Origin: Neolewinella agarilytica | Lineage (GTDB): Bacteria; Bacteroidota; Bacteroidia; Chitinophagales; Saprospiraceae | Direction: 5' to 3' | Length of the DNA stretch: 64,000 nucleotides | NCBI RefSeq assembly: GCF_900110645.1 | Contig: NZ_FOFB01000002.1 | Location: 124,001 to 188,000, forward strand | Shown: one piece after another, positions 1-64,000 of the stretch | How the letters are laid out: each line of letters begins with the position of its first letter | How positions within the stretch are numbered: the first letter of the stretch is position 1 | Notes under the pieces: generated by a model | What the model saw: only the letters and a program-made list of their open reading frames with translations | Databases searched by the model: none | Told to the model about the DNA's origin: nothing | Position numbers and translations under genes: made by a program

Positions 1-1810
1 AGTTGTCTGCCTCCAGGGTCAGGTCTGTGCTCAATAACTGGACTAAAGCCAGGTTCCGCAGGCCCGGCCGGCCGGTCAAGTATACATTGGAGCCAGCGAT
101 GGAAAGAGCCCGGGAAGCAGGGAAAGTAGACAGCAGTTGGTTGACATTGAGCGCGAAGCCGTCTGTTCGCAGGGATCCTCCATTCAGATTTAGCTTTTGT
201 GATACGTAGAGGCTATCCGCTAACTGCCAACTCCCGACATTTTCAAAAGTAACGTTTCGGTTGAATCCGATTCCTGCTGACTGAATGGTATTCCCTGTTT
301 CTACAGATGAAAAAATATAGTCTCCGGCGAAGGTGTGCTGCAGGTTTGGAGAAAAGATCAGGGAGCCTCCCAGTGTGATCGAAAGCTGGCTGGCTCCGGC
401 AAGGAAGGGTTGGCCAACGGGGGCCAGCCAGCTCATGTCATGGCAGCTGGCACTTCTGCCAATAATGGAAACTGTATCTGCCGCACCCATAAAGGAATTA
501 GCGTCAAAAACGACATCGTCCACGGCTGCCGGGATACACCCGCTGGCGGGGCCTCCGGAGCTGAAAGACCAGTTCTGTGGGTCATGCCATTGCCCGCTGC
601 CTCCGATCCAAAACAAAGTCTCTGCAAGCTTAGCATTAATAGACCAGCCGTCATTACTACCCTGGTCAATGGCATCATTGGCCGTGAAACTACCAGTGCC
701 AATGGCGTGAACAGACTGAATGGCGACAAACTCTGCCCCAATATTGTTGCTGGATTGGAAAACCGCTGGCGTAGCCAGGTTGCTGGCCCGCAGACTGATA
801 CGATTTACACAATCACCCACGGCCTGAAGATTGTTGATGGTAAAGGTGTCCCGGCTTCCGAATATGTAGTTGTTACCCGGTGCAAGGCGAAGTTGGGCAA
901 TGGCCATTTCTCCTGCAAAACGACACTGGCGGTTAGCCTCAATCAGGGCAAAACCAACGCTTGGTGCAACTTGATTTCCGGCCTGTATCGTAATCGCAGA
1001 GTTGCCCGTTAATCCGTTCAGGAACAGTTCCCCAAATTGCAGCGCCCCATCCCCCGTAAGTACCACATTGGTTACTGAGGGCCCTTCCAACTGAAAAACA
1101 GCATTCGCTGCTCTGAAGTCAAAATTGTTAGCGTTAAGGTTAAGGACCGTTGCATTATTACTGTTCGCATTTGTGCTGGGCTGAATGATAATTGTACTGC
1201 TGCCCAGATCCAGCAAGCGAAGAGACCCCGATGAACTCAGGAAATGGCTACAGCGAATCTCCTGATCATTACTGCTGAAATTGCCCTGACTAAAGGTGAT
1301 CGCTTTATTAGTTGCTACTGTGGACGCTAACGACCAACTACCCAAACCAGAAAACTCAAGAGAGGCGTCAATGGTGTGGCCGGCAAAATCTATCTGGTTG
1401 TCCGTCAGTGCTCCCGTAAAACGAATGTTACCATTGAAGTCGAAAATCATGTCCGGGCTAAGAATCATAGATCCAAAGACACTTAGCCTTACTCCATCAC
1501 CTCCGACGAAAGTTGGGGTGTTGTTAACGGCCTGCCAGTTCATGGAGCGGCAAAAAAGAAAGTCTGTATTCAGGGTGATGATCTGATTCGCTGCCGTAAA
1601 AGAGTTGCCATCAAAATAGACGTCATCCTCAGCGGTAGGCGCTTGTGAATGTGTTATCGATCCACCGGAAGAAGTCGCCCAATGGCTAATTTCTGACCAA
1701 TCTCCACTTCCGCCTACCCAGAAGTAATCCGCTCCGAAAAGAGCGGTGCTAAAGAGGCCGGTAAATAAAAAAAGAAGGATAACTGTAGAACTAATACGTC
1801 GTTGTGCCAT
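1..1810 (-). CDS. Secreted repeat surface protein, 5' part (runs off window)
   Basis: An uninterrupted reading frame starts at the ATG at 1810 and stays open to base 1, so at least 603 residues are encoded and the C-terminus is missing. The N-terminus is a signal peptide (MAQRRIS, then a hydrophobic run ending near FGADYFW). Two related blocks are visible: FWVGGSGDW...HWATSSGG...DDVYFDGNSF near residues 29-70 and FWIGGSGQW...NWSFSSGG...DDVVFDANSF near residues 390-430, each followed by Ser/Thr/Asn/Gly-rich beta-type sequence. This layout is common in very large exported adhesin-like proteins of Bacteroidota that end in a type IX sorting domain, but that domain would lie outside the window. 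Function unknown. Confidence 0.8.
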   Translation of the reverse strand, partial: MAQRRISSTVILLFLFTGLFSTALFGADYFWVGGSGDWSEISHWATSSGGSITHSQAPTAEDDVYFDGNSFTAANQIITLNTDFLFCRSMNWQAVNNTPTFVGGDGVRLSVFGSMILSPDMIFDFNGNIRFTGALTDNQIDFAGHTIDASLEFSGLGSWSLASTVATNKAITFSQGNFSSNDQEIRCSHFLSSSGSLRLLDLGSSTIIIQPSTNANSNNATVLNLNANNFDFRAANAVFQLEGPSVTNVVLTGDGALQFGELFLNGLTGNSAITIQAGNQVAPSVGFALIEANRQCRFAGEMAIAQLRLAPGNNYIFGSRDTFTINNLQAVGDCVNRISLRASNLATPAVFQSSNNIGAEFVAIQSVHAIGTGSFTANDAIDQGSNDGWSINAKLAETLFWIGGSGQWHDPQNWSFSSGGPASGCIPAAVDDVVFDANSFMGAADTVSIIGRSASCHDMSWLAPVGQPFLAGASQLSITLGGSLIFSPNLQHTFAGDYIFSSVETGNTIQSAGIGFNRNVTFENVGSWQLADSLYVSQKLNLNGGSLRTDGFALNVNQLLSTFPASRALSIAGSNVYLTGRPGLRNLALVQLLSTDLTLEADN

Positions 1811-2048
1811 AAATGTAAATCTGGCCCGGTAGCTTGTATACGACCACTCCGCCTCCGGATATTCGGAGTCGGGCTTAAAGCAGTATTAAGATACCAGGGT
1901 CGGTTTTTCCAGAAGGGTGTGTAGATAGAGAACGCGCAAATTTCGTCCGATATGCAACGGGAAAGCAGTACTGCTTCATTGGGTTATGAAGCGATGCTGT
2001 TTTGTTGGGAAAGGGAGGTTTTCGTTGACGAAATGGTTTGCGTAAAAA

Positions 2049-3179
2049 CTACGGTAAATATAGGGCTCCATTCACAGAGTCTCGCTTAGCCCCCGTTGCA
2101 GAAGAAAGAGAATTCGTTTGTCCTTTGGTTCGCAATAAAGCACATAAAGCCATAAGGGCGGCTTCTTTAAAGTCTCCGGTTGTTCGATCTGCGACCAGGA
2201 AATTAAATCGTGGATTCTCTTCTTTTTGAGTTGCCCGGAGTTGGTCGACCAGGAAAGTATTTCTGGCCCCACCACCGCTTATCAGCACTTGTTTGGTGGT
2301 GGAAGCAGTCGTTTTGGCAGAACAGTCAGTATCTGCTCTTTCCAGGTCTTTGGCTATTTTTTCGGCGAGCCATAAGGTAAAGGAATGGAGGGCGTCAGCA
2401 GCCGGCAGCCCCATCTCATCAATGAGTGGCCAAAGGCTTTCCCGTACCCAGGCATTACCGAGTGATTTAGGATAGGGAAGATCGTGAAAGGGCAGCGCGT
2501 CCAGTTTTTGCGCAAGCGCAGGTGCAAGGGAGCCCCCGGCGGCCAGCTTCCCCTCATCATCGTAGGCCAGCCCCGCCCGGGCTGCTAACCGATCCAGTAC
2601 CTGGCAGCAGCCGCTGATGTCTCCCGCCAGATATTCTCCCTGGGGAGTCTTGAGGCTTAGATTAGCAATTCCGCCGAGATTCAAAAAAGCATCATACTGC
2701 GGAAAGAGGTACTTGTCCGCTACGGGAGCCAGGGGCGCGCCCTGGCCTTCGGCGGCCAGGTCTCCGCTGCGAAACTCCGTAACGGTCTTCAGGCCAAGTA
2801 TTTGAGCAATAAAAGCACCATCTCCGATCTGAGTAGTGAACCCCCGGGCGGGATCGTGGAAAATGGTATGACCATGACTACCTGCTAACTCGGGTTCCAG
2901 CGCTGGGTACTTAGCGAGAAAGGCCGCTGCCCGGCGGCCGGTCCAACGACCGTAATCAGCATGCAGCCGCCACAGCTCCCGACCAGGAAGAGCAGGCGCG
3001 GAGCGCAACCGAGCCTTCCAGGTTGGCGGATAAGGATCAGTCTCCGCCGCCAAAATTTCCCATTCTGCAACCGCAAAAGGACCCCCTTCTGCCAACCGGA
3101 ACCGGCAAATGGCAAAGTCCAGTCCATCAAGAGAACTACCCGACATAATGCCGAGAACCAGGTGATCCTGTTGGCCCAA
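2049..3179 (-). CDS. anmK: Anhydro-N-acetylmuramic acid kinase
   Basis: AnmK phosphorylates and opens 1,6-anhydro-MurNAc released from peptidoglycan, giving MurNAc-6-phosphate for recycling. The N-terminal GIMSGSSLDGLD motif, the SHGHTIFHDP segment (about residue 100), GDGAFIAQ, FLNLGGIANLS and the C-terminal ISGGGARN and DFKEAALMALCAL motifs are all typical of the family, and about 376 aa is the normal length. The first codon at 3179 is TTG; the next ATG lies inside the GIMSGSS motif, so a TTG start six bases after the upstream stop is preferred. It follows the cytochrome gene directly and is probably cotranscribed with it. Confidence 0.93.
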   Translation of the reverse strand: MGQQDHLVLGIMSGSSLDGLDFAICRFRLAEGGPFAVAEWEILAAETDPYPPTWKARLRSAPALPGRELWRLHADYGRWTGRRAAAFLAKYPALEPELAGSHGHTIFHDPARGFTTQIGDGAFIAQILGLKTVTEFRSGDLAAEGQGAPLAPVADKYLFPQYDAFLNLGGIANLSLKTPQGEYLAGDISGCCQVLDRLAARAGLAYDDEGKLAAGGSLAPALAQKLDALPFHDLPYPKSLGNAWVRESLWPLIDEMGLPAADALHSFTLWLAEKIAKDLERADTDCSAKTTASTTKQVLISGGGARNTFLVDQLRATQKEENPRFNFLVADRTTGDFKEAALMALCALLRTKGQTNSLSSATGAKRDSVNGALYLP

Positions 3180-3184
3180 CGAAG

Positions 3185-3532
3185 TTAGTCTTTCTTCAGG
3201 TCCATGGTATACTCGGCCATGGCTTTGATCTCGTCGTCATTAAGAATTTCACCAAAGGCAGTCATAATGCCATTTTCGCTGCCATTCTTAATAATGTTGA
3301 TCCGGTAGTCAAGGTCTTTGGTGCTCTCCTGAAGATTAGCGGCCCCATTTGTGCCCATGTCTCCGTAAAGGCCATGACAAGCAATACAGCGGACTTTCCA
3401 GATTTTTTTCGCGTTAATCTCTTTTGCCACCGGCTTATCGGGCGTAGTTGAAGATTCTGCAGGAATGTCTTCTCCGCCACCACAAGCGAGTGCGATGAGA
3501 GCCAGAACAAATAGGATGGTGAACTTTTGCAT
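3185..3532 (-). CDS. Cytochrome c-type lipoprotein
   Basis: A 115-aa exported protein. The signal peptide ends in a lipobox with Cys17 (LIALAC), so it should be lipid-anchored on the periplasmic side. One heme-binding motif, CIACH, lies at residues 49-53, and a Met in GIMTAFG near residue 90 is a plausible sixth heme ligand; the C-terminal EIKAMAEYTMDL helix fits a class I single-heme cytochrome c. It probably carries electrons, partner unknown. It ends five bases before the start of anmK. Confidence 0.88.
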   Translation of the reverse strand: MQKFTILFVLALIALACGGGEDIPAESSTTPDKPVAKEINAKKIWKVRCIACHGLYGDMGTNGAANLQESTKDLDYRINIIKNGSENGIMTAFGEILNDDEIKAMAEYTMDLKKD

Positions 3533-3862
3533 GTTTATGGTTTTTTGGTACCGGACTCATTCTCATGATTTTCCCTGGTTGAGGAAACGAAGATGAGCCC
3601 ATAGCGGTAAATATACTATAGTCAATAGTTATGTCTGTGTATAAAGGTCTTCTATCTGAAGCATGTTCTACGGTGGCCAGTAATCTGGAATTTGTCTTTA
3701 TATGTGAGGCCGCCGGAAGAAGTACAAGAGGAGCCTGAATGCAGGCTTAGTTTCTTATTGCCAGGTGCTTAGCAAAAGAAAAAAGCACCAACTTCTTTCT
3801 CTCTTAGTAAAAAGTCTTATCTTTGCGGGCCGTAAGCGCAAAGCCGCTCAAAGAATAAAGAT
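3533..3862. other. Intergenic region between divergent genes
   Basis: This 330-base stretch separates the cytochrome gene from rplY. Apart from the rplY promoter box near its right end I see no gene, tRNA or strong hairpin in it. Confidence 0.5.
3818..3825 (+). promoter_or_regulatory. Bacteroidota -7 promoter box of rplY
   Basis: TATCTTTG matches the Bacteroidota -7 consensus TAnnTTTG and lies 38 bases before the rplY start codon. No convincing -33 TTTG was seen at the expected distance. Confidence 0.6.
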
Positions 3863-4489
3863 ATGCAGTCCGTACAAGTTAGCGGTGAAGTCCGCGAAAA
3901 CCTGGGTAAGAAGCACAGCAAGGCTACCCGCCGTGAAGGTTCCGTTCCAGCCGTTCTCTATGGCGCTGGTGACCCCGTTCACTTTACCATTAAGCCACTT
4001 TCTGTTCGCAGCCTGATTTACTCTCCGGAGTTTAAGCTGGCGGAACTGTCAATAGGTGGAAAGACCTATAAGGCTATCGTTAAAGATTACCAGTTTCACC
4101 CGGTAACGGATGATCTGCGTCACATTGACTTTTTGGCTCTTAAAGAAGACCACCCCGTCAAAGTACAGGTACCCGTTACCTTCGAAGGTACCAGCCCTGG
4201 CGTTCGCAGTGGCGGTAAGCTGCAGGTAGCGGTTCGTCGGGTGAAAATCAAGACGACTCCAGCTAACCTCGTAGACAAACTCGTTCTTGACATCAGCAAA
4301 CTCGAACTTGGCAGTGCCATCCGTGTTCGTGACATCAAGGAAATCGAAGGTGTTGAAATCATGAACCCTCCCGGTCAGCCGATCGCTTCCGTTGAAGTAC
4401 CGCGTGCTCTTCGTTCTGCAGCTACTGCTGAAGCGAAAGCCGCTGAAGCAGGAGGTGCCGCTGAAGGCGAAGAAGGAGCTGCTGAATAA
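3863..4489 (+). CDS. rplY: 50S ribosomal protein L25/general stress protein Ctc
   Basis: This 208-aa protein binds 5S rRNA in the large ribosomal subunit. The N-terminal L25 domain (GEVRENLGKK..ATRREGSVPAVLYGAG, then KDYQFHPVTDDLRHIDFLAL) occupies about residues 1-95. The longer Ctc/TL5-type C-terminal beta domain follows, with the VPVTFEGTSPGVRSGG and NLVDKLVLDISKLELGSAIRV motifs. An Ala/Glu-rich tail closes it, which is usual in this phylum. It stands alone between its own promoter and a strong terminator. Confidence 0.95.
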   Translation: MQSVQVSGEVRENLGKKHSKATRREGSVPAVLYGAGDPVHFTIKPLSVRSLIYSPEFKLAELSIGGKTYKAIVKDYQFHPVTDDLRHIDFLALKEDHPVKVQVPVTFEGTSPGVRSGGKLQVAVRRVKIKTTPANLVDKLVLDISKLELGSAIRVRDIKEIEGVEIMNPPGQPIASVEVPRALRSAATAEAKAAEAGGAAEGEEGAAE

Positions 4490-4535
4490 TATTCAGTTAT
4501 CTGTTTTTTCGCGCTAGCTATCACTCTAGCCAATG

Positions 4536-4574
4536 AAAATCCTTCGGTACGCCTGGCGTGCCGAAGGATTTTTT
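4536..4574 (+). terminator. Rho-independent terminator of rplY
   Basis: The arms ATCCTTCGGTACG and CGTGCCGAAGGAT form a stem with one mismatch around a CCTGG loop, followed at once by TTTTTT. It sits 47 bases after the rplY stop. Confidence 0.85.
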
Positions 4575-4577
4575 GTT

Positions 4578-4636
4578 AGACCTTGTTGCGAGTTCACCCT
4601 TCCGCTGCGCTCGAAAAGAGAACTCGCAACAAGTCT
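4578..4636. repeat. Inverted repeat behind the rplY terminator
   Basis: The arms GACCTTGTTGCGAGTTC and GAACTCGCAACAAGTC are complementary apart from one bulged C and enclose about 24 bases. It lies in the ABC transporter leader and could be a second hairpin or a leftover repeat; no function is evident. Confidence 0.5.
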
Positions 4637-4678
4637 ATTGTTAGAACCCCCGGCACCTAAACATTGTTACCTCCACGA

Positions 4679-6445
4679 ATGGCCCAACAAGACCCAAAGA
4701 AAAAATTCGACCTGCAGCTGCTGTGGCGCGTTCTCGCGCTGGCTAAGCCGTATAAGAAAATCGCCTTTTTTGCGGTTTTATTGGCCATTTTATTAGCCCC
4801 CCTGGCTATTGCCCGGCCCCGTATCGTTCAGAAAATTGTTGACGAGTTTGTCTTTACCGGAGATGTAGATGGTATGACTTTCTGGACGGCTGTCGTTTTC
4901 GGCCTCATTGTTCTGGAGGCTATTTGCCGTTACGCCTTCATCTACAGCTCGAACTGGCTGGGGCAATCCATCATCCGGGATTTCAGAGTCCGGGTTTTTA
5001 GCCACATCAACAGCCTTCGGCTAAGCTACTTCGATAAGACGCCAATCGGGACTTCCACTACCCGGACGATTAACGACATTCAGTCCATCAACAGCATATT
5101 TACCGAAGGAGTCATCACTATTATGGCCGACCTGCTGTCCATTTTCGCCGTATTGGCGGTTATGGTAACCACCAGTTGGCGGCTTACGCTTATCTGTCTG
5201 ACAACAATGCCCTTCCTCATCCTGGCGAGTTATATCTTCAAGGAAGCGGTGAAAAAGTCTTATCAGCGGGTTCGGACGCAGATTCAGAAGATGAACGCTT
5301 TTCTGCAGGAGCGGATCACGGGGATGCGCATCGTTCAGGTATTCAACGCCGAAGAGCAGGAGCGGGAAACCTTTGCGGGCATCAATCGGGAATACCGAAA
5401 AGCAAACATTGATGCCATTCTGTATTACGCCATTTTCTTTCCGGTAGTGGACATCATTGCCGCCGTGTCTTTAGCCCTGATGGTTTGGTGGGGAGCACGG
5501 GACGTCGCCCAGCTGGGAGGCGTCACTCTGGGCGCGCTGGTGGCCTTCCCGATTTACCTGAATATGCTCTTCCGCCCAATTCGGGTCCTGGCCGATAAGT
5601 TTAACACCCTGCAGATGGGGCTGGTGGCCGCTGAACGCGTTTTCGCTGTAGTAGACCGGACGGACATTATTAAGAATACCGGCACCTACGCTCCGGAAAA
5701 GCTGGAAGGAGAAGTCGAATTCCAGAACGTACACTTCGCTTACGTCGCTAACGATTGGATCCTGCGAGACCTTAGCTTTAATCTCCATGCCGGAGAAACG
5801 CTGGCTATTGTGGGGAGTACGGGGTCCGGGAAAACGACCATCACAAACGTCATTAATCGCTTCTACGAATTTCAGGAAGGACAGATCAAAATTGACGGGA
5901 AAGACATCCGGGAATATGACCTGTATGCTCTTCGTAGCCGAATGGCGATGGTCCTACAGGATGTATTTCTGTTTACGGGGACGGTGATGGACAACATCAG
6001 CCTGCGGGACCCGGAGATTACCCGGGAGCAAGTCGTGGCTGCTTCAAAGATGATCGGTGCGCATGAGTTTATCGAGAAACTGCCCGGAGGATATGACTAC
6101 GACGTTCAGGAGCGCGGAGCGACCCTGAGCATGGGTCAGCGCCAACTGATTTCGTTTGTCCGGGCATTGGTCTTTGATCCCGATATCTTGATTCTTGATG
6201 AGGCTACCTCCAGCGTAGACCCTGAAACAGAGGGCGTTATTCAACACGCCATTGAAAAATTAATTGACCGTCGGACGAGCGTCATCATCGCCCATCGCCT
6301 GAGTACTATCCGTAATGCAAACAATATCATGGTACTGGAGAAGGGGGAGATCAAAGAGCTTGGCCCACACGATGAATTGGTAGAGCTGGAAAATGGCCGC
6401 TACCGGGAGTTGTACGAGATGCAGTTTCTGGAAATGGCGGAGTAG
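4679..6445 (+). CDS. MsbA-like ABC exporter (fused membrane and ATPase domains)
   Basis: About 588 aa. A six-helix ABC exporter membrane domain covers residues 1-330 and an ATPase domain the rest. Walker A is GSTGSGKTT, the signature is LSMGQRQ, and Walker B is ILILDEATSS with the switch His in IIAHRLST. This half-transporter should dimerise in the inner membrane and export lipid-like or hydrophobic substrates, but the substrate cannot be told from sequence. The ATG at 4679 (MAQQDPKK) is chosen because the upstream in-frame start at 4664 is TTG. It stands alone with the same orientation as rplY. Confidence 0.9.
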   Translation: MAQQDPKKKFDLQLLWRVLALAKPYKKIAFFAVLLAILLAPLAIARPRIVQKIVDEFVFTGDVDGMTFWTAVVFGLIVLEAICRYAFIYSSNWLGQSIIRDFRVRVFSHINSLRLSYFDKTPIGTSTTRTINDIQSINSIFTEGVITIMADLLSIFAVLAVMVTTSWRLTLICLTTMPFLILASYIFKEAVKKSYQRVRTQIQKMNAFLQERITGMRIVQVFNAEEQERETFAGINREYRKANIDAILYYAIFFPVVDIIAAVSLALMVWWGARDVAQLGGVTLGALVAFPIYLNMLFRPIRVLADKFNTLQMGLVAAERVFAVVDRTDIIKNTGTYAPEKLEGEVEFQNVHFAYVANDWILRDLSFNLHAGETLAIVGSTGSGKTTITNVINRFYEFQEGQIKIDGKDIREYDLYALRSRMAMVLQDVFLFTGTVMDNISLRDPEITREQVVAASKMIGAHEFIEKLPGGYDYDVQERGATLSMGQRQLISFVRALVFDPDILILDEATSSVDPETEGVIQHAIEKLIDRRTSVIIAHRLSTIRNANNIMVLEKGEIKELGPHDELVELENGRYRELYEMQFLEMAE

Positions 6446-6799
6446 AGTGGTATGCTTGGTGTAAAAGCCTTATTCAACTTAACTTACACGGCAATCTAAA
6501 TTCTTCGTTGCTTTAAGAGTCCCTCGGTACGCACCGAGGGCTCAATAAGAATATGTACAAACTTAGCTTACACGGCATTAATTTAGTACGACAAAGCACC
6601 CCCTCGACCTATTGCCCCTTACCTGGCTCTTTTTACCCAACCCTGCATCCTGCGTCCGCGCCACGTCCTCTCCTTTAGCGGAAAATTATACACCTTGCAG
6701 AACAACTCACCAGGCTTGCTTATTTTGCGGTATAGAGATAGTGAACAATGAACCCCGATCTCCTCTGTATTTTACCCACGCTAGCCCAATCCTTACTGC
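6446..6799. other. Intergenic region with direct repeats and a hairpin
   Basis: This 354-base gap before the SulP gene holds two diverged copies of a sequence ending CTTACACGGCA (about 6475-6500 and 6558-6585). Between them is a hairpin with arms CCCTCGGT/ACCGAGGG at 6521-6540, without a T-tract on either side. One copy of the dispersed 19-bp repeat lies at 6644-6662. No gene is supported here. Confidence 0.5.
6644..6662 (+). repeat. Dispersed 19-bp repeat, copy 1
   Basis: TGCATCCTGCGTCCGCGCC, a variant of the consensus TTGCACCTGCGTCCGCGCC found eight times in the window. It lies 138 bases before the SulP gene, in the same orientation. Confidence 0.6.
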
Positions 6800-8749
6800 A
6801 TGACTGATGTTTTCAAATTAGACTTCTCTAACCTTCGGGGTGATTTCTTTGGTGGCCTGACGGCCGGCATCGTCGCCCTGCCCCTGGCTCTGGCCTTCGG
6901 CGCTCAAACGGCGCTTGGACCTATGGCCGGACTTTATGGCGCCATCGCCATTGCGATCCTGGCCGCGCTCTTTGGCGGCACCCCGACCCAGGTATCCGGG
7001 CCAACCGCGCCGATGACGGTTGTCTCCAGTGCCATTATCGCCAACGCTATCGTGGAAACCGGTGCGGAGTCCGTTACTGATGCGCTGCCCCTCATTCTGG
7101 CGACCTTCTTCCTGGCCGGGCTGATCGAGATGATCTTCGGCATCATCAAGTTGGGTAAATACATCAAATACATCCCTTATCCCGTTGTCTCCGGCTTCAT
7201 GAGCGGTATCGGGGTCATCATTGTAATTACGCAGCTTTTCCCCTTGCTGGGCTATAACCCAACCAATGACGAAGCGCTCGTGGAATCGCGAATGATTCAC
7301 GCCGAAGAGCAAATTCTGGAAGGCATCATTCGGGAAGAGGAGCAAAATGGTACCCTGAAGGGAGTGATGGACGGGGAAGTCATCACCGCCACCCAGGCGG
7401 CCTTCAAAGCCATAACGCCCGAACAAATTCGCGAAGAAGCCCGTAAACAGGCCAAGCGGGAAGCCAGTGGTACGGTAGGTACACTCAAGAATATCCTGCG
7501 GCCTTTCCAGACCAACGGCATCAACTGGCTCAACTTTTTGCTGGCTATTGGTACGATTATAGTCATTTATGGCTTCAAGCGAATAACGAAAGCGGTGCCC
7601 TCCAGCCTGGTGGCGCTCATACTGTTTACCCTCATTGCTTTCTTCTTCATTCCCGCAGGAGATATTCCCGTAATCGGGGAGGTTCAAAAAGGGCTACCCC
7701 CCTTTTACTTTGATTTCTTCGGGCAGTTTGCGGATACCAGCACCTTGATGCTGATCTTCAAGTTTGCCTTCACACTGGCGGCACTCGGAGCAATTGATTC
7801 CCTGCTGACTTCGGTGGTGGCTGATAACATCACTAAAACCCGACACGACCCCAATCAGGAACTCATCGGGCAGGGTATCGGCAATATGGGAGCGGCTTTC
7901 ATTGCCGGTCTGCCGGGGGCAGGGGCAACCATGCGGACGGTGATTAACGCCCAGTCAGGCGGGAAAACGAAAATTTCCGGCATCGTCGCCGGGGTCTTTT
8001 TGCTGGCGGTGCTCCTGGGCCTCAGCGGCATCGTACAATTTATCCCCAACGGGGTGCTGGCCGGGATCTTGATCACCGTCGGCATTGGCATCATCGATTA
8101 TAAAGGCTTTCGCCACCTGAATGCAGTTCCCCGCGGAGACGCGGCGGTTATGCTGCTCGTGCTACTGTTAACGGTCTTTGTTGGCCTCCTCGAAGCAGTG
8201 GCCATTGGTATGGTCCTGGCGGCGATGCTGTTTATGAAAAAGTCAGCTGATACCGTTGAAAGCGGCGCAAGTTCACAAACCCTGACCGACTTCTCTCACG
8301 AAAAGCCCTGGGCGGACGAAGGGGATCTCATTAAGCGCGTAGGCGATCAGGTCTACATTAAGCACCTTGACGGGCCACTCTTTTTTGGCTTCGTGTCTTC
8401 CTTTCAGGGCATTATTCAGCGTTTGCCGGACTTGCAGGTGCTTGTCATTCGCCTGGGGAGAGTGCCCTACATTGACCAGTCGGGGCTCTACGCCATGGAA
8501 GATGCTATTCTTGACCTGCAGAGCCAGGGCAAAGCGGTCGTCTTTACGGGCATGAACCCCCAGATCAGGAGTATGATGGAGCGGATCAACCTTATTCCCG
8601 GCTTGGTGGAAGAAAAATACGTCTTTGACACCTTTAAGGAATGCCGCAGCTGGCTGAGTGACCGGCTGGAACGTGGAGAGCTCCGTAAAGTGTCCGACGA
8701 GCAAGTTCAACAGCCGCCCAGAGTTGGCGATAACATTGACGAGATGTAA
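6800..8749 (+). CDS. SulP family anion transporter with STAS domain
   Basis: About 649 aa. The SulP membrane domain opens with LRGDFFGGLTAGIVALPLALAFG and contains GLYGAIAIAILAALFGGTPTQVSGPTAP. After the last membrane segment near residue 480 a cytoplasmic STAS domain follows, with the LVIRLGRVPYIDQSGLYAMED stretch around residues 550-575. The family moves sulfate, bicarbonate or other anions across the inner membrane. An unusual feature is a roughly 75-residue charged insertion (about 165-235, HAEEQILEGIIREEEQ...KQAKREAS) between membrane helices. Substrate unknown. Confidence 0.92.
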   Translation: MTDVFKLDFSNLRGDFFGGLTAGIVALPLALAFGAQTALGPMAGLYGAIAIAILAALFGGTPTQVSGPTAPMTVVSSAIIANAIVETGAESVTDALPLILATFFLAGLIEMIFGIIKLGKYIKYIPYPVVSGFMSGIGVIIVITQLFPLLGYNPTNDEALVESRMIHAEEQILEGIIREEEQNGTLKGVMDGEVITATQAAFKAITPEQIREEARKQAKREASGTVGTLKNILRPFQTNGINWLNFLLAIGTIIVIYGFKRITKAVPSSLVALILFTLIAFFFIPAGDIPVIGEVQKGLPPFYFDFFGQFADTSTLMLIFKFAFTLAALGAIDSLLTSVVADNITKTRHDPNQELIGQGIGNMGAAFIAGLPGAGATMRTVINAQSGGKTKISGIVAGVFLLAVLLGLSGIVQFIPNGVLAGILITVGIGIIDYKGFRHLNAVPRGDAAVMLLVLLLTVFVGLLEAVAIGMVLAAMLFMKKSADTVESGASSQTLTDFSHEKPWADEGDLIKRVGDQVYIKHLDGPLFFGFVSSFQGIIQRLPDLQVLVIRLGRVPYIDQSGLYAMEDAILDLQSQGKAVVFTGMNPQIRSMMERINLIPGLVEEKYVFDTFKECRSWLSDRLERGELRKVSDEQVQQPPRVGDNIDEM

Positions 8750-9131
8750 GTCGGGGATTTCCCATTTTCGCATTACCTTTGGGGGAGAGCATACGCAATC
8801 AAAACAGAGAGCGTTTGCTTTATGGAATCAGGTTCGTGTCAGCGTCCGGTTCCGGTAGCGGCCTTCGGGCCATCCGATAAATTGATCCCTTCTTTGGGAA
8901 GGGTAGATATATATACTTTTTGCTTTTCTGACCGCTCCGCGGGCACCTTTTTATGCGTTTGGTTGCTGCTGCCTTATGGTGGGCGCGGCCGCAGGTGCAA
9001 AGCAGCGTTTTTAGAAAAGCAAGGTTTTGGTGAGGTGCAGCCTTTGGTTAAAGCTGCTGCGCTTCCCTCGGTGCCTATCGGTATCGTGCTGTTGCTACGG
9101 CCCTGAACTCTGTTGTTCAGACCAGTAAAGC
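8750..9131. other. Intergenic region before holB
   Basis: A 382-base gap. It contains a reverse copy of the dispersed repeat (8982-9000) and an A/T-rich stretch near 8905-8925 that only loosely resembles a -7 box. Short open frames here have no recognisable protein features, so I call no gene. Confidence 0.45.
8982..9000 (-). repeat. Dispersed 19-bp repeat, copy 2
   Basis: Reverse-strand copy reading TTGCACCTGCGGCCGCGCC, one base from consensus. It faces away from holB, so it is unlikely to be simply the promoter of the next gene. Confidence 0.6.
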
Positions 9132-10274
9132 ATGCAGTTCACCCAACTCTTACATCAGCCTGCGGGGCTTCGACAGTTACGGCAAATGGCCGCTGCTGAT
9201 CGCTTGCCGCACGCTAATCTGTTGTTGAGCCCTCCCGGGGCGGGCGGCCTGGCCGCCGCGCTGGCGATTGCCACCCTGCTCTTGTGTGAAAACCGTAGCG
9301 GAGAGCAGGGGGACACGGCCTGTGGTAACTGCCGGGCCTGCCGGAAAACGGCGGGCTATGTACACCCGGACCTGCACTTCGCTTTCCCTACCGTTGGGGC
9401 GCGGATGACCAGCGATCCCTTCCTCCCGCAATGGCGCGAAGCGCTGAAAGAGACCCCATATCAGGAGGCTAATGACTGGCTGCAACGAATCGGAGCAGAA
9501 AACAAACAGGGCAATATTACCCGGGAGTCTTGTGCCAACATTGTGCGAAAGCTCAACCTGAAAATTTTTGAGGGGCGCTACAAAATCATGCTCATCTGGT
9601 TGCCGGAGTACCTCGGTAATGAAGGTAACCGCCTGTTGAAAATGATCGAAGAGCCACCGGAGAACACCATCTTCTTGCTGGTAGCCGAAAGGCTGGAGCT
9701 AATCCTCAATACCATCCTCAGTCGCTGTCAATTGACGAAGCTCGGCCCTCCTGCCGGAGCGGAGATTTCGGCTGCGCTGGAGGCACGGGGCATACCCGCT
9801 GACCGGGCGGGGGCTGCCGCCAGGCTGGCGGACGGCAATTTCAACCTGGCTACTGCCATGGCCGAAAACGAATCCGTTAGCCACGGGCCACGTTTTCTGA
9901 AGTGGATGCGACTCTGCTTTCAGGGTAGCGCCGCCGGTCTGACGGCCTGGACGGACGAGTTTGCGAAGCTCGGCCGAGAAAATCAAAAACACTTTCTGCG
10001 CTATGCGCTTCACTTCTGGCGTGAGTTTTTACTGCTCAGCGTCAATGGTGATGAAGATGGCAATATTCGCCTGCCGGCGGATGAGCTCAATAGTGCTAAA
10101 AAACTGCTGCCGTTGGTCAATCTTGATCAGTTGGCGGGCATCACCCATATCATCAGCGAATGCACCGAAAACGTGGAGCGAAACGCGAATCCAAAGATTC
10201 TGTTTCTCGACGCCGGCATCCGCATTCACCAAATACTCCGCCAACCGAGAGGCCAAAACCTCCGAACGGCGTAA
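9132..10274 (+). CDS. holB: DNA polymerase III delta' subunit
   Basis: A 380-aa clamp-loader subunit. It has the AAA+ fold with a degenerate Walker A (SPPGAGG, no Lys-Thr), normal for delta', which is a stator rather than an ATPase. The zinc module is CGNCRACRKTAGYVHPDLHF (about residues 62-82). KIMLIWLPEYLGNEGNRLLKMIEEPPENT is the conserved Walker B region, and SRCQ is the SRC sensor motif. The holB/PSP1 pairing with the next gene is common in Bacteroidota. Confidence 0.92.
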   Translation: MQFTQLLHQPAGLRQLRQMAAADRLPHANLLLSPPGAGGLAAALAIATLLLCENRSGEQGDTACGNCRACRKTAGYVHPDLHFAFPTVGARMTSDPFLPQWREALKETPYQEANDWLQRIGAENKQGNITRESCANIVRKLNLKIFEGRYKIMLIWLPEYLGNEGNRLLKMIEEPPENTIFLLVAERLELILNTILSRCQLTKLGPPAGAEISAALEARGIPADRAGAAARLADGNFNLATAMAENESVSHGPRFLKWMRLCFQGSAAGLTAWTDEFAKLGRENQKHFLRYALHFWREFLLLSVNGDEDGNIRLPADELNSAKKLLPLVNLDQLAGITHIISECTENVERNANPKILFLDAGIRIHQILRQPRGQNLRTA

Positions 10275-10332
10275 TCATAATGCGAGGCTTTGAGTGATCC
10301 GTCACTTACCCGCCCGCCAAAATTAACTACAC

Positions 10333-11823
10333 ATGGGATGCAAATCCTGCGGATCAGGAACCAACGAAGACGGCACGCCGAAAGGCTGCGGTAGCAAGGG
10401 CGCCTGTAATACAAGTTCCTGTAATCAACGGAGTACCTACGACTGGCTCTCCGACCTGGGGATCGACGATCCCTACGCTGCGAGTATCGTGGAGGTGAGC
10501 TTCAAAAACGGAGCTTCTAAAGACTTCTACTATGCTCCTTCGGAACTGGAGGTTTTTACGGGAGACAATGTAGCGGTAGAAACGAAGAATGGCTATAACG
10601 TAGGCCGGATTACCCTGAGTGGTGAGCTCGTTCGCCTGCAGATGAAAAAGAAAAAGGTGCGGGAAGAGAAGGTTACCGAGTCCATCATTCGGCGCGCCAA
10701 TACCCGTGATATGGAGCGACTGGCTGAAGTGCGTGACATGGAGCGTTCTACCCTGGTGAAGGCACGGGCCATTGCCCGCTCTAACCACTCTAAGATGAAG
10801 ATCACGGATGTGGAATTTCAGGGTGACGGTAAAAAAGCAACCATCTACTACACCTGTGATGAGCGGGTTGATTTTCGGGAGCTTGTCCGTCAGTTTTCCC
10901 ACCAGTTTCGGATCAAGATTGAGATGCGGCAGATTGGCCCTCGCCAGGAATCCGCCCGCCTGGGCGGTATTGGCAGTTGTGGCCGGGAGCTTTGCTGTTC
11001 TACCTGGCTGAGTGATTTTTCTTCGGTCAATACTGCGGCAGCCCGCTACCAGAACATTGCCATCAACCAGGCTAAGCTGTCCGGCCAGTGCGGCCGCCTG
11101 AAGTGTTGCCTCAACTACGAGTTGGATACTTATATGGAGGCGCTGGAAGTCTTTCCGAAGAAGGCGGACAAACTCCGTACCGAAGCCGGTCTGGCGATCC
11201 TGATCAAGACGGATATCTTCAAAGGAATCATGTACTACACCTACAAGGAAAACAGGGGCCTGCTGTACCCGATTCCCGTAGCTAAGGTGCACGAAATTCT
11301 GGCGATGAATAAAGCCGGGGATAAGCCCATTGACCTGCAAAGTAACCAGTTGGTGGTAGAAGAAAAGGACGATGTCTTCGGCTACGAGGACGTGACCGGA
11401 GCCATTGAACTACCCGCCGAGAAGCGGCGGAAGAAGCGGCGGAAGAAAAAGTCAGGGACTAACGCTAAGGGGCGCTCCTCTGGCTCCGGGCGGAAGCCCG
11501 CCTCCGGAGACAGCAGGGCAAAAACCGGAGAAGCCAAGACAAGCAACACTGGTGACAAGCCTGCCGCTGGCGGAGAGACGAAAGAAGGCTCCCGCAGCAG
11601 TAAGCGGCGGCGGGGCCGGTCGAATAACCGGAATAAGAAGAGAGGTGAAAATGCTTCTGCTGGCCCGAAGGCCAGTAGTGGGGGTGGGGATAAACCCGCC
11701 AATAAACCTTCTACTCCTAAACCCACCGGCGAAGGCGGGAAAGGTGGAAGTAGCAGTAGCGGACGTAAAAAGCGGACGCCCCGCCGGAAGAAGAGGGGAG
11801 GGGATGCTCCGAAGGGGGACTAG
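10333..11823 (+). CDS. PSP1 domain protein (RicT/YaaT-like) with basic tail
   Basis: A 496-aa cytoplasmic protein. The Cys-rich start (CKSCGSG...CGSKGACNTSSC) is followed by a PSP1 domain from about residue 45 to 290 with the conserved ARLGGIGSCGRELCCSTWL and GQCGRLKCCLNYE cysteine motifs. In Bacillus, RicT works with RicA and RicF in an iron-sulphur-bound complex that affects RNA cleavage; the role in Bacteroidota is not settled. The last 130 residues or so are a disordered Lys/Arg/Gly/Ser-rich tail, suggestive of nucleic-acid binding. It follows holB by 58 bases. gldH, often next in Flavobacteriia, is absent. Confidence 0.88.
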   Translation: MGCKSCGSGTNEDGTPKGCGSKGACNTSSCNQRSTYDWLSDLGIDDPYAASIVEVSFKNGASKDFYYAPSELEVFTGDNVAVETKNGYNVGRITLSGELVRLQMKKKKVREEKVTESIIRRANTRDMERLAEVRDMERSTLVKARAIARSNHSKMKITDVEFQGDGKKATIYYTCDERVDFRELVRQFSHQFRIKIEMRQIGPRQESARLGGIGSCGRELCCSTWLSDFSSVNTAAARYQNIAINQAKLSGQCGRLKCCLNYELDTYMEALEVFPKKADKLRTEAGLAILIKTDIFKGIMYYTYKENRGLLYPIPVAKVHEILAMNKAGDKPIDLQSNQLVVEEKDDVFGYEDVTGAIELPAEKRRKKRRKKKSGTNAKGRSSGSGRKPASGDSRAKTGEAKTSNTGDKPAAGGETKEGSRSSKRRRGRSNNRNKKRGENASAGPKASSGGGDKPANKPSTPKPTGEGGKGGSSSSGRKKRTPRRKKRGGDAPKGD

Positions 11824-11872
11824 GGGTAGGGGCTTCAACCTGGGTTTTGTCTCTTTGGCTACCTCTCCCCAA

Positions 11873-11914
11873 CCCCTCTCCGGCACGTCTCGCCAATGGC
11901 TCGACGGAGAGGGG
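11873..11914. terminator. Hairpin between convergent genes
   Basis: CCCCTCTCCG and CGGAGAGGGG form a perfect 10-bp stem around a 22-base loop, 50 bases after the PSP1 stop and before the end of the convergent gene. There is no T-tract, so termination is inferred from position. Confidence 0.5.
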
Positions 11915-11991
11915 CCAGATGTAAACGCTACGCGTTTTGTGACCATGAATTATACTGGTGGTGGCAAGCCCCCGGTGGAATTGGCTCTTTA

Positions 11992-12717
11992 TCAGAGGTC
12001 CATATTGGCGACTCTCCAGTATATTTCTAGCTCATCTAAAGTGAGCTGGTCGTCCGGTAAGTATTGGACTATCAAATTTCCTTGCTTTGCCCCTTCTTCA
12101 ATAAGGTAGGCTTCTATTTTTTCTGCTTCGCTTTCCGGTAATTCCCCCGTGTAACGAAACTGAAGCTCTATTCTAAAACTGGGATTGCGGTCTAGCAGGT
12201 ATATTATTTCTTGAAGAGTGTGCTCCTCTTCAGGATGAAACTCCCCCTCTGTGCTAAAATCTAATGGGCCTAAAGGCTGGTAGCTGGTGAACTTGCAGTC
12301 AAGTTCTTTGTAGCTGGTTAAACCGCCCTTCTCTATTAAAAGGGAACGGGTTACCTCCTTATAAAAAGGCTTGCCTAGCGATTTGTCTTTAGGTCGGTAG
12401 ATGGTTGTGTATTCGGCGGGGTAAGTTCTGTAACACAGAACTTGGCAATCATTAGGGTCGGGACTCTCACATCCATCATACCTTGTTGATTCCCATTGAC
12501 TTATCTCGGGTTTTGTTACTACTCTTTTAAGTTTATGTGGATACAAGGCTGCTTCTTCTTCCGAATAAGTGAGGTATTCTTCGACTTCAGTCTCATACAC
12601 ATCCAGGGTTACTGTACGGACGTAGCACTTATTGGGATCAGGCTTGCGCGGTGAGCTTTGACCCGTAAGTAAAATTGGAAAACAGCTTGCCAGGAGTAAA
12701 AAAAACGATCTTGTCAT
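11992..12717 (-). CDS. Exported protein, OmpA-like C-terminus possible
   Basis: About 241 aa with a signal peptide (MTRSFFLLLASCFPILLTGQS). The ATG at 12717 is preferred over the one 13 codons upstream because it puts the hydrophobic run at the N-terminus. Four Cys residues (CYVRT, GCESPDP, CQVLC) suggest disulphides. The last 90 residues (NPSFRIELQF..., SEAEKIEAYLIEEGAKQGNL) vaguely resemble an OmpA peptidoglycan-binding fold, but the key Asp/Arg residues are not clear. Not otherwise recognised; it lies alone just left of the biosynthetic island. Confidence 0.7.
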   Translation of the reverse strand: MTRSFFLLLASCFPILLTGQSSPRKPDPNKCYVRTVTLDVYETEVEEYLTYSEEEAALYPHKLKRVVTKPEISQWESTRYDGCESPDPNDCQVLCYRTYPAEYTTIYRPKDKSLGKPFYKEVTRSLLIEKGGLTSYKELDCKFTSYQPLGPLDFSTEGEFHPEEEHTLQEIIYLLDRNPSFRIELQFRYTGELPESEAEKIEAYLIEEGAKQGNLIVQYLPDDQLTLDELEIYWRVANMDL

Positions 12718-12802
12718 CTTAATAAGGAGTTGTCTTGGTGTATCAATCAACTGCAAGTTAATCGATTATCGTTGCTGAGCATTGCTCCTCTAAAGACTTT
12801 TC

Positions 12803-12821
12803 TTGCACCTGCGTCCGCGCC
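12803..12821 (+). repeat. Dispersed 19-bp repeat, copy 3 (left edge of island)
   Basis: Exact consensus TTGCACCTGCGTCCGCGCC. It lies between the start of the exported-protein gene and the end of the arginase-like gene, antisense to both. The next copy is at 40441, beyond the island. Confidence 0.65.
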
Positions 12822-12866
12822 TGATCGCTTTTGGAGTGAAGAAGCGCTCTGCTCTACAGGTATAGG

Positions 12867-14108
12867 TTACATCTTAATCCCATTAATCAACCGAAGCAGC
12901 GTACTGACGGCTACCTGAATGGTCTGGTCGTCCCGGTCGCGATCGGGGTTGACCTCCATCAGGTCTGCGCCAACGACGTTGACCCGGTCCAGTACGGTGG
13001 CCAGTAAGTCCAGTCCGGTTCGATAGCCCGGGCCATCGATGACCGGCGTTGCGGTGCCGGGGGCTACGGTGGGGTCGAAGAAGTCGATGTCAAAAGTCAG
13101 ATAGGTCGGTAGGTCCGGGTCGAGCTGTTGAACACTATTACTTTGCAGGAAGTCCGGAATTTCGTGGGCATAGACGATTTTGCAGCGAGCATCTTTCGGT
13201 GGTGTCATGGTGAACGGACCTCGAATACCAAATTGCCAGACCTTGGCGATTTTAGTAGACTTTAGGGCATTGCTCAGGAAATTACCGTGATGATGGGGGG
13301 CCTTGCCGCTGCCTGCGTAAAGTTCGGCTACCCGATTGACGTAAGTGTCGGTGTGAGCATCAAACTGGATGATCTGGATGGCTTCATGTTGCCGGGCAAC
13401 GCCGGCAATGGCGGGAAAAGTTAAGCTGTGGTCTCCGCCGAGCATAATGGGGACGTTGCCTTTTCCATTTATTTCTTCCGTAAGCCGTTCAACTTTGGCG
13501 TAAACGGAGGAGGGATATTCGTTGGGTTGTAAGACCAGGTCTCCGCCATCGGTTAATCTGTTACTTGCCAGCCATTCGCGCAGAGAAGTAAAAAAACTAT
13601 TGTCTGCACCAAAGCCCCGAAAGTCAAGTTGGTGATTTCGAGCATGTAGTGAAGAGAGATATGATTGGGTAAACCAACGAATTTTTGCGGGAAATTTAGC
13701 ACAAGCTCCATCCAGTTTATTGCCACTTCCAAAGGGGACGCCCAGTAAAACAAGACGACGATTCTGCAGATCTTCAGGAGCGGAGTCGTGGTAAGCAGGA
13801 ATACCCATTAAGGTTTTATTCGGCAACCGCCGGTGATAGGTCTCATCATCACCCGTTGCTACGATCACTCCTCCTTTACGTAATCGATTAAGCATTGTCT
13901 GCACCTCTTTTGAAGGAAATGAGGTTGATGTACGGTCAAGTAACTCTTCAATTGTTGTAGGTTCTTTTAGGTGAGTTAACAACTGATAAGCTAGCCGGGG
14001 CAAAACGAACTTGCGGCCATTCAGCTCATGGGTTATTTCATAGTTCTCTCCACGAGGAATAACGTTAAGGCAGCGAGCAGTGCGGTAGTGCAGGGAGTCT
14101 AGTGACAT
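12867..14108 (-). CDS. Arginase-fold enzyme with N-terminal PqqD-like domain (putative peptide arginase)
   Basis: A 413-aa two-domain protein. Residues 1-90 look like a PqqD-type RiPP recognition element: a beta start (ITHELNGRKFVLPRLAYQLLTHL), then helices (TTIEELLDRT...LNRLRKGGVIVATGD). Residues 115-413 form an arginase/agmatinase domain with all manganese ligands: His227 in GGDHS, Asp250/His252/Asp254 in FDAHTD, Asp340/Asp342 in FDIDFFDP, and LMEVNP near the end. Known RiPP arginases such as OspR turn peptidyl arginine into ornithine. The added recognition domain and the nearby precursors argue that this one also acts on a peptide. It is transcribed away from the sigma-factor operon. A free-arginine or agmatine hydrolase remains possible. 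Confidence 0.82.
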   Translation of the reverse strand: MSLDSLHYRTARCLNVIPRGENYEITHELNGRKFVLPRLAYQLLTHLKEPTTIEELLDRTSTSFPSKEVQTMLNRLRKGGVIVATGDDETYHRRLPNKTLMGIPAYHDSAPEDLQNRRLVLLGVPFGSGNKLDGACAKFPAKIRWFTQSYLSSLHARNHQLDFRGFGADNSFFTSLREWLASNRLTDGGDLVLQPNEYPSSVYAKVERLTEEINGKGNVPIMLGGDHSLTFPAIAGVARQHEAIQIIQFDAHTDTYVNRVAELYAGSGKAPHHHGNFLSNALKSTKIAKVWQFGIRGPFTMTPPKDARCKIVYAHEIPDFLQSNSVQQLDPDLPTYLTFDIDFFDPTVAPGTATPVIDGPGYRTGLDLLATVLDRVNVVGADLMEVNPDRDRDDQTIQVAVSTLLRLINGIKM

Positions 14109-14329
14109 CTAATAGTTGATTTGTTGATGTCTCAAATTTAGGGGGTGCTAATTGAATGATTAGGCTGTTTTTGGCGTGTTGTTTAATTCTTAAGTTGTTG
14201 TTATATAGTGTTTTGTGAAAACTTTGCTAAATTTTTAATTGATATATAGAGGGCTTGATTGTTGACTGTTCGTCCTCACAGAAGGCAATTTCCCGGCTCA
14301 TCTTTGTTGTGTCACCAATCAAAACGAAA

Positions 14330-14803
14330 ATGTCAAGAATTCTACCTTTTAATGATATCCATCGACCAATAGGCAAATTTGTGAACATCGAATTTGGCAA
14401 CCCTAAGCGACGTGATTGCGAAGGTATGGGGATTTGTAATGTTGAATTAGCGGGTACGATGAATACCTTAAGAGCGCATCGGTGTAAAGCTTGTACTGTA
14501 CAGGCTTTTTTGTCTTACACGCCAAGAAATGGCAAAGTGCAGCTGGAGTTTCGGCGGAGAGATATAAGGACTTGTACTTACAACAAACAATTTAAAAATG
14601 GTCTTTTTCGGATTGAAGAAGATGTCGCTTTCCCAGAAGAGTTGATTCAGGCCTGTGGCTTGCCCGCAGAGTCAAGCATAAAGCAAGGCCTTTATCCTAT
14701 CGAGGAGAAAGGTGGCCGCCTGCGGTTTATGCTTTCTTTGGGCCTCTCCGCAAAAATGTCCTTTTCGGGCATTACCGACAGTCGAATTCCTACTACCTTT
14801 TAA
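14330..14803 (+). CDS. Cys-motif protein of unknown function
   Basis: A 157-aa protein I do not recognise. The ATG at 14330 (MSRILPFNDIHRPIGKF) is chosen because the upstream extension looks non-coding. The middle carries C-x5-C (DCEGMGIC) and C-x2-C (RCKACT) about 25 residues apart, which could bind a metal; the rest is mixed alpha/beta with no signal peptide or membrane segment. It begins the plus-strand operon and lies 12 bases before the ECF sigma factor gene, so a role in controlling that sigma factor is possible but unproven. Confidence 0.72.
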   Translation: MSRILPFNDIHRPIGKFVNIEFGNPKRRDCEGMGICNVELAGTMNTLRAHRCKACTVQAFLSYTPRNGKVQLEFRRRDIRTCTYNKQFKNGLFRIEEDVAFPEELIQACGLPAESSIKQGLYPIEEKGGRLRFMLSLGLSAKMSFSGITDSRIPTTF

Positions 14804-14815
14804 ATCATTGCCACT

Positions 14816-15415
14816 ATGTCCACTTATCAGACAAATAAAAATGGAGCTAACTATCGAAACGATATGATTAAGCTGGATTTTCCTGAGCTCGTCAGTAAGT
14901 ATGACTCCCAGGTTTCGGCTATTTTGAATCGATATACTTCTTGCTCGATCACCCTAGACGAAATCAAGCAAAAGGCCTTTATAAAGGCTTATGAAAAACG
15001 ATCTCATTATCGGGGAGAGGCGAGTTTTGGGACCTGGCTGTTTACGATTGTTCGTACGGTGGCTCTTGACTACTTAAGTCGTCAGAAGCGCCGTGAGGAA
15101 AACCGCCAACGCTACGGTAAAACCTTACCCAGAAGCGGTTCTCTTGATCAGAAAATGAATCAACTGGACGCCGCCTCAATACGCGACGCGGTTCGTGCTT
15201 TACCGAAGGCTGATGCAATACTACTTGACTTGCATTATTTCCAGCAAAGAGATATCCGTGAAATTGCGATCTTCCTGGACTGTACTCCCAGTCACATCAG
15301 GACCAAGCTCTCTCGTGCCCGAGCCCGTGCTAAAACGAGCCTTCAAAAATACTTCGGTCAAGAATTAAACGACCTCTGTCCTGGCTGGTGCCAGAAAGAC
15401 ATGCCGCAGGCTTAA
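14816..15415 (+). CDS. ECF-type RNA polymerase sigma factor
   Basis: A 199-aa sigma-70 family protein. Region 2 is visible as ITLDEIKQKAFIKAYEKRSHYRGEASFGTWLFTIVRTVALDYLSRQKRR (about residues 46-95), and region 4 as a helix-turn-helix with DIREIAIFLDCTPSHIRTKLSRARARAKTSL (about 148-178). No anti-sigma gene with a membrane segment is next to it; the preceding Cys-motif protein is the only candidate partner. Its place at the head of the plus-strand biosynthetic genes suggests it controls the island. Confidence 0.9.
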   Translation: MSTYQTNKNGANYRNDMIKLDFPELVSKYDSQVSAILNRYTSCSITLDEIKQKAFIKAYEKRSHYRGEASFGTWLFTIVRTVALDYLSRQKRREENRQRYGKTLPRSGSLDQKMNQLDAASIRDAVRALPKADAILLDLHYFQQRDIREIAIFLDCTPSHIRTKLSRARARAKTSLQKYFGQELNDLCPGWCQKDMPQA

Positions 15416-15454
15416 TGGTCTTGATCTACTTTTAAAAGTTTAAAATTTCATCCA

Positions 15455-16231
15455 ATGAAATATCCTTATTCCTATATCGGAAATATTCGCTCTTTTTTCA
15501 CCCTGTCGATTTGCCTGAGCTTTTTCACTTGCTCCTTAGCGCAACCGGCTAATGTGAACGACAGTGAAGAGACCTCTGTGTCTATTGAATGGGACGTCCA
15601 TAACCCCTATTATCAGATTATGGCAGAGAATGTGGGCAAGCTAGATTCATTTATAGCGTATGAAGACCTCCAGCAATTAATCGGTACATTAGAGCGAGTA
15701 GCTCGGGTAGAGCAGGATGAAGCACTTCCTCAGTATTATCTGGCATTTTCTCTTTCGACCATGTCTTTCAAAGAAGATGACCTGGACAATATTGATAAAT
15801 GGTGTGATCGAAGTGAACTCGCTTTATATAAGGCGGAACAAATCGGCGGAATCGATGAAGAAGAAATATTGGTCATTCGTGCATTAATACAATATGGTCG
15901 TCTCAGAGTAGACTTTATGGGAAGGGGAATGGAGGCGAGTGCACAAGCAGAACGCTACTTGAGTAAGGGCTACAAGATGAACCCTGATAACCCTCGGATT
16001 TTAGCGGTACTTGGTCAACATTACCTCAATATTCCTCCACAGGTGGGGGGGAGTCGTGAAAAATCCTGCCAATTCCTTTCCTTGTCGAAGGAGGCCTTTG
16101 TAAAGGAAAAGCAGAGCTTCCCGGAAGGGATCTTTCCTATTGTTCCCCATTGGGGTGAGTTTGATGTGAATTATTTAGTCAACAAGTACTGCCGTTCAAA
16201 GCGAACCGAAGCTAAAACGAAGACCCCATGA
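15455..16231 (+). CDS. Exported TPR-like protein, paralogue of the 34324-35052 gene
   Basis: A 258-aa protein with a signal peptide (SFFTLSICLSFFTCSLAQP). The body is alpha-helical and TPR-like: LQQLIGTLERVARVEQDEALPQYYLAFSLS, a central helix pair, then YLSKGYKMNPDNPRILAVLGQHYLNIPPQVGGS. The same order of motifs (single helical repeats, NPRAYLLTTRHVMNTP..FGGG, then SPSWGQ versus VPHWGEF) appears in the exported protein at 34324-35052, so they are paralogues, one in each arm of the cluster. Function unknown; a periplasmic role in product handling is a guess. Its stop overlaps the thioesterase start by ATGA. Confidence 0.78.
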   Translation: MKYPYSYIGNIRSFFTLSICLSFFTCSLAQPANVNDSEETSVSIEWDVHNPYYQIMAENVGKLDSFIAYEDLQQLIGTLERVARVEQDEALPQYYLAFSLSTMSFKEDDLDNIDKWCDRSELALYKAEQIGGIDEEEILVIRALIQYGRLRVDFMGRGMEASAQAERYLSKGYKMNPDNPRILAVLGQHYLNIPPQVGGSREKSCQFLSLSKEAFVKEKQSFPEGIFPIVPHWGEFDVNYLVNKYCRSKRTEAKTKTP

Positions 16232-16701
16232 TGCGCGTAGTTCCTCAAAGCTCAGTTACGAGTCCAGCCCCTTCAGCGGGAAAAATCTACCACGAAACAA
16301 TTCTTTCCGTTCGGTTTTGCGAGGTAGATAGCTATCAAATTGTTTGGCATGGTAACTATGTCAACTACCTGGAAGTAGGTCGTGAGGCCTTTGGAAAGAA
16401 ATTCGGGATCAGTTATCAAAGCCTTATAGACAGGGGACTAAGAGCTCCTATTATTCACGTTGAGATGAACTACCGCCGTTCACTGAAATATGGAGATAGG
16501 TTTCTTGTACTTACGGAATATGTTGAAAAGCCTCAGGCTAAGATTTGCTTTAGCTATAAGCTTACTTCTCTTGATGGGAAAATCATTTATTGTCGGGGTA
16601 AAACGGAGCAAGCCTTACAAGATATTGATACTGGCCGGACGCTACCCAGCCTTCCGGACTGGCACGCAGGTTGGCTGGCCCAGGCAAAGTCAATGATATG
16701 A
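16228..16701 (+). CDS. Hotdog-fold acyl thioesterase (4-hydroxybenzoyl-CoA thioesterase type)
   Basis: A 157-aa single hotdog domain. The pattern LSVRFCEVDSYQIVWHGNYVNYLEVGREAF is the 4HBT/YbgC-type motif, with the Asp-containing turn and active-site helix. Such enzymes hydrolyse acyl-CoA or acyl-ACP; here the expected substrate is the polyketide or aryl acyl thioester, for release or editing. It overlaps the TPR gene upstream and the ketosynthase downstream by ATGA, so translation is coupled. Similar thioesterases occur in flexirubin and aryl polyene clusters. Confidence 0.85.
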   Translation: MMRVVPQSSVTSPAPSAGKIYHETILSVRFCEVDSYQIVWHGNYVNYLEVGREAFGKKFGISYQSLIDRGLRAPIIHVEMNYRRSLKYGDRFLVLTEYVEKPQAKICFSYKLTSLDGKIIYCRGKTEQALQDIDTGRTLPSLPDWHAGWLAQAKSMI

Positions 16702-17768
16702 AAAAGGCAGCTGTCATAACTGGTCATGGACTGGTAAGTTCTTTCGGGGACTCAACGGAGGCAAACTGGCAGTCCCTTTTAGCAGGGTATATCGGCTTAC
16801 GAAAAGAAAAAGTAGCCGGTGGATATGCCTGCCCCGTTGGGCGAATTTTTCAGGAAGGAATCTTTTCGGATCCGGAGTTTGTGGACCTTACAAGGAGTAC
16901 GCTTAAAAGCCCTCCGATGGGGTGGGATTGGACTCGTTCTGCTACCAGCTGGATACTTTGTTCTGCAAAAGGGAACATCACAGGGTTAGGTCATAAAGGT
17001 GCTTACAGCCTGGCAGACAGTGCTAAAAGCATTGCTGATGATTTGAAGCTGATAAATACCCCCACCTGTATCAGTACTGCTTGTACGAGTAGCCTTGCAG
17101 GTATTGTACTGGCAGTACGGATGATGAAGTCGGGTCAGTATACGCATGTTGCCGTAACGGGTTGTGATCTTGCATCAGATTTTGTTCTCAATGGGTTTAA
17201 TCGAATCAATGCAGTCTCTCCTGAAATTTGCCGGCCATATGATGCGGACCGTAAGGGTATAAATCTGGCGACAGCTGCAGCGACCATTTTTTTAGAATGG
17301 CGATCACCAAAACCTGGTGAGATTTACCTGACCGGAGAGGCGACTTCTAATGATGGCTTTCATATTTCCCGGCCTAAACCTGATGGTGCTGGTTTGAGTG
17401 ACTGTATCCGCCGTAGCTGCGGAACGGAGATTCCTGATTTTATTTGTGGGCATGGTACGGCTACCTTACTCAATGATAATATGGAGAGTGAGGCCATTGC
17501 TCGTAGTGGAATGGCTACTATTCCTTTATTTAGCATAAAGGGGCAAATAGGACATACCCTTGGCGCTTGTGGAGTATTGGAAACAGTTGTTACGGCCAAA
17601 TGCCTGCAAGAAGACACGATTCTTTCTTCTTGCGGTTTTAAGAAGCCTGGCACCAGTGCAATCATTAACGTTTCCCGTAAGGTGCAAAAACGCCCCTTAC
17701 GTTCAGCTCTTAACCTCTCCGTTGGCTTCGGTGGGGGGAATGCGGCCATCCATCTTACCAAAGCATAA
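16698..17768 (+). CDS. Beta-ketoacyl-ACP synthase (KAS II/aryl-polyene type)
   Basis: A 356-aa condensing enzyme. The Cys-His-His triad is intact: Cys129 in STACTSS, His252 in GHGTATLLND and His286 in KGQIGHTLGA, with a C-terminal GFGGGNAA. It should elongate acyl-ACP chains in the type II pathway. It is shorter than typical FabF because part of the N-terminal region is reduced. The ATG at 16698 overlaps the thioesterase stop, and MKKAAVITGHG is the usual N-terminus of this fold. Confidence 0.9.
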   Translation: MKKAAVITGHGLVSSFGDSTEANWQSLLAGYIGLRKEKVAGGYACPVGRIFQEGIFSDPEFVDLTRSTLKSPPMGWDWTRSATSWILCSAKGNITGLGHKGAYSLADSAKSIADDLKLINTPTCISTACTSSLAGIVLAVRMMKSGQYTHVAVTGCDLASDFVLNGFNRINAVSPEICRPYDADRKGINLATAAATIFLEWRSPKPGEIYLTGEATSNDGFHISRPKPDGAGLSDCIRRSCGTEIPDFICGHGTATLLNDNMESEAIARSGMATIPLFSIKGQIGHTLGACGVLETVVTAKCLQEDTILSSCGFKKPGTSAIINVSRKVQKRPLRSALNLSVGFGGGNAAIHLTKA

Positions 17769-17778
17769 AGCAGAACCG

Positions 17779-18384
17779 ATGCATCAATTCAGGCTTACGA
17801 ACGATTGCTTATTTCAGGACGGTTCTCCCTACCGGAACAGAGCCGAAGGGCAATGCCTCCGGGATTTCCTTATGGCTTTACTTCAGGAATTTTACACTGG
17901 AGAAAGCTACCGCTTTAAGGTAGTCGATGACCTGGGGCTGGCTTGTTTAGCTACAACTGCGGTTTGTGTATATCACGAAAAAAGGTGGCATTCTACGGTG
18001 CTGGAAAAACGTGCGCTGGTATTTGCCACTCATCATGGCTCAATAGTTACTGATCAGGAATACCAAAATTGCCTTGACCTAAATAGGCGAACCAGCCCCA
18101 GAGTTTTTGTGCAAACGCTGCCCAATATGGCTGCTGGCCAGGTGGCTGCCTGCTTTGGAATACGAGGCGAATACTATGTGTTGGTGCAAACCTCGCCCGA
18201 TAATGCGACACTTGAAAATACGGCTGCCTTGACGCTTGCATACGGAGGGGCTGATCTTTGCCTGACTGGTTGGATGGAATATACCATTGAACAAGAGCTA
18301 ACCGTAAAGATGACCATTCGTTATGCCCATGAAAAAGACCAGTTTGTAGGGTCTTTAGCATCAGCTTCAATTGCCCGGTCGTAA
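17779..18384 (+). CDS. Short ketosynthase-like protein
   Basis: About 201 aa, beginning at MHQFRLTNDC ten bases after the ketosynthase. The segment VFATHHGSIVTDQEYQ...TSPRVFVQTLPNMAAGQVAACFGIRGEYYVLVQ matches the N-terminal half of ketosynthases up to the position of the active-site loop, but the protein ends soon after and lacks the two catalytic histidines. It cannot condense by itself. Comparable short proteins sit beside ketosynthases in aryl-polyene and flexirubin clusters. A helper or partner subunit is likely. Its last 64 bases overlap the end of the convergent SPASM-type gene. Confidence 0.68.
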   Translation: MHQFRLTNDCLFQDGSPYRNRAEGQCLRDFLMALLQEFYTGESYRFKVVDDLGLACLATTAVCVYHEKRWHSTVLEKRALVFATHHGSIVTDQEYQNCLDLNRRTSPRVFVQTLPNMAAGQVAACFGIRGEYYVLVQTSPDNATLENTAALTLAYGGADLCLTGWMEYTIEQELTVKMTIRYAHEKDQFVGSLASASIARS

Positions 18385-19331
18385 CGGAGGCAATACCGGA
18401 GAGGGTTGCTCGAAGTATCGGAAATCACATCTGGATTAGCGCGCCAGCGTTGTTGGAATTGAGGGTCAATGATTACTTCCTTAATCGTTCGCTGGCCAAT
18501 TTTACCAAAGGTTTCCTGGCCGCCATATAGCAGGTCGTTTTTAAAGTACCCTTGGGAATCAATGGCTAGCCGGCGATTGAAATAAGGATTGGCTACGCGC
18601 GATTCCCGGAAGTAAGCTGGCCCGACAAAATGTACGTTTGGACGAAGCTCCCAGGTTTTCTTAGCGTAATCCATGAGGGTGTTCGCGCAGCGCAAGTAGT
18701 ATTGCCGTTTCCCAATTTTCAGGTTGATATCTTTTTCTTGCCCTAAGAGTACTACGGTGCCAAAACGAGGCCAATCGTGCAATAAACGGTCCACTTCAGC
18801 GGGGTTTACTACTGGCATTGCTGTTTGGCCCACTCCTAGCACCAGCGTTCCGCGCCTAAATTCTCCTTGCCGTAAAGCAGCGCCAATTTGGTCCCATACT
18901 GCGCTATCTTCTTCTTTAAGAGAATAGTTGTGCAGTTGTAACTCTAAAGTGCGACATCCCACATCAGATAGTTCTAGTAGAGCTGAGGGTAAGTCGTATG
19001 GCTGAAGCCTGTCATGTGATACAATCCCGGAGTTGATAGCGTAGGGGCTTTCCCACGATAAGTCCGCCGCTGGAAAAACTTGCGGCTTCGTTGTCGTAAA
19101 GGCCCATTTTTCCTTTAGCAGAAAATCGGTATAGCGATGAAATACCGTTTCGTTACCGGCAAAAGTCTCTTTCAAAACTTGTTGGGTCGGGGCCATTTGA
19201 AATGCCTTAAGAATGGATTCCAGGATGAGAGGAACCGTTCGAACGCGTCCGCCCTGAAGGTCATAGAGTGCGCCCAACTGGCTTCCCTTTACGAATTCGA
19301 CGTGTGCATATAGATGTAAGTAGTCATTCAT
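18321..19331 (-). CDS. Grasp-with-spasm SPASM-type maturase partner, iron-sulphur cysteines mostly lost
   Basis: A 336-aa protein matching, from memory of the family, the GwsS partner of ATP-grasp peptide maturases. Residues 1-95 form the N-terminal PqqD-like region (GALYDLQGGRVRTVPLILESILKAF...FLLKEKWAF...FPAADLSWE). The centre is a barrel-like region without a CxxxCxxC motif, as usual for GwsS. The C-terminal SPASM segment is recognisable (NPYFNRRLAIDSQGYFKND about 248-266; FGKIGQRTIKEVI), yet the positions normally Cys are Tyr, Asp, Ile or Thr; only Cys126, Cys215 and Cys314 exist in the whole protein. It probably cannot bind the usual clusters and may act as a peptide-binding partner for the ATP-grasp enzyme. 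It overlaps the 80-aa gene by ATGA. Confidence 0.78.
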   Translation of the reverse strand: MNDYLHLYAHVEFVKGSQLGALYDLQGGRVRTVPLILESILKAFQMAPTQQVLKETFAGNETVFHRYTDFLLKEKWAFTTTKPQVFPAADLSWESPYAINSGIVSHDRLQPYDLPSALLELSDVGCRTLELQLHNYSLKEEDSAVWDQIGAALRQGEFRRGTLVLGVGQTAMPVVNPAEVDRLLHDWPRFGTVVLLGQEKDINLKIGKRQYYLRCANTLMDYAKKTWELRPNVHFVGPAYFRESRVANPYFNRRLAIDSQGYFKNDLLYGGQETFGKIGQRTIKEVIIDPQFQQRWRANPDVISDTSSNPLRYCLRYDRAIEADAKDPTNWSFSWA

Positions 19332-19570
19332 GATATTTCATCTTGTTCTTCACAAAAATCTCCATCCCACCAAACGCTATTTCGTAATATGTCTGAACCA
19401 ATGATGGGTAAATTGGAGCAGTTATGTCTGGATGCATAGGCCTTCTGTCGATCTCGTTTAGCGAGTTCGGGTAAAGACTCTCGGTTGAGGCGGGCGATGA
19501 ATAGGTAAGACAGAGGTAATTCGCCATTGTCGAGGCCCTGAAAAAGGTCGTTGAAAGGTTTATTTTCCAT
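19328..19570 (-). CDS. 80-aa protein between the maturase genes
   Basis: The ATG at 19570 lies inside the end of the ATP-grasp gene and the stop overlaps the start of the SPASM-type gene, so translation is coupled at both ends; this tight packing is the main evidence that the gene is real. The sequence starts MENKPFNDLFQGLDNGELPLSYLF, has a charged middle (KRDRQKAYASRH), two Cys residues and an acidic Trp-rich end (SVWWDGDFCEEQDEIS). Not recognised. It could be a small maturase subunit or a further substrate peptide. Confidence 0.65.
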   Translation of the reverse strand: MENKPFNDLFQGLDNGELPLSYLFIARLNRESLPELAKRDRQKAYASRHNCSNLPIIGSDILRNSVWWDGDFCEEQDEIS

Positions 19571-20561
19571 GGGAGGTATCTTTTTTGATGAGTAGTTCCG
19601 CGATCCGTTTTTCAAGGTGAAAGTTGGACCGTTCGGAAGGAGCAGAGAATTGACCGCCGGGGTTAACTTCCAGAAAGTAGTACTCTCCTGTTTCGTTTAC
19701 GATCAGGTCAATACTTCCCGTATTCAGGTCAAGCTTTTGCATGAGCTGAGTCAGCTTGTTTTCTACTTCTATTGGAAGTTGGTAGGGGAGGTATCGAGTC
19801 TCGGCTTCAGCGGTTTTTAACTTAACATCCATGAACACCGTATCATTAACGCTGGTGGTACTTCCCTGAGTTTGAGTGGCCTCGGAAAAGAATTCTCCCA
19901 TCAAATAAAATGCGCGGACCTCATATACAGGGGTTACACATTCTTGAAGCAGGCTGGGATGAAAGCGCTCTGGTAACTCCGCAACGTTTTCGTGCCCGAG
20001 CCTGGAGGTGAACGTGGTGTAGGCGAAATTTTCGCGAGAGTAGTATCCGCAATAATTAATGGGTTTAGTAATCCATCCATTGGAGTTCTCGTCGAGTAGG
20101 TTAACTACTTCTGACCGGCTTCGGCAAATGTAGGATTGTGGGACGGCGAGGCCGCAGGTGCGAGCTAGGGTTAAAGTAGATAGTTTGTTAGCCGCACGGT
20201 TGGATGCAGCGATTGTTGGCAACCAAAATTTATCAGCCAGACTATCGGATACGAAGGTAGTTAAGCGCTCGGCTTCTCCCTGCAATTCTCTTTGCAGCTG
20301 GCGACTTACGCGAGGCTCTCCGATGTCATAATAAGGAGCGTCAGCCTCAAACCGACGATAAAAGATGGCGCCAACCTCCTTGTTCAGATTGACTCCTTTA
20401 AATTCTATTCGACCATCATGGATGTTGATTTTCCAGTCTGAGCCAGGACGAAGTAATGCGTTTGCACTTGCCCGTACAAAGGGGTGGCCGTGGTAAAGGA
20501 GCCAGTCGATGACACCTTCGGTACCTTGTTCGTAACCATCGTAGGAGAGTATGAGGACCAT
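19560..20561 (-). CDS. Grasp-with-spasm-type ATP-grasp peptide ligase
   Basis: A 333-aa enzyme of the ATP-grasp family that joins side-chain carboxylates of a ribosomal peptide to hydroxyl or amino groups (graspetide chemistry). The N-terminal MVLILSYDGYEQGTEGVIDWLLYHGHPFVR and IFYRRFE motifs, NRAANKLSTLTLARTCGLAVP, the substrate-side DVKLKTAEAETRYLPYQLP and the metal-binding GSIDLIV...YYFLEVNPGGQF motifs all fit. The precursor C-termini are rich in Asp/Glu with a few Ser, as such an enzyme would need. It forms a packed unit with the 80-aa gene and the SPASM-type partner, three bases after the glycosyltransferase. Confidence 0.88.
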   Translation of the reverse strand: MVLILSYDGYEQGTEGVIDWLLYHGHPFVRASANALLRPGSDWKINIHDGRIEFKGVNLNKEVGAIFYRRFEADAPYYDIGEPRVSRQLQRELQGEAERLTTFVSDSLADKFWLPTIAASNRAANKLSTLTLARTCGLAVPQSYICRSRSEVVNLLDENSNGWITKPINYCGYYSRENFAYTTFTSRLGHENVAELPERFHPSLLQECVTPVYEVRAFYLMGEFFSEATQTQGSTTSVNDTVFMDVKLKTAEAETRYLPYQLPIEVENKLTQLMQKLDLNTGSIDLIVNETGEYYFLEVNPGGQFSAPSERSNFHLEKRIAELLIKKDTSHGK

Positions 20562-20564
20562 AGC

Positions 20565-21791
20565 TTATGCGACTGTTTCTGATAATTCTGTTTCGGAAAT
20601 GCTTGCCAGAAGATGGCTTGTGAGCTTGCGCAGTAAGTTTGACTGAGTCTCTTCCATTTTTGCAATAGTTTCTGCAATAGGGAGGAGTGACCTGCCAACC
20701 CAGGTTTCTATTGCTGCTAATAAATCTTCCGTACTTGTTCCCTCTAGATAGCTTGCTCCCCAGCCGTTTTCTTCTATTCGTTCAGCATTGAAGAGTTGCT
20801 CAAAGAAGCCAGGAAAGCAAATAATTGGTTTTCCCGCTGCCAGCGCCTGGTATAGGCTGCCATTACCTCCATGACAGATGACTAAGTCTACTTGAGGCAT
20901 TAGCTTGTTGAAGTCGGCAAATTGGAAATAGCGGATATTTTCGGGTAGATTTTCCTCTGTAGTACTTCCACAAACCAGAAAATCATAATCAGCGAACCGT
21001 TGATCCGCTAGCTGCTGTAGCCAGGCATAGTTGCCAGAGCTTCCCATGGTAACGAGGATCGTTTTTCTATCGGGGTGTACGTTTACTTGATCTTTTTCTT
21101 TTAATCCTTTCGGGGAAAAACGTAGTGGACCTATTTCTTCTATGTCCTTAGGCAAATTATCTTTTAAAGGATGAAAGAGCTTTGTGTCGCAGATCCAGGT
21201 TTGGTCGCCTTCCAGTTCGAGAGCAAGGTTGAGTTGCTTTGCTAACCCATACCGCCGCCTTAAAAAACGGAATTCTTTCTGTGAACGAGAAACTGCCATG
21301 AAGCCTTTCATGTCGGATAATTTGTTCCGATAGAAGGGGGGGACATCGGCAACGTCTGCCCCAAGCTTCTTTAAAAAGTCGGGGGCTTCGAAGGGGGCGT
21401 CATAGTAGCGACTCAAATACGCATTGGTAATGCTAATATATTTTACCCCCGTTCGCTCAGTAGCCATGCGAAGGGTTGGGCTCATATCCCCGATAACAAA
21501 TACTGGTTGGTATTGCTGGATTGCTTCACTCTGAGCGAGCATTACTAATTCAAGATCTGCACCAGGCCAATTCATAATGTCTTCCCGACAACCCTGTGCA
21601 ACAAGTTCTTTCTCCGCAAGCCGCAGGCAATTGAATGTGCTGAAGCCCTGCTGATGAACTACTGCATCATAATCGGATGATTGGAAAAGAAACTCATATT
21701 CATTAGATAAAAGCTCGGCAACACGTAAACAACGGGTATAATGGGCCAGTAGATCAAAGGCAAAAACGAGTACTTTAGGTTGAGTAGCCAT
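20565..21791 (-). CDS. MGT/UGT-type glycosyltransferase (GT1-like)
   Basis: A 408-aa GT-B fold enzyme. The C-terminal nucleotide-sugar site is visible as QVDLVICHGGNGSLYQALAAGKPIICFPGFFEQLFNAERIEENGWG (about 300-350), and ILVTMGSSGNY marks the start of the C-terminal domain. These enzymes transfer a sugar to small molecules such as polyketides, macrolides or carotenoids, and sometimes to peptides. Here the acceptor may be the aryl end of the polyketide or the modified peptide. It sits 24 bases after the phosphopantetheinyl transferase and just before the ATP-grasp gene. Confidence 0.87.
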   Translation of the reverse strand: MATQPKVLVFAFDLLAHYTRCLRVAELLSNEYEFLFQSSDYDAVVHQQGFSTFNCLRLAEKELVAQGCREDIMNWPGADLELVMLAQSEAIQQYQPVFVIGDMSPTLRMATERTGVKYISITNAYLSRYYDAPFEAPDFLKKLGADVADVPPFYRNKLSDMKGFMAVSRSQKEFRFLRRRYGLAKQLNLALELEGDQTWICDTKLFHPLKDNLPKDIEEIGPLRFSPKGLKEKDQVNVHPDRKTILVTMGSSGNYAWLQQLADQRFADYDFLVCGSTTEENLPENIRYFQFADFNKLMPQVDLVICHGGNGSLYQALAAGKPIICFPGFFEQLFNAERIEENGWGASYLEGTSTEDLLAAIETWVGRSLLPIAETIAKMEETQSNLLRKLTSHLLASISETELSETVA

Positions 21792-21815
21792 GGCAATTTT
21801 TTTCCTTAAATTGAA

Positions 21816-22484
21816 TTAATATTTATCCATCTGATTAAGTGAAGACCAGTGGTAAAGATTGAGCTGGACATCTAATGGCGTTTCTCCTGCTAGCGTACAT
21901 TGATATCCATCGCTTACTGGAATGTTTTGCAGGTAGTAAGACTTGCCTTCGAAAGTCACTTGATTGCTGAGTGCTTCCAGCTTTCGAAAATTAACCCTCA
22001 TGCCTAGTCCCAGTAATTTTGTAACGGCTTCCTTACGTGACCACAGGCGTGCAGCCCGGCTTTTTTTGCCGGCAACCCAGTCCAGCTCTTGAGCAGTGAA
22101 TACCTGATTCAAGAGTCGTGGACCCAGGTTTTTTTCTCTTTGAATGTCGATACCTACCCTTTTCCCCTTTTCCCCAATAGCGCAAACGGCCAACTCTCCA
22201 GAGTGAGAGATATTAAAGTCTGGAAAAGCTTTAATATATGGCCGGCCGTAAATGGCTTTCGACCAAACGGTAGTTTCGTTTATTGGGTGTCCTAATTCCG
22301 CAAGACCTTTAAACAAAAGTTGCCGACCTAGCAGGGACATCCACTTTTGATTGTGGTTTTGGTAACGGAGGATGGATTCCCTAAAGGAGGTGTCAGGAAG
22401 ATAGCATAATGCAAATTCAAGCGATTCCTGAGAGAAGTCAAATTGGTTGCCAAAATTTCCGCAAAATACCGTTGATGTTCTCAT
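21816..22484 (-). CDS. Sfp-type 4'-phosphopantetheinyl transferase
   Basis: A 222-aa protein that loads the phosphopantetheine arm onto the carrier protein serine. The family motifs are present: the basic N-terminal region with RQLLFKGL, FNISHSGELAVCAIG, GIDIQREKN (Mg2+ ligands) and WSRKEAVTKLLGLGM. The ACP at 33983-34243 is its likely target. Its ATG overlaps the stop of the acyltransferase gene. Confidence 0.92.
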   Translation of the reverse strand: MRTSTVFCGNFGNQFDFSQESLEFALCYLPDTSFRESILRYQNHNQKWMSLLGRQLLFKGLAELGHPINETTVWSKAIYGRPYIKAFPDFNISHSGELAVCAIGEKGKRVGIDIQREKNLGPRLLNQVFTAQELDWVAGKKSRAARLWSRKEAVTKLLGLGMRVNFRKLEALSNQVTFEGKSYYLQNIPVSDGYQCTLAGETPLDVQLNLYHWSSLNQMDKY

Positions 22485-23641
22485 GCTACCATTATTTCTT
22501 CTCCTACTTTGTCTTCAGTAAGTATGCCTCTTTGGAATAAATCTCTTAGTATAGCTGGTGAGAGAACCTCTGATACAACCTCACCCCGTACATGGTCGAT
22601 GCGTTGTAGTAGAGTTGCCAGCCCCGCTGATACAGAAATGACATCTTTGGATTGAATATCCAGCAAGAAAGTTTTCCCTCCCTCTTTGAAGATGCCAAAG
22701 CGGTCCTTGTCGTAGCAGCACCACTCAGGAACTACCCAGTCAGGTTGTAAATCAGGTACTTCACTAGGTGTGTTGAATTCGGGGAGCCAGATGTGTAAAC
22801 GGTCGAAAATTTCCCAGTATTCAGGAGATTTTTGAACGTATGACTCAAGGTATTTGTAGCCTAGTTCACAATAAGCTCTTACAAATGATTTTTTGTCTTT
22901 ATAGTCTTTTGGGTGAAGAACTGGAAAGAGTCTGACAATAAAGCCTTCATCTTCTTGTTCTACCATTGAGAAAACGATGGGCATTTTTAGTTTGTAAGCT
23001 AGTGTGGCTGTACCCTTTCGGGCGAAAACTTCCTGGCCAAGGAAGGGGACTTTTTCCAGTTTGCTCTGGTCGTAATAACCTCCTTCTCCCTCGAGCCCAT
23101 CAGCGTAAACCAGCATGCTTTTACCTTGACGAATCTTATGCATCATCTTGATCATTGTAGTAAAATCGTTGGGATTCACTACGTCTGATTCTGGTATGAT
23201 TATCGGAATAACTTCCGAATCTGATGCCTCTGCTTTTTGGATTTGATATGCCTTTACTTGCTCAAAATATTTTGCACCATTGGCCAGCACAGAGAATTGT
23301 ACTCGTTCATTTGAGAGGAATCCTCCTAAAAGGTCATAGGGCCCAAAGTGAAACGAACTAATCATAACGGCACGGCTTTGAGCAATTTCCAGTGCTCCGT
23401 ATTCATCTACGATCCTGTAGTTGTTCATTGCGTGGGCCAGGTTTTCTGGCTCAAATTGCCGAGAAGCCTGTCCCTTGAACTTTAGATGGCGGAGAAAGAG
23501 CTCCGCAATGTCCACTTTTTCCGATTTCGTCCCGAAAAAATGCTGATGATTAGCTTTGAAGAAGAGATATCGCTTCCGCATAGGGTGATCGATACATTCC
23601 AGATCAGATCTTTGGACTCTTTTGCATGTTAAATCATTCAT
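22481..23641 (-). CDS. LpxL-fold acyltransferase with C-terminal PqqD-like domain
   Basis: A 386-aa fusion. Residues 40-285 form a lysophospholipid-acyltransferase/LpxL-type domain with the catalytic HxxxxD motif (His98, Asp103 in HFGPYD) and the FLGQEVFARKGTATLA block near 200-215. Unlike LpxL, the N-terminus is charged and has no membrane anchor, so the enzyme is probably soluble. Residues 305-376 (FGIFKEGGKTFLLDIQSKDVISVSAGLATLLQRID, then ILRDLFQRGIL) look like a PqqD-type recognition element. I infer that it moves an acyl chain from ACP to a leader-bound peptide, perhaps onto ornithine or Ser. A related acyltransferase without this tag is standard in flexirubin clusters. Confidence 0.8.
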   Translation of the reverse strand: MNDLTCKRVQRSDLECIDHPMRKRYLFFKANHQHFFGTKSEKVDIAELFLRHLKFKGQASRQFEPENLAHAMNNYRIVDEYGALEIAQSRAVMISSFHFGPYDLLGGFLSNERVQFSVLANGAKYFEQVKAYQIQKAEASDSEVIPIIIPESDVVNPNDFTTMIKMMHKIRQGKSMLVYADGLEGEGGYYDQSKLEKVPFLGQEVFARKGTATLAYKLKMPIVFSMVEQEDEGFIVRLFPVLHPKDYKDKKSFVRAYCELGYKYLESYVQKSPEYWEIFDRLHIWLPEFNTPSEVPDLQPDWVVPEWCCYDKDRFGIFKEGGKTFLLDIQSKDVISVSAGLATLLQRIDHVRGEVVSEVLSPAILRDLFQRGILTEDKVGEEIMVA

Positions 23642-23685
23642 TGTGGGTATAAATTTGAGTGCTTTACAAGATAATTTTTCTGGAC

Positions 23686-24840
23686 CTAGAAATTCTTAAT
23701 GAACTTGGCCCATCCATACTTGGCCAACCGATATGTCAGAAAACTGATCATGAAGAGAACGATGAAAGCACGGAAGAAAAAGCTAAGCTCTACTTGGCTT
23801 AAAAAATCCATCCAGCCAAGGTCCGTGGATTCGGTTGTAATCATTACTTGTTCGATGCATTTTGCCACAAACCGCCCCATAAAATAGAACATAACCATAA
23901 AGAAGAGGTAACTGGATACAGAATATGTAAGCAGAGGCCAATTAGTCTTTGTCTTTTTTCCCGCCCGATAATGAGCCCATAATTGATAAGGATATAGGAT
24001 GCTACGGCTCATCAAGTTTGGGATTTCAAACAAGTCCGAATAAATCCAATACCCGTCGTATCGTAAAAAGGGCATTAGTGAGTAGGCAATTACAAAGAGG
24101 TTCGTATACAAGAGAGTTGCCAGTATGGATGAACTTGGATAAATGAAGGCAAGTGATACGAAAATGGCGTTGATGATTAGTTGAAAATAGACTCCTCCTA
24201 GGTTGATGATGATGCGTTTGTACTTGTTAAGGGACCATGCCTCTGAAACATCAGCAAAAAAAACAGGGAAGACCAGGTAAAACCCAAAACTGATTTCATG
24301 TGGTTTCATTCCATAATACTTGGTGGCTGCTGCGTGGCCTAGTTCGTGAATAAAGAATACGCAGAACAGAATGAGATACGCGGCGGCCAATTCTTTGGAA
24401 CTTAAGCTTATCTCCGGGCGGGTTGCCATTAAGTAGTAGTATCCCGTAATTAAAATTGACAATACGCCCAATATGGCAATTGTCTTAGGGCGGAATAGGA
24501 GTGATAGTGGTCTTGTTATTTTTTCGAGCATTTCTCCCCCCATTAATCGCCACTTGAAGTGGATGTAGCTAGAGCGGGTTCGTTTTCGTGTCCCTCCTTC
24601 AATTCCTTCAGGATTGAATCGCTTCTTAAGCCCTTCCAGGGCTTCTTCTACTTGCTTGATGTCAAGATTGATGGATAGGTCTTGCTTTAAATCTTCAACG
24701 ATTTCAACGGGAGACCGCAGTGACTTTGCGCGTACTACAATTTCGTAAAGTAAAGGACCTATGTAGAAATACTGTCCATCCATAGAAGCCAGATACTGGT
24801 CACTATCCGTAGGTTTGAGTTCCAATTGTTCGAAATTCAT
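23686..24840 (-). CDS. M50-family membrane metalloprotease with N-terminal PqqD-like domain
   Basis: A 384-aa protein. Residues 1-75 (LELKPTDSDQYLASMDGQYFYIGPLLYEIV...VEIVEDL...EEALEGLKKRF) resemble a PqqD-like recognition element. About six membrane segments follow. The zinc site is HELGH (165-169), and the third ligand is Asp262 in RYDGYW, the classic site-2-protease pair. Related M50 proteins (SkfC, YydH type) sit in RiPP clusters and act in leader removal or export. It is the first gene after the three precursors, only 33 bases below the last hairpin. Leader cleavage or export is inferred. Confidence 0.83.
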   Translation of the reverse strand: MNFEQLELKPTDSDQYLASMDGQYFYIGPLLYEIVVRAKSLRSPVEIVEDLKQDLSINLDIKQVEEALEGLKKRFNPEGIEGGTRKRTRSSYIHFKWRLMGGEMLEKITRPLSLLFRPKTIAILGVLSILITGYYYLMATRPEISLSSKELAAAYLILFCVFFIHELGHAAATKYYGMKPHEISFGFYLVFPVFFADVSEAWSLNKYKRIIINLGGVYFQLIINAIFVSLAFIYPSSSILATLLYTNLFVIAYSLMPFLRYDGYWIYSDLFEIPNLMSRSILYPYQLWAHYRAGKKTKTNWPLLTYSVSSYLFFMVMFYFMGRFVAKCIEQVMITTESTDLGWMDFLSQVELSFFFRAFIVLFMISFLTYRLAKYGWAKFIKNF

Positions 24841-24872
24841 CGTTGGGTAAATTTTTAATTTAGAAGGAGAAA

Positions 24873-24908
24873 GAGAAGAAGGGCCGTGCTAACCCGGCTC
24901 TCCTTCTC
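24873..24908 (-). promoter_or_regulatory. RNA hairpin behind precursor 1
   Basis: On the coding strand the arms GAGAAGGAGAGCCG and CGGCCCTTCTTCTC form a 14-bp stem with one mismatch and one G-U pair around an eight-base loop, 20 bases after the precursor stop. There is no long T-tract, so it may protect the precursor mRNA end or only partly terminate. Confidence 0.68.
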
Positions 24909-24928
24909 GGTTAGTGTATTAAAACACT

Positions 24929-25093
24929 TTAAACACTCACGGCTATGTCTACACTTCTATTGTCGTCGCAGCGAGCAGAAGCTTCTGCTTCAACAGCAGT
25001 AAGGTGAACCATTTCCAGGCGTTGCTCCAGCTCGACTACTTCGAGTCCTTTAGCAATGTCCTGAGCATTAAGTGTGTTGAGTTGATTACTCAT
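24929..25093 (-). CDS. RiPP precursor peptide 1 (54 aa)
   Basis: The peptide begins MSNQLNTLNAQDIAKGLEVV and continues ELEQRLEMVHLTAVEAEAS, shared almost residue for residue with the other two copies. The C-terminus is the most divergent: ARCDDNRSVDIAVSV, shorter and less acidic than the others and without a terminal Arg. A conserved leader with a variable end is the hallmark of a RiPP precursor family. Arg41 and Cys42 are kept. There is no glycine-glycine leader cleavage site. Translation of the reverse strand was done by hand and the frame is open from ATG to TAA. Confidence 0.8.
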   Translation of the reverse strand: MSNQLNTLNAQDIAKGLEVVELEQRLEMVHLTAVEAEASARCDDNRSVDIAVSV

Positions 25094-25421
25094 AATAAAA
25101 GGAATTGATGAATGAAAAATGATGTGAAAGTGGAATGCTGGGAATTACCAGCACTGAAATTGCTTTTAGCGATCATTTCGCTGTCAGGTCTGAGGGCTCT
25201 GTTGTTTTAGCTCCCTTAAATCCTGATCTTGAAAAGATTATTATTCTTTTTTAATACCTTCGCGTATTGCTGTTTTTATTTTTTGCTAAATAAAAGAAAA
25301 CAACTGATCGGGTTATTTTAATTCGCTTGATAACCTTTTGCGTCAAAACTCTTTTAAGTTGAAAATAGAAGAAGAACCGGGAGGCCCCGGCTCTCCTTCT
25401 TGGCTAATGTTCTAAAACACT
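25094..25421. other. Spacer between precursors 1 and 2
   Basis: This 328-base AT-rich gap holds the conserved 5' leader of precursor 1 (next to 25094) and the hairpin behind precursor 2 (25368-25399). No other gene is seen. Confidence 0.6.
25368..25399 (-). promoter_or_regulatory. RNA hairpin behind precursor 2
   Basis: On the coding strand GAAGGAGAGCCGGG and CCCGGTTCTTCTTC pair over 14 bp, with two G-U pairs, around a GCCT tetraloop; it begins 23 bases after the stop. Confidence 0.72.
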
Positions 25422-25601
25422 CTAGCGCATAGCAGACAGTTCGACATCTACTTCGATGTCTACTTCGTTGCCGTCGCAGCGGGAAGAAGCTTCCGCTTCA
25501 ACTGCAGTGAGGTGAACCATTTCCAGGCGCTGCTCCAGCTCGACTACTTCGAGTCCTTTGGCAATGTCCTGAGCGTTAAGAGTGTTGAGTTGGTTACTCA
25601 T
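25422..25601 (-). CDS. RiPP precursor peptide 2 (59 aa)
   Basis: Hand translation gives a 59-residue peptide whose first 39 residues match precursor 1 exactly and whose C-terminus is SRCDGNEVDIEVDVELSAMR. The end alternates acidic and branched hydrophobic residues (VDIEVDVEL), a beta-strand-like pattern, and finishes in Arg. Candidate modification sites are Ser39/Ser40, Arg41, Cys42, the Asp/Glu side chains and Ser56. The upstream and downstream RNA elements are shared with the other copies. Confidence 0.82.
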   Translation of the reverse strand: MSNQLNTLNAQDIAKGLEVVELEQRLEMVHLTAVEAEASSRCDGNEVDIEVDVELSAMR

Positions 25602-25947
25602 AATAAAAAGGAATTAATGAATGAAAAAATGATATGAAAGTGCGATGTTGGGAACTCCCAATACGCGAAATTGCTATTGTTGGCTGCCATTCCGTTGCCA
25701 GAACTAGCTGCGATCTCATTTTGGTTTTATAGCCATAGTTCTGGAAAAAAGCCATTGTTCTTTTCCATCAGTGTGCCAGATGGGAACATCTTCATTTTTT
25801 ATTCGGAACGGAAAGTAAATGGAATGACGATTTTACGCTGCTTACAATTTTTTTGTAAGGTTCTAGGTAGAGAACTTTCTCAGCTTGAGAATAGAAGAAG
25901 AACCGGGAGAACCCGGCTCTCCTTCTTGGCTAATGTTCTAGAACATT
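25602..25947. other. Spacer between precursors 2 and 3
   Basis: A 346-base AT-rich gap holding the 5' leader of precursor 2 (from 25602) and the hairpin behind precursor 3 (25894-25925). A plus-strand open frame that crosses it is antisense to precursor 3 and not convincing. Confidence 0.6.
25894..25925 (-). promoter_or_regulatory. RNA hairpin behind precursor 3
   Basis: Identical 14-bp stem to that behind precursor 2 (GAAGGAGAGCCGGG with CCCGGTTCTTCTTC) but with a TTCT tetraloop; it begins 23 bases after the stop. Conserved arms with changing loops point to a selected RNA structure. Confidence 0.72.
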
Positions 25948-26130
25948 TTAGCGATCAATTGCAGACAATTCAACATCTACTTGGATGTCAACGTCGTTAC
26001 CGTCGCAGCGAGAAGAAGCTTCCGCTTCAACTGCAGTGAGGTGAACCATTTCCAAGCGCTGCTCTAGCTCGACTACTTCGAGTCCTTTTGCGATGTCCGT
26101 GGAACTGAGTGGGGTGAGTTGATTACTCAT
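25948..26130 (-). CDS. RiPP precursor peptide 3 (60 aa)
   Basis: A 60-residue peptide. Residues 5-11 differ from the other copies (LTPLSST), while residues 12-42 (DIAKGLEVVELEQRLEMV through SSRC) are the same as in precursor 2. The C-terminus is CDGNDVDIQVDVELSAIDR. Compared with precursor 2 the core has E-to-D, E-to-Q and M-to-ID changes, as expected for natural variants of one product. Arginines are at 25, 41 and 60, so Arg41 and Arg60 are possible targets for the arginase-like enzyme. It is the first precursor after the fabG-like gene. Confidence 0.84.
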   Translation of the reverse strand: MSNQLTPLSSTDIAKGLEVVELEQRLEMVHLTAVEAEASSRCDGNDVDIQVDVELSAIDR

Positions 26131-26288
26131 AATAAAAAGGAATTAATGAATGAAAAAATGATGTGAAAGTGCGATGTTGGGAACTTCCAATACGCAAAAT
26201 TGCTTTTGAGTCTTTGCTCTGTTTTAGAGCTAAGCACGTTGTGGTCTTGGTTTTCTTTTATGGTTCATTTTCCTCTAATTTCAGGGCT

Positions 26289-27041
26289 TTAGATTAGCAT
26301 GCCGCCACCATCAATATTCATGTTCTCCCCGGTGATAAATCCTGCTTTTTTTGAGCAAAGAAATCCGATTAGAGAGGCAACTTCTTCGGGCTCTCCGAAG
26401 CGTTTAACGGGTATGCCTTTGGCACGTGTTTCTTCATTAATGTCGGCAATCATTTCAGTTCGGATGAACCCAGGAGCGACTGAATTGACGGTTACATTTC
26501 GCTTGCCTACTTCCTTAGAAAGGCTTTTTGTAGCGGCAATCAGTGCAGCCTTACTTGCAGCGTAATGGGTTTGTCCTGAAGGTCCTACGAGGCCTGACAT
26601 ACTTACTACCGTTACGATACGACCGTACCTCTGCTTGATCATGGCCCGAAGAACCCGACGGGATACGTGATAAAAGCCATCAACATTTGTATGAAAGACT
26701 GATTCCCACTCATTTTTATTGATCCAGACGAAGAGGTTGTCTCTGCGAAGCCCTGCATTATTGACTAGAATTTCGATGATACTATCCGGGTTATTCTCTA
26801 TCCAGCCATTCAGTGCGTCATCAACTTGCTTTTCATCACTGATGTCGAATTTTAAACATTCAGCCACCTGTCCAATTACGTTTACTTCACGAGCCGTTTC
26901 AGCTGCGGCTTCAGCGTTATTGTTGTAGTTGATGAGGATGTTGTATCCCATTCGGGCTAATTCAATGCAAGTAGCTCGTCCGATTCCTCGACTTCCTCCG
27001 GTAACGAGGGCATATTTATTGGTAAGTTTGGACGTTTTCAT
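26289..27041 (-). CDS. 3-oxoacyl-ACP reductase (FabG-like SDR)
   Basis: A 250-aa short-chain dehydrogenase/reductase. The NADPH motif is TGGSRGIGRA (about 15-24), followed by NNAG near residue 92 and the catalytic Ser-Tyr-Lys set in MSGLVGPSGQTHYAASKAAL. It ends with GFITGENMNIDGGGM. It should reduce beta-ketoacyl-ACP during chain extension. It overlaps the end of the ammonia-lyase gene and directly precedes precursor 3. Confidence 0.93.
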   Translation of the reverse strand: MKTSKLTNKYALVTGGSRGIGRATCIELARMGYNILINYNNNAEAAAETAREVNVIGQVAECLKFDISDEKQVDDALNGWIENNPDSIIEILVNNAGLRRDNLFVWINKNEWESVFHTNVDGFYHVSRRVLRAMIKQRYGRIVTVVSMSGLVGPSGQTHYAASKAALIAATKSLSKEVGKRNVTVNSVAPGFIRTEMIADINEETRAKGIPVKRFGEPEEVASLIGFLCSKKAGFITGENMNIDGGGMLI

Positions 27042-28651
27042 TTGTTATTTGATTTACTGGCTTTTTCTTCGCCGGTGATAGTCTGCGGATCAGTATTGTT
27101 TAATAAGTCCAGTACAGGGTGCGTTGCTTCGTACATTATGCCGTCCTGGCTAAAAGCGGGTACCCGAGACCGCACCAGGTCATATAGTTTGCGTGTTTTT
27201 GGAGCAAGGCTTTCCTGAATTCCGAGTACATCTACAGCCTGAATTGCTGTAAGTAATTTGACCGCCAAAACTTCATAGGTGTTTTCAATTACTCGGTTAG
27301 CCATCAAGGCTGCATTGGCTCCCATGCTTACGATATCCTGATTGTCGTTGTTACTCGGAATGGTATGGATGTAGACTGGGCTGCAAAGAGATTGGTTTTC
27401 GGAGGTAGTTGACGTGGCAACGAATTGTGCTCCTTGCATGCCCAGGTTCAAGCCAAGTGTTCCCATATTGACAAAGGGAGGTAGCTGCTGGTTAAGCTTA
27501 TCATTGAGTAGATAATTCAACTGCCGTTCGATTAGCAGGCTTAGTTTTGTAATGGCAATTTTCAGCTTGTCCATTGATAGACTGACATAATCGCCGTGGA
27601 AGTTGCCACCGTGGAAAACGTTTTCATTTTGGTAATCGATAATTGGATTGTCGCTTACACTGTTGAGCTCGTCTTCAACGGTTTGTTGAGAATCTATCAG
27701 GGTGTCAAGGATAGGTCCCATGATCTGAGGTAGGCAACGGATGCTATAATACTCTTGCACCTTGTCGTCAAGCTTCTTATTCTCATGAGAGCAGTAGAGG
27801 TGGTCGGACCTGTCTCGTAGACGCTTGCTGCCGGTGAGTAATTCGCGCAAACGTCGTGCTGCCTTTTGTTGGCCTGCGTGTGCTTTGACGCCATTCAGCC
27901 CTTCGGAGTAATAGTCGTCATAACTGCCGACAATTTCGATAAGCAATGCTGAACTAAGTTCAGACCATTCGACTAAGCGTCGTGCTTTGATGACGTTAAT
28001 AGCACCGTAGCCGGTCATGGCAGAAGTGCCGTTGAGGGTTGCAAGGGCTTCGCGGATACGGGGGCGTAGGGGCGTCCAATTCTTTTCCGTAAAGACTTCT
28101 TTGGCGGGGCGATCCTCACCATTATCCTTGACTTTTCCTTCGCCGATAATACACAAAGCTAAGTGGGCCAGTTGAACCAAGTCTCCACTTGCTCCCAGAC
28201 CTCCATGTTCATAGATGTGTGGAGTGATTTCTTCGTTTATCATCTGAGTCAGCAGTTCGGCCCACTCGGGATGGATCCCACTATAGCCTTTTGCCAGGCT
28301 GCTCAATCGAGCAATCATCAAGGCAATTGTTTGTTCTTTGCTGACTAGTTTTCCTGAACCGGAGCAATGACTCCTGATTAGATTTAGCTGTAGCTCCAGA
28401 TGTTTGTCATCCGGGATTTTGTAAGGAGCCATCGGGCCGAAACCGGTATTAACACCGTAGATGACTTTGTCTTGGGAGAATTTCTTTAGAAATTCGTGCC
28501 CGGCATTTAATTCTTTCCATGTGGCGGAACTAATGCCAACTTTGGATTTTCCATAAATGACCTTCTCTAAATCTTCTATCGTCAAACGGTCTGCTCCAAT
28601 CCAACAAGTTTGCCGCGATTTAGAGGTTATTTTTTTATTTGGCTTACTCAT
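27038..28651 (-). CDS. Aromatic amino acid ammonia-lyase (flexirubin-type TAL/HAL)
   Basis: A 537-aa MIO-dependent lyase. The Ala154-Ser155-Gly156 triad in GGLGASGDLVQ forms the MIO cofactor; the Tyr loop VIYGVNTGFGPMAPY and the C-terminal NNDNQDIVSMG block are intact. From memory the sequence runs closely parallel to the Flavobacterium tyrosine ammonia-lyase, including RSHCSGSGK where that enzyme has RSHSSGTGK. It probably makes 4-coumarate (or cinnamate) as the aryl starter. It overlaps both the FabG gene and the methyltransferase gene, so all three are coupled. Histidine as substrate cannot be excluded. Confidence 0.9.
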   Translation of the reverse strand: MSKPNKKITSKSRQTCWIGADRLTIEDLEKVIYGKSKVGISSATWKELNAGHEFLKKFSQDKVIYGVNTGFGPMAPYKIPDDKHLELQLNLIRSHCSGSGKLVSKEQTIALMIARLSSLAKGYSGIHPEWAELLTQMINEEITPHIYEHGGLGASGDLVQLAHLALCIIGEGKVKDNGEDRPAKEVFTEKNWTPLRPRIREALATLNGTSAMTGYGAINVIKARRLVEWSELSSALLIEIVGSYDDYYSEGLNGVKAHAGQQKAARRLRELLTGSKRLRDRSDHLYCSHENKKLDDKVQEYYSIRCLPQIMGPILDTLIDSQQTVEDELNSVSDNPIIDYQNENVFHGGNFHGDYVSLSMDKLKIAITKLSLLIERQLNYLLNDKLNQQLPPFVNMGTLGLNLGMQGAQFVATSTTSENQSLCSPVYIHTIPSNNDNQDIVSMGANAALMANRVIENTYEVLAVKLLTAIQAVDVLGIQESLAPKTRKLYDLVRSRVPAFSQDGIMYEATHPVLDLLNNTDPQTITGEEKASKSNNK

Positions 28652-29840
28652 GGTGAATTGATTTTTTTACTCCTTGAATGATGGCTTGTGGAAGTTCACT
28701 TTCTGGAATTCCAGGATAGCCGAAAACTTCTATGTCTTTAAATCCAATCTCAGCCAGCAGATTTCTGAAGGTCGTTGTCGATGCTACAGGTGTATAGGGG
28801 ATGCGCAGCCCGTCAGTAGATAACCACCATCCTGACGTTGTTCCATAGGTGACAGTATTAGTTATTGACTCAGTTGCAATTTCGTTGATGTAAACACTCC
28901 CTTCTGGTGCGAGAAGATCCCGTACGTTGCCTACCGTTACCCGTAGGTCAGGAGTGGCGTGAAGGACGTTAGTGGCAAAAACGATATCGAAACTTTCTTT
29001 CGCAAACCCTTGCTCGGTGGAATCCTTGCTGATATCTAATAGGCGAAACTCAAGCTCACAATCGAATTGTTTAAACGTTCTTTTTGCTCGCCTCAAAAAG
29101 CTATTCCCTATATCCGTAAAACAGAAATGGACTTTGTCACTATGTTCCTGTAATCCTTCAAGCATTCTTATGGTGCCATATCCACTACCCGCACCAATTT
29201 CTAAAATGCGAATTTTGTGCTCAGGTCTTAAGGCCCATATTTTATGGCATTTGTCTACAATTTGCTCAGCAATTAGTCCGTAGTATACTTCTGGTACGTG
29301 ATTAGTATACGTAGCCATTGTACGACTATAATTGTCAGGTGAGAATAATAACTGCACGCCGCTCATTTCTCCTCGTAAGACTTCTGGGAGTTTGGGGATG
29401 CAAGATTGAGCCAGTTCGAAAAATGGGCCGTAAGTATTGGTTAGCCAATCTCCTTTTCCGTAGGTTGCTAGCCCTTTACGCCCCAGGTCGTTTACTAGTT
29501 TGTCAAGTTTTATTTCATCAAAAGATGTTTTTTTTACAAAGCCAGCTTCTTCATGAAGATATCCCTCTTCTTTTAATGAGAGCAGAAGGGCTGTGAATAG
29601 CTTTTCCTGGCTTTTTACGACATTGACGCGCTCTGCTAAAGTTGATATTTGTACGGGGATACTGGAAATTTGACCACTAAGCCACGTAAACATGGTTTTG
29701 GCAAGTAAAGCGCCAGTTGTTTTCTTTCGTATAGAAAGAGTTTCACTGAATTGCTCGTAGCTATATAATTCCTCTCTCTGGAATATTGACTTAGACTCGG
29801 AAATTTGTAGCATTGATGGTTGTTGTTTGTATCCACCCAT
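28644..29840 (-). CDS. SAM-dependent methyltransferase (PKS C-methyltransferase-like)
   Basis: About 398 aa. A helical, winged N-terminal half precedes a class I methyltransferase fold with motif I ILEIGAGSGYGT (about residue 215), the acidic loop CFTDIGNSF, FDIVFATNVLHATPDL and LLAPEGSVYINE. This resembles free-standing versions of methyltransferase domains of type I polyketide synthases and could add a methyl branch to the chain or to the aryl ring. The first ATG is at 29840; an in-frame TTG at 29861 is less likely. It opens a new transcription unit after a terminator. Confidence 0.84.
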   Translation of the reverse strand: MGGYKQQPSMLQISESKSIFQREELYSYEQFSETLSIRKKTTGALLAKTMFTWLSGQISSIPVQISTLAERVNVVKSQEKLFTALLLSLKEEGYLHEEAGFVKKTSFDEIKLDKLVNDLGRKGLATYGKGDWLTNTYGPFFELAQSCIPKLPEVLRGEMSGVQLLFSPDNYSRTMATYTNHVPEVYYGLIAEQIVDKCHKIWALRPEHKIRILEIGAGSGYGTIRMLEGLQEHSDKVHFCFTDIGNSFLRRAKRTFKQFDCELEFRLLDISKDSTEQGFAKESFDIVFATNVLHATPDLRVTVGNVRDLLAPEGSVYINEIATESITNTVTYGTTSGWWLSTDGLRIPYTPVASTTTFRNLLAEIGFKDIEVFGYPGIPESELPQAIIQGVKKSIHHE

Positions 29841-29954
29841 TAGACGAGTCTCAAGGAGCAATCGCTACGATAGGAGCTTGTTTTTTTAGCTAAATATTTA
29901 TTTTTTGATACTTATCCGATGAGGAGCTGGGTGAATGGTTTTATGGTTTGTTTT

Positions 29955-29993
29955 TTAAAAAAAAAAGCCCTTCAAATAAATTGAAGAGCTTTA
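29955..29993 (-). terminator. Rho-independent terminator behind the acid ligase gene
   Basis: On the minus strand AAAGC-CTTCAA type arms (plus-strand 29964-29975 and 29981-29992) form a stem with one internal mismatch around a five-base loop, followed by a run of ten T. It closes the dehydratase-to-ligase operon, so the methyltransferase-to-SPASM genes need their own promoter. Confidence 0.82.
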
Positions 29994-30022
29994 GTAATTT
30001 ATGCGAGAAGAAGGCGAAATAT

Positions 30023-31318
30023 TTATTTTCTATAGTCAATAAATTTTCTTGGCTTTCGTCCTCCGGAAGGGAATTGCATGCGATACATTTCTTTTTTCGA
30101 TACTTCGAAAAATGTAGGCTTTAGCCGTAGCCGGGCATGGCATATTTCTTTTAAATGAACTTGTAGTTCGAGGTCGTTTACTCCGGCTACTGTGGTGAAG
30201 TATATTCTCAGGTCGTCTTGGCCAGATTCATTGGTAAATACTTCTATGACATAATTTTCTAATTCTGCTACAGAATTTAAGGAGTCATGAATAGCCGGAG
30301 GGTATATAGTTGTTCCCTTCACTTTTAGCATTTGGTTTTTTCGACCAATCACGGGGCTGAGCCTCGGAGTTGTGCGGCCGCAGGCACAAGCTTGATTGTG
30401 AAGTTGAACAAGATCTCCTGTGCGGAAACGAATCAAAGGCATTCCTTCTACCCCAAGGGTGGTGACAACCAGTTCCCCGATTTCTCCAGTAGTGACTGGA
30501 AAGCCAACTTGGTCCAGGACTTCGATATGGGTGAGTTCTGGATTGTGGTGACCTCCCTGACCCTCGCTACATTCGGTGAAAGCAGCACCTATTTCAGTGG
30601 AGGCATAGGTGCTGTGCAAGGATAATTCGGGCCATGCTTCTTTTAGTCTTCGCCCTAGTTCATTCAAACTAAAGTCAGGTTGGCGAATACTTTCACCTAT
30701 GCAAATCACCTTGCGTAAAGAACTCGACCGATAATCAATACCATTCTCTTTAGCAAAGTGGATCAGCCTGAGTAAGAATGATGGTACACAGATAATAGCC
30801 GTGGGTTCTTCTCTGCGGATGCAATCCCATTGACTTAACAGGTTGCAAACTCCTTGGCGTATAACTGAGGCGCCAATTTGGCGAAGTCCCAGAAAGTAGG
30901 CTAAGCCAGCCATGAACCGTTGATCCATTGTACAGCAAAGCATTACAGTGTCTTGGCTACCAATGCCTGCAAGGGTGAGGGAAGCAGCTTCATTGCGTGT
31001 CAAGCGGTTCAAGTCAGAGTCTGTCAGGACAAAAGGAGTTGGCGTGGAGGTAGTTCCTGAGGTGCAGGAACGGTCTATGATTTGCTCATCTGATACACAG
31101 ATGAATTTGCGATAGTCTTTGGCAATATCCTCTTTTGTGGTGCAGGGGATTTGGCGAAAATCAGTATAAGTCATGATGCTGCCAGGCTTCAACCCTAATT
31201 GCGAAAAGAGTTGAAAATAGTAGGGGCTGTAAGTCCCTGCATAGTTGATAGCTTTGCGTAATAAAACGGGGAGCAGGCCGATCTCCTGGCTGACCAATGG
31301 TGAAATAAGCTTAGTCAT
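30023..31318 (-). CDS. PaaK-like acyl-acid/AMP ligase
   Basis: A 431-aa adenylate-forming enzyme. The ATP motif is SCTSGTTSTPTPFVL (about 85-100), YASTEIGAAF is the central adenine motif, and RFRTGDLV precedes a Cys motif (ACACGR) as in phenylacetate-CoA ligases. The C-terminal subdomain carries the catalytic Lys region. In flexirubin-type pathways such enzymes activate the ammonia-lyase product and load it on ACP or CoA. The ATG at 31318 is used; the codon before it is GTG. Its start overlaps the dehydratase stop by one base. Confidence 0.88.
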   Translation of the reverse strand: MTKLISPLVSQEIGLLPVLLRKAINYAGTYSPYYFQLFSQLGLKPGSIMTYTDFRQIPCTTKEDIAKDYRKFICVSDEQIIDRSCTSGTTSTPTPFVLTDSDLNRLTRNEAASLTLAGIGSQDTVMLCCTMDQRFMAGLAYFLGLRQIGASVIRQGVCNLLSQWDCIRREEPTAIICVPSFLLRLIHFAKENGIDYRSSSLRKVICIGESIRQPDFSLNELGRRLKEAWPELSLHSTYASTEIGAAFTECSEGQGGHHNPELTHIEVLDQVGFPVTTGEIGELVVTTLGVEGMPLIRFRTGDLVQLHNQACACGRTTPRLSPVIGRKNQMLKVKGTTIYPPAIHDSLNSVAELENYVIEVFTNESGQDDLRIYFTTVAGVNDLELQVHLKEICHARLRLKPTFFEVSKKEMYRMQFPSGGRKPRKFIDYRK

Positions 31319-31713
31319 CACATTTTTATTTTTAGATTAGGTATATTGTTTTGGTAGCTGGCAACCATTTTAACTGCTGGCTTTCCATCCGCACATAGCA
31401 TCCCGCGTACGCGCCAAATACCTTCTCCTGTTTTTTTTATTTTTAGTACTACTTCCACCTCGGGATTAAGTAATGGGTTGACGAAGCCGAGGTATTTGAT
31501 GGAGTCAATCTTTTTAGGCCTTTCAAAGCCATCATAATGTGCGGCAGCCAGTTGCGTCATGATCTCTAGCGAACAAACGCCTGGAGTGATGGGGTTGTCA
31601 GGAAAATGGCCTTTGTATATTGAATGACTAGCGTTTAGTTGCAATTTAAATTCGCCACCTTCTGGCTCATTCTCTTGTTTGATAACCTTGAAGAGTGAAT
31701 CGATAAAGTGCAT
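31318..31713 (-). CDS. FabZ-like 3-hydroxyacyl-ACP dehydratase
   Basis: A 131-aa single hotdog domain. The active-site segment is GHFPDNPITPGVCSLEIMTQLAA, with the His and the helix Glu in the FabZ positions. It should remove water from 3-hydroxyacyl-ACP and leave a double bond, as required for a polyene. It overlaps the ligase gene and ends the run started by the chain-length-factor-like gene, ten bases away. Confidence 0.88.
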   Translation of the reverse strand: MHFIDSLFKVIKQENEPEGGEFKLQLNASHSIYKGHFPDNPITPGVCSLEIMTQLAAAHYDGFERPKKIDSIKYLGFVNPLLNPEVEVVLKIKKTGEGIWRVRGMLCADGKPAVKMVASYQNNIPNLKIKM

Positions 31714-31722
31714 AGCGTTTTA

Positions 31723-32718
31723 TTATTGTTGGGTTACTAAAAAGGCGCTCAGGTACCGCTCGCCATAGTTATTAATGACGAGTATGCGCTCAGGAGTGGT
31801 AGTGCGAGATTTTACTTCTGTCCCCGAGAGCGCTTTTACCGCTAAATACAAGCCATGTGCTGCAGCGGTAGGAAACTCTCCTGTTTGGAGTTTGTAATTT
31901 ATTACTGGGACATCCTGACTAAAAGCTTCCAGAATATTGTCATAACTCCTTTGGGCTTCGTTACCGAATGGACGGCCGCTTATAATCAGGTCTACGGTAG
32001 GAATAGTTTCTCCAAAGAGCGTTCTTTGTAGTTCTTGAGCAGACCATTCCCTGCGTGCAGTATCTGTTAGGAAAACAGTGAATATTGAGCGAAGACAGGC
32101 CTGTGTTTGGGCAGAAGGCTGGCCTGAAACCAAAAAGGTAGCGCCTCCCTCACCAATTGTACGATTTACTTTATCAGAGGGGGCAGAGGTTAGCTGGCCA
32201 TATTTTGCAGACATTTCTGCGTAAAGGTCGTGGCCAACGATATCTAAACCTCCCACTATGATGTTTTGAGAGGATTTTGTCTGCAACTGTAGGGCTGCAT
32301 CCATAAGAGCAGATTCTATGGAGAAGCCTCGTTGGGTATGCGTATTAGAATAGCCGTTGCAATTTAATCGTAAGGCGATTTGCCCGGCAGCGGTACCTAA
32401 TAGGCTATTCATAAAGCGAGTTGGATTGGTTAGGCCTTCCTGATATTCGATCATTTTGCGTAGCATATCGTCAGTCGTTTGGCTAACGGTTTGCCCAATG
32501 CCCATAACTACGCCATCAATGGTCTCTATTTTGGCTTCTTCAAGTGCTGCGTAAGTAGTATGGAGAGCAAACCGACTGAGTCGGTCCATTCGCCTAAGTT
32601 TACGCTTATCTATATATTGGGTGTAATCTGGTTCTTCTACTTGGATAGAAGCAACTGAGATATCGGTAATAGGTTTGGCTCCGATTCGAGCCGCTCCATT
32701 AATGTAGACTGGTTGCAT
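31723..32718 (-). CDS. Chain-length-factor-like ketosynthase partner
   Basis: A 331-aa protein of the thiolase/ketosynthase fold. Where active ketosynthases have Cys in their nucleophile elbow, this one reads NTHTQRGFSIESAL, with Gln beside the expected site; the two catalytic His motifs are also gone (ISGRPFGNEAQ in place of HGTxTxxND). This matches the chain length factors of type II polyketide synthases and the ApeC-type partner in aryl polyene systems, which dimerise with an active ketosynthase. It follows the ketosynthase by one base, so the two are surely coexpressed. Confidence 0.83.
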   Translation of the reverse strand: MQPVYINGAARIGAKPITDISVASIQVEEPDYTQYIDKRKLRRMDRLSRFALHTTYAALEEAKIETIDGVVMGIGQTVSQTTDDMLRKMIEYQEGLTNPTRFMNSLLGTAAGQIALRLNCNGYSNTHTQRGFSIESALMDAALQLQTKSSQNIIVGGLDIVGHDLYAEMSAKYGQLTSAPSDKVNRTIGEGGATFLVSGQPSAQTQACLRSIFTVFLTDTARREWSAQELQRTLFGETIPTVDLIISGRPFGNEAQRSYDNILEAFSQDVPVINYKLQTGEFPTAAAHGLYLAVKALSGTEVKSRTTTPERILVINNYGERYLSAFLVTQQ

Positions 32719-32719
32719 A

Positions 32720-33940
32720 TTAGGTTTTACTTAGGACCATGGAGGAGCAGTAGCCGCCCATTCCAGTAGCATTAATAATTACATTGTTTACAGACTGCTT
32801 CTCGAGAGTTGTCGCTAACGGGCCTGAGCTTAGCTCTGGCATCGCTTCGGTCCAATTGTAATTTGGGTATTTCGTGCCGTTTAGAATACTCGTTATTCCA
32901 ACGCCGGTGTTGATGGCTCCGGAGGCTGCTAGGGTATGCCCAAAGCTCGATTTTAGCGATACATAATCAGGGACAGCAACTTCTGAAAACAAATTGTGAA
33001 TTGCAGCTCCTTCGCTTGCATCATTGTTGGGAGTTGCGGTTCCATGTGTTAGTATATAATCTACTTTATCTAGAGGCGTTTTGGATTGCTCAAGAGCAGA
33101 GCGCATAGCCATCTGAATTCCCACCCCATCGGGGGAAATCGAAGACGGGTGAAAGCGGTCGTTGTGGTTTCCATAGCCGGTAATCATTGCGATGGGCTTA
33201 TTACCAGTTCGGCGTAGAGACGTTTCCGTTTCTAAGACAAAGTAGGCAGCTCCTTCTCCAAGATTGATACCCGAACGGGTAGCGTCAAAGGGGCGACAGC
33301 GGTTCTGATCAAGAAGTCTGAAGCTATTAAAGCCATTAATGGTAAACCTGCACAAAGCGTCGGCTCCTCCCGCAATGGCAATGTCAAGTTGGCCTGCCTG
33401 CAACAATTGAACGGCATTCCCTATGGCGTTGAGCGAGGATGAACAAGCTGTACTTATAGTCGATAAATACTGGACTCCGCCTAAGCGTTCGGCCAGATAT
33501 TCCGCACAAAAAGCTGCTCCTCCTAACTGGAAGAAGTTGATGTTATGGAGGCGCCCTTCCACATGGTTGATATATCCATCTTCAGTGACATCCATCCCCC
33601 CAACGGTTGTTCCAGAAATGAGCCCGAGCCGCCCGCCAGCTCTATGAGCGTGGCGAGCTTGCTCGATGGCTTGTTCAACGGCTTTGGTGGCCAGGATGGA
33701 AGTTCTGTTCAATTGATATCCTCCCTGATTGGTTATTTCAGCGCGAAGGTCTTCTGTCTCTCGCTTGATTTCACCTACAGGAAAGGTCCCGCGATGACGG
33801 GTATTAAGGATTTCAATATTGCTAATTCCTCCTTTTGCGTCCGCGATTAGTGAGGTGTGAATTTCCTCGGGCGTCCAGCCTAAGGAGCAATTCATCCCCA
33901 TCCCGGTAATATAGATCGGTTCCATAAGTCCGTAATTCAT
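32720..33940 (-). CDS. Beta-ketoacyl-ACP synthase (active KS)
   Basis: About 401-406 aa. The catalytic residues are present: Cys in STACSSS, His in HGTATPNND and His in SSFGHTLAASG. GMGMNCSLG at the N-terminus and the C-terminal NATGMGGYCSSMVL are standard. It should be the main elongating enzyme, paired with the chain-length-factor-like protein. Two starts are possible, ATG at 33940 or ATG at 33925 (MEPIYITGMG); the second gives the more usual N-terminus. It follows the ACP gene by 42 bases. Confidence 0.92.
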   Translation of the reverse strand: MNYGLMEPIYITGMGMNCSLGWTPEEIHTSLIADAKGGISNIEILNTRHRGTFPVGEIKRETEDLRAEITNQGGYQLNRTSILATKAVEQAIEQARHAHRAGGRLGLISGTTVGGMDVTEDGYINHVEGRLHNINFFQLGGAAFCAEYLAERLGGVQYLSTISTACSSSLNAIGNAVQLLQAGQLDIAIAGGADALCRFTINGFNSFRLLDQNRCRPFDATRSGINLGEGAAYFVLETETSLRRTGNKPIAMITGYGNHNDRFHPSSISPDGVGIQMAMRSALEQSKTPLDKVDYILTHGTATPNNDASEGAAIHNLFSEVAVPDYVSLKSSFGHTLAASGAINTGVGITSILNGTKYPNYNWTEAMPELSSGPLATTLEKQSVNNVIINATGMGGYCSSMVLSKT

Positions 33941-33982
33941 ATTTGTACCACCGCTTCTAGGAGGTAACTGAAAAAAGAAGTG

Positions 33983-34243
33983 TTATGCAGCGGCAGAAGC
34001 AGAGCGCTCCTTGATGTAGTCGTAAAGCGTATTTACAGAAGAAAAGATGTTGTGCATATCTTCATCTTGACCTACTTTAATGTCGTAGTACTTTTCCAGT
34101 AAAACAACTAGTTCGAGTCCGTCGATACTGTCGAGGCCAAGTCCTCCACCAAAGAGCGGGGCGGCGGCGTCAATTTCGTCGGGAGTAATATCAAGAGCGA
34201 GCTCTTCGATAATTCTCAATTTGAGTGTGTCTATTGCGGACAT
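33983..34243 (-). CDS. Acyl carrier protein
   Basis: An 86-aa carrier protein. The phosphopantetheine attachment site is the Ser of GLDSIDGLELVVLLEKYY, and the flanking helices are acidic as usual. It is the only ACP in the window and is the likely scaffold for the polyketide chain, activated by the Sfp-type transferase at 21816-22484. It comes directly before the ketosynthase. Confidence 0.93.
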   Translation of the reverse strand: MSAIDTLKLRIIEELALDITPDEIDAAAPLFGGGLGLDSIDGLELVVLLEKYYDIKVGQDEDMHNIFSSVNTLYDYIKERSASAAA

Positions 34244-34323
34244 GATAAACGTAATTTAAAGTTGTGAAAATTGATATTCCTTATTGAAATTTATTGGTAG
34301 GCGCTTTGAATCAAGCCGTAGGC

Positions 34324-35052
34324 TTAATCGCGCTTAGAGCCTGATTCGTCAGCGCAATCAATGGTAGCAGCGATTTCATCACTCTCTGCTTGCCCCCAGG
34401 AAGGACTGAGAGGGTCACGTTCTTCATTAGCTTTTTCTAGTTCAAAAGCTCTCTGAGCGGCACCACTGTATTTGCAAATTTTTTCGATGTCTCCACCACC
34501 AAATACTGCTGGTGTGTTCATTACGTGTCGGGTGGTTAATAGGTAGGCTCGTGGGTTTTTCCCATTTGCTTTTACGGCAGCTTTTAAATGACCCAAGGCT
34601 GTTGAATTCAACTTGTAACCACGAATCATTGGGTTTGCCCGCATACTACCATATACCAGGAATGCTTGTAGTGTCTCGATTTCGCTTACATCAACATTAG
34701 AACAATTGCTGGCTTGCTCAACAGCTTCAGTGGCTTTTTCAACCCAACCGTCTATGTCCTTCTTTTTTTCAATAGTGTGAGCAATTCGACCATATGCATA
34801 AGCGAGGTGGTAATGAGCTAACCAGTTTTCGGGCTCCTGCTTGGTAACTGTTTCGAGAACGGTTGCAGCGGCTTCAATTTCTTCGAGTGATTGAGCCTCA
34901 CGCAGGCCTGCAACAGCTTCGCAAAGAGTCTCCTCATATGCTTCAATTGTTGCCGTTTCCTCATCTGATGATGCAACTGCGTACGTACCGGCTAAGCAGC
35001 TCATTGTGATGCTGCATAAGGCAGCTAGAGTGATAAATAAGAACTTTTTCAT
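34324..35052 (-). CDS. Exported TPR-like protein, paralogue of the 15455-16231 gene
   Basis: A 242-aa protein with a signal peptide (MKKFLFITLAALCSITMSCLAG). The Cys in TMSCLAG could be a weak lipobox. Helical repeats follow: ETVTKQEPENWLAHYHLAYAYGRIAH, EATEAVEQASN and KNPRAYLLTTRHVMNTPAVFGGG. Its organisation matches the protein at 15455-16231. It lies between the TonB receptor and ACP genes on the minus strand. Function unknown; having one copy in each arm ties the two arms into one system. Confidence 0.78.
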   Translation of the reverse strand: MKKFLFITLAALCSITMSCLAGTYAVASSDEETATIEAYEETLCEAVAGLREAQSLEEIEAAATVLETVTKQEPENWLAHYHLAYAYGRIAHTIEKKKDIDGWVEKATEAVEQASNCSNVDVSEIETLQAFLVYGSMRANPMIRGYKLNSTALGHLKAAVKANGKNPRAYLLTTRHVMNTPAVFGGGDIEKICKYSGAAQRAFELEKANEERDPLSPSWGQAESDEIAATIDCADESGSKRD

Positions 35053-35063
35053 AATAATAAAAT

Positions 35064-37346
35064 TTAATTAAGTTGTTGATTAATAATGTCATCCGTCCGG
35101 TCAATGCCGAAATTGACAAAGTATCCTAGAAATAGATATCTTTCCGTAAGGGGGCCAATAGCTCGTCGGATGTTAAAATCGTTCGCACTATATTCGTAAT
35201 TGAGGGTTTGCTCAAAATTGAAAGCATTATAAACTGTCAAAACAATGACACTGAATGATTTCTTTGATTTAGGCAGGTACGCAATATTGAAATTGACGTT
35301 ATGATATGTTTTAGTTCGATCAGAGTTGAACTCTCCTAGTGGTCGGTTTGGGTTGTAGTAAGGTCTTCCGGAACCAATAGTATAGGTAGAGGATAAATTA
35401 ATCATCTGCTTTTGGAAGAAATGCTTTACTACAATGTTCCCTACATGCTTAGCCGCAAAATTAGGTTGAGCGGATACCGGATAATGCGAATAGCGACGTT
35501 CTGAATCCAGGTAACTGTACGTGAGCCATATGTCAGTTCCTTTATTAAGGCTTCGGTCACGATAGAAAACATCAAGACCTCGAGCATATCCTTTACCTGT
35601 ATTATTATAGCTGGGGTTTTCTAAGTCTGTGTCGAATAGTACCAGCTGATCATATTCCTTTCTGTATAATTCTGCTCTGAAACTGCGTTTGTTTTCATTA
35701 CGATTGTAGCCAAAGGTGAAGTGTTTGGCTCTTTCGAAATTGAGATTGCCTCCGGTAAGGTATAATTGCTGAGTAGCAGGGCGCTGGTGATAAACCCCCC
35801 AACTTGCAAAAAGCTGTTCTTTACTTCCTAGTATATAATTCAGATTCATACGAGGAGCGAAGTTCGTTTGGGATAGTAGGTCACTGTATTCTACCCGTAA
35901 CCCCGCACGTCCGTGAAGTCTTCCAAATAAGGTGCCTGCTCTTTCAATAAAAGCCGCTCCGTAAGTGTCATTGAATATTCCGGTGAATTCTTCTACATCA
36001 ATCAGGTCTCTACGGTGTTGTATTTCTGCTCCAAGATCAAAGGTTTGACTCTTATGACGGTGGTTGAGGTTTATACGGGCCTGACTCAACATGTTTTCTT
36101 CCCTGATAAACTCTCCGGCTTCAATTGGTAGAAGGTCTTCTTCAGAAATGAATTGATGGACGTTCGTGAAGCGTTTTCCGTACCCCATTCCGCCCGTTAA
36201 TGTCCATTGGTTTGATAGCTCATGAGAAATAGTACTTTGCCAAAAAACATTTTTATTTTTTAATTGAGTGTGGTCACTTATTGTGGGGTTGTCCAGGTTT
36301 TGATCAAAGATTCCAATTTTAGAGTCTCCAATACTGCCGAAAGATTTGATAAGTGTACCCTCAACTGGCGCCCACTTAACATTCGCAGTACCTTCATATG
36401 TGACGGGGTATTGGGTGAAGGACTTTCGCGAAGGCATAAGTCGTAGAAACAAACCAAGGTTTTGGTATTTGCCAGTAGCGCCGACGGAGAAATTTCCCTT
36501 CCTGTTTACTTTTTCAAAACCAGCTTCTCCAAATAAAGGGCTAATGCCGATGTCGGCGCTTGATTTATTGGGAATATCAGTAGTTTCGAGCACTAGTGCC
36601 CCTGATATGGCTTGCCCATATTTTGCGGAGAAGCCTCCCGTACTCAGAAAAGTTCCTTTGAACATATTCGCGGAAAACCTTGCGGAACCAGCTGTGTTGG
36701 AAGGACTACTGTAATTGAAGTTGTCCACCAACATCCCGTCAACAAAGGCCTGGGACTCCCGTCCGGATCCTCCTCTGATGAATAAGCCGCTTGTCGTTGC
36801 TGCAGGTTGTACTCCAGCCATAGTTTGAAAAGCTGATTGCACATTTCCGTCTACCGCTGTTGTTAATGCTTCTACCCGATTTAGCTGAGTTGTACGTGCT
36901 TTGTCTGTAGTGTGGATTTGACGAACATCACTGACAACCACTTGCTCAAGACTTAAAGTTTCTTTTCCGAATTCAATGTCCACAGTGACACTGTCAGTTC
37001 CTGCCAGGCTAAGATTTCGTTCTACGTTCTCAAATCCGAACATACTCACAATTAGCCTAGCTCCGCCAGTTGCCGCAGTAGAGAAATGAAAGCTTCCGTC
37101 CAGATCTGTTACCGTCCCGTCATAAGTACCTTCTACCTGAAGGCTTACACCAATAAGTGGCTCTCCTTTCTTATCGTGTACTTTGCCATAGATAACCGTT
37201 TTGTCAGGTGCAGAAAAGTCCTCAGCGGCCTGAGCGAATATCTGTTGTCCTCCAACAATAATGAGTACTAGCCAAAAAGCTAAGGCTGGAATCTTAGAGT
37301 GAGTCAGCGAATTATGTAGCTTGGGTAGCAGTTGTATGAGTATCAT
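35064..37346 (-). CDS. TonB-dependent outer membrane receptor of the island
   Basis: A 760-aa outer membrane protein. Signal peptide at residues 15-40; carboxypeptidase D-like domain (TVIYGKVHDKKGEPLIGVSLQV, about 48-130); plug domain with VQSAFQTMAGVQPAATTSGLFIRGG and AFVDGMLVDNF; then the beta-barrel to the C-terminus. Lying inside the operon between a dehydratase and the TPR/ACP genes, it may take up or export the product, or act in self-protection; sequence alone does not decide. Its ATG overlaps the dehydratase stop by one base. Confidence 0.87.
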   Translation of the reverse strand: MILIQLLPKLHNSLTHSKIPALAFWLVLIIVGGQQIFAQAAEDFSAPDKTVIYGKVHDKKGEPLIGVSLQVEGTYDGTVTDLDGSFHFSTAATGGARLIVSMFGFENVERNLSLAGTDSVTVDIEFGKETLSLEQVVVSDVRQIHTTDKARTTQLNRVEALTTAVDGNVQSAFQTMAGVQPAATTSGLFIRGGSGRESQAFVDGMLVDNFNYSSPSNTAGSARFSANMFKGTFLSTGGFSAKYGQAISGALVLETTDIPNKSSADIGISPLFGEAGFEKVNRKGNFSVGATGKYQNLGLFLRLMPSRKSFTQYPVTYEGTANVKWAPVEGTLIKSFGSIGDSKIGIFDQNLDNPTISDHTQLKNKNVFWQSTISHELSNQWTLTGGMGYGKRFTNVHQFISEEDLLPIEAGEFIREENMLSQARINLNHRHKSQTFDLGAEIQHRRDLIDVEEFTGIFNDTYGAAFIERAGTLFGRLHGRAGLRVEYSDLLSQTNFAPRMNLNYILGSKEQLFASWGVYHQRPATQQLYLTGGNLNFERAKHFTFGYNRNENKRSFRAELYRKEYDQLVLFDTDLENPSYNNTGKGYARGLDVFYRDRSLNKGTDIWLTYSYLDSERRYSHYPVSAQPNFAAKHVGNIVVKHFFQKQMINLSSTYTIGSGRPYYNPNRPLGEFNSDRTKTYHNVNFNIAYLPKSKKSFSVIVLTVYNAFNFEQTLNYEYSANDFNIRRAIGPLTERYLFLGYFVNFGIDRTDDIINQQLN

Positions 37347-37828
37347 TATTTAGTATTTTGGTCTTTTGGCCCCATGAGCCCCATTGTGCAGGAAACGAGC
37401 AATTGTTCTCCTACGTAGCAGAAAAAAGACATGGTACTATGGTTCCCATTCTGCGTGATAGTGGATGCTTCTGTTCGTAGAGTCTCCCCTAAGCGAGGAA
37501 GCCTTTCGTATTGAAGAGATCTGATGTTTACGATAAAACCAAATTCTCCTTTGCCCGTCTTACTCGCATCGCGAGGGCCTGACATTGATGCTGCTTTATA
37601 GGCCTGCCCAAGGCCAGCAGATTGGGCCATGTGCTCAATGGCACCACCTAAAAGCATTTCTCCAGTATCTGTGACAAATGGGTTTTCAGGACGAATCAGG
37701 AGCTCTCCTACTATTGTTCCCCCCTTGATGCCAAGTAGGCGATCAACAAGAATCATTGGCTCTCTATGAGGCAGGTAATTGGTAACCTCCTGGCGGTCGA
37801 TCAATGGGTGGCCGTAATGGTGGAACAT
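37346..37828 (-). CDS. ApeP-like 3-hydroxyacyl-ACP dehydratase
   Basis: A 160-aa hotdog protein related to the FabA/FabZ-like dehydratases of aryl polyene clusters. Motifs are NYLPHREPMILVDRLLGI at the start, then ENPFV...LLGGAIEHMAQSAGLGQAYKAA, the active-site helix with Glu and His, and FFCYVGEQLLVSCTMGLM. Having two dehydratases fits a chain in which nearly every keto group ends as a conjugated double bond. It heads the minus-strand polyketide operon. Confidence 0.85.
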   Translation of the reverse strand: MFHHYGHPLIDRQEVTNYLPHREPMILVDRLLGIKGGTIVGELLIRPENPFVTDTGEMLLGGAIEHMAQSAGLGQAYKAASMSGPRDASKTGKGEFGFIVNIRSLQYERLPRLGETLRTEASTITQNGNHSTMSFFCYVGEQLLVSCTMGLMGPKDQNTK

Positions 37829-38221
37829 GGTCGTGATTTGGAGTCGTTAGAATACTGTGCGGTAGGTTTATGCCTGAGGTATGTCTGCTCTGTATTGGTG
37901 CTTGGTGAAGTAGCCCCAAGGTTGCCAGCCAGCCCCCGGGCAAACCACCCAAGGCTCTCTGCCATCTGTAGTGGGGGTGGGAGACTGGCTCGTAACGGGG
38001 ACTCCGAGTGGGAAGAAAGTATTTGCTGTTGTAGAAATATGTGTTCTCATGGCAGTCAGATTGTAAGAGTGGTTGTGTGCTCTTTTTTCGTTGATACAAA
38101 GGTGGGGGGCTAAATCCTCCTTCAGAAGTACGGTTTTCCATGTTTTGCGCCCCGGAAATAATTTATTTTGGAAGCAATAGGAACTCTAAAGCACTAATTT
38201 TTAGGGCTTTAGAAATTTTTA
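37829..38221. other. Upstream region of the minus-strand operon
   Basis: A 393-base stretch. It probably carries the promoter of the polyketide operon: CACCTTTG on the minus strand near 38098-38105 is one base from the TAnnTTTG box. It also contains the uncertain 60-aa frame listed separately. No other feature is seen. Confidence 0.4.
37868..38050 (-). CDS. Possible 60-aa peptide upstream of the dehydratase
   Basis: A reverse-strand frame reading MRTHISTTANTFFPLGVP, then a Ser/Thr/Pro-rich stretch and a Trp/Gly-rich end (EPWVVCPGAGWQPWGYF). It has one Cys and no signal peptide. It is not similar to the three tandem precursors. It lies about 50 bases downstream of the putative promoter box and in the direction of the operon, so it could be a leader peptide, a second peptide substrate, or a chance frame. 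A longer overlapping frame in another phase makes the coding call uncertain. Confidence 0.25.
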   Translation of the reverse strand: MRTHISTTANTFFPLGVPVTSQSPTPTTDGREPWVVCPGAGWQPWGYFTKHQYRADIPQA

Positions 38222-38368
38222 TTATATCTGTCCAAGGTCTTCAATGATGATTTGATCGTGGTAATTCTCCATGTACTGCTGCTGCTGTTCTGTACTCAGG
38301 TTGTCGTACTCAGCTGCTGAAGAGATGGCACCGATCTGGAGGAGGAGGGAAATTAGAATGGCAATCAT
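38222..38368 (-). CDS. Small exported peptide (48 aa)
   Basis: The frame from ATG 38368 gives MIAILISLLLQIGAISSA, a short hydrophobic signal-like start, followed by an acidic Gln-rich part (TEQQQQYMENYHDQIIIEDL). The ATG at 38368 is chosen over an upstream one since it puts the hydrophobic stretch at the N-terminus. Not recognised. It may be the outermost gene of the island. Confidence 0.45.
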   Translation of the reverse strand: MIAILISLLLQIGAISSAAEYDNLSTEQQQQYMENYHDQIIIEDLGQI

Positions 38369-38655
38369 GGTCAAATTATGTTTTGTGGTTTCTGTATGCC
38401 ACAAAAGTATTGGTGCCAAATAGCCAAAAAAACGACATATTATTTCTGGTCGTGTCCTGGTAAATTTCTCATTATTTTAATTTCCGTTTTTATAAAATAC
38501 TGATAATCAATAATTTATAAGGTTGTGTCTCACAAAAATTAGGTCGTGAAAGAGTCTTTTATCAGGGACATGTTCAGAAGTGGTTTGGTATTTAAATTTT
38601 TCTACTTTATCTTTAGAACCGTTGCCTACTAAACTGCGTGCTAAGACCTATCTGA

Positions 38656-40230
38656 ATGAAATTACTGCAAGAGCTTGCGTTTGTTCTTAATCGCTATTGT
38701 GTTAAGAATATCAACGTGATAACCCCCAATCAATCAGGTGAGGGTGATTTAGTCAATGCTTTCTACAATATTCTGCAGGATGAGCCAGACTTAGATCATG
38801 AACAAATCGCGCAACGCTTATACGGATCAGAGAGTACAGATAAGGATAACCGCTTCCGAAAGCTTAAGCAACGGCTAACCCGGAGAATGGCTAACACCTT
38901 GTTTTTTATTGACCCCAAAGACAATCAGTTCAATGAGTTTCAGCGAGCTTATTACCAAACTAACCGGGACTATGCACTATCTCGTATCCTGGTAGGAAGA
39001 GATGCCTCAACGGCCGGAAATCACTTTATGCGTAAGGTCTATAAGCGCTCCAGCACTTACGACTTTACGGAGCTTTTGATGCTTAGTACTGATTCTCTGC
39101 GATCTTATTATGCTTATCGGTCAGCGGAACAGGAGAAGTATAAATTTTACCGGGAAGAATATCTCCGCGCCCGGAAGCTCTACGATATGGAGAATGATGT
39201 GCGCATGGCATACGAGGAAGTTGTGATGAACTACGGCGTAAGCCCCAAAGCCCGGAAAATGTCTATTGAGCTCATAGACAAGCGTTTGGAAGAGATTCAT
39301 GAGGCCTATCCGGTAATCGAGCACACTTATCGGAGTATTATCAATTATTTCGCATTATCCATTTTGGGGCACCAACTTAAAGGGGATGCAAAAGGCTTAC
39401 TTGCCATCATTGATAATGGCCTGGAGGCTGTCCAGCAAAAGCCATATCCTGCCGATATTCCCAAGTCCTTTTTTTACGTCAACAAGGTAGTGGTTCACAT
39501 TATTGAAAAAGACTATCCGTCGGGCTCCGAAACACTTGCCGCTGCCGCTCCATTATTAGTTCCTGGCTTTGCTAACTGGTTTAAATTCAAGGAGATGGAG
39601 TTTTTGCTGGCGATGCATACAGGTCATTACACTGAAGCTTTAGCTACTTATCAATCGGTGGCAAATTATAAGTCTGTAGGCAGCATTCCTAAACGATACC
39701 AGGATCGCTGGCTGCTTAATCGGGCTTACTTATATTATCTGGCTTCCATTAATCGGGTGGAGATTCCGGAAGGAGAAGATCCCTGGGGCAAATTCCGCCT
39801 GGGCAAGTTTCTCAATAACGTTCCTGCTTTTAGCCGGGACAAAAAGGGTATGAACATCCCGATTCTTATCCTTCAAATTGCCTACAGTATCGTACTCAAG
39901 CGTTATGCATTAACGGTAGACCGTATTGAAGCGATTGAGAAATACCGCAGCCGCCACGTTCGGCGAGATGAAAGTTTCCGCTCGAATCTGTTCATTAAAA
40001 TTCTCCTGCAATTCCCCGTAGTAGCCTTTCATCGCAACGGGGTGCGCCGTAAGACAGAGCGTTACGCAAAGCAGTTGAAGGACAACCCTATTGATCTGGC
40101 TAACCAGTCCTTTGAGGTAGAAGTATTGCCCTACGAAACGCTCTTTGAGTTGGCTCTGGAAAGCCTGGAGGTTAAGTTTCAACGCCGTGCAATGGCGAAG
40201 AAAACGGATAAAAGATCAGCCTCTCGTTAG
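38656..40230 (+). CDS. Helical protein of unknown function (524 aa)
   Basis: A 524-aa cytoplasmic protein with no signal peptide or membrane segment. It is alpha-helical throughout and rich in Tyr, Lys and Arg, with repeated aromatic helix motifs (RSYYAYRSAEQEKYKFYREEYL; LLAMHTGHYTEALATYQSV) that suggest TPR-like or similar solenoid repeats. The N-terminus (LLQELAFVLNRYCVKNINVI) may be a separate small domain. I do not recognise the family; such long uncharacterised helical proteins recur in Saprospiraceae. It lies just outside the AT-rich island and its base composition is closer to the flank. Confidence 0.75.
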   Translation: MKLLQELAFVLNRYCVKNINVITPNQSGEGDLVNAFYNILQDEPDLDHEQIAQRLYGSESTDKDNRFRKLKQRLTRRMANTLFFIDPKDNQFNEFQRAYYQTNRDYALSRILVGRDASTAGNHFMRKVYKRSSTYDFTELLMLSTDSLRSYYAYRSAEQEKYKFYREEYLRARKLYDMENDVRMAYEEVVMNYGVSPKARKMSIELIDKRLEEIHEAYPVIEHTYRSIINYFALSILGHQLKGDAKGLLAIIDNGLEAVQQKPYPADIPKSFFYVNKVVVHIIEKDYPSGSETLAAAAPLLVPGFANWFKFKEMEFLLAMHTGHYTEALATYQSVANYKSVGSIPKRYQDRWLLNRAYLYYLASINRVEIPEGEDPWGKFRLGKFLNNVPAFSRDKKGMNIPILILQIAYSIVLKRYALTVDRIEAIEKYRSRHVRRDESFRSNLFIKILLQFPVVAFHRNGVRRKTERYAKQLKDNPIDLANQSFEVEVLPYETLFELALESLEVKFQRRAMAKKTDKRSASR

Positions 40231-40435
40231 CCTCAGAGGGTAGTGCCATCAGGAGTAAGGGCTCTTACCTGCCAGGTAAGGCAATTGAAACGAACATGGC
40301 AAATAGTCCCGAAATCATAAGCCGGCGCCTCACATCGTTCCCTTGGCAGGGCTAAAAGTGTACTGGCAGGGTAATATCCACCACTTCGAAGAGAATATGC
40401 CTTCGTTCAACTCAACCTTTGCTGTTTTCAAACCT

Positions 40436-40443
40436 TACCTTTG
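40436..40443 (+). promoter_or_regulatory. Bacteroidota -7 promoter box of lpdA
   Basis: TACCTTTG matches TAnnTTTG exactly and runs directly into dispersed repeat copy 4, 79 bases before the lpdA start. A TTTG at 40418-40421 could be the -33 element, though the spacing is a little short. Confidence 0.6.
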
Positions 40444-40459
40444 CACCTGCGTCCGCGGC
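40441..40459 (+). repeat. Dispersed 19-bp repeat, copy 4 (right of island)
   Basis: TTGCACCTGCGTCCGCGGC, one base from consensus. It overlaps the -7 box of lpdA, so in this copy it would be the first transcribed sequence. Confidence 0.65.
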
Positions 40460-40521
40460 TCCACTGAGCCTGTTGCACGTGTCCCAAACCAATACAAGAC
40501 ACAATCTTAAAGAATCTGTAG

Positions 40522-41931
40522 ATGACTTACGATCTCATCATCATCGGCTCCGGCCCCGGCGGCTACGTAGCCGCCATTCGCGCTGCTCAACTAGGACTGA
40601 AGACGGCCATTATCGAACGGTATAATGATCGTCTGGGCGGAACCTGTCTTAACGTTGGTTGTATACCTTCTAAGGCGCTACTTGACAGCTCTGAGCACTA
40701 TCATGCTGCTCACGAAAAATTCGCTGAGCACGGGATTAAAATCAGTAACCTCGGCATTGATATGCCGCAAATGATTAAGCGGAAGGACGAGGTTGTAGAC
40801 CAAACCGTTAAGGGCGTCCAATTCCTGATGAAGAAGAACAAGGTTGATGTATTCTACGGTCATGGCTCCTTTACCGGCCCTAACGAAGTACACATTGCTG
40901 CTTCTGACGGCGGGGAAGATCAAAGCCTGACCGGCAAAAATTTCATTATCGCTACGGGGTCTAAACCCATCACGCCAGCTATGATGAACTATGATAAAAA
41001 CCGGGTCATCACCAGCACCGAAGCCCTCAACATTAAAAAGGTTCCTAAGCGAATGGTCATCGTTGGCGGTGGAGTTATTGGCCTTGAACTGGGAAGTGTG
41101 TATGCTCGTCTGGGAACAGAGGTTGAAGTGGTCGAGTTTCAAGACCGCATCCTGCCTACGATGGATAAAGACTGCTCAAAGGAGCTAATGCGAGCTCTTA
41201 AAAAAACGGGGGTGAAGTTTCACCTGAAGCACAAAGTTGTTGACGTAAAAGGAACCAAAACCAAGGCTAAAGTCACCGTTGAAAAGCGGGATGGCGGCGA
41301 GCCTTTCGTTATCGATGCAGATTACTGTCTTATTGCTATCGGCCGCCGGCCCTATACGGATAATCTTGGCCTCGATAAAGCCGGCGTCAATCTGGATGAG
41401 CGTGGCCGCGTGGTGGTTGATGATCATCTGGCAACCAACATCCCCCATATCTACGCCATCGGAGACGTAATCCGTGGTGCCATGCTGGCTCATAAAGCGG
41501 AGGAAGAAGGCGTCTTTGTTGCGGAAACTATCGCTGGCGAAAAACCGCACGTTGATTATAACCTGATTCCAGGTGTGGTGTACACCTGGCCCGAAGTAGC
41601 TGCCGTAGGCAAGACGGAAGAAGAACTGAAAGCAGCCGGTATTGCCTACAAATCTGGAAAGTTCCCCTTCAAAGCTCTGGGGCGCGCCCGGGCGAGTATG
41701 GACCTGGAAGGTATGGTTAAGGTGCTCAGCGACGCAGAAACTGACGAAATTCTCGGCGTGCACATGGTTGGCCCCAGAACCGCCGATATGATTGCCGAAG
41801 CCGTTGCCCTGATGGAATTCCGGGCATCCGCTGAAGATGCTGCCCGGATGAGCCACGCACACCCTACTTATACAGAAGCCTTTAAAGAGGCGGCACTGGC
41901 GGCGACGGGGAACCGGGCGCTGCACGTGTAA
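40522..41931 (+). CDS. lpdA: Dihydrolipoyl dehydrogenase (E3)
   Basis: A 469-aa flavoprotein that reoxidises dihydrolipoamide in 2-oxoacid dehydrogenase and glycine cleavage complexes. The FAD motif is GSGPGG (9-14), the redox disulphide is Cys42/Cys47 in GGTCLNVGCIPSK, the NAD motif is GGGVIGLELGSVYARLG and the second FAD motif is IYAIGDV. The C-terminal His-Pro pair is in HAHPTYTEAF. It is preceded by its own promoter and followed by a strong hairpin, so it is probably a single-gene unit. Confidence 0.96.
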   Translation: MTYDLIIIGSGPGGYVAAIRAAQLGLKTAIIERYNDRLGGTCLNVGCIPSKALLDSSEHYHAAHEKFAEHGIKISNLGIDMPQMIKRKDEVVDQTVKGVQFLMKKNKVDVFYGHGSFTGPNEVHIAASDGGEDQSLTGKNFIIATGSKPITPAMMNYDKNRVITSTEALNIKKVPKRMVIVGGGVIGLELGSVYARLGTEVEVVEFQDRILPTMDKDCSKELMRALKKTGVKFHLKHKVVDVKGTKTKAKVTVEKRDGGEPFVIDADYCLIAIGRRPYTDNLGLDKAGVNLDERGRVVVDDHLATNIPHIYAIGDVIRGAMLAHKAEEEGVFVAETIAGEKPHVDYNLIPGVVYTWPEVAAVGKTEEELKAAGIAYKSGKFPFKALGRARASMDLEGMVKVLSDAETDEILGVHMVGPRTADMIAEAVALMEFRASAEDAARMSHAHPTYTEAFKEAALAATGNRALHV

Positions 41932-41964
41932 AAGAACTATTTGTAGACTTTGCTTTAAATGTAA

Positions 41965-41997
41965 AGGAGGGTTGTGGTGTAATACCACAACCCTCCT
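41965..41997. terminator. Bidirectional terminator hairpin between lpdA and the convergent lipoprotein
   Basis: AGGAGGGTTGTGGT and ACCACAACCCTCCT form a perfect 14-bp stem around a five-base loop. It sits in the 87-base gap between convergent stops and can serve both strands; T-tracts are weak. Confidence 0.78.
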
Positions 41998-42018
41998 CTA
42001 TTATAGATATAGCCTATC

Positions 42019-42513
42019 TTACTCTTCGTCAGGTTTAGTAATGGTATGATTGCAACCAGCTGGTTTTAACAGGTCTATTGCTTTTTTGCAAGTACAACCT
42101 CCTCCGTCTTTGAAAGCACAAAGAGAACAATTAACACCTGAACAAGATTCCCCTAAAGATTTTGCTAAGAATAGATGAATTTCGTTTCCTCTACTTTCAG
42201 TAGTGAAGCGCATAGCTAACTTTTGACCATCCTCGACATCGGGTGACAAATCATTTCCTTCAGCATACAAAAAGTATTTTCCGCTTTCAGTCTTGTTCTC
42301 TACCAATTCAATTAGACTAATGTCAGAAACAGGGAAATTATTCAGAAAAATACTCGTGACCTCAGCATTAGGGACGGTCAGGGCGGGGCCGGTTTCCGTG
42401 ATCCTGCCAACCAATGACGGAGCCTCAGCCACAACCGGATCAATTTCGTCGGGCGCACAGGCCTGTATAAGGCAGACAAGGAGTATTACAAATAAAGAAA
42501 TCTTACGTAACAT
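42019..42513 (-). CDS. Cys-rich lipoprotein of unknown function
   Basis: A 164-aa exported lipoprotein: signal peptide MLRKISLFVILLVCLIQAC with lipobox Cys19. The C-terminal 50 residues hold a cysteine cluster (SCSGVNCSLCAFKDGGGCTCKKA...GC) that could form disulphides or bind metal. The middle is beta-rich. Not recognised. It stands alone, convergent with lpdA. Confidence 0.75.
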   Translation of the reverse strand: MLRKISLFVILLVCLIQACAPDEIDPVVAEAPSLVGRITETGPALTVPNAEVTSIFLNNFPVSDISLIELVENKTESGKYFLYAEGNDLSPDVEDGQKLAMRFTTESRGNEIHLFLAKSLGESCSGVNCSLCAFKDGGGCTCKKAIDLLKPAGCNHTITKPDEE

Positions 42514-42666
42514 AATGCAATTAGGGTTGATGATTAACCAGCAAAGGTGTCGCTTTTAAGCTTTGCACTAAAAATATAGTTAATCAGGTTTAGAATATCC
42601 ACAATGTATTAAGAAAAAAAGTGACCGCTCCAAAATATAATAGCATTATATCCTGGGAATACGTAT

Positions 42667-43713
42667 TTATTTTCTACGTGCAATTTTGGCCCGCAGCGCC
42701 CGGTGGTCCGAATACCCCGTTTCTATTCGCTCAATATCGAGTACAGAAAGACTGGTGTCCACCAGCAAAAAGTCAATCCGCAGTCCGGGAAGCGGCCCAG
42801 TAAAGGTGGTTCCTGTCCCAAACCCGGCTTCCGCCCAGGCATCCCGGAGGCGGGGCGTCAGGATCCGTTGGTAGGTATAGGAAGATGGGACGTCGTTGAA
42901 ATCTCCGCCGACGATGACGGGGTAGGGGCTTTCCTTAATAGCTTTTCTGATCTCGTTAGCCTGCTGTGCGCGAATAGCAGCGGAGGCGCCATAGCTGCGA
43001 AACATCGACTCCGCGCGGCCCAGGCCTTCGGCCAGCGTGGAGTCTTGCCCGATTTCACCCGCCATACCGCTAATTTGATTGGATTGAAGGTGCGCGTTAA
43101 TCACCCTAATGGTGCCTAAGTGCGTTTTTACATCTGAAATTAAATACCCATTGTAACCCCTTGGGGTATTGAAAACATCCTTGACGAAAGTTATCTCGTT
43201 GGCGTAAATGGCAATGGTTTTCTTTTGGGGTTGGTGCCGCTTGCTCAACTGACTGGCGGCTTTCACCTCCTCAATAAAGGAAGAGACTGGCCGTTCACTT
43301 CTGGCCTCCTGTAGAAGCAGGATGTCGGGAGGTGAATCCTTAATAAATCGAGTGGCTGTTTCGGCCGGCATTCCCTTCCAGCTTTGATCTTTGAAGCTGT
43401 GAACATTTGCCGTCAGTACGCTGATCGGGGAAGATTCCTGGCTGCTATCTGCCGGTTGGCCGAACGCGAAAAGACGCCCGATGAGTGGCATCGTAGCCAC
43501 TAGAATAAGGGCAGGAAGCAATGCCGATCTCCACTTTTTCCAATACAGACACAGTAAAAGAAAAAGTAGTGTTACCAGCAAAAGGCCAGGCAGCAGTAAC
43601 GAAATAACGGATGGGGGCCACCAGACGTCTGGTGGGACAAATCTCGCGAGAAGCCCAAAACCGGCGATCAGGGCCAGGAGATTCCCGGAAAAAAGAATGG
43701 CTTTGCGCAGCAC
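42667..43713 (-). CDS. Endonuclease/exonuclease/phosphatase-fold membrane protein
   Basis: About 348 aa. Three N-terminal membrane segments (to residue 85) anchor an EEP-fold catalytic domain. The conserved blocks are VLTANVHSF, DILLLQEA, INAHLQS, PVIVGGDFND and GYSDHRAL, i.e. the Asn, Glu, Asp-His and terminal Asp-His residues of the Mg-dependent phosphodiesterase site. The substrate is unknown. The start is GTG at 43713, seven bases after the rhomboid gene, making a two-gene operon. Confidence 0.87.
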   Translation of the reverse strand: MLRKAILFSGNLLALIAGFGLLARFVPPDVWWPPSVISLLLPGLLLVTLLFLLLCLYWKKWRSALLPALILVATMPLIGRLFAFGQPADSSQESSPISVLTANVHSFKDQSWKGMPAETATRFIKDSPPDILLLQEARSERPVSSFIEEVKAASQLSKRHQPQKKTIAIYANEITFVKDVFNTPRGYNGYLISDVKTHLGTIRVINAHLQSNQISGMAGEIGQDSTLAEGLGRAESMFRSYGASAAIRAQQANEIRKAIKESPYPVIVGGDFNDVPSSYTYQRILTPRLRDAWAEAGFGTGTTFTGPLPGLRIDFLLVDTSLSVLDIERIETGYSDHRALRAKIARRK

Positions 43714-43720
43714 GATGAAG

Positions 43721-44719
43721 TTACTTCTGATTGGAGGCCCGGAAGAGGAAGTCTTTTTCCTCTTTGCTCAGGCTGTTATAGCCCTTGTCCTTAATCTTAT
43801 CCAGAATGGCATCGAGTTGTTCCTGATGGCTCATCCCCGCCCTTGGGCTATTATCGTCTTGCTGCCGGTCTCTGGCTTTCCCGCCCGCCTTACGCATAAA
43901 GGATGGGCGTGTTTTGGTGGCTGTTTCCTTAACGGACTTCCCCGCCCGGTAGGCGGCCCTGGGGCCACTGCGTTGCTGATGGTCCGGACTGGGCTTCATC
44001 AGGTTTTGCCAGCTCTTAGTGACCCAGTTCAGTGCGTTGCCAACGGGCTTCGTCAGATCACTGCCACGCTTCAGGTAGAAAACAAACAGAAAGCCCATAA
44101 TGATGCCTCCTATGTGGTCGATCGTTCCCCCGATATTGTCCATCGTTCCCAGCGCCAGAATCTGGGCGAATATGGCGAAAAACACCAGGTACTTTAGCCG
44201 GATAGTACCCAGGATGAAAAGTCGAATAGGGTAATCAGGCACGTAAATGCCAATGGCCGTTACGATGCAGAACACCGCTCCGCTGGCACCGTAAGCAATG
44301 CTGGGGCCAGCTCCCAGCCCCGTAAGGTTGTAGGCCAGAAAGTAGGCGGCGAAGCCCGCCAGCCCTCCCGTTATGTAGAGCGGAAGTACCCGATGGTCGC
44401 CCAGTAGGTCGCCAAATATCCGACCAAACCAGAAGAGGTACAACATGTTCCAGAGCAGGTGGAAAAAGGCCTCGTGGAAAAACATGTGGGTGAGCAGCGT
44501 CCATGGTCGGAAGAGCATGTGCTTCCAGTCATGGGACACCGCCATCATGTCAACGATGGTGCCGTAGAGTGCCGGCGTTTCCATGCCGTTGAAAATCCGT
44601 AGCAAAACCCAGACAATACTGATCGTCATCCATATGGCGACGTTCACAATGATGATCTTGTTGATCATATTGCCAATACTAAATTCGTTGCGGACGTCGT
44701 CCCAGATAGATTGTAGCAT
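43721..44719 (-). CDS. Rhomboid-family intramembrane serine protease
   Basis: A 332-aa protein with six or seven membrane segments. The catalytic Ser is in AYGASGAVFC (GxSG) and the partner His in DHIGGIIMGFL; the conserved HMFFHEAFFHLLWNMLYLFWFG loop with the HxxxN element precedes them. It cleaves membrane proteins within the bilayer; targets unknown. The C-terminal 100 residues form a basic cytoplasmic tail ending in a short helical DUF-like SHQEQLDAILDKIKDKGYNSLS, frequent in Bacteroidota rhomboids. A dispersed repeat copy lies about 100 bases upstream. Confidence 0.91.
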   Translation of the reverse strand: MLQSIWDDVRNEFSIGNMINKIIIVNVAIWMTISIVWVLLRIFNGMETPALYGTIVDMMAVSHDWKHMLFRPWTLLTHMFFHEAFFHLLWNMLYLFWFGRIFGDLLGDHRVLPLYITGGLAGFAAYFLAYNLTGLGAGPSIAYGASGAVFCIVTAIGIYVPDYPIRLFILGTIRLKYLVFFAIFAQILALGTMDNIGGTIDHIGGIIMGFLFVFYLKRGSDLTKPVGNALNWVTKSWQNLMKPSPDHQQRSGPRAAYRAGKSVKETATKTRPSFMRKAGGKARDRQQDDNSPRAGMSHQEQLDAILDKIKDKGYNSLSKEEKDFLFRASNQK

Positions 44720-44816
44720 AGTCTTTTCGCTGCTGCGTAATAAGAAAACACCAAAGGGAGGAATAGTTGTGTCTCTGGTCCGGGAAATCCTGCTTTTCGT
44801 CGTTAAAGACTATTTG

Positions 44817-44837
44817 GGCGCCGGAGCGCAGGTGCAA
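44817..44837 (-). repeat. Dispersed repeat, copy 5 (diverged)
   Basis: Reverse-strand copy starting TTGCACCTGCGCTCCGGCGCC, with two added bases against the consensus. It lies upstream of the rhomboid gene in the same orientation. Confidence 0.5.
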
Positions 44838-44902
44838 TGAGGGCTATATCGGAAACAGCTGATCTCCGCTTTTTGGGAAAAAACACCCCTGTTGGTCATC
44901 GT

Positions 44903-45817
44903 CTACTCCTTACGCAAGCGTCGTAATACGGCGAGGTCTTTAAACGCCGTCCGCGCCTCCTGCGCGGGGTAGCCGAAATACTCCCGCCCGCCTTCCAGGT
45001 TTTTGCTTACACCGGATTTTGCAAGGATGATGCATCGATCCCCAATCACCAGGTTCTGAGCGACGCCCACCTGCCCCTGAAACACACAACGGTTGCCTAT
45101 GGTGGTGTTACCCGCAATACCGACTTGTGCGGCCAGGAGGCAGTGCTCCCCGATCCGGCAATCGTGCCCAATCTGTACCTGAGCGTCCAGCTTAGTCCCC
45201 TTGCCAATGGTGGTCGTTGACGATACGCCCCGGGCAACGGTACAGTTCGGCCCGATCTCTACCCGGTCTTCGAGGCGGACACTGCCGCCGCTCCGCCAGG
45301 AAGTAAAACCGTCCTCTCCGCCTTTGAAGTAAAAAGCCTCTCCGCCAATGACCGTTCCCGGACCAATAACCACGTCATCTCCAATACTGACGCCTTCCCC
45401 GATAACGGCGTTTGCCCCGATCATGCAGCTTTTACCAATAACGACATCGGCTCCGATGACCGCCCCCGGCTCTACGTAAGTTCCGGCGCCAATGCGGGCA
45501 CTGGGGGCAATGCTTTCCGCCGTCCGGCGGAGCGGGCGCTCTTCCCAGACGAGTTTGTTGTAAGCCGCGAAGGGCTCGCGGATAACGAGCAGAGCTTTGC
45601 CCGCCGGGCATTCCCGCCGGCTGTCAATCAGAAGGACAGACGCCGCCGATGCGAGGGCTTTACCGTAATACTTGGGGTGATCCACAAAAGAAAGGTCCCC
45701 GTTCTCTACGTGGTGGATCTCATTAATGCCCGTAATGAGGAGTTGGCCGTTACCCACCAGCTCCGCCCCGAGGCGATCAGCTAGTGCAGCAGCAGTAATG
45801 GGAGTAGCGAGTTTCAT
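44903..45817 (-). CDS. lpxD: UDP-3-O-acylglucosamine N-acyltransferase
   Basis: A 304-aa enzyme of lipid A synthesis that adds the second 3-hydroxyacyl chain to UDP-3-O-acyl-glucosamine. The N-terminal uridine-binding domain is at 1-100 (GINEIHHVENGDLSFVDHPKYYG). Hexapeptide repeats form a left-handed helix from about 105 to 275. The catalytic His is in VQIGHDCRIGEH. At 304 aa it is slightly shorter than the E. coli protein. It may be monocistronic. Confidence 0.93.
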   Translation of the reverse strand: MKLATPITAAALADRLGAELVGNGQLLITGINEIHHVENGDLSFVDHPKYYGKALASAASVLLIDSRRECPAGKALLVIREPFAAYNKLVWEERPLRRTAESIAPSARIGAGTYVEPGAVIGADVVIGKSCMIGANAVIGEGVSIGDDVVIGPGTVIGGEAFYFKGGEDGFTSWRSGGSVRLEDRVEIGPNCTVARGVSSTTTIGKGTKLDAQVQIGHDCRIGEHCLLAAQVGIAGNTTIGNRCVFQGQVGVAQNLVIGDRCIILAKSGVSKNLEGGREYFGYPAQEARTAFKDLAVLRRLRKE

Positions 45818-45987
45818 GTTTGGCGAAATTTCTGTGAGGGAATATGGAGAGTGCGCAACCTTGCAGCCAGGATAATAGAACTTTCAGGTTTTTTGCCAAG
45901 CCTTGTAAGCGCCGTGGCTCGAAGAGCTTTGTAACACAGGTTTGGGGTTTAGCCTAAATAAGGCCAAAAAATATTGGCGAATAAACA

Positions 45988-46566
45988 CTAATCCGTAATC
46001 ACCCCCTTTAGCTGGTATTTATAGTAGGAAACGCCCGGGCCATACACCCAGCCGACTTTCCCGTCGGCCAGTTGAATCTTTACCCAGGGGGCCGTTGGTG
46101 TAATGTCACCCAGGTCAATGGTGTAGAGTGAGTCCGTCACTTCTCCCATGAAGGTGACTTCCGTGTAAAGCGGTAGGCGGGCCAGTACCCCATTCTTCAG
46201 GCTGGGGCCGGACCGTACGTTCAGGCCATTGATCGTAGAGTAGAGCGGGGTTACCTTCTGGACGACTACCTCCGAAGCAGGAATCCTGACGACACTGTCT
46301 CCCGGCAGGGGTTGTGTCCGGGCTCTTAGCAGTGCCTGCGCACGGGCTTCGGCTTCCGCGTCAATTTCAGCATTCCGCTGCGCGGCGTCTTCGACGCGCC
46401 GGATGCTGTCCAGGTAGTTCTCGCGTGCTTCCGCCTCTGCTACCATTGCGTATTCCCGGTTGCCGGAATCGCATTGCTTCATGGCCCAGAATAGAAAAAT
46501 GAGTGTCACCAGTGACATCAGGATGAAGGGCACCAGCCGTGCGTTATTCGTTTTTTTAGTTGCCAT
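45988..46566 (-). CDS. Membrane-anchored SH3-domain protein
   Basis: A 192-aa protein. An N-terminal membrane helix (FILMSLVTLIFLFWAM) is followed by an Ala/Glu-rich coiled coil (about 40-85, EAEARENYLDSIRRVEDAAQRNAEIDAEAEARAQALL) and a C-terminal bacterial SH3 domain with YSTINGLNVRSGPSLKNGVLARLP and VKIQLADGKVGWVYG. Such domains often bind peptidoglycan. Function unknown. Confidence 0.83.
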   Translation of the reverse strand: MATKKTNNARLVPFILMSLVTLIFLFWAMKQCDSGNREYAMVAEAEARENYLDSIRRVEDAAQRNAEIDAEAEARAQALLRARTQPLPGDSVVRIPASEVVVQKVTPLYSTINGLNVRSGPSLKNGVLARLPLYTEVTFMGEVTDSLYTIDLGDITPTAPWVKIQLADGKVGWVYGPGVSYYKYQLKGVITD

Positions 46567-46753
46567 TAGTATTTAACCTAGTTAGGGACGGGGTAAAGAT
46601 AAGGACAGCGCCCAAAGGGCGCCTTTTAATCTATTGTCAGTAATACTTGTCCCGGCTTTCTGAAGCAACAGCATAGTCGACTGCAATCAAAACGAGCAAC
46701 TTTAATCATCGTTCCCGACTTTTACCATCAATCAACCTAAAAACAGTATACCG

Positions 46754-47455
46754 ATGAAAAAAATAGCCGTTTTAACTGGCGCCGGCGTCTCTGCGGAGTC
46801 GGGCATTGCTACTTTCAGAGATAGCAATGGCCTGTGGGAAAACCACCGCGTTGAAGACGTCGCCAGCCCGGAAGGATTTGCCCGCGATCCCGGCTTGGTA
46901 CTCAACTTTTACAACCAACGTCGTGCGCAGCTCCATACGGTGGAACCCAATGCCGGCCATCACCTGGTCGCCGCACTGGAAGAAGATTACAATGTCACCG
47001 TTATTACCCAGAATATTGATGACCTGCACGAACGGGCGGGAAGTACCAACATCATCCACCTTCACGGCGAATTGCTGAAGGCCCGACCCGCAAGAGGTGA
47101 TGGCGAAGTAGTAAACTGGACCGGAGACATAAAGCTGGGGGATACGGATGACAAGGGAGTGCAAATGCGACCCCACATTGTTTGGTTCGGGGAGGGTGTT
47201 CCTGAAATAGAAAACGCGGCAGAGGTGGTGAGTGAGGCAGACCTGATTATTATTATAGGGACTTCTATGCAGGTGTACCCCGCAGCAGGCTTAGTGGGCT
47301 ATGCGGCCAACTCTGTGCCAGTTGTCTATATAGACCCTAAGCCAACCATCAGCTACGAACTGAAGCGTAGAGGGAACATTCATCTCATTGAAAAAGGCGG
47401 AAGCGAAGGCATGGCCCTGGCCCGGAAAATGCTGCCTGAACTGTTGAACGATTAA
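46754..47455 (+). CDS. NAD-dependent sirtuin deacylase lacking the zinc cysteines
   Basis: A 233-aa class III sirtuin. GAGVSAESGIATFRD binds NAD, TQNIDDLHERAG and HLHGEL (catalytic His104) are present, and Tyr53/Arg56 in FYNQRRAQ are the residues that favour succinyl- or malonyl-lysine. The zinc module, normally two CxxC pairs between residues 115 and 150, is replaced by RPARGDGEVVNWTGDIKLGD with no Cys, a variation seen in several bacterial sirtuins. It probably removes acidic acyl groups from lysine. Confidence 0.88.
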   Translation: MKKIAVLTGAGVSAESGIATFRDSNGLWENHRVEDVASPEGFARDPGLVLNFYNQRRAQLHTVEPNAGHHLVAALEEDYNVTVITQNIDDLHERAGSTNIIHLHGELLKARPARGDGEVVNWTGDIKLGDTDDKGVQMRPHIVWFGEGVPEIENAAEVVSEADLIIIIGTSMQVYPAAGLVGYAANSVPVVYIDPKPTISYELKRRGNIHLIEKGGSEGMALARKMLPELLND

Positions 47456-47773
47456 GCTGATGCCAAAAACGCCAGATAAGAGCTTCAGAAGTTTTAATCT
47501 CTAAATGACAAATACGCAGCGTAGAGAGAGACAAATGATAAAACAGACGTCTGGTTTTAAGCGGTTGATTTTTTTGTTGTCTTTAAGACCGTCAAGGGAA
47601 ATTTATCGTAGGTAGTATCCTGCTAATATTATGTAGCTGCAGTTGTGGAATTGTTTTTACTGATGCCATTAGGCAAAATATCAGACTTAAATCCAGCAAA
47701 TACTGTATGTTACAGCGTATTCAACAGGCTACATTGCCCTTAACGGTGGGTTAAAATTATACTTGATTGGTAA
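47456..47773. other. Intergenic region before the phytochrome operon
   Basis: A 318-base AT-rich stretch presumably carrying the phytochrome promoter. I see no exact TAnnTTTG box, hairpin or gene. Confidence 0.4.
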
Positions 47774-50011
47774 ATGACTGAGAACAACCAGAGATACTCC
47801 ATAACCTACGACCTCACAAATTGTGATAAAGAACCGCTGCGTTTTATCAGATGTTGTCAGGCGCACGCCCGAATGCTGATAGTCCTTAAGGGAAGCTTTG
47901 AGCTGGTGGCTTACAGCGAAAACTGGGCTTTCCCTTCTGATGGAGTAACTACGGGACCAATTGGTCAACCTTTGGAGAATCTTATCTCCAAGGACTTTTG
48001 TCAGGTCTTCAGAATTCACGTTGAGCGGTCAGGTGCTGATTTGCACCATCCTCTGCACTTCTCTTATGTGCTGCCTGACGGTAGCCTTAGGCTGGAGAAC
48101 GTTATCGTGCATGAACAAGACGATTACTTTATTCTGGAGTTTGAACAACGCGAAGACAAAGTAATTGCCGGGAACTTCATGCTGGAGGTTGATCTGGCAC
48201 TACGGAATATCCAATCCTGTACTTCTCTGGAAGAGACTTTCAGTAGTGTGGTTGGAGAAGTCAGAAAGTTGACCGGTTTTGATCGGGTTATGCTTTATGG
48301 GTTTGACGAGGACTATAACGGAGAGGTTCTGGCCGAAGATTTACATCCTTCTCTTTCTCCCTTTCTGGGCTTGCGTTACCCCCATACCGATATCCCCCGG
48401 CAAGCCAGAGCGCTGTACCTCAGTCAGGAAATTCGACAGGTTGTCTCCACGGCAGAAAACAGTGATGCCCTGCTGATTATGAATCCAGGCGAAGTGATAA
48501 ATCTTACCCAGGCCGATAACCGCGGGGTCTCGCCAATCCATCTTGAATACCTTAGGGCAATGGAGGTCGGTGCGAGTATGAGTATCGCGATTATTTTTGA
48601 AAACCGGCTATGGGGCTTAATCGCTTGTCATCATGGAACCGAAAAAATCATCGATTACCGCCTGCGAAGAATTTTGAAATTTCTCGCCCGGGTGGTTTCC
48701 GGACATATTGCCCTGCAACGGGGAGCTGATTATCAGGAAGGCGTCCGCGTAGCCTCCGAAATCCGGTCAAACCTGGTCCATCGGATGAATGAGAGTCTTG
48801 AGATTCAGGAAACCTTAGTTAAGGAAGAAAACCAATTGCAGGAGCTTGTACATGCTCATGGAGCAGCAATCCTGCTTAACGGTGAATTTCAGCGAATAGG
48901 TAATTGCCCGACAGACCGTGAACTGGAAGGTCTCATCCAGTTTTTAGCCACTAAAGAGAGGAATTGCTGGTACACTAACGTCCTCTTTACGGAGTATCCA
49001 CCCAGCCGGGGTTTTAGCTCTCCTCCGGCAGGTTTGCTTTCTCTTCGGCTCACCCGGGAGCCTGCAGAATACATCATCTGGTTCCGGCCCGAAACTGTCC
49101 AGTCTGTAGACTGGGGCGGCCAGCCAGAGCAGCGTAAGCACATTAAAGATGGGCGGGTGAGGCTTCACCCGGAACTCTCTTTCGAAAAATGGACTGAATT
49201 AGTAAAGGATAAGGCGCTCCCCTGGAAGTCTTACGAAATTGATGCCGCCATGGCCTTGAGGAATGATCTCAAAGAGATTATCTTGATGAAATTCCAGCAG
49301 GTAAACGGTCTGAATACCAAGCTGATCAGGGCCTATGACGAAATGGAAAGTTTCAGCTATACCGTTAGCCATGACTTGAGAGCTCCCCTCCGGAGTATTA
49401 AGGGCTACGCAAAAATACTGGAGGAAGACTATGCAGAAGCACTGGATGAATACGGACTTTCTGCCATCAATGTTATCCTCGATAATGTCGACAGGATGAA
49501 CCAATTCATTTCTGATATGCTGGAGTTCTCACGCCTCGGGCGTTCAAAGACCCGGATTGAAGCGGTGGAACTTACGCCGATGGTCAATCGAATATGGCAG
49601 GATATCCACGGTGAGCAATCACCCAGGTTAGATCTTCGGTTTGACGTTAAAAAGCCCGTCCTTAATACCGGCCTGATTCAATTGCAGCAGATATGCCTCA
49701 ACTTACTGACTAACTCCATAAAATACGCTCGGGATATCGATGCCCCCTGGGTGAAATTCAGCTCCTACGATGGAGAGAACGCTACGGTCATTGAGGTTGC
49801 TGACAATGGCATTGGTTTTAATATGAAGCACGCCAACAGTATTTTTACCGTTTTTAACAGGCTGGTTCCTGACGGAAAATATGAAGGCTCCGGTATCGGG
49901 CTGGCTATAGTAAAACAGATGGTAGAGAAACTACACGGAACCATCAGCGTTCAGAGTACACCCGGAGTGGGCACTACATTCACTATTCATCTTCCTGATA
50001 ACGCCGGTTAA
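47774..50011 (+). CDS. Bacteriophytochrome histidine kinase
   Basis: A 745-aa red/far-red light sensor kinase. Order: short PAS domain with the bilin-binding Cys17 (TNCDKEPL); GAF domain with YPHTDIPRQAR and the SPIHLEYLRAM His; PHY domain with the tongue residues RVRLHPELSFEKW; then a histidine kinase with His533 in SHDLRAPLRSIKGYA, LLTNSIKYA, VADNGIGF and GSGIGLAIV. The segment after Cys17 is unusual: the common PGxIQPHG reads FIRCCQAHA. Biliverdin should come from the heme oxygenase two genes downstream, and the response regulator follows 36 bases later. Confidence 0.93.
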   Translation: MTENNQRYSITYDLTNCDKEPLRFIRCCQAHARMLIVLKGSFELVAYSENWAFPSDGVTTGPIGQPLENLISKDFCQVFRIHVERSGADLHHPLHFSYVLPDGSLRLENVIVHEQDDYFILEFEQREDKVIAGNFMLEVDLALRNIQSCTSLEETFSSVVGEVRKLTGFDRVMLYGFDEDYNGEVLAEDLHPSLSPFLGLRYPHTDIPRQARALYLSQEIRQVVSTAENSDALLIMNPGEVINLTQADNRGVSPIHLEYLRAMEVGASMSIAIIFENRLWGLIACHHGTEKIIDYRLRRILKFLARVVSGHIALQRGADYQEGVRVASEIRSNLVHRMNESLEIQETLVKEENQLQELVHAHGAAILLNGEFQRIGNCPTDRELEGLIQFLATKERNCWYTNVLFTEYPPSRGFSSPPAGLLSLRLTREPAEYIIWFRPETVQSVDWGGQPEQRKHIKDGRVRLHPELSFEKWTELVKDKALPWKSYEIDAAMALRNDLKEIILMKFQQVNGLNTKLIRAYDEMESFSYTVSHDLRAPLRSIKGYAKILEEDYAEALDEYGLSAINVILDNVDRMNQFISDMLEFSRLGRSKTRIEAVELTPMVNRIWQDIHGEQSPRLDLRFDVKKPVLNTGLIQLQQICLNLLTNSIKYARDIDAPWVKFSSYDGENATVIEVADNGIGFNMKHANSIFTVFNRLVPDGKYEGSGIGLAIVKQMVEKLHGTISVQSTPGVGTTFTIHLPDNAG

Positions 50012-50047
50012 ACACAAAGGCAGACTACCGTAATTATTCTCTACAAT

Positions 50048-50590
50048 ATGATTAAAGAAGTTCTAAATATTTTCCTGCTGGAAGACCGTCCCGCTGAAGC
50101 CGAATTGACTAAACGCGCCGTGTTTAAATTTGCCCCTAATGCCATGTTCACCATGGCGGATAGTGAAGAATCTTTCCTGGAGAAAATCCATTGGGGGAAG
50201 TACGACATTATGCTGGCGGATTATAACCTGCCCGCTTACAATGGCCTGGAGGCTTTGCTCTACGTTAAGGAACATCTGCCGGATCTTCCCTTTGTCTTCG
50301 TTACCGGCATGCTCAACAATGAGCAGAAAGCAGCAGATGCTATTCTGGAGGGTGCTAACGGCTACGTAATCAAAGAGAACATGGAAAACCTGCAGCCTAC
50401 CGTAGTGCGGGTGCTGGAAGAATCAAATCAGCGAAGAGAAAAGGCCCGTCTGGCCGCTGAAAAAACGGCTACAAGAAAGCTAATGCTACAGAAAGCTTTG
50501 GGTATGCTTGAACAGGCCGCAGATTTTCCTGATCGGGAGGTAATCCTCGATAGCCTTCGTAAAGCCATGGAAGACGATGATCAAGCCTGA
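50048..50590 (+). CDS. Single-domain response regulator
   Basis: A 180-aa protein with a receiver domain (about 5-125). The acidic pocket is LLEDR, the phosphorylated Asp58 lies in IMLADYNLP, and the Thr/Lys switch residues are in FVTGM and YVIKEN. A helical coiled C-terminal tail (VLEESNQRREKARLAAEK) has no DNA-binding domain. It most likely receives phosphate from the phytochrome kinase. It overlaps the heme oxygenase start by 14 bases. Confidence 0.92.
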   Translation: MIKEVLNIFLLEDRPAEAELTKRAVFKFAPNAMFTMADSEESFLEKIHWGKYDIMLADYNLPAYNGLEALLYVKEHLPDLPFVFVTGMLNNEQKAADAILEGANGYVIKENMENLQPTVVRVLEESNQRREKARLAAEKTATRKLMLQKALGMLEQAADFPDREVILDSLRKAMEDDDQA

Positions 50591-51185
50591 TTTGACTCTT
50601 TCCTCCGCAGCCGCTTACCTGAAACAGGGCACCCGGGAAGAACATTTGCTGACTGAGCAGGCGCTTTCCTCAGCAAAAATTATGCGCTCAGAAATCAGTA
50701 GGTTGGAGTATACGCACTTGTTGCTTACTCATCATAAGCTGTGGTCCGCTGCAACGACAAGCATATTTGGAGAGGAAAAAACACTCCTTCCTTATCAACC
50801 TCTGGCCCTGAAACTTCAGGAGTCAGTTGGCAATGACCTTACTGAACTGGGCATGAAACTGCCACCGGTTGAAGACCTGTTCGCAGCACAACAGCAGACC
50901 GCCGGGAAAATGGGCGTTGCTTATGTATTGCTGGGGGCTGGGCTTGGTGCAGGTATGATGCTCCCCCGGCTGCGCAATTGCCCGGAGTTGAAAGCGTACG
51001 ATGCTTTCCGGTTCTATAGCAGCAGCGCAGCACTCCGTATGACCGACTGGAAGCGCTTCAGGAACCTCCTCGACGAGGTGGTGGCAGGCGAGGAAAATCG
51101 GCAGTCAGCACTCTCTGCTGCAACAAGCACTTTCGGTGCCTTCCGTCATTTTTACCAATCTTTTTCTGCCAGCAGTAAAAAATAA
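50577..51185 (+). CDS. Heme oxygenase (biliverdin-forming)
   Basis: A 202-aa all-helical heme oxygenase. The proximal heme ligand is His23 in GTREEHLLTEQAL and the distal helix glycine motif is VLLGAGLGAGMML. It cleaves heme to biliverdin, CO and iron, supplying the chromophore of the upstream phytochrome; the phytochrome/regulator/oxygenase order mirrors bphP-bphO operons. The 14-base overlap with the regulator gene shows coupled translation. Confidence 0.88.
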   Translation: MIKPDLTLSSAAAYLKQGTREEHLLTEQALSSAKIMRSEISRLEYTHLLLTHHKLWSAATTSIFGEEKTLLPYQPLALKLQESVGNDLTELGMKLPPVEDLFAAQQQTAGKMGVAYVLLGAGLGAGMMLPRLRNCPELKAYDAFRFYSSSAALRMTDWKRFRNLLDEVVAGEENRQSALSAATSTFGAFRHFYQSFSASSKK

Positions 51186-51295
51186 CGCTTGTATAACAGT
51201 AATTTTATGGGGTGGAGCGAACAAACCGAATGGTCTAACCGCTTAAGTTTTAAGAACTTTCCATAAAGTGTTGTCTTTTTAGCCACCAATAAACC

Positions 51296-51607
51296 ATGAA
51301 CTCCAACCAGTTCCTTCAAAAAATACTGGAACCCAGCCAGCAACAGCTGGTGGTTGCAATGGCCGTTACCCGATGGTCAGCAGGCTCGATCATTACCGGT
51401 GATCAGGTGGATGAGTTTGTAAAAACACATGATAACGTAACCGCCCTTCAATTTGATGTTGAAGAAAACCCTGAACTGCTCCGGTATTTCAGAATCGGGC
51501 AGGTGCCTACCGTCATCGTGCTAAAGAACCGGGAAGTGGTTGATGTCATTTCCGGACTGACGAATAAGAAGCGTCTCTTCAACCGACTCAACAAGCACCT
51601 GGCCTGA
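51296..51607 (+). CDS. Thioredoxin-fold protein without the CxxC motif
   Basis: A 103-aa protein with thioredoxin-like order: VVAMAVTRWSAGSIITGDQVDEF where thioredoxin has the WCGPC helix, VTALQFDVEENPELLRYFRIGQVPTVIVLKNREVVDVISGL with the cis-Pro, then a final helix. WSAGS replaces WCGPC, so no redox disulphide exists and a binding role is more likely. Function unknown. Confidence 0.82.
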   Translation: MNSNQFLQKILEPSQQQLVVAMAVTRWSAGSIITGDQVDEFVKTHDNVTALQFDVEENPELLRYFRIGQVPTVIVLKNREVVDVISGLTNKKRLFNRLNKHLA

Positions 51608-51617
51608 GCGGGCGGCC

Positions 51618-52073
51618 TTATACCCCAAACTGGGTAAAGTGGTGATCCATATGCTTCCAGAACTGGTTGCTCCACTCCTGGCTGCTCATTTTTCCGAAGG
51701 AGGGACTCACGCGGCCTTCGTAAGCAGCAGCACCTTCGGCTTCGACGGCATTCATGTTTGCGATGAGCTTAGCTTTTTCCGTTGCAAAATCCCGGTCACC
51801 CTCAATGATAAAAACAGGAGCCGTTTGCCCGTTCTTAGCGTAGGGCTTTGAGCCTACCACTATCTTTTTGACGAACATCTTGAGCATGAGGCGCATGAAA
51901 GGGTTGTAGCTCACGGGGAGCTTGCCGTTGGTAATGTCGTAGGCGACATTCAGATGCGCCAGCATCTGGCCAGCATTCATCTTTCCCCACTGCGGGGTAG
52001 TGTCAGCGGATATGCCCTCAAGGCGGGTGAGCATAGCTTCGGTGGTGGCAGTGTCAAAAATAGAGGGGTACAT
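51618..52073 (-). CDS. DUF1569/DinB-like protein
   Basis: A 151-aa helical protein. The ATG at 52073 (MYPSIFDTATTEAML) is preferred, since the upstream extension has a different composition and crosses the dispersed repeat. Motifs WGKMNAGQMLAHLNVAYDIT and WSNQFWKHMDHHFTQFG carry His residues in the places where DinB-fold proteins bind a metal. Family function unknown. Its end lies ten bases from the convergent thioredoxin-fold gene. Confidence 0.8.
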   Translation of the reverse strand: MYPSIFDTATTEAMLTRLEGISADTTPQWGKMNAGQMLAHLNVAYDITNGKLPVSYNPFMRLMLKMFVKKIVVGSKPYAKNGQTAPVFIIEGDRDFATEKAKLIANMNAVEAEGAAAYEGRVSPSFGKMSSQEWSNQFWKHMDHHFTQFGV

Positions 52074-52146
52074 AGTATGGTTGTTTTTCTCTAAGACGAA
52101 TGGGGCGACTAAAATAGGACAAGTTTGAGAATCAAAAGATGTTCTG

Positions 52147-52165
52147 GGCGCGGCCGCAGGTGCAA
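52147..52165 (-). repeat. Dispersed 19-bp repeat, copy 6
   Basis: Reverse copy reading TTGCACCTGCGGCCGCGCC, identical to copy 2. It lies 74 bases before the DUF1569 gene in the same orientation. Confidence 0.6.
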
Positions 52166-52274
52166 TGAGAAGGACGAATGCGCAAAGTGTTCCGCTTCCC
52201 GTAGTCCTAATGTATACCGGCGGGGCTACCTTTGTCGTTCTCAACCTTCCGGCCAAGAAAGACCGCCCCGCCTG

Positions 52275-54848
52275 ATGAACGACTTTACCCACTCTGCTCT
52301 TTTACCATTCCTTCGCACCTGCGTCCGCGCCCTGATGCTCCTGTTGCTGGCCGCTCCGCTTGGCGCACAGGTGAGCACCGCTTCCATCACGGGTAAAGTG
52401 ACGGATTTGCTGAGTGACCGCCCGGTCGACTTCGCCACCATCTACATCAAAGGCACCACCCGCGCCGTGGAAAGCGGCACTACCGGCCGCTACCTCATCT
52501 CCGTCCCCGCTGGCGAAGACTTCCAACTAGTCTTCAGCCGCCTCGGCTACCGGGAAACGGTGGTCGACATCGCCGCCCTGCCGGAAGGCAGTGGCAAACA
52601 GATCGACGTCGCCCTGGCCCCGACGGAGAGTACCCTCGAAGTCGTCGTCCGCGAAAGCAAGATCGAAGAAGGCGGCATGATCCGCGAACAACCCGAAGCT
52701 CTGCGCCTGCTGCCCTCCGTGACCGGTAACCTGGAAAGCCTCCTGCCCCACATCGCCCTTGGGGTCAGCTCCGGATCGGGTGGAGAACTCACAAGCCAGT
52801 ACAACGTCCGTGGCGGTAACTACGACGAAAACCTCGTCTACGTCAACGGCTTCGAGATCTATCGCCCCCAGCTCATTCGCGCCGGACAGCAGGAAGGGCT
52901 CACCTTCGCCAATATGGATATGGTGCGTAGTCTGAGTTTCAGCTCCGGTGGCTTTGAGGCCCGCTACGGCGACAAACTCAGCTCGGTGCTCGACATCAAA
53001 TACAAGCGGCCGGACAGCCTCCGCATGGGGCTGCAGGCCAGTTTGCTGGGCGGCTCCGCCTACCTGGAAGGTAGTTCGAAAGCCAACGCAAAGGGCCTCA
53101 AAAAACTACGCTACCTCGTAGGCGCCCGCTACAAAACGACCGGCCTGCTGCTCGGCAGCCTGGAAACCACCGGGGAATACATTACGGACTTCGCCGACAT
53201 CCAGACTTACATCACCTACGACTTCAGCCCGCAGCTGCAACTCGGGCTGATTGCGGATTACAACCGCAGTATCTACAACTTCACCCCCGAAGAACGCAGC
53301 ACGGCCTTCGGCGGCTTCTTCGAAACGCTGCAACTCTTCACCCGCTTCGACGGGGCCGAGCGCAACGACTTCCTGACCCAGATGGGCGGGCTCTCCCTGA
53401 CCTACATTCCGGAACGGGACAAGAATCCGCTCTTCCTCAAGTTTCTGACCTCGGCTTTCCGCTCCGACGAAAACGAAGCCATCGCCATCGGCGGAGACTA
53501 CAGCCTGGGGCAGCTGGACACCGATCTGGGCTCCAGCACCTTCGGTGAGGTGCTCAACGAGCTGGGCTCCGGCACCCAGCAGCAGTTTGTGCGCAACTTC
53601 CTGGACATTCAGGTCTACAACGCCGAGCTGCGCGGCGGGCTGGAGATTGCCTCCGAAGACGTCGACAGCGACGCCAACAAAAGCCACTTTTTGCAGTGGA
53701 GCGTCAAGGCCCAGAACGAGCGCGTCAATGACTTCATTAACGAATGGGAGCGCCTGGACTCGGCGGGCTACAGCTTGCCCTACAACGAAGACGCCGTCGA
53801 GCTTTTCTCTACCCTGAAAACGGAGAACGAGCTCAACAGCGTTCGCTTCACCGGTTTCCTGCAGGATACCTGGACGAAGCGAATCGAGGATAAATCCGAC
53901 CTGCGCATCAGCGCCGGTGTGCGCTTCAATTACTGGGACCTGAACAAAGAAACCGTCATCAGTCCCCGTGCTCAGGTTCTCTACAAACCCCTCGGCGGCA
54001 CGGCGGATATCACCTATAAGCTGGCCGTTGGCCAGTACGCTCAGCCGCCCTTCTACCGGGAGATGCGCCGCCCGGACGGCTCGGTGAACACCGACCTGAA
54101 GAGCCAGAAATCCACCCACTTCGTTGGTGGCATCACTTCGGACTTCTACTACGGTAAGCGCAACCCCAAGAAGTTCCGCTTCATCGCTGAGGCTTTTTAT
54201 AAGAACCTCACGGATCTGGTGAGTTATGAGATCGAGAACGTCCGCATCCGTTATTCCGGAGAGAACGACGCCACGGGCTACGTGGCGGGCATCGACCTGC
54301 GTCTGAACGGAGAGTTCGTGCCCGGGGCGGATTCCTGGCTGAACCTCAGCCTGCTGCAGGCCAAGGAGAAACTCAATGACGTTACTCACCTGGAAGTAGT
54401 GGGCCGCGACGCAGAAGGAGAAACCATTACCGAGGAAGTGGAATACGTGGCCCGACCCACGGATCAACTTTTCCAGCTCAGCCTCTTCTTCCAGGATTAC
54501 CTACGCAACAACGAGAACTTCCGCACCCACGTTAACCTGACCGTTGGCGGGGGGCTGCCCTTCGGCATCCCCGGTAACAACCGGGAGATACGTAATACCC
54601 TGCGCTTCGATACTTACCACCGGATTGACATCGGCTTCAGCCTCCGCCTCTACGAACAGGGGAAGACAAAGCAGAACCTCTTTAAATTTTCCCGCGCTAC
54701 CCACCTGAGCCTCGAGGTCTATAACCTGATGCAGGTCGCTAACCAGGCGGGTAACACCTTCATTAAAACGATCGGACTGCAGCAATACGCCGTACCGAAC
54801 CGATTGACGGGGCGGCGGATTAATTTGCGGTTGGCGATGGATTTTTAG
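52275..54848 (+). CDS. TonB-dependent receptor with carboxypeptidase-like domain
   Basis: About 857 aa. Signal peptide ending LLLAAPLGAQ, carboxypeptidase D-like domain (STASITGKVTDLLSDRPVDFATIYIKG), plug (MIREQPEALRLLPSVTGNLESLLPHIALGVSSGSGGELTSQYNVRGGNYDENLVYVNGFEIYRP) and beta-barrel to the end. It should import a large nutrient across the outer membrane; substrate unknown. The ATG at 52275 is taken, but ATG 52335 (MLLLLAAPLGAQ) is a good alternative because repeat copy 7, otherwise intergenic, lies between the two starts. Confidence 0.9.
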   Translation: MNDFTHSALLPFLRTCVRALMLLLLAAPLGAQVSTASITGKVTDLLSDRPVDFATIYIKGTTRAVESGTTGRYLISVPAGEDFQLVFSRLGYRETVVDIAALPEGSGKQIDVALAPTESTLEVVVRESKIEEGGMIREQPEALRLLPSVTGNLESLLPHIALGVSSGSGGELTSQYNVRGGNYDENLVYVNGFEIYRPQLIRAGQQEGLTFANMDMVRSLSFSSGGFEARYGDKLSSVLDIKYKRPDSLRMGLQASLLGGSAYLEGSSKANAKGLKKLRYLVGARYKTTGLLLGSLETTGEYITDFADIQTYITYDFSPQLQLGLIADYNRSIYNFTPEERSTAFGGFFETLQLFTRFDGAERNDFLTQMGGLSLTYIPERDKNPLFLKFLTSAFRSDENEAIAIGGDYSLGQLDTDLGSSTFGEVLNELGSGTQQQFVRNFLDIQVYNAELRGGLEIASEDVDSDANKSHFLQWSVKAQNERVNDFINEWERLDSAGYSLPYNEDAVELFSTLKTENELNSVRFTGFLQDTWTKRIEDKSDLRISAGVRFNYWDLNKETVISPRAQVLYKPLGGTADITYKLAVGQYAQPPFYREMRRPDGSVNTDLKSQKSTHFVGGITSDFYYGKRNPKKFRFIAEAFYKNLTDLVSYEIENVRIRYSGENDATGYVAGIDLRLNGEFVPGADSWLNLSLLQAKEKLNDVTHLEVVGRDAEGETITEEVEYVARPTDQLFQLSLFFQDYLRNNENFRTHVNLTVGGGLPFGIPGNNREIRNTLRFDTYHRIDIGFSLRLYEQGKTKQNLFKFSRATHLSLEVYNLMQVANQAGNTFIKTIGLQQYAVPNRLTGRRINLRLAMDF
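52313..52331 (+). repeat. Dispersed 19-bp repeat, copy 7
   Basis: TCGCACCTGCGTCCGCGCC, one base from consensus, four bases before the ATG at 52335. If the receptor starts at 52335 this copy is intergenic like the rest. Confidence 0.55.
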
Positions 54849-54850
54849 GG

Positions 54851-54875
54851 TAGCATCGGCTTCAGCCGATGGCTA
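54851..54875. terminator. Hairpin between convergent genes
   Basis: ATCGGCT and AGCCGAT form a 7-bp stem with a two-base loop, extended by TAGC/GGCTA with a bulge; it starts two bases after the receptor stop. Probable terminator without a clear T-tract. Confidence 0.55.
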
Positions 54876-54900
54876 GCAAGCGAAGCGCGAAGCGTTTTCC

Positions 54901-55386
54901 TTAAAGTCTACGCCTTGAGGTCCCATTAAAATGCCTTTTCACCAAAGACACCACCTCCTTCTCCTCATTCGGATTTTTCAGGAGGAAATGAGTTTTGAGT
55001 TCCCGGTCGGGCATTTTTATGGTGATGATATTGTTAAACCCCGTTCCCTTAAAGTAGGCGTGTTGTGAAAAAGACAATTCCCCTTTATAGCCCCCGATGT
55101 CTAAGTCGATTGCCGTAATTTTTTCGGGCGTGAGCAAGGCTCCTTCTTCTCCGAACTTCAGACCAGCTGGAGAAATGAAAAGGGTTTGCTTTAGGAAAAA
55201 GAGGTAATGGTATCGCGAAAGGATAAAAAAGAAAAGTAGGAGGACGGGGCCGATGAACCTGAGAATAGGGTTATCTAGGGCAAAGAAAATAGTGTAGAGA
55301 ATGGTGGCAAAACCTAGCCCGAAGGAGAGGCCTAGGAGTAATCGTAAAGTCTTGTAAGACGCCGGAGTGAGGACAGTACATTGCAT
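54901..55386 (-). CDS. Membrane protein, PH-like (YcxB/DUF style)
   Basis: About 161 aa from ATG 55386 (MQCTVLTPASYKTLRL). Two membrane helices (LLLGLSFGLGFATILYTIFF and FIGPVLLLFFFILS) are followed by a beta-rich cytoplasmic domain (LFISPAGLKFGEEGALLTPEKITAIDLD) that resembles small bacterial PH-like domains. Function unknown. The upstream ATG at 55431 gives a less likely N-terminus. Confidence 0.72.
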   Translation of the reverse strand: MQCTVLTPASYKTLRLLLGLSFGLGFATILYTIFFALDNPILRFIGPVLLLFFFILSRYHYLFFLKQTLFISPAGLKFGEEGALLTPEKITAIDLDIGGYKGELSFSQHAYFKGTGFNNIITIKMPDRELKTHFLLKNPNEEKEVVSLVKRHFNGTSRRRL

Positions 55387-55574
55387 TGGAAAATGAATGT
55401 AGTGATAAGTTTGGATAGGGCAACCCGTCATTGATCGGGGTGGGGGAGATAGTTGCTGGAGCCAGGACGGTTAGTTTGACGAAGTCCACGTCTTCTCCGC
55501 TAACATCCGAGGGGTATTGAGCGTCACCAGATTGAGCAGGTCTAAGCAGGAATTTTTGCAGAAATAAAACTTAT

Positions 55575-55600
55575 AACGTATTTTTACGTTAATTAACGTA
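55575..55600. promoter_or_regulatory. Palindromic operator before the BlaI-like gene
   Basis: Three half-sites lie in a row: AACGTA (55575-55580), TACGTT (55585-55590) and AACGTA (55595-55600). The last two make a perfect 16-bp palindrome TACGTTAATTAACGTA (55585-55600) two bases before the start codon. Probable autoregulatory binding site of the BlaI-like repressor. Confidence 0.65.
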
Positions 55601-55602
55601 GT

Positions 55603-55968
55603 ATGCAGAAATTAACTAAAGCACAAGAGGACATCATGCACTTCGTCTGGGAACTGGGCGAGTGTACCGTTGGGGATTTGCGGAGCGCCATTGAAGCGCG
55701 CGACGGGAAGAAGCCGGCGCACAGTACGGTGTCGACGCTGATTCTGGCGCTGGATGATCGGGGCTTCGTAACTCATCGGAAGTATGGGCGGACCTTCGTT
55801 TATACCCCGGCGGTGAGCCGGGAGGAATACGGCCGGCAGAGCCTGGGGCAGCTGATCAAGAAGTTCTTTAGTGGCTCTCCGTCGTTGGCAGTCAGCCAGC
55901 TGGTGGAGCACGAAAACCTTAGCCTGGAAGAGCTCAACAGCCTCGTCCGTAAACTCGAAGAAGAATGA
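55603..55968 (+). CDS. BlaI/MecI-family transcriptional repressor
   Basis: A 121-aa winged-helix repressor. The N-terminal helix-turn-helix (LTKAQEDIMHFVWELGECTVGDLRSAI...AHSTVSTLILALDDRGFVTHRKYGRTFVYTP) is typical of the family; the C-terminal helices would form the dimer. It probably binds the palindrome overlapping its start. The next gene, a BlaR-like M56 protease, overlaps it by four bases and would sense a signal and cause repressor cleavage. Confidence 0.93.
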   Translation: MQKLTKAQEDIMHFVWELGECTVGDLRSAIEARDGKKPAHSTVSTLILALDDRGFVTHRKYGRTFVYTPAVSREEYGRQSLGQLIKKFFSGSPSLAVSQLVEHENLSLEELNSLVRKLEEE

Positions 55969-57278
55969 CACCTGACATCCTGGAATACCTGTTACGGGCC
56001 ACCGCCATTTGGGCGGTCTTACTGGCCTATTACTTCGTGAGTGGACGGCGGGAGGGCTTCCGCTTTCAGCGAATTTTGCTGTTGGGGGGCTGGCTGTTTG
56101 GCTTGCTGGTGCCGCTGCTGCCGGCGCTGGCGGTGGGTACAAGCCTGCCGGTGAAGAGCCTGCCGACGGCCAGTTACGTGGCGCCGGTTTTTGTAGCGCA
56201 GGCGGGCGAAGTAGCCGTGGAGAACAGCTGGAATTTGCTGGATGCGCTACCGTGGATTTACCTCCTGGGCGTGATCATTTTCGGGGCGCGGACGCTGGTG
56301 CAATGGCGGTTTGTGCAGCAGTGTTTGCGCGGCGGCGAGCGAAGCACCTACGCTGGTTACCCGGTGGTGCGGAGCGGCTTGGTCCGGAGTCCGTTTGCGG
56401 CCCGGGGCTATGTCTTTCTCCCCGAGCAGATGCCCGATGCGGCACTGGAAAACACGGCGCTCCTCCACGAAACATCGCACCTGCGGGCGCGCCACCACTA
56501 CGACAAATTGTTACTCACCCTCGGCGGCATCGTCTTCTGGTTTCACCCGTTCGTATGGGTCTACCGGCGGCTCCTCGCCACCGTACACGAATATGAGGCC
56601 GACGCGGCCGTGCTCCAATCGGTGCCGGCGCGGACCTACGGCCTCCAGCTCCTCCACTGCTCGTTGGGCCCGACCGGCAGCCTGGGGCTCTTTTCTTCAC
56701 CCTTACAAAAACGAATTAAGATGATTACTGATAAAAATACTAACCGAAGCCTTCGCTTCCTGCCCCTATTCACCCTTTGCCTGCTCCTGCTGGGCTTGGT
56801 GGTGGCTTGTAGTGATGTGGCGGAGGAGATTGTACTGACCACCACCGAAGAGGCCGTAAACGTTAATGACCCGGCCTATTTCCGGTATGGAGAAGAACCC
56901 CCGGGAGAAACCTCTGTGAAGGCCTTCCTGACCGATATGTATAAAACGGTGAGGTACCCTTATGAGGCAAGGGAATCCGCAACTGAAGGAGATTTTAGGG
57001 TTAGTGCAGTAGTGGACATAAACGGGAAACTGCAAGACTATGAGGTAAGCCCTATTAGTGCGGATGAAAGAAAAGATGGTAAGGCTCTTGAGCAAATTGT
57101 TGTGGTTGGATACCCCACTACGCCGCTGACTACGGATCGAAAGCATCCGGAAAGCCTAAGTCGTGAATCATTACTCACGGTTATTCGAAATTTGGACAAG
57201 TTTCGTCCTGCATCGGTCGAGGGACGCCCTACCCCGATGCAATTTACAGTGGATTTTATCTTCAAACTGGAAAAATAA
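55965..57278 (+). CDS. BlaR1-like M56 metalloprotease with C-terminal exported domain
   Basis: A 437-aa membrane protein. About four N-terminal helices surround a cytoplasmic M56 protease domain with the zinc site HETSH (168-172) and Glu211 in HEYEADAAV. After a further helix (FTLCLLLLGLVVACSDV) a periplasmic domain of about 150 residues follows, resembling TonB C-terminal domains (TVRYPYEARESATEGDFRVSAVVDINGKLQDYEV). This arrangement, without a penicillin-binding domain, is usual in Bacteroidota and need not be linked to beta-lactams. No beta-lactamase gene is nearby. Confidence 0.9.
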   Translation: MTPDILEYLLRATAIWAVLLAYYFVSGRREGFRFQRILLLGGWLFGLLVPLLPALAVGTSLPVKSLPTASYVAPVFVAQAGEVAVENSWNLLDALPWIYLLGVIIFGARTLVQWRFVQQCLRGGERSTYAGYPVVRSGLVRSPFAARGYVFLPEQMPDAALENTALLHETSHLRARHHYDKLLLTLGGIVFWFHPFVWVYRRLLATVHEYEADAAVLQSVPARTYGLQLLHCSLGPTGSLGLFSSPLQKRIKMITDKNTNRSLRFLPLFTLCLLLLGLVVACSDVAEEIVLTTTEEAVNVNDPAYFRYGEEPPGETSVKAFLTDMYKTVRYPYEARESATEGDFRVSAVVDINGKLQDYEVSPISADERKDGKALEQIVVVGYPTTPLTTDRKHPESLSRESLLTVIRNLDKFRPASVEGRPTPMQFTVDFIFKLEK

Positions 57279-57308
57279 GTTTAACTCTCAGCTTTGACAC
57301 AGCGGACG

Positions 57309-57336
57309 CTCGAAGGTCCTTTCAGGACGCTTCGAG
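57309..57336. terminator. Hairpin between convergent genes
   Basis: CTCGAAGGTCCT pairs with AGGACGCTTCGAG (one bulge) around a TTC loop; it sits between the BlaR-like stop and the convergent PIN-domain gene. Confidence 0.55.
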
Positions 57337-57397
57337 GTCCCTTCCATAGGTTTCCAGAACCTTGTAGCGTCGCGTAGCGACTTGCAAGCGTTCGGGC

Positions 57398-57817
57398 TTA
57401 GGTAAACTCGTTATCCTCCGCCTTCGTCCAGTTCTCCAGCATCAGCCCTTCAATACGGCTCATGTGTTTGGTGTTATTGGAAACCAGCGTCATGCCATGA
57501 TGCAGGGCGGTGGTGGCGATGAGGAGGTCGAATTCTGGGATTAAGTTGCCATCCTTACGGAATCGGGCTTTTTCTTTTCCGTAAGTATTTAAGGAATCAA
57601 GGATAGGTAAAACAGTGGCCAGACTCATTATTCGCTGAGCGTCATTTTTATGGCTTTCGTAATCGTTACTCTGGTAAGCGCCGAAGGTTAACTCCGCGAT
57701 AGTAATTGCAGAAACGAAACAATTGATGATTCCTACTGATATAACCTTCTCCCTAACAAAAAACTTTTGTTGTAAGATGAAGATACATATGTTTGTGTCT
57801 AGTAAATATTTAGCCAT
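57398..57817 (-). CDS. VapC-like PIN-domain ribonuclease toxin
   Basis: A 139-aa PIN-domain protein. Acidic active-site residues are Asp7 in LLDTNICIF, Glu in TIAELTFGAY and Asp in PEFDLLIATTALHHGMTLVSNNTKHMSRI. VapC toxins cleave tRNA or rRNA. It overlaps the preceding gene by eight bases, as toxins do with their antitoxins. Confidence 0.9.
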   Translation of the reverse strand: MAKYLLDTNICIFILQQKFFVREKVISVGIINCFVSAITIAELTFGAYQSNDYESHKNDAQRIMSLATVLPILDSLNTYGKEKARFRKDGNLIPEFDLLIATTALHHGMTLVSNNTKHMSRIEGLMLENWTKAEDNEFT

Positions 57818-58199
57818 CTAGATTAATTTCTCGTGTTGAAATTGTTCTGCTGCTAATTATTTGTTCTGCTAAATCGTCTGGAGTTGAATCTTTCCAGGCT
57901 CCACTTAATTCGTCTAATACTTCCAAGCGTTCTTCCTCCGTCAAGTCCTCAGCCCTGGGAATCCCTGCATGCCAAGCCTCCTTCCCTGAAGGATTCTCCG
58001 CCACCCGCATATTCGCCGGCGGCCAGGCCGAGGCGGGCTCCTCCACCGTATTAGTGGCGGGCGGGGAGGTAACCGTTTCGGCTTCTCCTGTCACCATTGT
58101 TTCTGAAATCCAATGAATCAGCTTGATCCGGTCAGCGACCGAAAGCTTCAGGATGGCTTCTTCAAAATTTTCCAGTCCGGTATCTACGGGAGCGCCCAT
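57810..58199 (-). CDS. Putative antitoxin of the VapC-like toxin
   Basis: A 129-aa protein. Residues 10-35 (FEEAILKLSVADRIKLIHWISE) resemble addiction-module helices that set a small-subunit count, then a Ser/Thr/Pro-rich middle and an acidic helical C-terminus (EEERLEVLDELSGAW). It is not a typical AbrB- or RHH-type VapB. Its place, upstream and overlapping the toxin by eight bases, is the main evidence for the antitoxin role. Confidence 0.65.
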   Translation of the reverse strand: MGAPVDTGLENFEEAILKLSVADRIKLIHWISETMVTGEAETVTSPPATNTVEEPASAWPPANMRVAENPSGKEAWHAGIPRAEDLTEEERLEVLDELSGAWKDSTPDDLAEQIISSRTISTREINLDG

Positions 58200-58312
58200 A
58201 ATTCAGGTCTTTTAAGTTTGCTTTAAAGATACAACGAGCCCAACTTTCCAATAGTTCCTATCTTTACTCTTACGTTTTGGGCATTTGCCCCCTTAGTTAT
58301 CCCCCCCCAGTT

Positions 58313-58813
58313 ATGTTACTTTTTACGATTCTAATTACCCTGTTTACGGGTACGGCCCCGGTACACGATTACCATGTCTCTAAGACTAACGTACGCTACG
58401 TCGCTGAAAAAAGCGAGGTACAGATAGAGATGCACGTTTTCGTCGAAGATTTGGAAAAAGACCTGATCGCCGCAGGTGCACCCACCCTGGAGTTAGGTAC
58501 TAAACGGCAGCACCAGGAGGCTGACCGCTATCTGGAAACTTATCTCCGGCAGCACTTCCGCGTCAAGTGGAACGGTGAGTACCTGCCACTGGAAACGATC
58601 GGGTACGAGCTCGCGGATGATCTGCACGGCTTTTGGATCTACCAGGTAGCTGTCGTAGAGTCGGCACCGGAAACGATCCACTTCTATAATTCGATGATCA
58701 CGGCTACCTACGCCGACCAAAAGAATATCCTCAAGTTTTATAATGGCCGCGAGCGCTCCGCTACGCTCCTGATGAGCAAGGATCGGGCAGAGGCGGAGTG
58801 GAGTAGTTTGTAG
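58313..58813 (+). CDS. DUF6702-type exported protein
   Basis: A 166-aa protein. The ATG at 58313 gives a short signal peptide (MLLFTILITLFTGTAPVH) followed by HDYHVSKTNVRYVAEKSEVQIEMHVFVEDLE, a beta-rich pattern seen in exported proteins of this family in Bacteroidota, then HFRVKWNGEYLPLETIGYE and a C-terminal FYNGRERSATLLMSK. Function unknown; some relatives lie beside M1 peptidase or metal-linked genes. A near-consensus -7 box (TATCTTTA) lies at about 58259. Confidence 0.8.
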   Translation: MLLFTILITLFTGTAPVHDYHVSKTNVRYVAEKSEVQIEMHVFVEDLEKDLIAAGAPTLELGTKRQHQEADRYLETYLRQHFRVKWNGEYLPLETIGYELADDLHGFWIYQVAVVESAPETIHFYNSMITATYADQKNILKFYNGRERSATLLMSKDRAEAEWSSL

Positions 58814-58997
58814 ACGGTAGAGCGGTAGAGCGGTAGACGGTAGGCTTTAGATCGACTCGCTCTAAAATAGGTTGGAACAAATTATGTCAACTACCCGCCG
58901 ACGCGGGATTTTTAACTGTCGTTCTATTTTAGGACGAGTCAGAGAAATTGTATCTCTACAGTCTACAGTCTACAGTCTACCATCTACAGTCTACCAT
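58811..58997. repeat. Nested inverted repeat region between convergent genes
   Basis: Left arm: tandem GGTAGAGC/GGTAGAC units (58811-58844). Right arm: tandem TCTACAG/TCTACCA heptamers (58953-59000), broadly complementary to the left. Inside them GACTCGCTCTAAAATAG (58854-58870) pairs with CTATTTTAGGACGAGTC (58924-58940) with two mismatches. The centre holds a small terminator, CCCGC-CGAC-GCGGG followed by ATTTTT (58894-58913), for the plus-strand gene. Confidence 0.65.
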
Positions 58998-60185
58998 CTA
59001 CTTCCCCTTCACTTTCAGGATTTTCACCTCCACCCGCTGGTTACGGCGATTACACTCCATATCATTGCTGGTGCAAACGGGTTTACTCTTCCCGTAGCCT
59101 CTGGGCAGCATCCGCTCGAAGCCGATGTTGTAGGTTTTCAGGTAAGAGACTACCGTTTTCGCCCGGTCCGTACTCAGGTCGTTGGCAAAAGTGCTACTGG
59201 CCCGGCGGCTGGCGTGGCCACCGATTTCCACAATGATGTCATCATTTTCCTGCAGGAAGCCTACAATCTCTTGCAGGGCGTCTTCGCTGGCTTCTTCCAG
59301 CTCAGCGCTGTTGGCCTTGAAAGTGATGTTCTCGATGGCGAAGACCTGGCCTTCCTTAAGCGCGGCTTCTGTTCGGCCCAGACGGACAGTTGGCTCCTTC
59401 GGGGGAGCATTCCCGACGGGCGTAGCCGGGCTGGTTTGGGTGCCGCCACGAGGCACTACGGGTTGTACCTTGATTTGCTTATCGGGATCCGTGATGGCAA
59501 CAGCATCGACGGGCTCTTCGTAGGGGAGAGAAAGGTCCGTTCCACAATCGATAGGGCGGAGGGGCTGGGCATTGTCTACCAACACATTTCCGTTGTAGGG
59601 GAACATGATGGGTTGCTTGTAGTAAGCTTCCAGGATGATGTGGGTATAAGCGTCTCCGGGTTTGATCTCGAAGCGGTACTCTTGCCAGTCGTAGTTGTCT
59701 ACCAGTGCGGATTCACCAATCAATTCTCCCCGGTCACAGATGGAGTAACCACCGAAAATGCGGAGTTTGATGGGCGTAACGTAGTTACTGGGTTGGTTCG
59801 TTTTCCGGCTTCGGCTCAGGTATACTTCCGAACGGGCCAGGTGAACACGAAATTCATAACACTGGTCTGCTTTCATCGGCTGACCGAGCTGCTGCCCAAC
59901 GCTTTCATAAGTCTCGTTCTCCCGGGTTACCATGCCGAGATAGGTGTTGCCGGCAAAGGCTGGCTTGCTGACCCGGAACTCAAACTTGGGGTCTGGCTGT
60001 ACATCAGGTGGGGTTTCTCCGGGGAAGCCGCAGTTCGTCCAGCCGCGGGGCGGCTGGCTGTTGCGGGGCATGTCTTCAAAGGAAGGATTCCGCAGGAAGA
60101 TCAGGTCTTCCGTGTCCTGAGCAGTGGCTCCGCCGACGAGCAGAAGAGCTAAGCAAAGATTTAGGGCGCGTAGGTATGGACGCAT
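58998..60185 (-). CDS. OmpA-family outer membrane protein
   Basis: A 395-aa exported protein, started at ATG 60185 (MRPYLRAL); the codon two before it is TTG. Signal peptide ends GGATAQD. Residues 30-230 form a carbohydrate-binding-like beta region (LIFLRNPSFEDMPRNSQPPRGWTNCGF). The C-terminal OmpA domain (from about 280) has ITFKANSAELEEASEDALQEIVGFLQ, IEIGGHAS and LSTDRAKTVVSYL with the peptidoglycan-binding Asp and Arg. A structural anchor role is likely. Confidence 0.9.
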   Translation of the reverse strand: MRPYLRALNLCLALLLVGGATAQDTEDLIFLRNPSFEDMPRNSQPPRGWTNCGFPGETPPDVQPDPKFEFRVSKPAFAGNTYLGMVTRENETYESVGQQLGQPMKADQCYEFRVHLARSEVYLSRSRKTNQPSNYVTPIKLRIFGGYSICDRGELIGESALVDNYDWQEYRFEIKPGDAYTHIILEAYYKQPIMFPYNGNVLVDNAQPLRPIDCGTDLSLPYEEPVDAVAITDPDKQIKVQPVVPRGGTQTSPATPVGNAPPKEPTVRLGRTEAALKEGQVFAIENITFKANSAELEEASEDALQEIVGFLQENDDIIVEIGGHASRRASSTFANDLSTDRAKTVVSYLKTYNIGFERMLPRGYGKSKPVCTSNDMECNRRNQRVEVKILKVKGK

Positions 60186-60376
60186 GTGCAACTACTTGAT
60201 TTACCGTAGTAACGTTTAGGATTGGGTCGCTGTTGTAAATAGCGACCTTTTGGTGCTAAGAACCAGGGTTTTAGACTGGTTGGAACGGTAAAGTACGGTG
60301 TTTTGGCGTCCCGGTTGCTGTCGGGGCCGGTACAAGAACAAAAGTTTAACAGCAGGTTTAGGTGATGTCGGACCCC

Positions 60377-60826
60377 TTACAGCTGCTCCTCCTTCATCAC
60401 TCCGGGGTGACTTTCCCGGAAAGACTGCATCAGTTTTCTACTGGGAATAAAGCGCATGGTGCGCCCAAAACTCCCGATGCCGTTGAGCTCAATGGTGGCA
60501 ATTTTAAACAGCAGGATACGGGAAGTGGTTACCCGCTCCACGTCGCGATCCCAATGGTAAAAGGCTGTGCGGAAATAATTGCTCACGAACACTTTCTCCC
60601 CGTCAGTCTCTACACGCTTAAGCGGCCAGAAAAGGAAGAAAAATAACAGAATGCTCATAACGAGGGTAAAGAGCATGGCCCAGCGAAAGGACGTCAGCGG
60701 AATCCCCCGAAAGTATTTTGCTTCCGCCAACCAGGCAACGAGCGTAAGCCCGCTAAGGATGGTCGTCCAGAAAACCGGAACGAATATCTTCAGAAAAAGA
60801 GTGGAATTGGAGGAAAGTCGGTGCAT
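60377..60826 (-). CDS. Small membrane protein with PH-like domain
   Basis: A 149-aa protein. Two membrane helices (VFWTTILSGLTLVAWLA and WAMLFTLVMSILLFFFLFWPL) precede a beta-rich domain (VETDGEKVFVSNYFRTAFYHWDRDVERVT...IELNGIGSFGRTMRFIPS), similar in plan to the protein at 54901-55386. Function unknown. Confidence 0.7.
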   Translation of the reverse strand: MHRLSSNSTLFLKIFVPVFWTTILSGLTLVAWLAEAKYFRGIPLTSFRWAMLFTLVMSILLFFFLFWPLKRVETDGEKVFVSNYFRTAFYHWDRDVERVTTSRILLFKIATIELNGIGSFGRTMRFIPSRKLMQSFRESHPGVMKEEQL

Positions 60827-60936
60827 GGTTAGTCAGTTAGCCCAATATTACTCCTCTTTCTGTAATCAGTAAGCGTAAGCAATAAAAGACGGGACTGCAA
60901 AGGTAACGGGCCGGAGCATAAAGAGAATGTCATATT

Positions 60937-61083
60937 TAGTCTTGTAGTATGGTGGTCTTGTAGTTCGGTAGGCTGCCGAATTTTATAGGTTTTATAGGCG
61001 GCAAAGTGCGATAGCTATGAAGTTCGAAACTTTTCCTCCAACGTGCGGAAGCCTACCAGACAACCGAACTACCAGACTACTTA
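60937..61083. repeat. Imperfect inverted repeat of GTAG-type units
   Basis: Sequence around 60937-60973 (TAGTCTTGTAG...TTCGGTAGGCT) is largely complementary to 61050-61083 (AGCCTACCAGA...CCGAACTACCAGACTA). The unit type is the same as in the repeat at 58811-58997. The gene at 61077 ends inside the right arm. Confidence 0.5.
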
Positions 61084-61724
61084 CAGTACAACACCCACGC
61101 CGGCGGCAAATTCGCCCAAACCCGATGTGTTTCTACGGAGTCGAATGCTTGTTCGTAATAATTTTTGGTCTTCAGGCTGTAGTGGACCTGATTGTAGCAA
61201 CCACCGGGGCGGAGGTTATCCCGGGAGGCTTTAACGATGCTTTTGCCAAGTTCTACGGGAAGAGCGGCGAAGGGGATAGCGGAGATGATGTGATCGGCCT
61301 TGTCCGCTCCGATCTGATCAAGCCAGTGGCGGATGTTTTCGGCGCTGTCTTGTGCTACTACGAGACGGTCATCGCCCAGGGCACGCATGTCATCGCAGAG
61401 TTCGGGGCTGACTTCGAAGGCGATTACTTTTCCTTCCGGGTGTAAACGTTTCAGGATGTATTCAGTGATGACGCCGTCACCGGCTCCCAGCTCAACGATG
61501 GTCCGTGCCTTATCGAAATCAATACGGTCGATGGCTGCTTTACAGAGGGCCGGGCTGCTGCGGGTAAGCGTACCGGTGGTGCGCAGATTTCGGATGCCTT
61601 CCAGAAGAAATGAGAAAGTAGACAATGATTCCTTGGTTGAGGTGGTGATCAAGTTGCAGGCCAATGTTTGGCAACCTGCCGGGCTGCAAGCTAGTAAAAT
61701 AAGTTGGAGGGGGGCTTTAGCCAT
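61077..61724 (-). CDS. SAM-dependent methyltransferase (PmtA/rRNA dimethylase-like)
   Basis: A 215-aa class I methyltransferase. FSFLLEGIRNLRTTGTLTRSSPALCKAAIDRIDF leads into motif I TIVELGAGDGVITEYIL, then VIAFEVSP and HIISAIPFAALP. The pattern matches bacterial phospholipid N-methyltransferases (PmtA type), which start close to the TFSFLLEG segment. The ATG at 61724 adds an odd hydrophobic, Cys-containing stretch of about 35 residues, so a TTG start near 61627 is possible. Substrate unproven. Confidence 0.82.
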   Translation of the reverse strand: MAKAPLQLILLACSPAGCQTLACNLITTSTKESLSTFSFLLEGIRNLRTTGTLTRSSPALCKAAIDRIDFDKARTIVELGAGDGVITEYILKRLHPEGKVIAFEVSPELCDDMRALGDDRLVVAQDSAENIRHWLDQIGADKADHIISAIPFAALPVELGKSIVKASRDNLRPGGCYNQVHYSLKTKNYYEQAFDSVETHRVWANLPPAWVLYCK

Positions 61725-62000
61725 GCTCCAAAAACCTTCCTTTGCATCCTGCGTCCGCGCCGCTTAATCAAGTGCACGATGTGCTGCGCAGTAAATCCTT
61801 TCCCTGCGGGAGGCACTCCATCGCTGGCTTCGCCGCTCTTGCGTACCTCACTAAGCGTTTGGACCCGTCCCTATCAGGACTAGAGACTATTCATGGCGTT
61901 AAATTCATCGTTCTATTGGGAATATGATGGTGATTCGATTTTACCACATATCGCCTTGCGGCAGCTAAATCCAAAATCGAGAACCGAGAATCAAATATAC
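61725..62000. other. Intergenic region with dispersed repeat
   Basis: A 276-base gap between two minus-strand genes. It contains repeat copy 8 and no gene I can support. Confidence 0.45.
61742..61761 (+). repeat. Dispersed 19-bp repeat, copy 8
   Basis: TTGCATCCTGCGTCCGCGCC, consensus with one added base. It faces against both neighbouring genes; CCTTCCTTTG just before it resembles the -7 box seen before copy 4. Confidence 0.58.
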
Positions 62001-63308
62001 CTACTGCATCTCCTCCCGCGGCTCCACGTAATAAACGACGTAAATGTCGCGGCTTCCGTAGCCTTCCTTGCGGTCGCTGGCCAGAAAGCCCGTAAAAGTG
62101 TCTGAAGCCAGCCGAAAGTGGGTGTCGTCTCCTGCGGAGTTGAGCGGCATCCCGGCATTTTCGGGAACTGTGAACCGGTTCTCCGTTCCCGCCACCCGAT
62201 AGGTGCGAACGACGTCAAAACCACCGACGCTGATCGCCGGATCATTGCTGCTGAAGTATACCGTGCGCCCATCTTTTGCTACGAAGGGGCACACTTCATC
62301 GTAAGGACCATTGACGTTTGGCCCCAGGTTTTGCGGCGGCCCAAAGCGCCCGCCGGGCAGGCGGACCATACGGTAAAGATCCAGCCCGCCGTAGCCGCCC
62401 GGCCGGCGGCTGGAAAAGTAGACCGCATCCGCCGCGCCGAAGAAAGGTGTAACATCTCCCATAGCAGGAGATATCGGCGCACGGGGCTGTATCGTTACCA
62501 GCTGGTTATTCCCCGCACCACTAAAGGTGTCAATCAGAAAGCGCCCGTCAGTGGCGTCATTCCCACGGTAGTAGTAGAGTCTTTGCCCGTCGGGGCTGAT
62601 GTCCAGCAGGTTTTCCTGACCGCTGGTGTTGAGTAAGGGGTTTACCGGGCTCGGCGGTGACCAGCCCAGGTCAGAGGCCATTGTCGCAACGATGTCCGTC
62701 TGCCCCCGGTTGCCGCTAATATCCGGTCGCAGCAAACTGAAATAAAGACGACCACTGCCCGTAGGACTCGGAATGGGGCCAAACTCATCATTCTCCGTAT
62801 TTACCGTAGCGCCCATATTCTCGGCTACCATCTCATCATTGACAAAGCCCGCCCGGATACCGTTGTCAACGTTGCGCAGTAAACGAACGACCGTTTTTCG
62901 CTCCGGCCCGTCACCGCTCAGGCTGCGCAGATAACGCTTATACTCCGTAGCGGCACGGACAAACCGGTGCTGGGCGTGATACACCCGCCCAAGGTAAAAC
63001 CAGGCTAAAGGGTAACCGTCCTTCTCTTGCTCCGTGATGGTGAGCAAACCTTGCTCGGCCGTAATCAGATCATTGGCGTGAAACTGGCAGACGGCAAGGA
63101 GAAGCCCTGCTTCTGCATCAGACTCCGTGAGGCCTCTGGCACTTTGCAAAGTCCGGATGGCACCGGCGTAATCGCCCGCTGCGAACTCGCGCTGGGCGCG
63201 ATCCATTTTGTCTTTCTTTTGGGCGGAGAGGGGAAGGGAGAAAAAGGCAACAAGCAGTAAGGTGAAAAGGGGGTAGAGGGAAAGAGAGAAAAGATACTTG
63301 CTACCCAT
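62001..63308 (-). CDS. Exported TPR/PD40 (WD40-like) repeat protein
   Basis: About 435 aa from ATG 63308 (MGSKYLFSLSLYPLFTLLL), chosen because it gives a clean signal peptide ending LPLSAQKK. Residues 35-150 are TPR-like (AQREFAAGDYAGAIRTLQSARG, AWFYLGRVYHAQHRF). PD40 beta-propeller blades follow: DEFGPIPSPTGSGRLYFSLLRPD, NLLDISPDGQRLYYYR, DAVYFSSRRPGGYGGLDLYRM, GRTVYFSSNDPAISVGGFDVV. The plan recalls PorE/SprE-type type IX secretion partners but lacks the OmpA end. Longer in-frame starts reach into the E2 gene. Confidence 0.8.
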   Translation of the reverse strand: MGSKYLFSLSLYPLFTLLLVAFFSLPLSAQKKDKMDRAQREFAAGDYAGAIRTLQSARGLTESDAEAGLLLAVCQFHANDLITAEQGLLTITEQEKDGYPLAWFYLGRVYHAQHRFVRAATEYKRYLRSLSGDGPERKTVVRLLRNVDNGIRAGFVNDEMVAENMGATVNTENDEFGPIPSPTGSGRLYFSLLRPDISGNRGQTDIVATMASDLGWSPPSPVNPLLNTSGQENLLDISPDGQRLYYYRGNDATDGRFLIDTFSGAGNNQLVTIQPRAPISPAMGDVTPFFGAADAVYFSSRRPGGYGGLDLYRMVRLPGGRFGPPQNLGPNVNGPYDEVCPFVAKDGRTVYFSSNDPAISVGGFDVVRTYRVAGTENRFTVPENAGMPLNSAGDDTHFRLASDTFTGFLASDRKEGYGSRDIYVVYYVEPREEMQ

Positions 63309-63354
63309 TACTCCTTTGCTCCCTTTTTCCTTTACTTCTTTCCCCTTTTCCCCT

Positions 63355-64000
63355 TTACACATCCGTTCTGTTTTTGTCAAAAGCCTCCAGGTAATCTCCG
63401 ATCCGGCGCAGGAAGCTCCCGCCCAGCATACCGTCAACAACACGATGGTCATAGCTTAAGGACATGAACATCAACTGCCGGACGGCAATAAGATCACCAT
63501 ATTCCGTCTCTACTACTGCCGGTTTTTTGCGAATAGCGCCAACGGCAAGAATGGCTACCTGAGGCTGATTGATAATGGGGGTGCCCATAACGTTACCAAA
63601 GGTGCCAACGTTGGTCATCGTGAAGGTGCCGTCCTGAATCTCGTTGGGTTTCAGTTTGTTCTCGCGGGCACGGCCAGCAAGATCGTTCACGGCTTTGGTG
63701 AGGCCCAGCAGATTCAGCTGGTCCGCATTCTTGATGACGGGAACGATGAGGTTTCCGGTTGGCAAAGCCGCCGCCATTCCAATGTTGATGTTGGCTTTCT
63801 TAATGATCTTATCTCCGTCCACGGAGATATTCACCATCGGAAAATCACTGATGGCTCTGGCAACAGCCTCGATGAAAATGGGCGTGAAGGTGATCTTCTG
63901 CCCGTGTTTTTTCTGGAATTCACCTTTGACGCTGTTTCGCCAGTCGACGATGTCCGTCACGTCTACTTCAATGAAGCTGGTTACGTGTGGGCTGGTGGCT
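63355..64000 (-). CDS. 2-oxoacid dehydrogenase E2 (dihydrolipoyl acyltransferase), 3' part
   Basis: The catalytic domain of an E2 subunit running off the window; 215 residues are visible and the frame stays open to base 64000, so the lipoyl domain lies outside. Conserved segments are TSPHVTSFIEVDVTDIV, GMAAALPTGNLIVPVIKNAD, DGTFTMTNVGTFG and the catalytic SYDHRVVDGMLGG. It transfers an acyl group from lipoamide to CoA; pyruvate, 2-oxoglutarate or branched-chain specificity cannot be fixed from this part. lpdA at 40522 encodes a possible E3 partner, though not in the same operon. Confidence 0.92.
   Translation of the reverse strand, partial: ATSPHVTSFIEVDVTDIVDWRNSVKGEFQKKHGQKITFTPIFIEAVARAISDFPMVNISVDGDKIIKKANINIGMAAALPTGNLIVPVIKNADQLNLLGLTKAVNDLAGRARENKLKPNEIQDGTFTMTNVGTFGNVMGTPIINQPQVAILAVGAIRKKPAVVETEYGDLIAVRQLMFMSLSYDHRVVDGMLGGSFLRRIGDYLEAFDKNRTDV

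What the first reader, a model, noticed from the sequence alone, without database searches (positions are those of the whole stretch)
12867..37828. Hybrid cluster joining a RiPP system to a type II aryl-polyene pathway
One AT-rich stretch holds three tandem precursor peptides, ATP-grasp/SPASM maturases, a putative peptide arginase and an M50 protease, interleaved on the same strand with an ammonia-lyase, acid ligase, ACP, ketosynthase, chain length factor, ketoreductase, two dehydratases and a methyltransferase. Lipidated RiPPs are known from other phyla (lipolanthines, goadvionins, selidamides), where fatty or polyketide chains join a peptide through different enzymes. A Bacteroidota version with an ammonia-lyase-derived aryl chain, an LpxL-fold acyltransferase and ATP-grasp chemistry is one I do not know to be described. 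Model: aryl-polyene acyl chain attached to an arginase-made ornithine.
Basis: partly seen in the sequence, partly recalled or inferred. Interest (0 to 1): 0.95.

Follow-up and report, generated by a model that had tools for sequence, protein, structure and literature searches.

The report
Aryl-polyene ribosomal lipopeptide gene cluster
A marine bacterium carries a gene cluster that appears to attach a pigment-like aryl-polyene chain to a small ribosome-made peptide, using an acyltransferase and an arginase that both carry peptide-docking domains; parts of the same toolkit recur in related bacteria, and no product has been isolated yet.

Summary
The gene inventory is real, and Neolewinella lacunae has the same cluster with five precursors. 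Three enzymes carry a PqqD/RRE-like extra domain: an LpxM-fold acyltransferase (AT), a PF00491 arginase and an M50 protease. The AT marks a RiPP family: 22 of 26 AT loci in the window's order have a precursor of one leader family within 4 kb, against 0 of 37 control windows. Polyketide genes are an optional module, seen with the AT in 8 of 26. Arginase pairs with the core: [K/R]-C is in 37 of 37 precursors of 8 arginase loci and 0 of 21 of 16 others. ATP-grasp pairs with [S/T]xx[C/L]D; that pairing pointed to an ATP-grasp in genome G1014, and one was found. Best reading: an aryl-polyenoyl-ACP made from tyrosine is moved by the AT onto the peptide, most likely onto an arginase-made ornithine; ATP-grasp closes a Ser/Thr-Asp ring; the M50 protease removes the leader. 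It works like selidamides and goadvionins, with unrelated enzymes. The acceptor residue is unproven.

The parts
12867..14108 (-). peptide arginase (PF00491 ureohydrolase, GGDHS / DAHTD / DIDFFD) with N-terminal PqqD/RRE-like domain (res. ~8-84)
14816..15415 (+). ECF-type sigma factor
   Evidence: Sigma70_r2 E 3.3e-14
15455..16231 (+). TPR-like protein, similar to 34324-35052
   Evidence: no Pfam hit itself; similarity to the second copy through G216
16228..16701 (+). 4HBT thioesterase
   Evidence: 4HBT_2 E 1e-10
16671..17768 (+). second ketosynthase, TACTS/HGTAT/KGQIGHT intact
17560..18384 (+). second CLF-like protein (start probably at about 17779, past the KS2 stop)
   Evidence: similar ORFs in G216 and G168; not scanned against Pfam
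18321..19331 (-). 'grasp-with-spasm' partner, TIGR04193-like, 3 Cys only
19560..20561 (-). ATP-grasp peptide maturase, TIGR04192-like (graspetide synthetase type)
   Evidence: E 8.4e-58, below curated cut-off
20565..21791 (-). UDP-glycosyltransferase-like protein
21816..22484 (-). 4'-phosphopantetheinyl transferase
   Evidence: ACPS E 3.2e-14
22481..23641 (-). acyltransferase, LpxM/PatA fold, invariant His98, with C-terminal PqqD/RRE-like domain (res. ~307-376)
23686..24840 (-). M50 intramembrane protease (HELGH, DGYW) with N-terminal PqqD/RRE-like domain (by profile only)
   Evidence: (daptide HExxH family E 1.5e-30)
24929..25093 (-). precursor peptide 3, core ...SARCDDNRSVDIAVSV
25422..25601 (-). 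precursor peptide 2, core ...SSRCDGNEVDIEVDVELSAMR
25948..26130 (-). precursor peptide 1, core ...SSRCDGNDVDIQVDVELSAIDR
26289..27041 (-). 3-ketoacyl-ACP reductase (short-chain dehydrogenase)
27038..28651 (-). aromatic amino-acid ammonia-lyase (MIO ASG), probably tyrosine
28644..29861 (-). SAM methyltransferase
30023..31321 (-). AMP-binding acid ligase
31318..31713 (-). FabA-like dehydratase
31723..32718 (-). chain length factor (no active-site Cys)
32720..33940 (-). ketosynthase (TACSS/HGTAT/KSSFGHT)
33983..34243 (-). acyl carrier protein (DSI)
34324..35052 (-). TPR protein (signal-like N-terminus by eye)
35064..37346 (-). TonB-dependent receptor with CarboxypepD_reg domain
37346..37828 (-). 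probable hot-dog dehydratase (motif recalled, no Pfam hit)
   Evidence: a similar ORF in G216

Best explanation
The locus makes a ribosomal lipopeptide whose acyl chain is an aryl polyene. Steps: (1) the ammonia-lyase turns tyrosine into p-coumarate; the ligase loads it on the ACP (primed by the phosphopantetheinyl transferase). (2) KS/CLF, KR and dehydratases extend it to an aryl-polyenoyl-ACP; the methyltransferase decorates it. (3) The precursor leader (GLxxxELExRLEMV) docks on the RRE-like domains of arginase, acyltransferase and M50 protease. (4) The arginase turns the core Arg of [S/T]-x-Arg-Cys-Asp into ornithine. (5) The LpxM-fold acyltransferase moves the polyene from ACP to the core, most likely to the ornithine amine. 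(6) The ATP-grasp enzyme joins the Ser/Thr side chain to the Asp four residues on, a small ring around Orn-Cys. (7) The M50 protease removes the leader in the membrane. Shown by computation: gene content, recurrence, appended domains, pairing of core residues with enzymes. Inferred: all chemistry, leader docking, order of steps, acceptor and ring. In effect the lipid anchor of ordinary aryl polyenes is replaced by a ribosomal peptide. The confidence given is for a polyene-acylated peptide; the ornithine acceptor is about 0.5 by itself.
For: AT fold: LpxM 5KN7, E 1.8e-11. C-terminal bbb(b)-aaa-b domain, 10-residue pLDDT means 92-95 for residues 301-370. Arginase: same topology at its N-terminus, pLDDT means 76-85 for residues 11-80. 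Profile-profile: AT C-term~arginase N-term E 6.4e-4, arginase N-term~M50 N-term E 3.5e-5, AT C-term~M50 N-term E 3.2e-3; the other 52 pairs E>=0.011. AT-precursor linkage 22 of 26 loci, controls 0 of 37. All 6 RRE-arginase genomes are among the 8 AT genomes of 199; no RRE-arginase in the 17 other AT genomes searched. [K/R]C 37/37 vs 0/21, and 6 more RC precursors beside the arginases of G992 and G1066. [S/T]xx[C/L]D 20/20 in 4 ATP-grasp loci vs 2/38 elsewhere; one of the two, G1014, has an ATP-grasp at E 3e-96 on a contig with ACP, KS and thioesterase. Polyketide genes with the AT: window, G216, G168, G161, G953, G992, G1066, G1014 (lyase beside AT; KS and ACP on another contig). Lyase nearest to tyrosine aminomutase 2OHY, E 1.1e-99.
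Against: AT loci without arginase have no [K/R]-C, so this AT family does not always use an amine there; LpxL-type enzymes usually acylate hydroxyls (recalled). The HX4D/E pair of LpxL is not kept: only the His is invariant, and only the window row of A6 has an acid at that place. AT/peptide loci exist without polyketide genes: G226 has arginase, ATP-grasp and AT but no KS in the 35 kb read. A related KS is in 28 of 138 other order genomes; of these only G034 showed an RRE-AT, on another contig. No mass data. The arginase and its RC motif sit mostly in one family, and the patterns were chosen after seeing the cores, so the counts are not independent tests.
Confidence: 0.68

Rival explanations
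1. Same hybrid product, but the RRE-acyltransferase joins the polyene to a Ser/Thr hydroxyl or to the conserved Cys, not to ornithine; ornithine stays free or receives the chain later (for example by an S-to-N shift from Cys).
For: LpxL/PatA-type enzymes are mainly O-acyltransferases (recalled). AT loci without arginase have cores such as SCCFDTQPPMPPG, with no [K/R]-C. A Cys directly after R or K is present in all 37 arginase-locus precursors.
Against: Every precursor of the arginase loci has at least one R-C or K-C, as expected if an amine there matters. In G953 two of three cores have no Ser/Thr within five residues before RC, though they have Ser after it.
Confidence: 0.3
2. Ornithine is the donor for an ATP-grasp lactam with Asp/Glu; the acyl chain goes elsewhere.
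For: Graspetide synthetases can use Lys (corallotide, PMC13097080, abstract and passages).
Against: Two genomes with ATP-grasp and no RRE-arginase (G168, G1014) keep [S/T]xx[C/L]D without [K/R]-C. Arginase genomes G953, G992, G1066, G1004 and G1355 had no ATP-grasp match at E<=1e-15 (G992, G1066 and G1004 are 84-91% complete).
Confidence: 0.12
3. Two separate products made side by side: an aryl-polyene pigment and an ordinary modified RiPP.
For: A related KS usually occurs without RRE-AT; RiPP modules occur without KS (G226, G034).
Against: The only acyltransferase among the cluster proteins scanned carries the RRE-like domain, and it stays with the precursors where polyketide genes are absent. 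No RND exporter or Lol-like gene of aryl-polyene clusters (PMC8253772) was met among the proteins scanned. Polyketide genes go with the AT in 8 of 26 loci, in several gene orders.
Confidence: 0.12
4. The acyl chain is an ordinary fatty acid and the polyketide genes only serve another tailoring step or a pigment.
For: AT loci without polyketide genes need another donor, probably fatty acyl-ACP (inference).
Against: The cluster brings its own ACP, ligase, lyase and phosphopantetheinyl transferase, all kept in G216; lyase, ligase, ACP and KS are also in G168.
Confidence: 0.08

Closest known systems
Selidamides (kamptornamide, phaeornamide) and other Orn/Lys-acylated RiPPs such as nostolysamides
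   Same: ribosomal peptide, arginase-made ornithine (or Lys), side-chain acylation predicted
   Different: there the acyltransferase is a GNAT (PMC13060382, passages) and peptide arginases are mostly pfam12640 (PMC12703449, first of five parts read); here an LpxM-fold AT and a PF00491 arginase, both with an RRE-like domain, and an aryl polyene instead of a fatty acid
Goadvionins / lipolanthines (polyketide or fatty acid joined to a class III lanthipeptide)
   Same: acyl-RiPP hybrid logic with a dedicated acyltransferase
   Different: N-terminal acylation, class III lanthipeptide rings (PMC13060382, passages); here type II aryl-polyene enzymes, and no lanthionine synthetase among the cluster proteins scanned
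Aryl polyene / flexirubin clusters
   Same: KS, CLF, KR, dehydratases, ACP, ligase, methyltransferase, thioesterase, acyltransferase, glycosyltransferase
   Different: canonical ApeD/ApeJ are proposed to attach the polyene to a lipid anchor, with RND/Lol-like export (PMC8253772, passages); here no such exporter was met and the acyltransferase carries a peptide-docking type of domain
Graspetides, grasp-with-spasm group
   Same: TIGR04192-like ATP-grasp with TIGR04193-like partner
   Different: SPASM protein with few Cys; leader unlike the GG-type leader by the G161 C13 locus (by eye); predicted S/T-to-D ring at i,i+4 is not known to me
Enteropeptins (KgrD arginase, PF00491)
   Same: PF00491 arginase acting on an Arg next to Cys
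   Different: KgrD needs a thiomorpholine first (PMC12703449; that a radical SAM enzyme makes it is recalled); no radical SAM family hit in the cluster proteins scanned
DAG-RiPPs
   Same: lipidated RiPPs in Bacteroidota
   Different: lipid added by the lipoprotein pathway to an N-terminal Cys (PMC12636315, passages)

Membership tests
Selidamides | GNAT acyltransferase acting on the core | tested here: not met
   AT is Lip_A_acyltrans / LpxM fold; no GNAT among the cluster proteins scanned
Selidamides | acylated Orn or Lys side chain | not testable with these tools
   only the [K/R]C-arginase pairing is in hand
Peptide arginases pfam12640 (OspR type) | pfam12640 family | tested here: not met
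   PF00491 in 6 of 6 members, PF12640 not listed
Aryl polyene / flexirubin biosynthesis | KS with CLF, KR, dehydratases, ACP, aryl starter enzymes | tested here: met
   (second dehydratase by recalled motif only)
Aryl polyene / flexirubin biosynthesis | RND/Lol-like export genes in the cluster | tested here: not met
   none among the proteins of 12867-37828 scanned; the rest of the genome was not searched for them
Aryl polyene / flexirubin biosynthesis | polyene attached to a lipid anchor | not testable with these tools
   no product data
Graspetides | ATP-grasp ligase of the MvdC/D-TIGR04192 kind in one cluster with a precursor | tested here: met
   TIGR04192 E 8.4e-58 and MvdC E 3.4e-33, both below their curated cut-offs; precursors 4-5 kb away
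Graspetides | side-chain ester or amide rings in the product | not testable with these tools
   only the [S/T]xx[C/L]D pairing
RiPP recognition element (PqqD-like) proteins | three strands then three helices, winged-helix domain | tested here: met
   predicted in AT and arginase, not compared with a solved PqqD; Pfam PqqD in 1 of 6 arginases at E 0.059
RiPP recognition element (PqqD-like) proteins | binds the leader | not testable with these tools
   three enzymes with related domains and one leader family; no binding data
LpxL/HtrB acyltransferases | HX4D/E catalytic pair | tested here: not met
   His invariant in 28 of 28 rows; acid at X4 only in the window row

The most novel reading that the evidence does not exclude
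A separate class of ribosomal lipopeptides, scattered over at least two families of the window's order (15 of 344 and 8 of 199 genomes) and with one candidate in another order (G1355), defined by one leader family and an LpxM-fold acyltransferase with its own peptide-docking domain. It takes its acyl donor from exchangeable modules: ordinary fatty acid, type II polyketide, or aryl polyene. The window's branch makes an aryl-polyene amide of an arginase-made ornithine inside a Ser/Thr-to-Asp ester ring, so that an outer-membrane pigment chain is anchored to a ribosomal peptide.
Probability: 0.4. Interest if true: 0.92.

Novelty: new variant of a known kind. Interest (0 to 1): 0.86.

Why it matters
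It would add a second, unrelated way for nature to lipidate ribosomal peptides (LpxM-fold instead of GNAT), join the common aryl-polyene chemistry to peptide natural products, and give a small set of leader-guided enzymes (arginase, acyltransferase, protease) that can be tested by simple co-expression. The pairing rules make concrete predictions for each genome.

Tried and rejected
Pfam and NCBIfam gave no PqqD match for the window proteins; fold and profile comparison were used instead. The SPASM N-terminus did not match the RRE-like profiles (E>=0.085); in that call the G216 row of the ATP-grasp control was cut at the locus end. The single genome-contig scan, with one sequence, found only N. 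lacunae. The precursor profile A1 in 395 phylum genomes gave 5 with a match: G000 and G034 are true; G603 and G459 (E about 0.008-0.009) showed no AT, arginase or M50 relative in the 20 kb read; G511 was not fetched. RRE-AT relatives G475, G1405, G534 and G299 from the class draw had no precursor hit. The AT tree sets the RRE-ATs apart from three ordinary LpxL rows (93/93), but its deep order is open and several branches are long, so I do not claim how often polyketide genes were gained. Ten paper searches listed no title or abstract start reporting this combination; only listings were seen for all but the six papers named in the report, and the library lacks most subscription journals.

Full report
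WHAT IS THERE. The window is G000:C26:124001-188000 of a 6.22-Mb genome. Active-site motifs are intact in both ketosynthases, lyase, ACP, M50 protease and arginase. The stretch after each precursor folds at -32 to -36 kcal/mol, mainly as one hairpin.

RELATIVES. The AT was searched in 298 order genomes as one sequence (11 with E<=0.001), then as a profile in 344 genomes of G168's family (32 with E<=1e-9, of which 15, with 16 loci, at 247 bits or more; the other 17 at 39-47 bits look like ordinary LpxL) and in 199 genomes of the window's family (10 with a match, 8 at 100 bits or more; G960 is a fragment). With G216 and G226 this makes 26 RRE-AT loci in 25 genomes. A class-wide draw (395 genomes: 7 with E<=1e-20) added G475, G1405, G534, G1355, G299.

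PRECURSORS GO WITH THE AT. A leave-one-out HMM found a precursor within 4 kb of the AT in 22 of 26 loci (misses: G807, G1004, G960, and G168, whose two precursors lie about 9 kb away); in 0 of 5 class-level loci; in 0 of 37 control windows, 243 kb. Limits: the precursors of the G221-type loci were first picked by eye and helped to train the model; same-genus G797/G743, and G226 against window/G216, were not held out from each other; two hits are weak (G876 E 0.0019, G713 E 0.0054).

THE SHARED DOMAIN. AlphaFold gives the AT an LpxM/PatA fold plus a C-terminal three-strand, three-helix domain, and gives the arginase a domain of the same topology in front of an agmatinase fold (mean pLDDT 76.6, 6 rows only). 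In hhalign these two and the M50 N-terminus match each other better than any other pair. The E-values are modest, and the M50 domain was not modelled.

ENZYME AND CORE PAIR UP. RRE-arginase: 6 of 199 family genomes, all carrying the AT. In 20 further genomes full-length RRE-arginase is in G216 and G226 only; 15 had just partial ureohydrolase hits from profile position 180 or later, G909 and G713 none, and G1355 one from position 70. At least one [K/R]-C is in 37 of 37 precursors of 8 arginase loci and in 0 of 21 of 16 others (Fisher 1.4e-6 by locus, no correction for relatedness; G034 and G243 share the same peptides; arginase locus G1004 and AT loci G807 and G960 had no precursor to count; G226 copies with N runs left out). 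Seven of the 37, four of them in G161, have K-C in place of R-C. The arginases of G992 and G1066 are on other contigs than their ATs, beside an M50 gene and 4 and 2 further precursors of the family, all RC. The G1355 precursor (core VRCNNRCSGNDTTVEV) was picked by eye beside its arginase-AT pair, so it illustrates more than it tests; its RCSGND is also in a G953 core. [S/T]xx[C/L]D is in 20 of 20 precursors of the four ATP-grasp loci (window, G216, G226, G168) and in 2 of 38 elsewhere. The pattern was chosen after seeing the cores. G1014, one of the two exceptions, was then searched because of it along with seven other genomes, and has an ATP-grasp (E 3e-96) on a contig with ACP, KS and thioesterase; that this contig belongs to the same cluster is inferred. 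The other match, in G161, is in a separate locus with another leader type; six of the eight had none at E<=1e-15.

POLYKETIDE MODULE. A KS lies within about 15 kb of the AT in 7 of 26 loci (window, G216, G168, G161, G953, G992, G1066); G1014 has the lyase beside the AT and a KS on another contig. Sets with lyase: window, G216, G168, G1014. Sets where no lyase was seen: G161, G953, G992, G1066. None in the DNA fetched for G226, G034, G243, G960 and the 13 G221-type loci; the G1004 contig is only 6.2 kb. From the KS side, 28 of 138 other order genomes carry a related KS (E<=1e-80); as far as one search shows only G034 of these has an RRE-AT, on another contig. One search used one sequence, so it may have missed some.

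STARTER. The lyase is nearest to tyrosine aminomutase 2OHY (E 1.1e-99), with LIRSHCSG aligned to LVRSHSAG. That this His marks tyrosine use is recalled. It supports a coumaroyl starter and does not prove it.

MECHANISM. See Best explanation. The acceptor is the least certain point: about 0.5 ornithine, 0.3 Ser/Thr/Cys, the rest other or no transfer.

LITERATURE. Seen: PMC12703449 (part 1 of 5 of the text), PMC8939145 (two passages; its main text has 0 occurrences of arginase, acyltransferase, ketosynthase and flexirubin), PMC13060382 (passages), PMC13097080 (passages; [quoted passage not shown] Within the searches listed in Tried and rejected I found no report of this hybrid.

Noticed in passing
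G034 L033:10782-15170 and G243 L035:13565-17954: Same leader family and AT, but with a radical SAM/SPASM-like enzyme (by eye) and cores such as CCSFTDSSC; no arginase or KS at the locus.
   Followed up: partly
L019, L080-L101 (13 G221-type loci): AT with a single upstream precursor in most, core often SCCxDTxPPxPPG. In G221 (read, by eye) a LytS-like kinase and LytTR-like regulator follow, and gene sizes fit that in most of the others: possibly an acylated signal peptide.
   Followed up: partly
L122:10159-12716 (G1355): Precursor-like ORF, arginase and AT in a row in a genome of a different order of the class.
   Followed up: partly
L016:2579-3751; L086:1531-2760; L091:955-2181: LanC-like protein (PF05147 E 1.5e-14 in G168) near the AT in three loci; a lanthipeptide dehydratase was not searched for.
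   Followed up: no
window 14255-14803: Small protein of no Pfam family with similar proteins in the G216, G226 and G1066 loci.
   Followed up: no
window 24854-24934, 25347-25427, 25873-25953: Conserved hairpin downstream of each precursor, perhaps a terminator.
   Followed up: partly
L158:8342-12241 (G161 C13): A separate grasp-with-spasm locus with a GG-type leader peptide (by eye).
   Followed up: no
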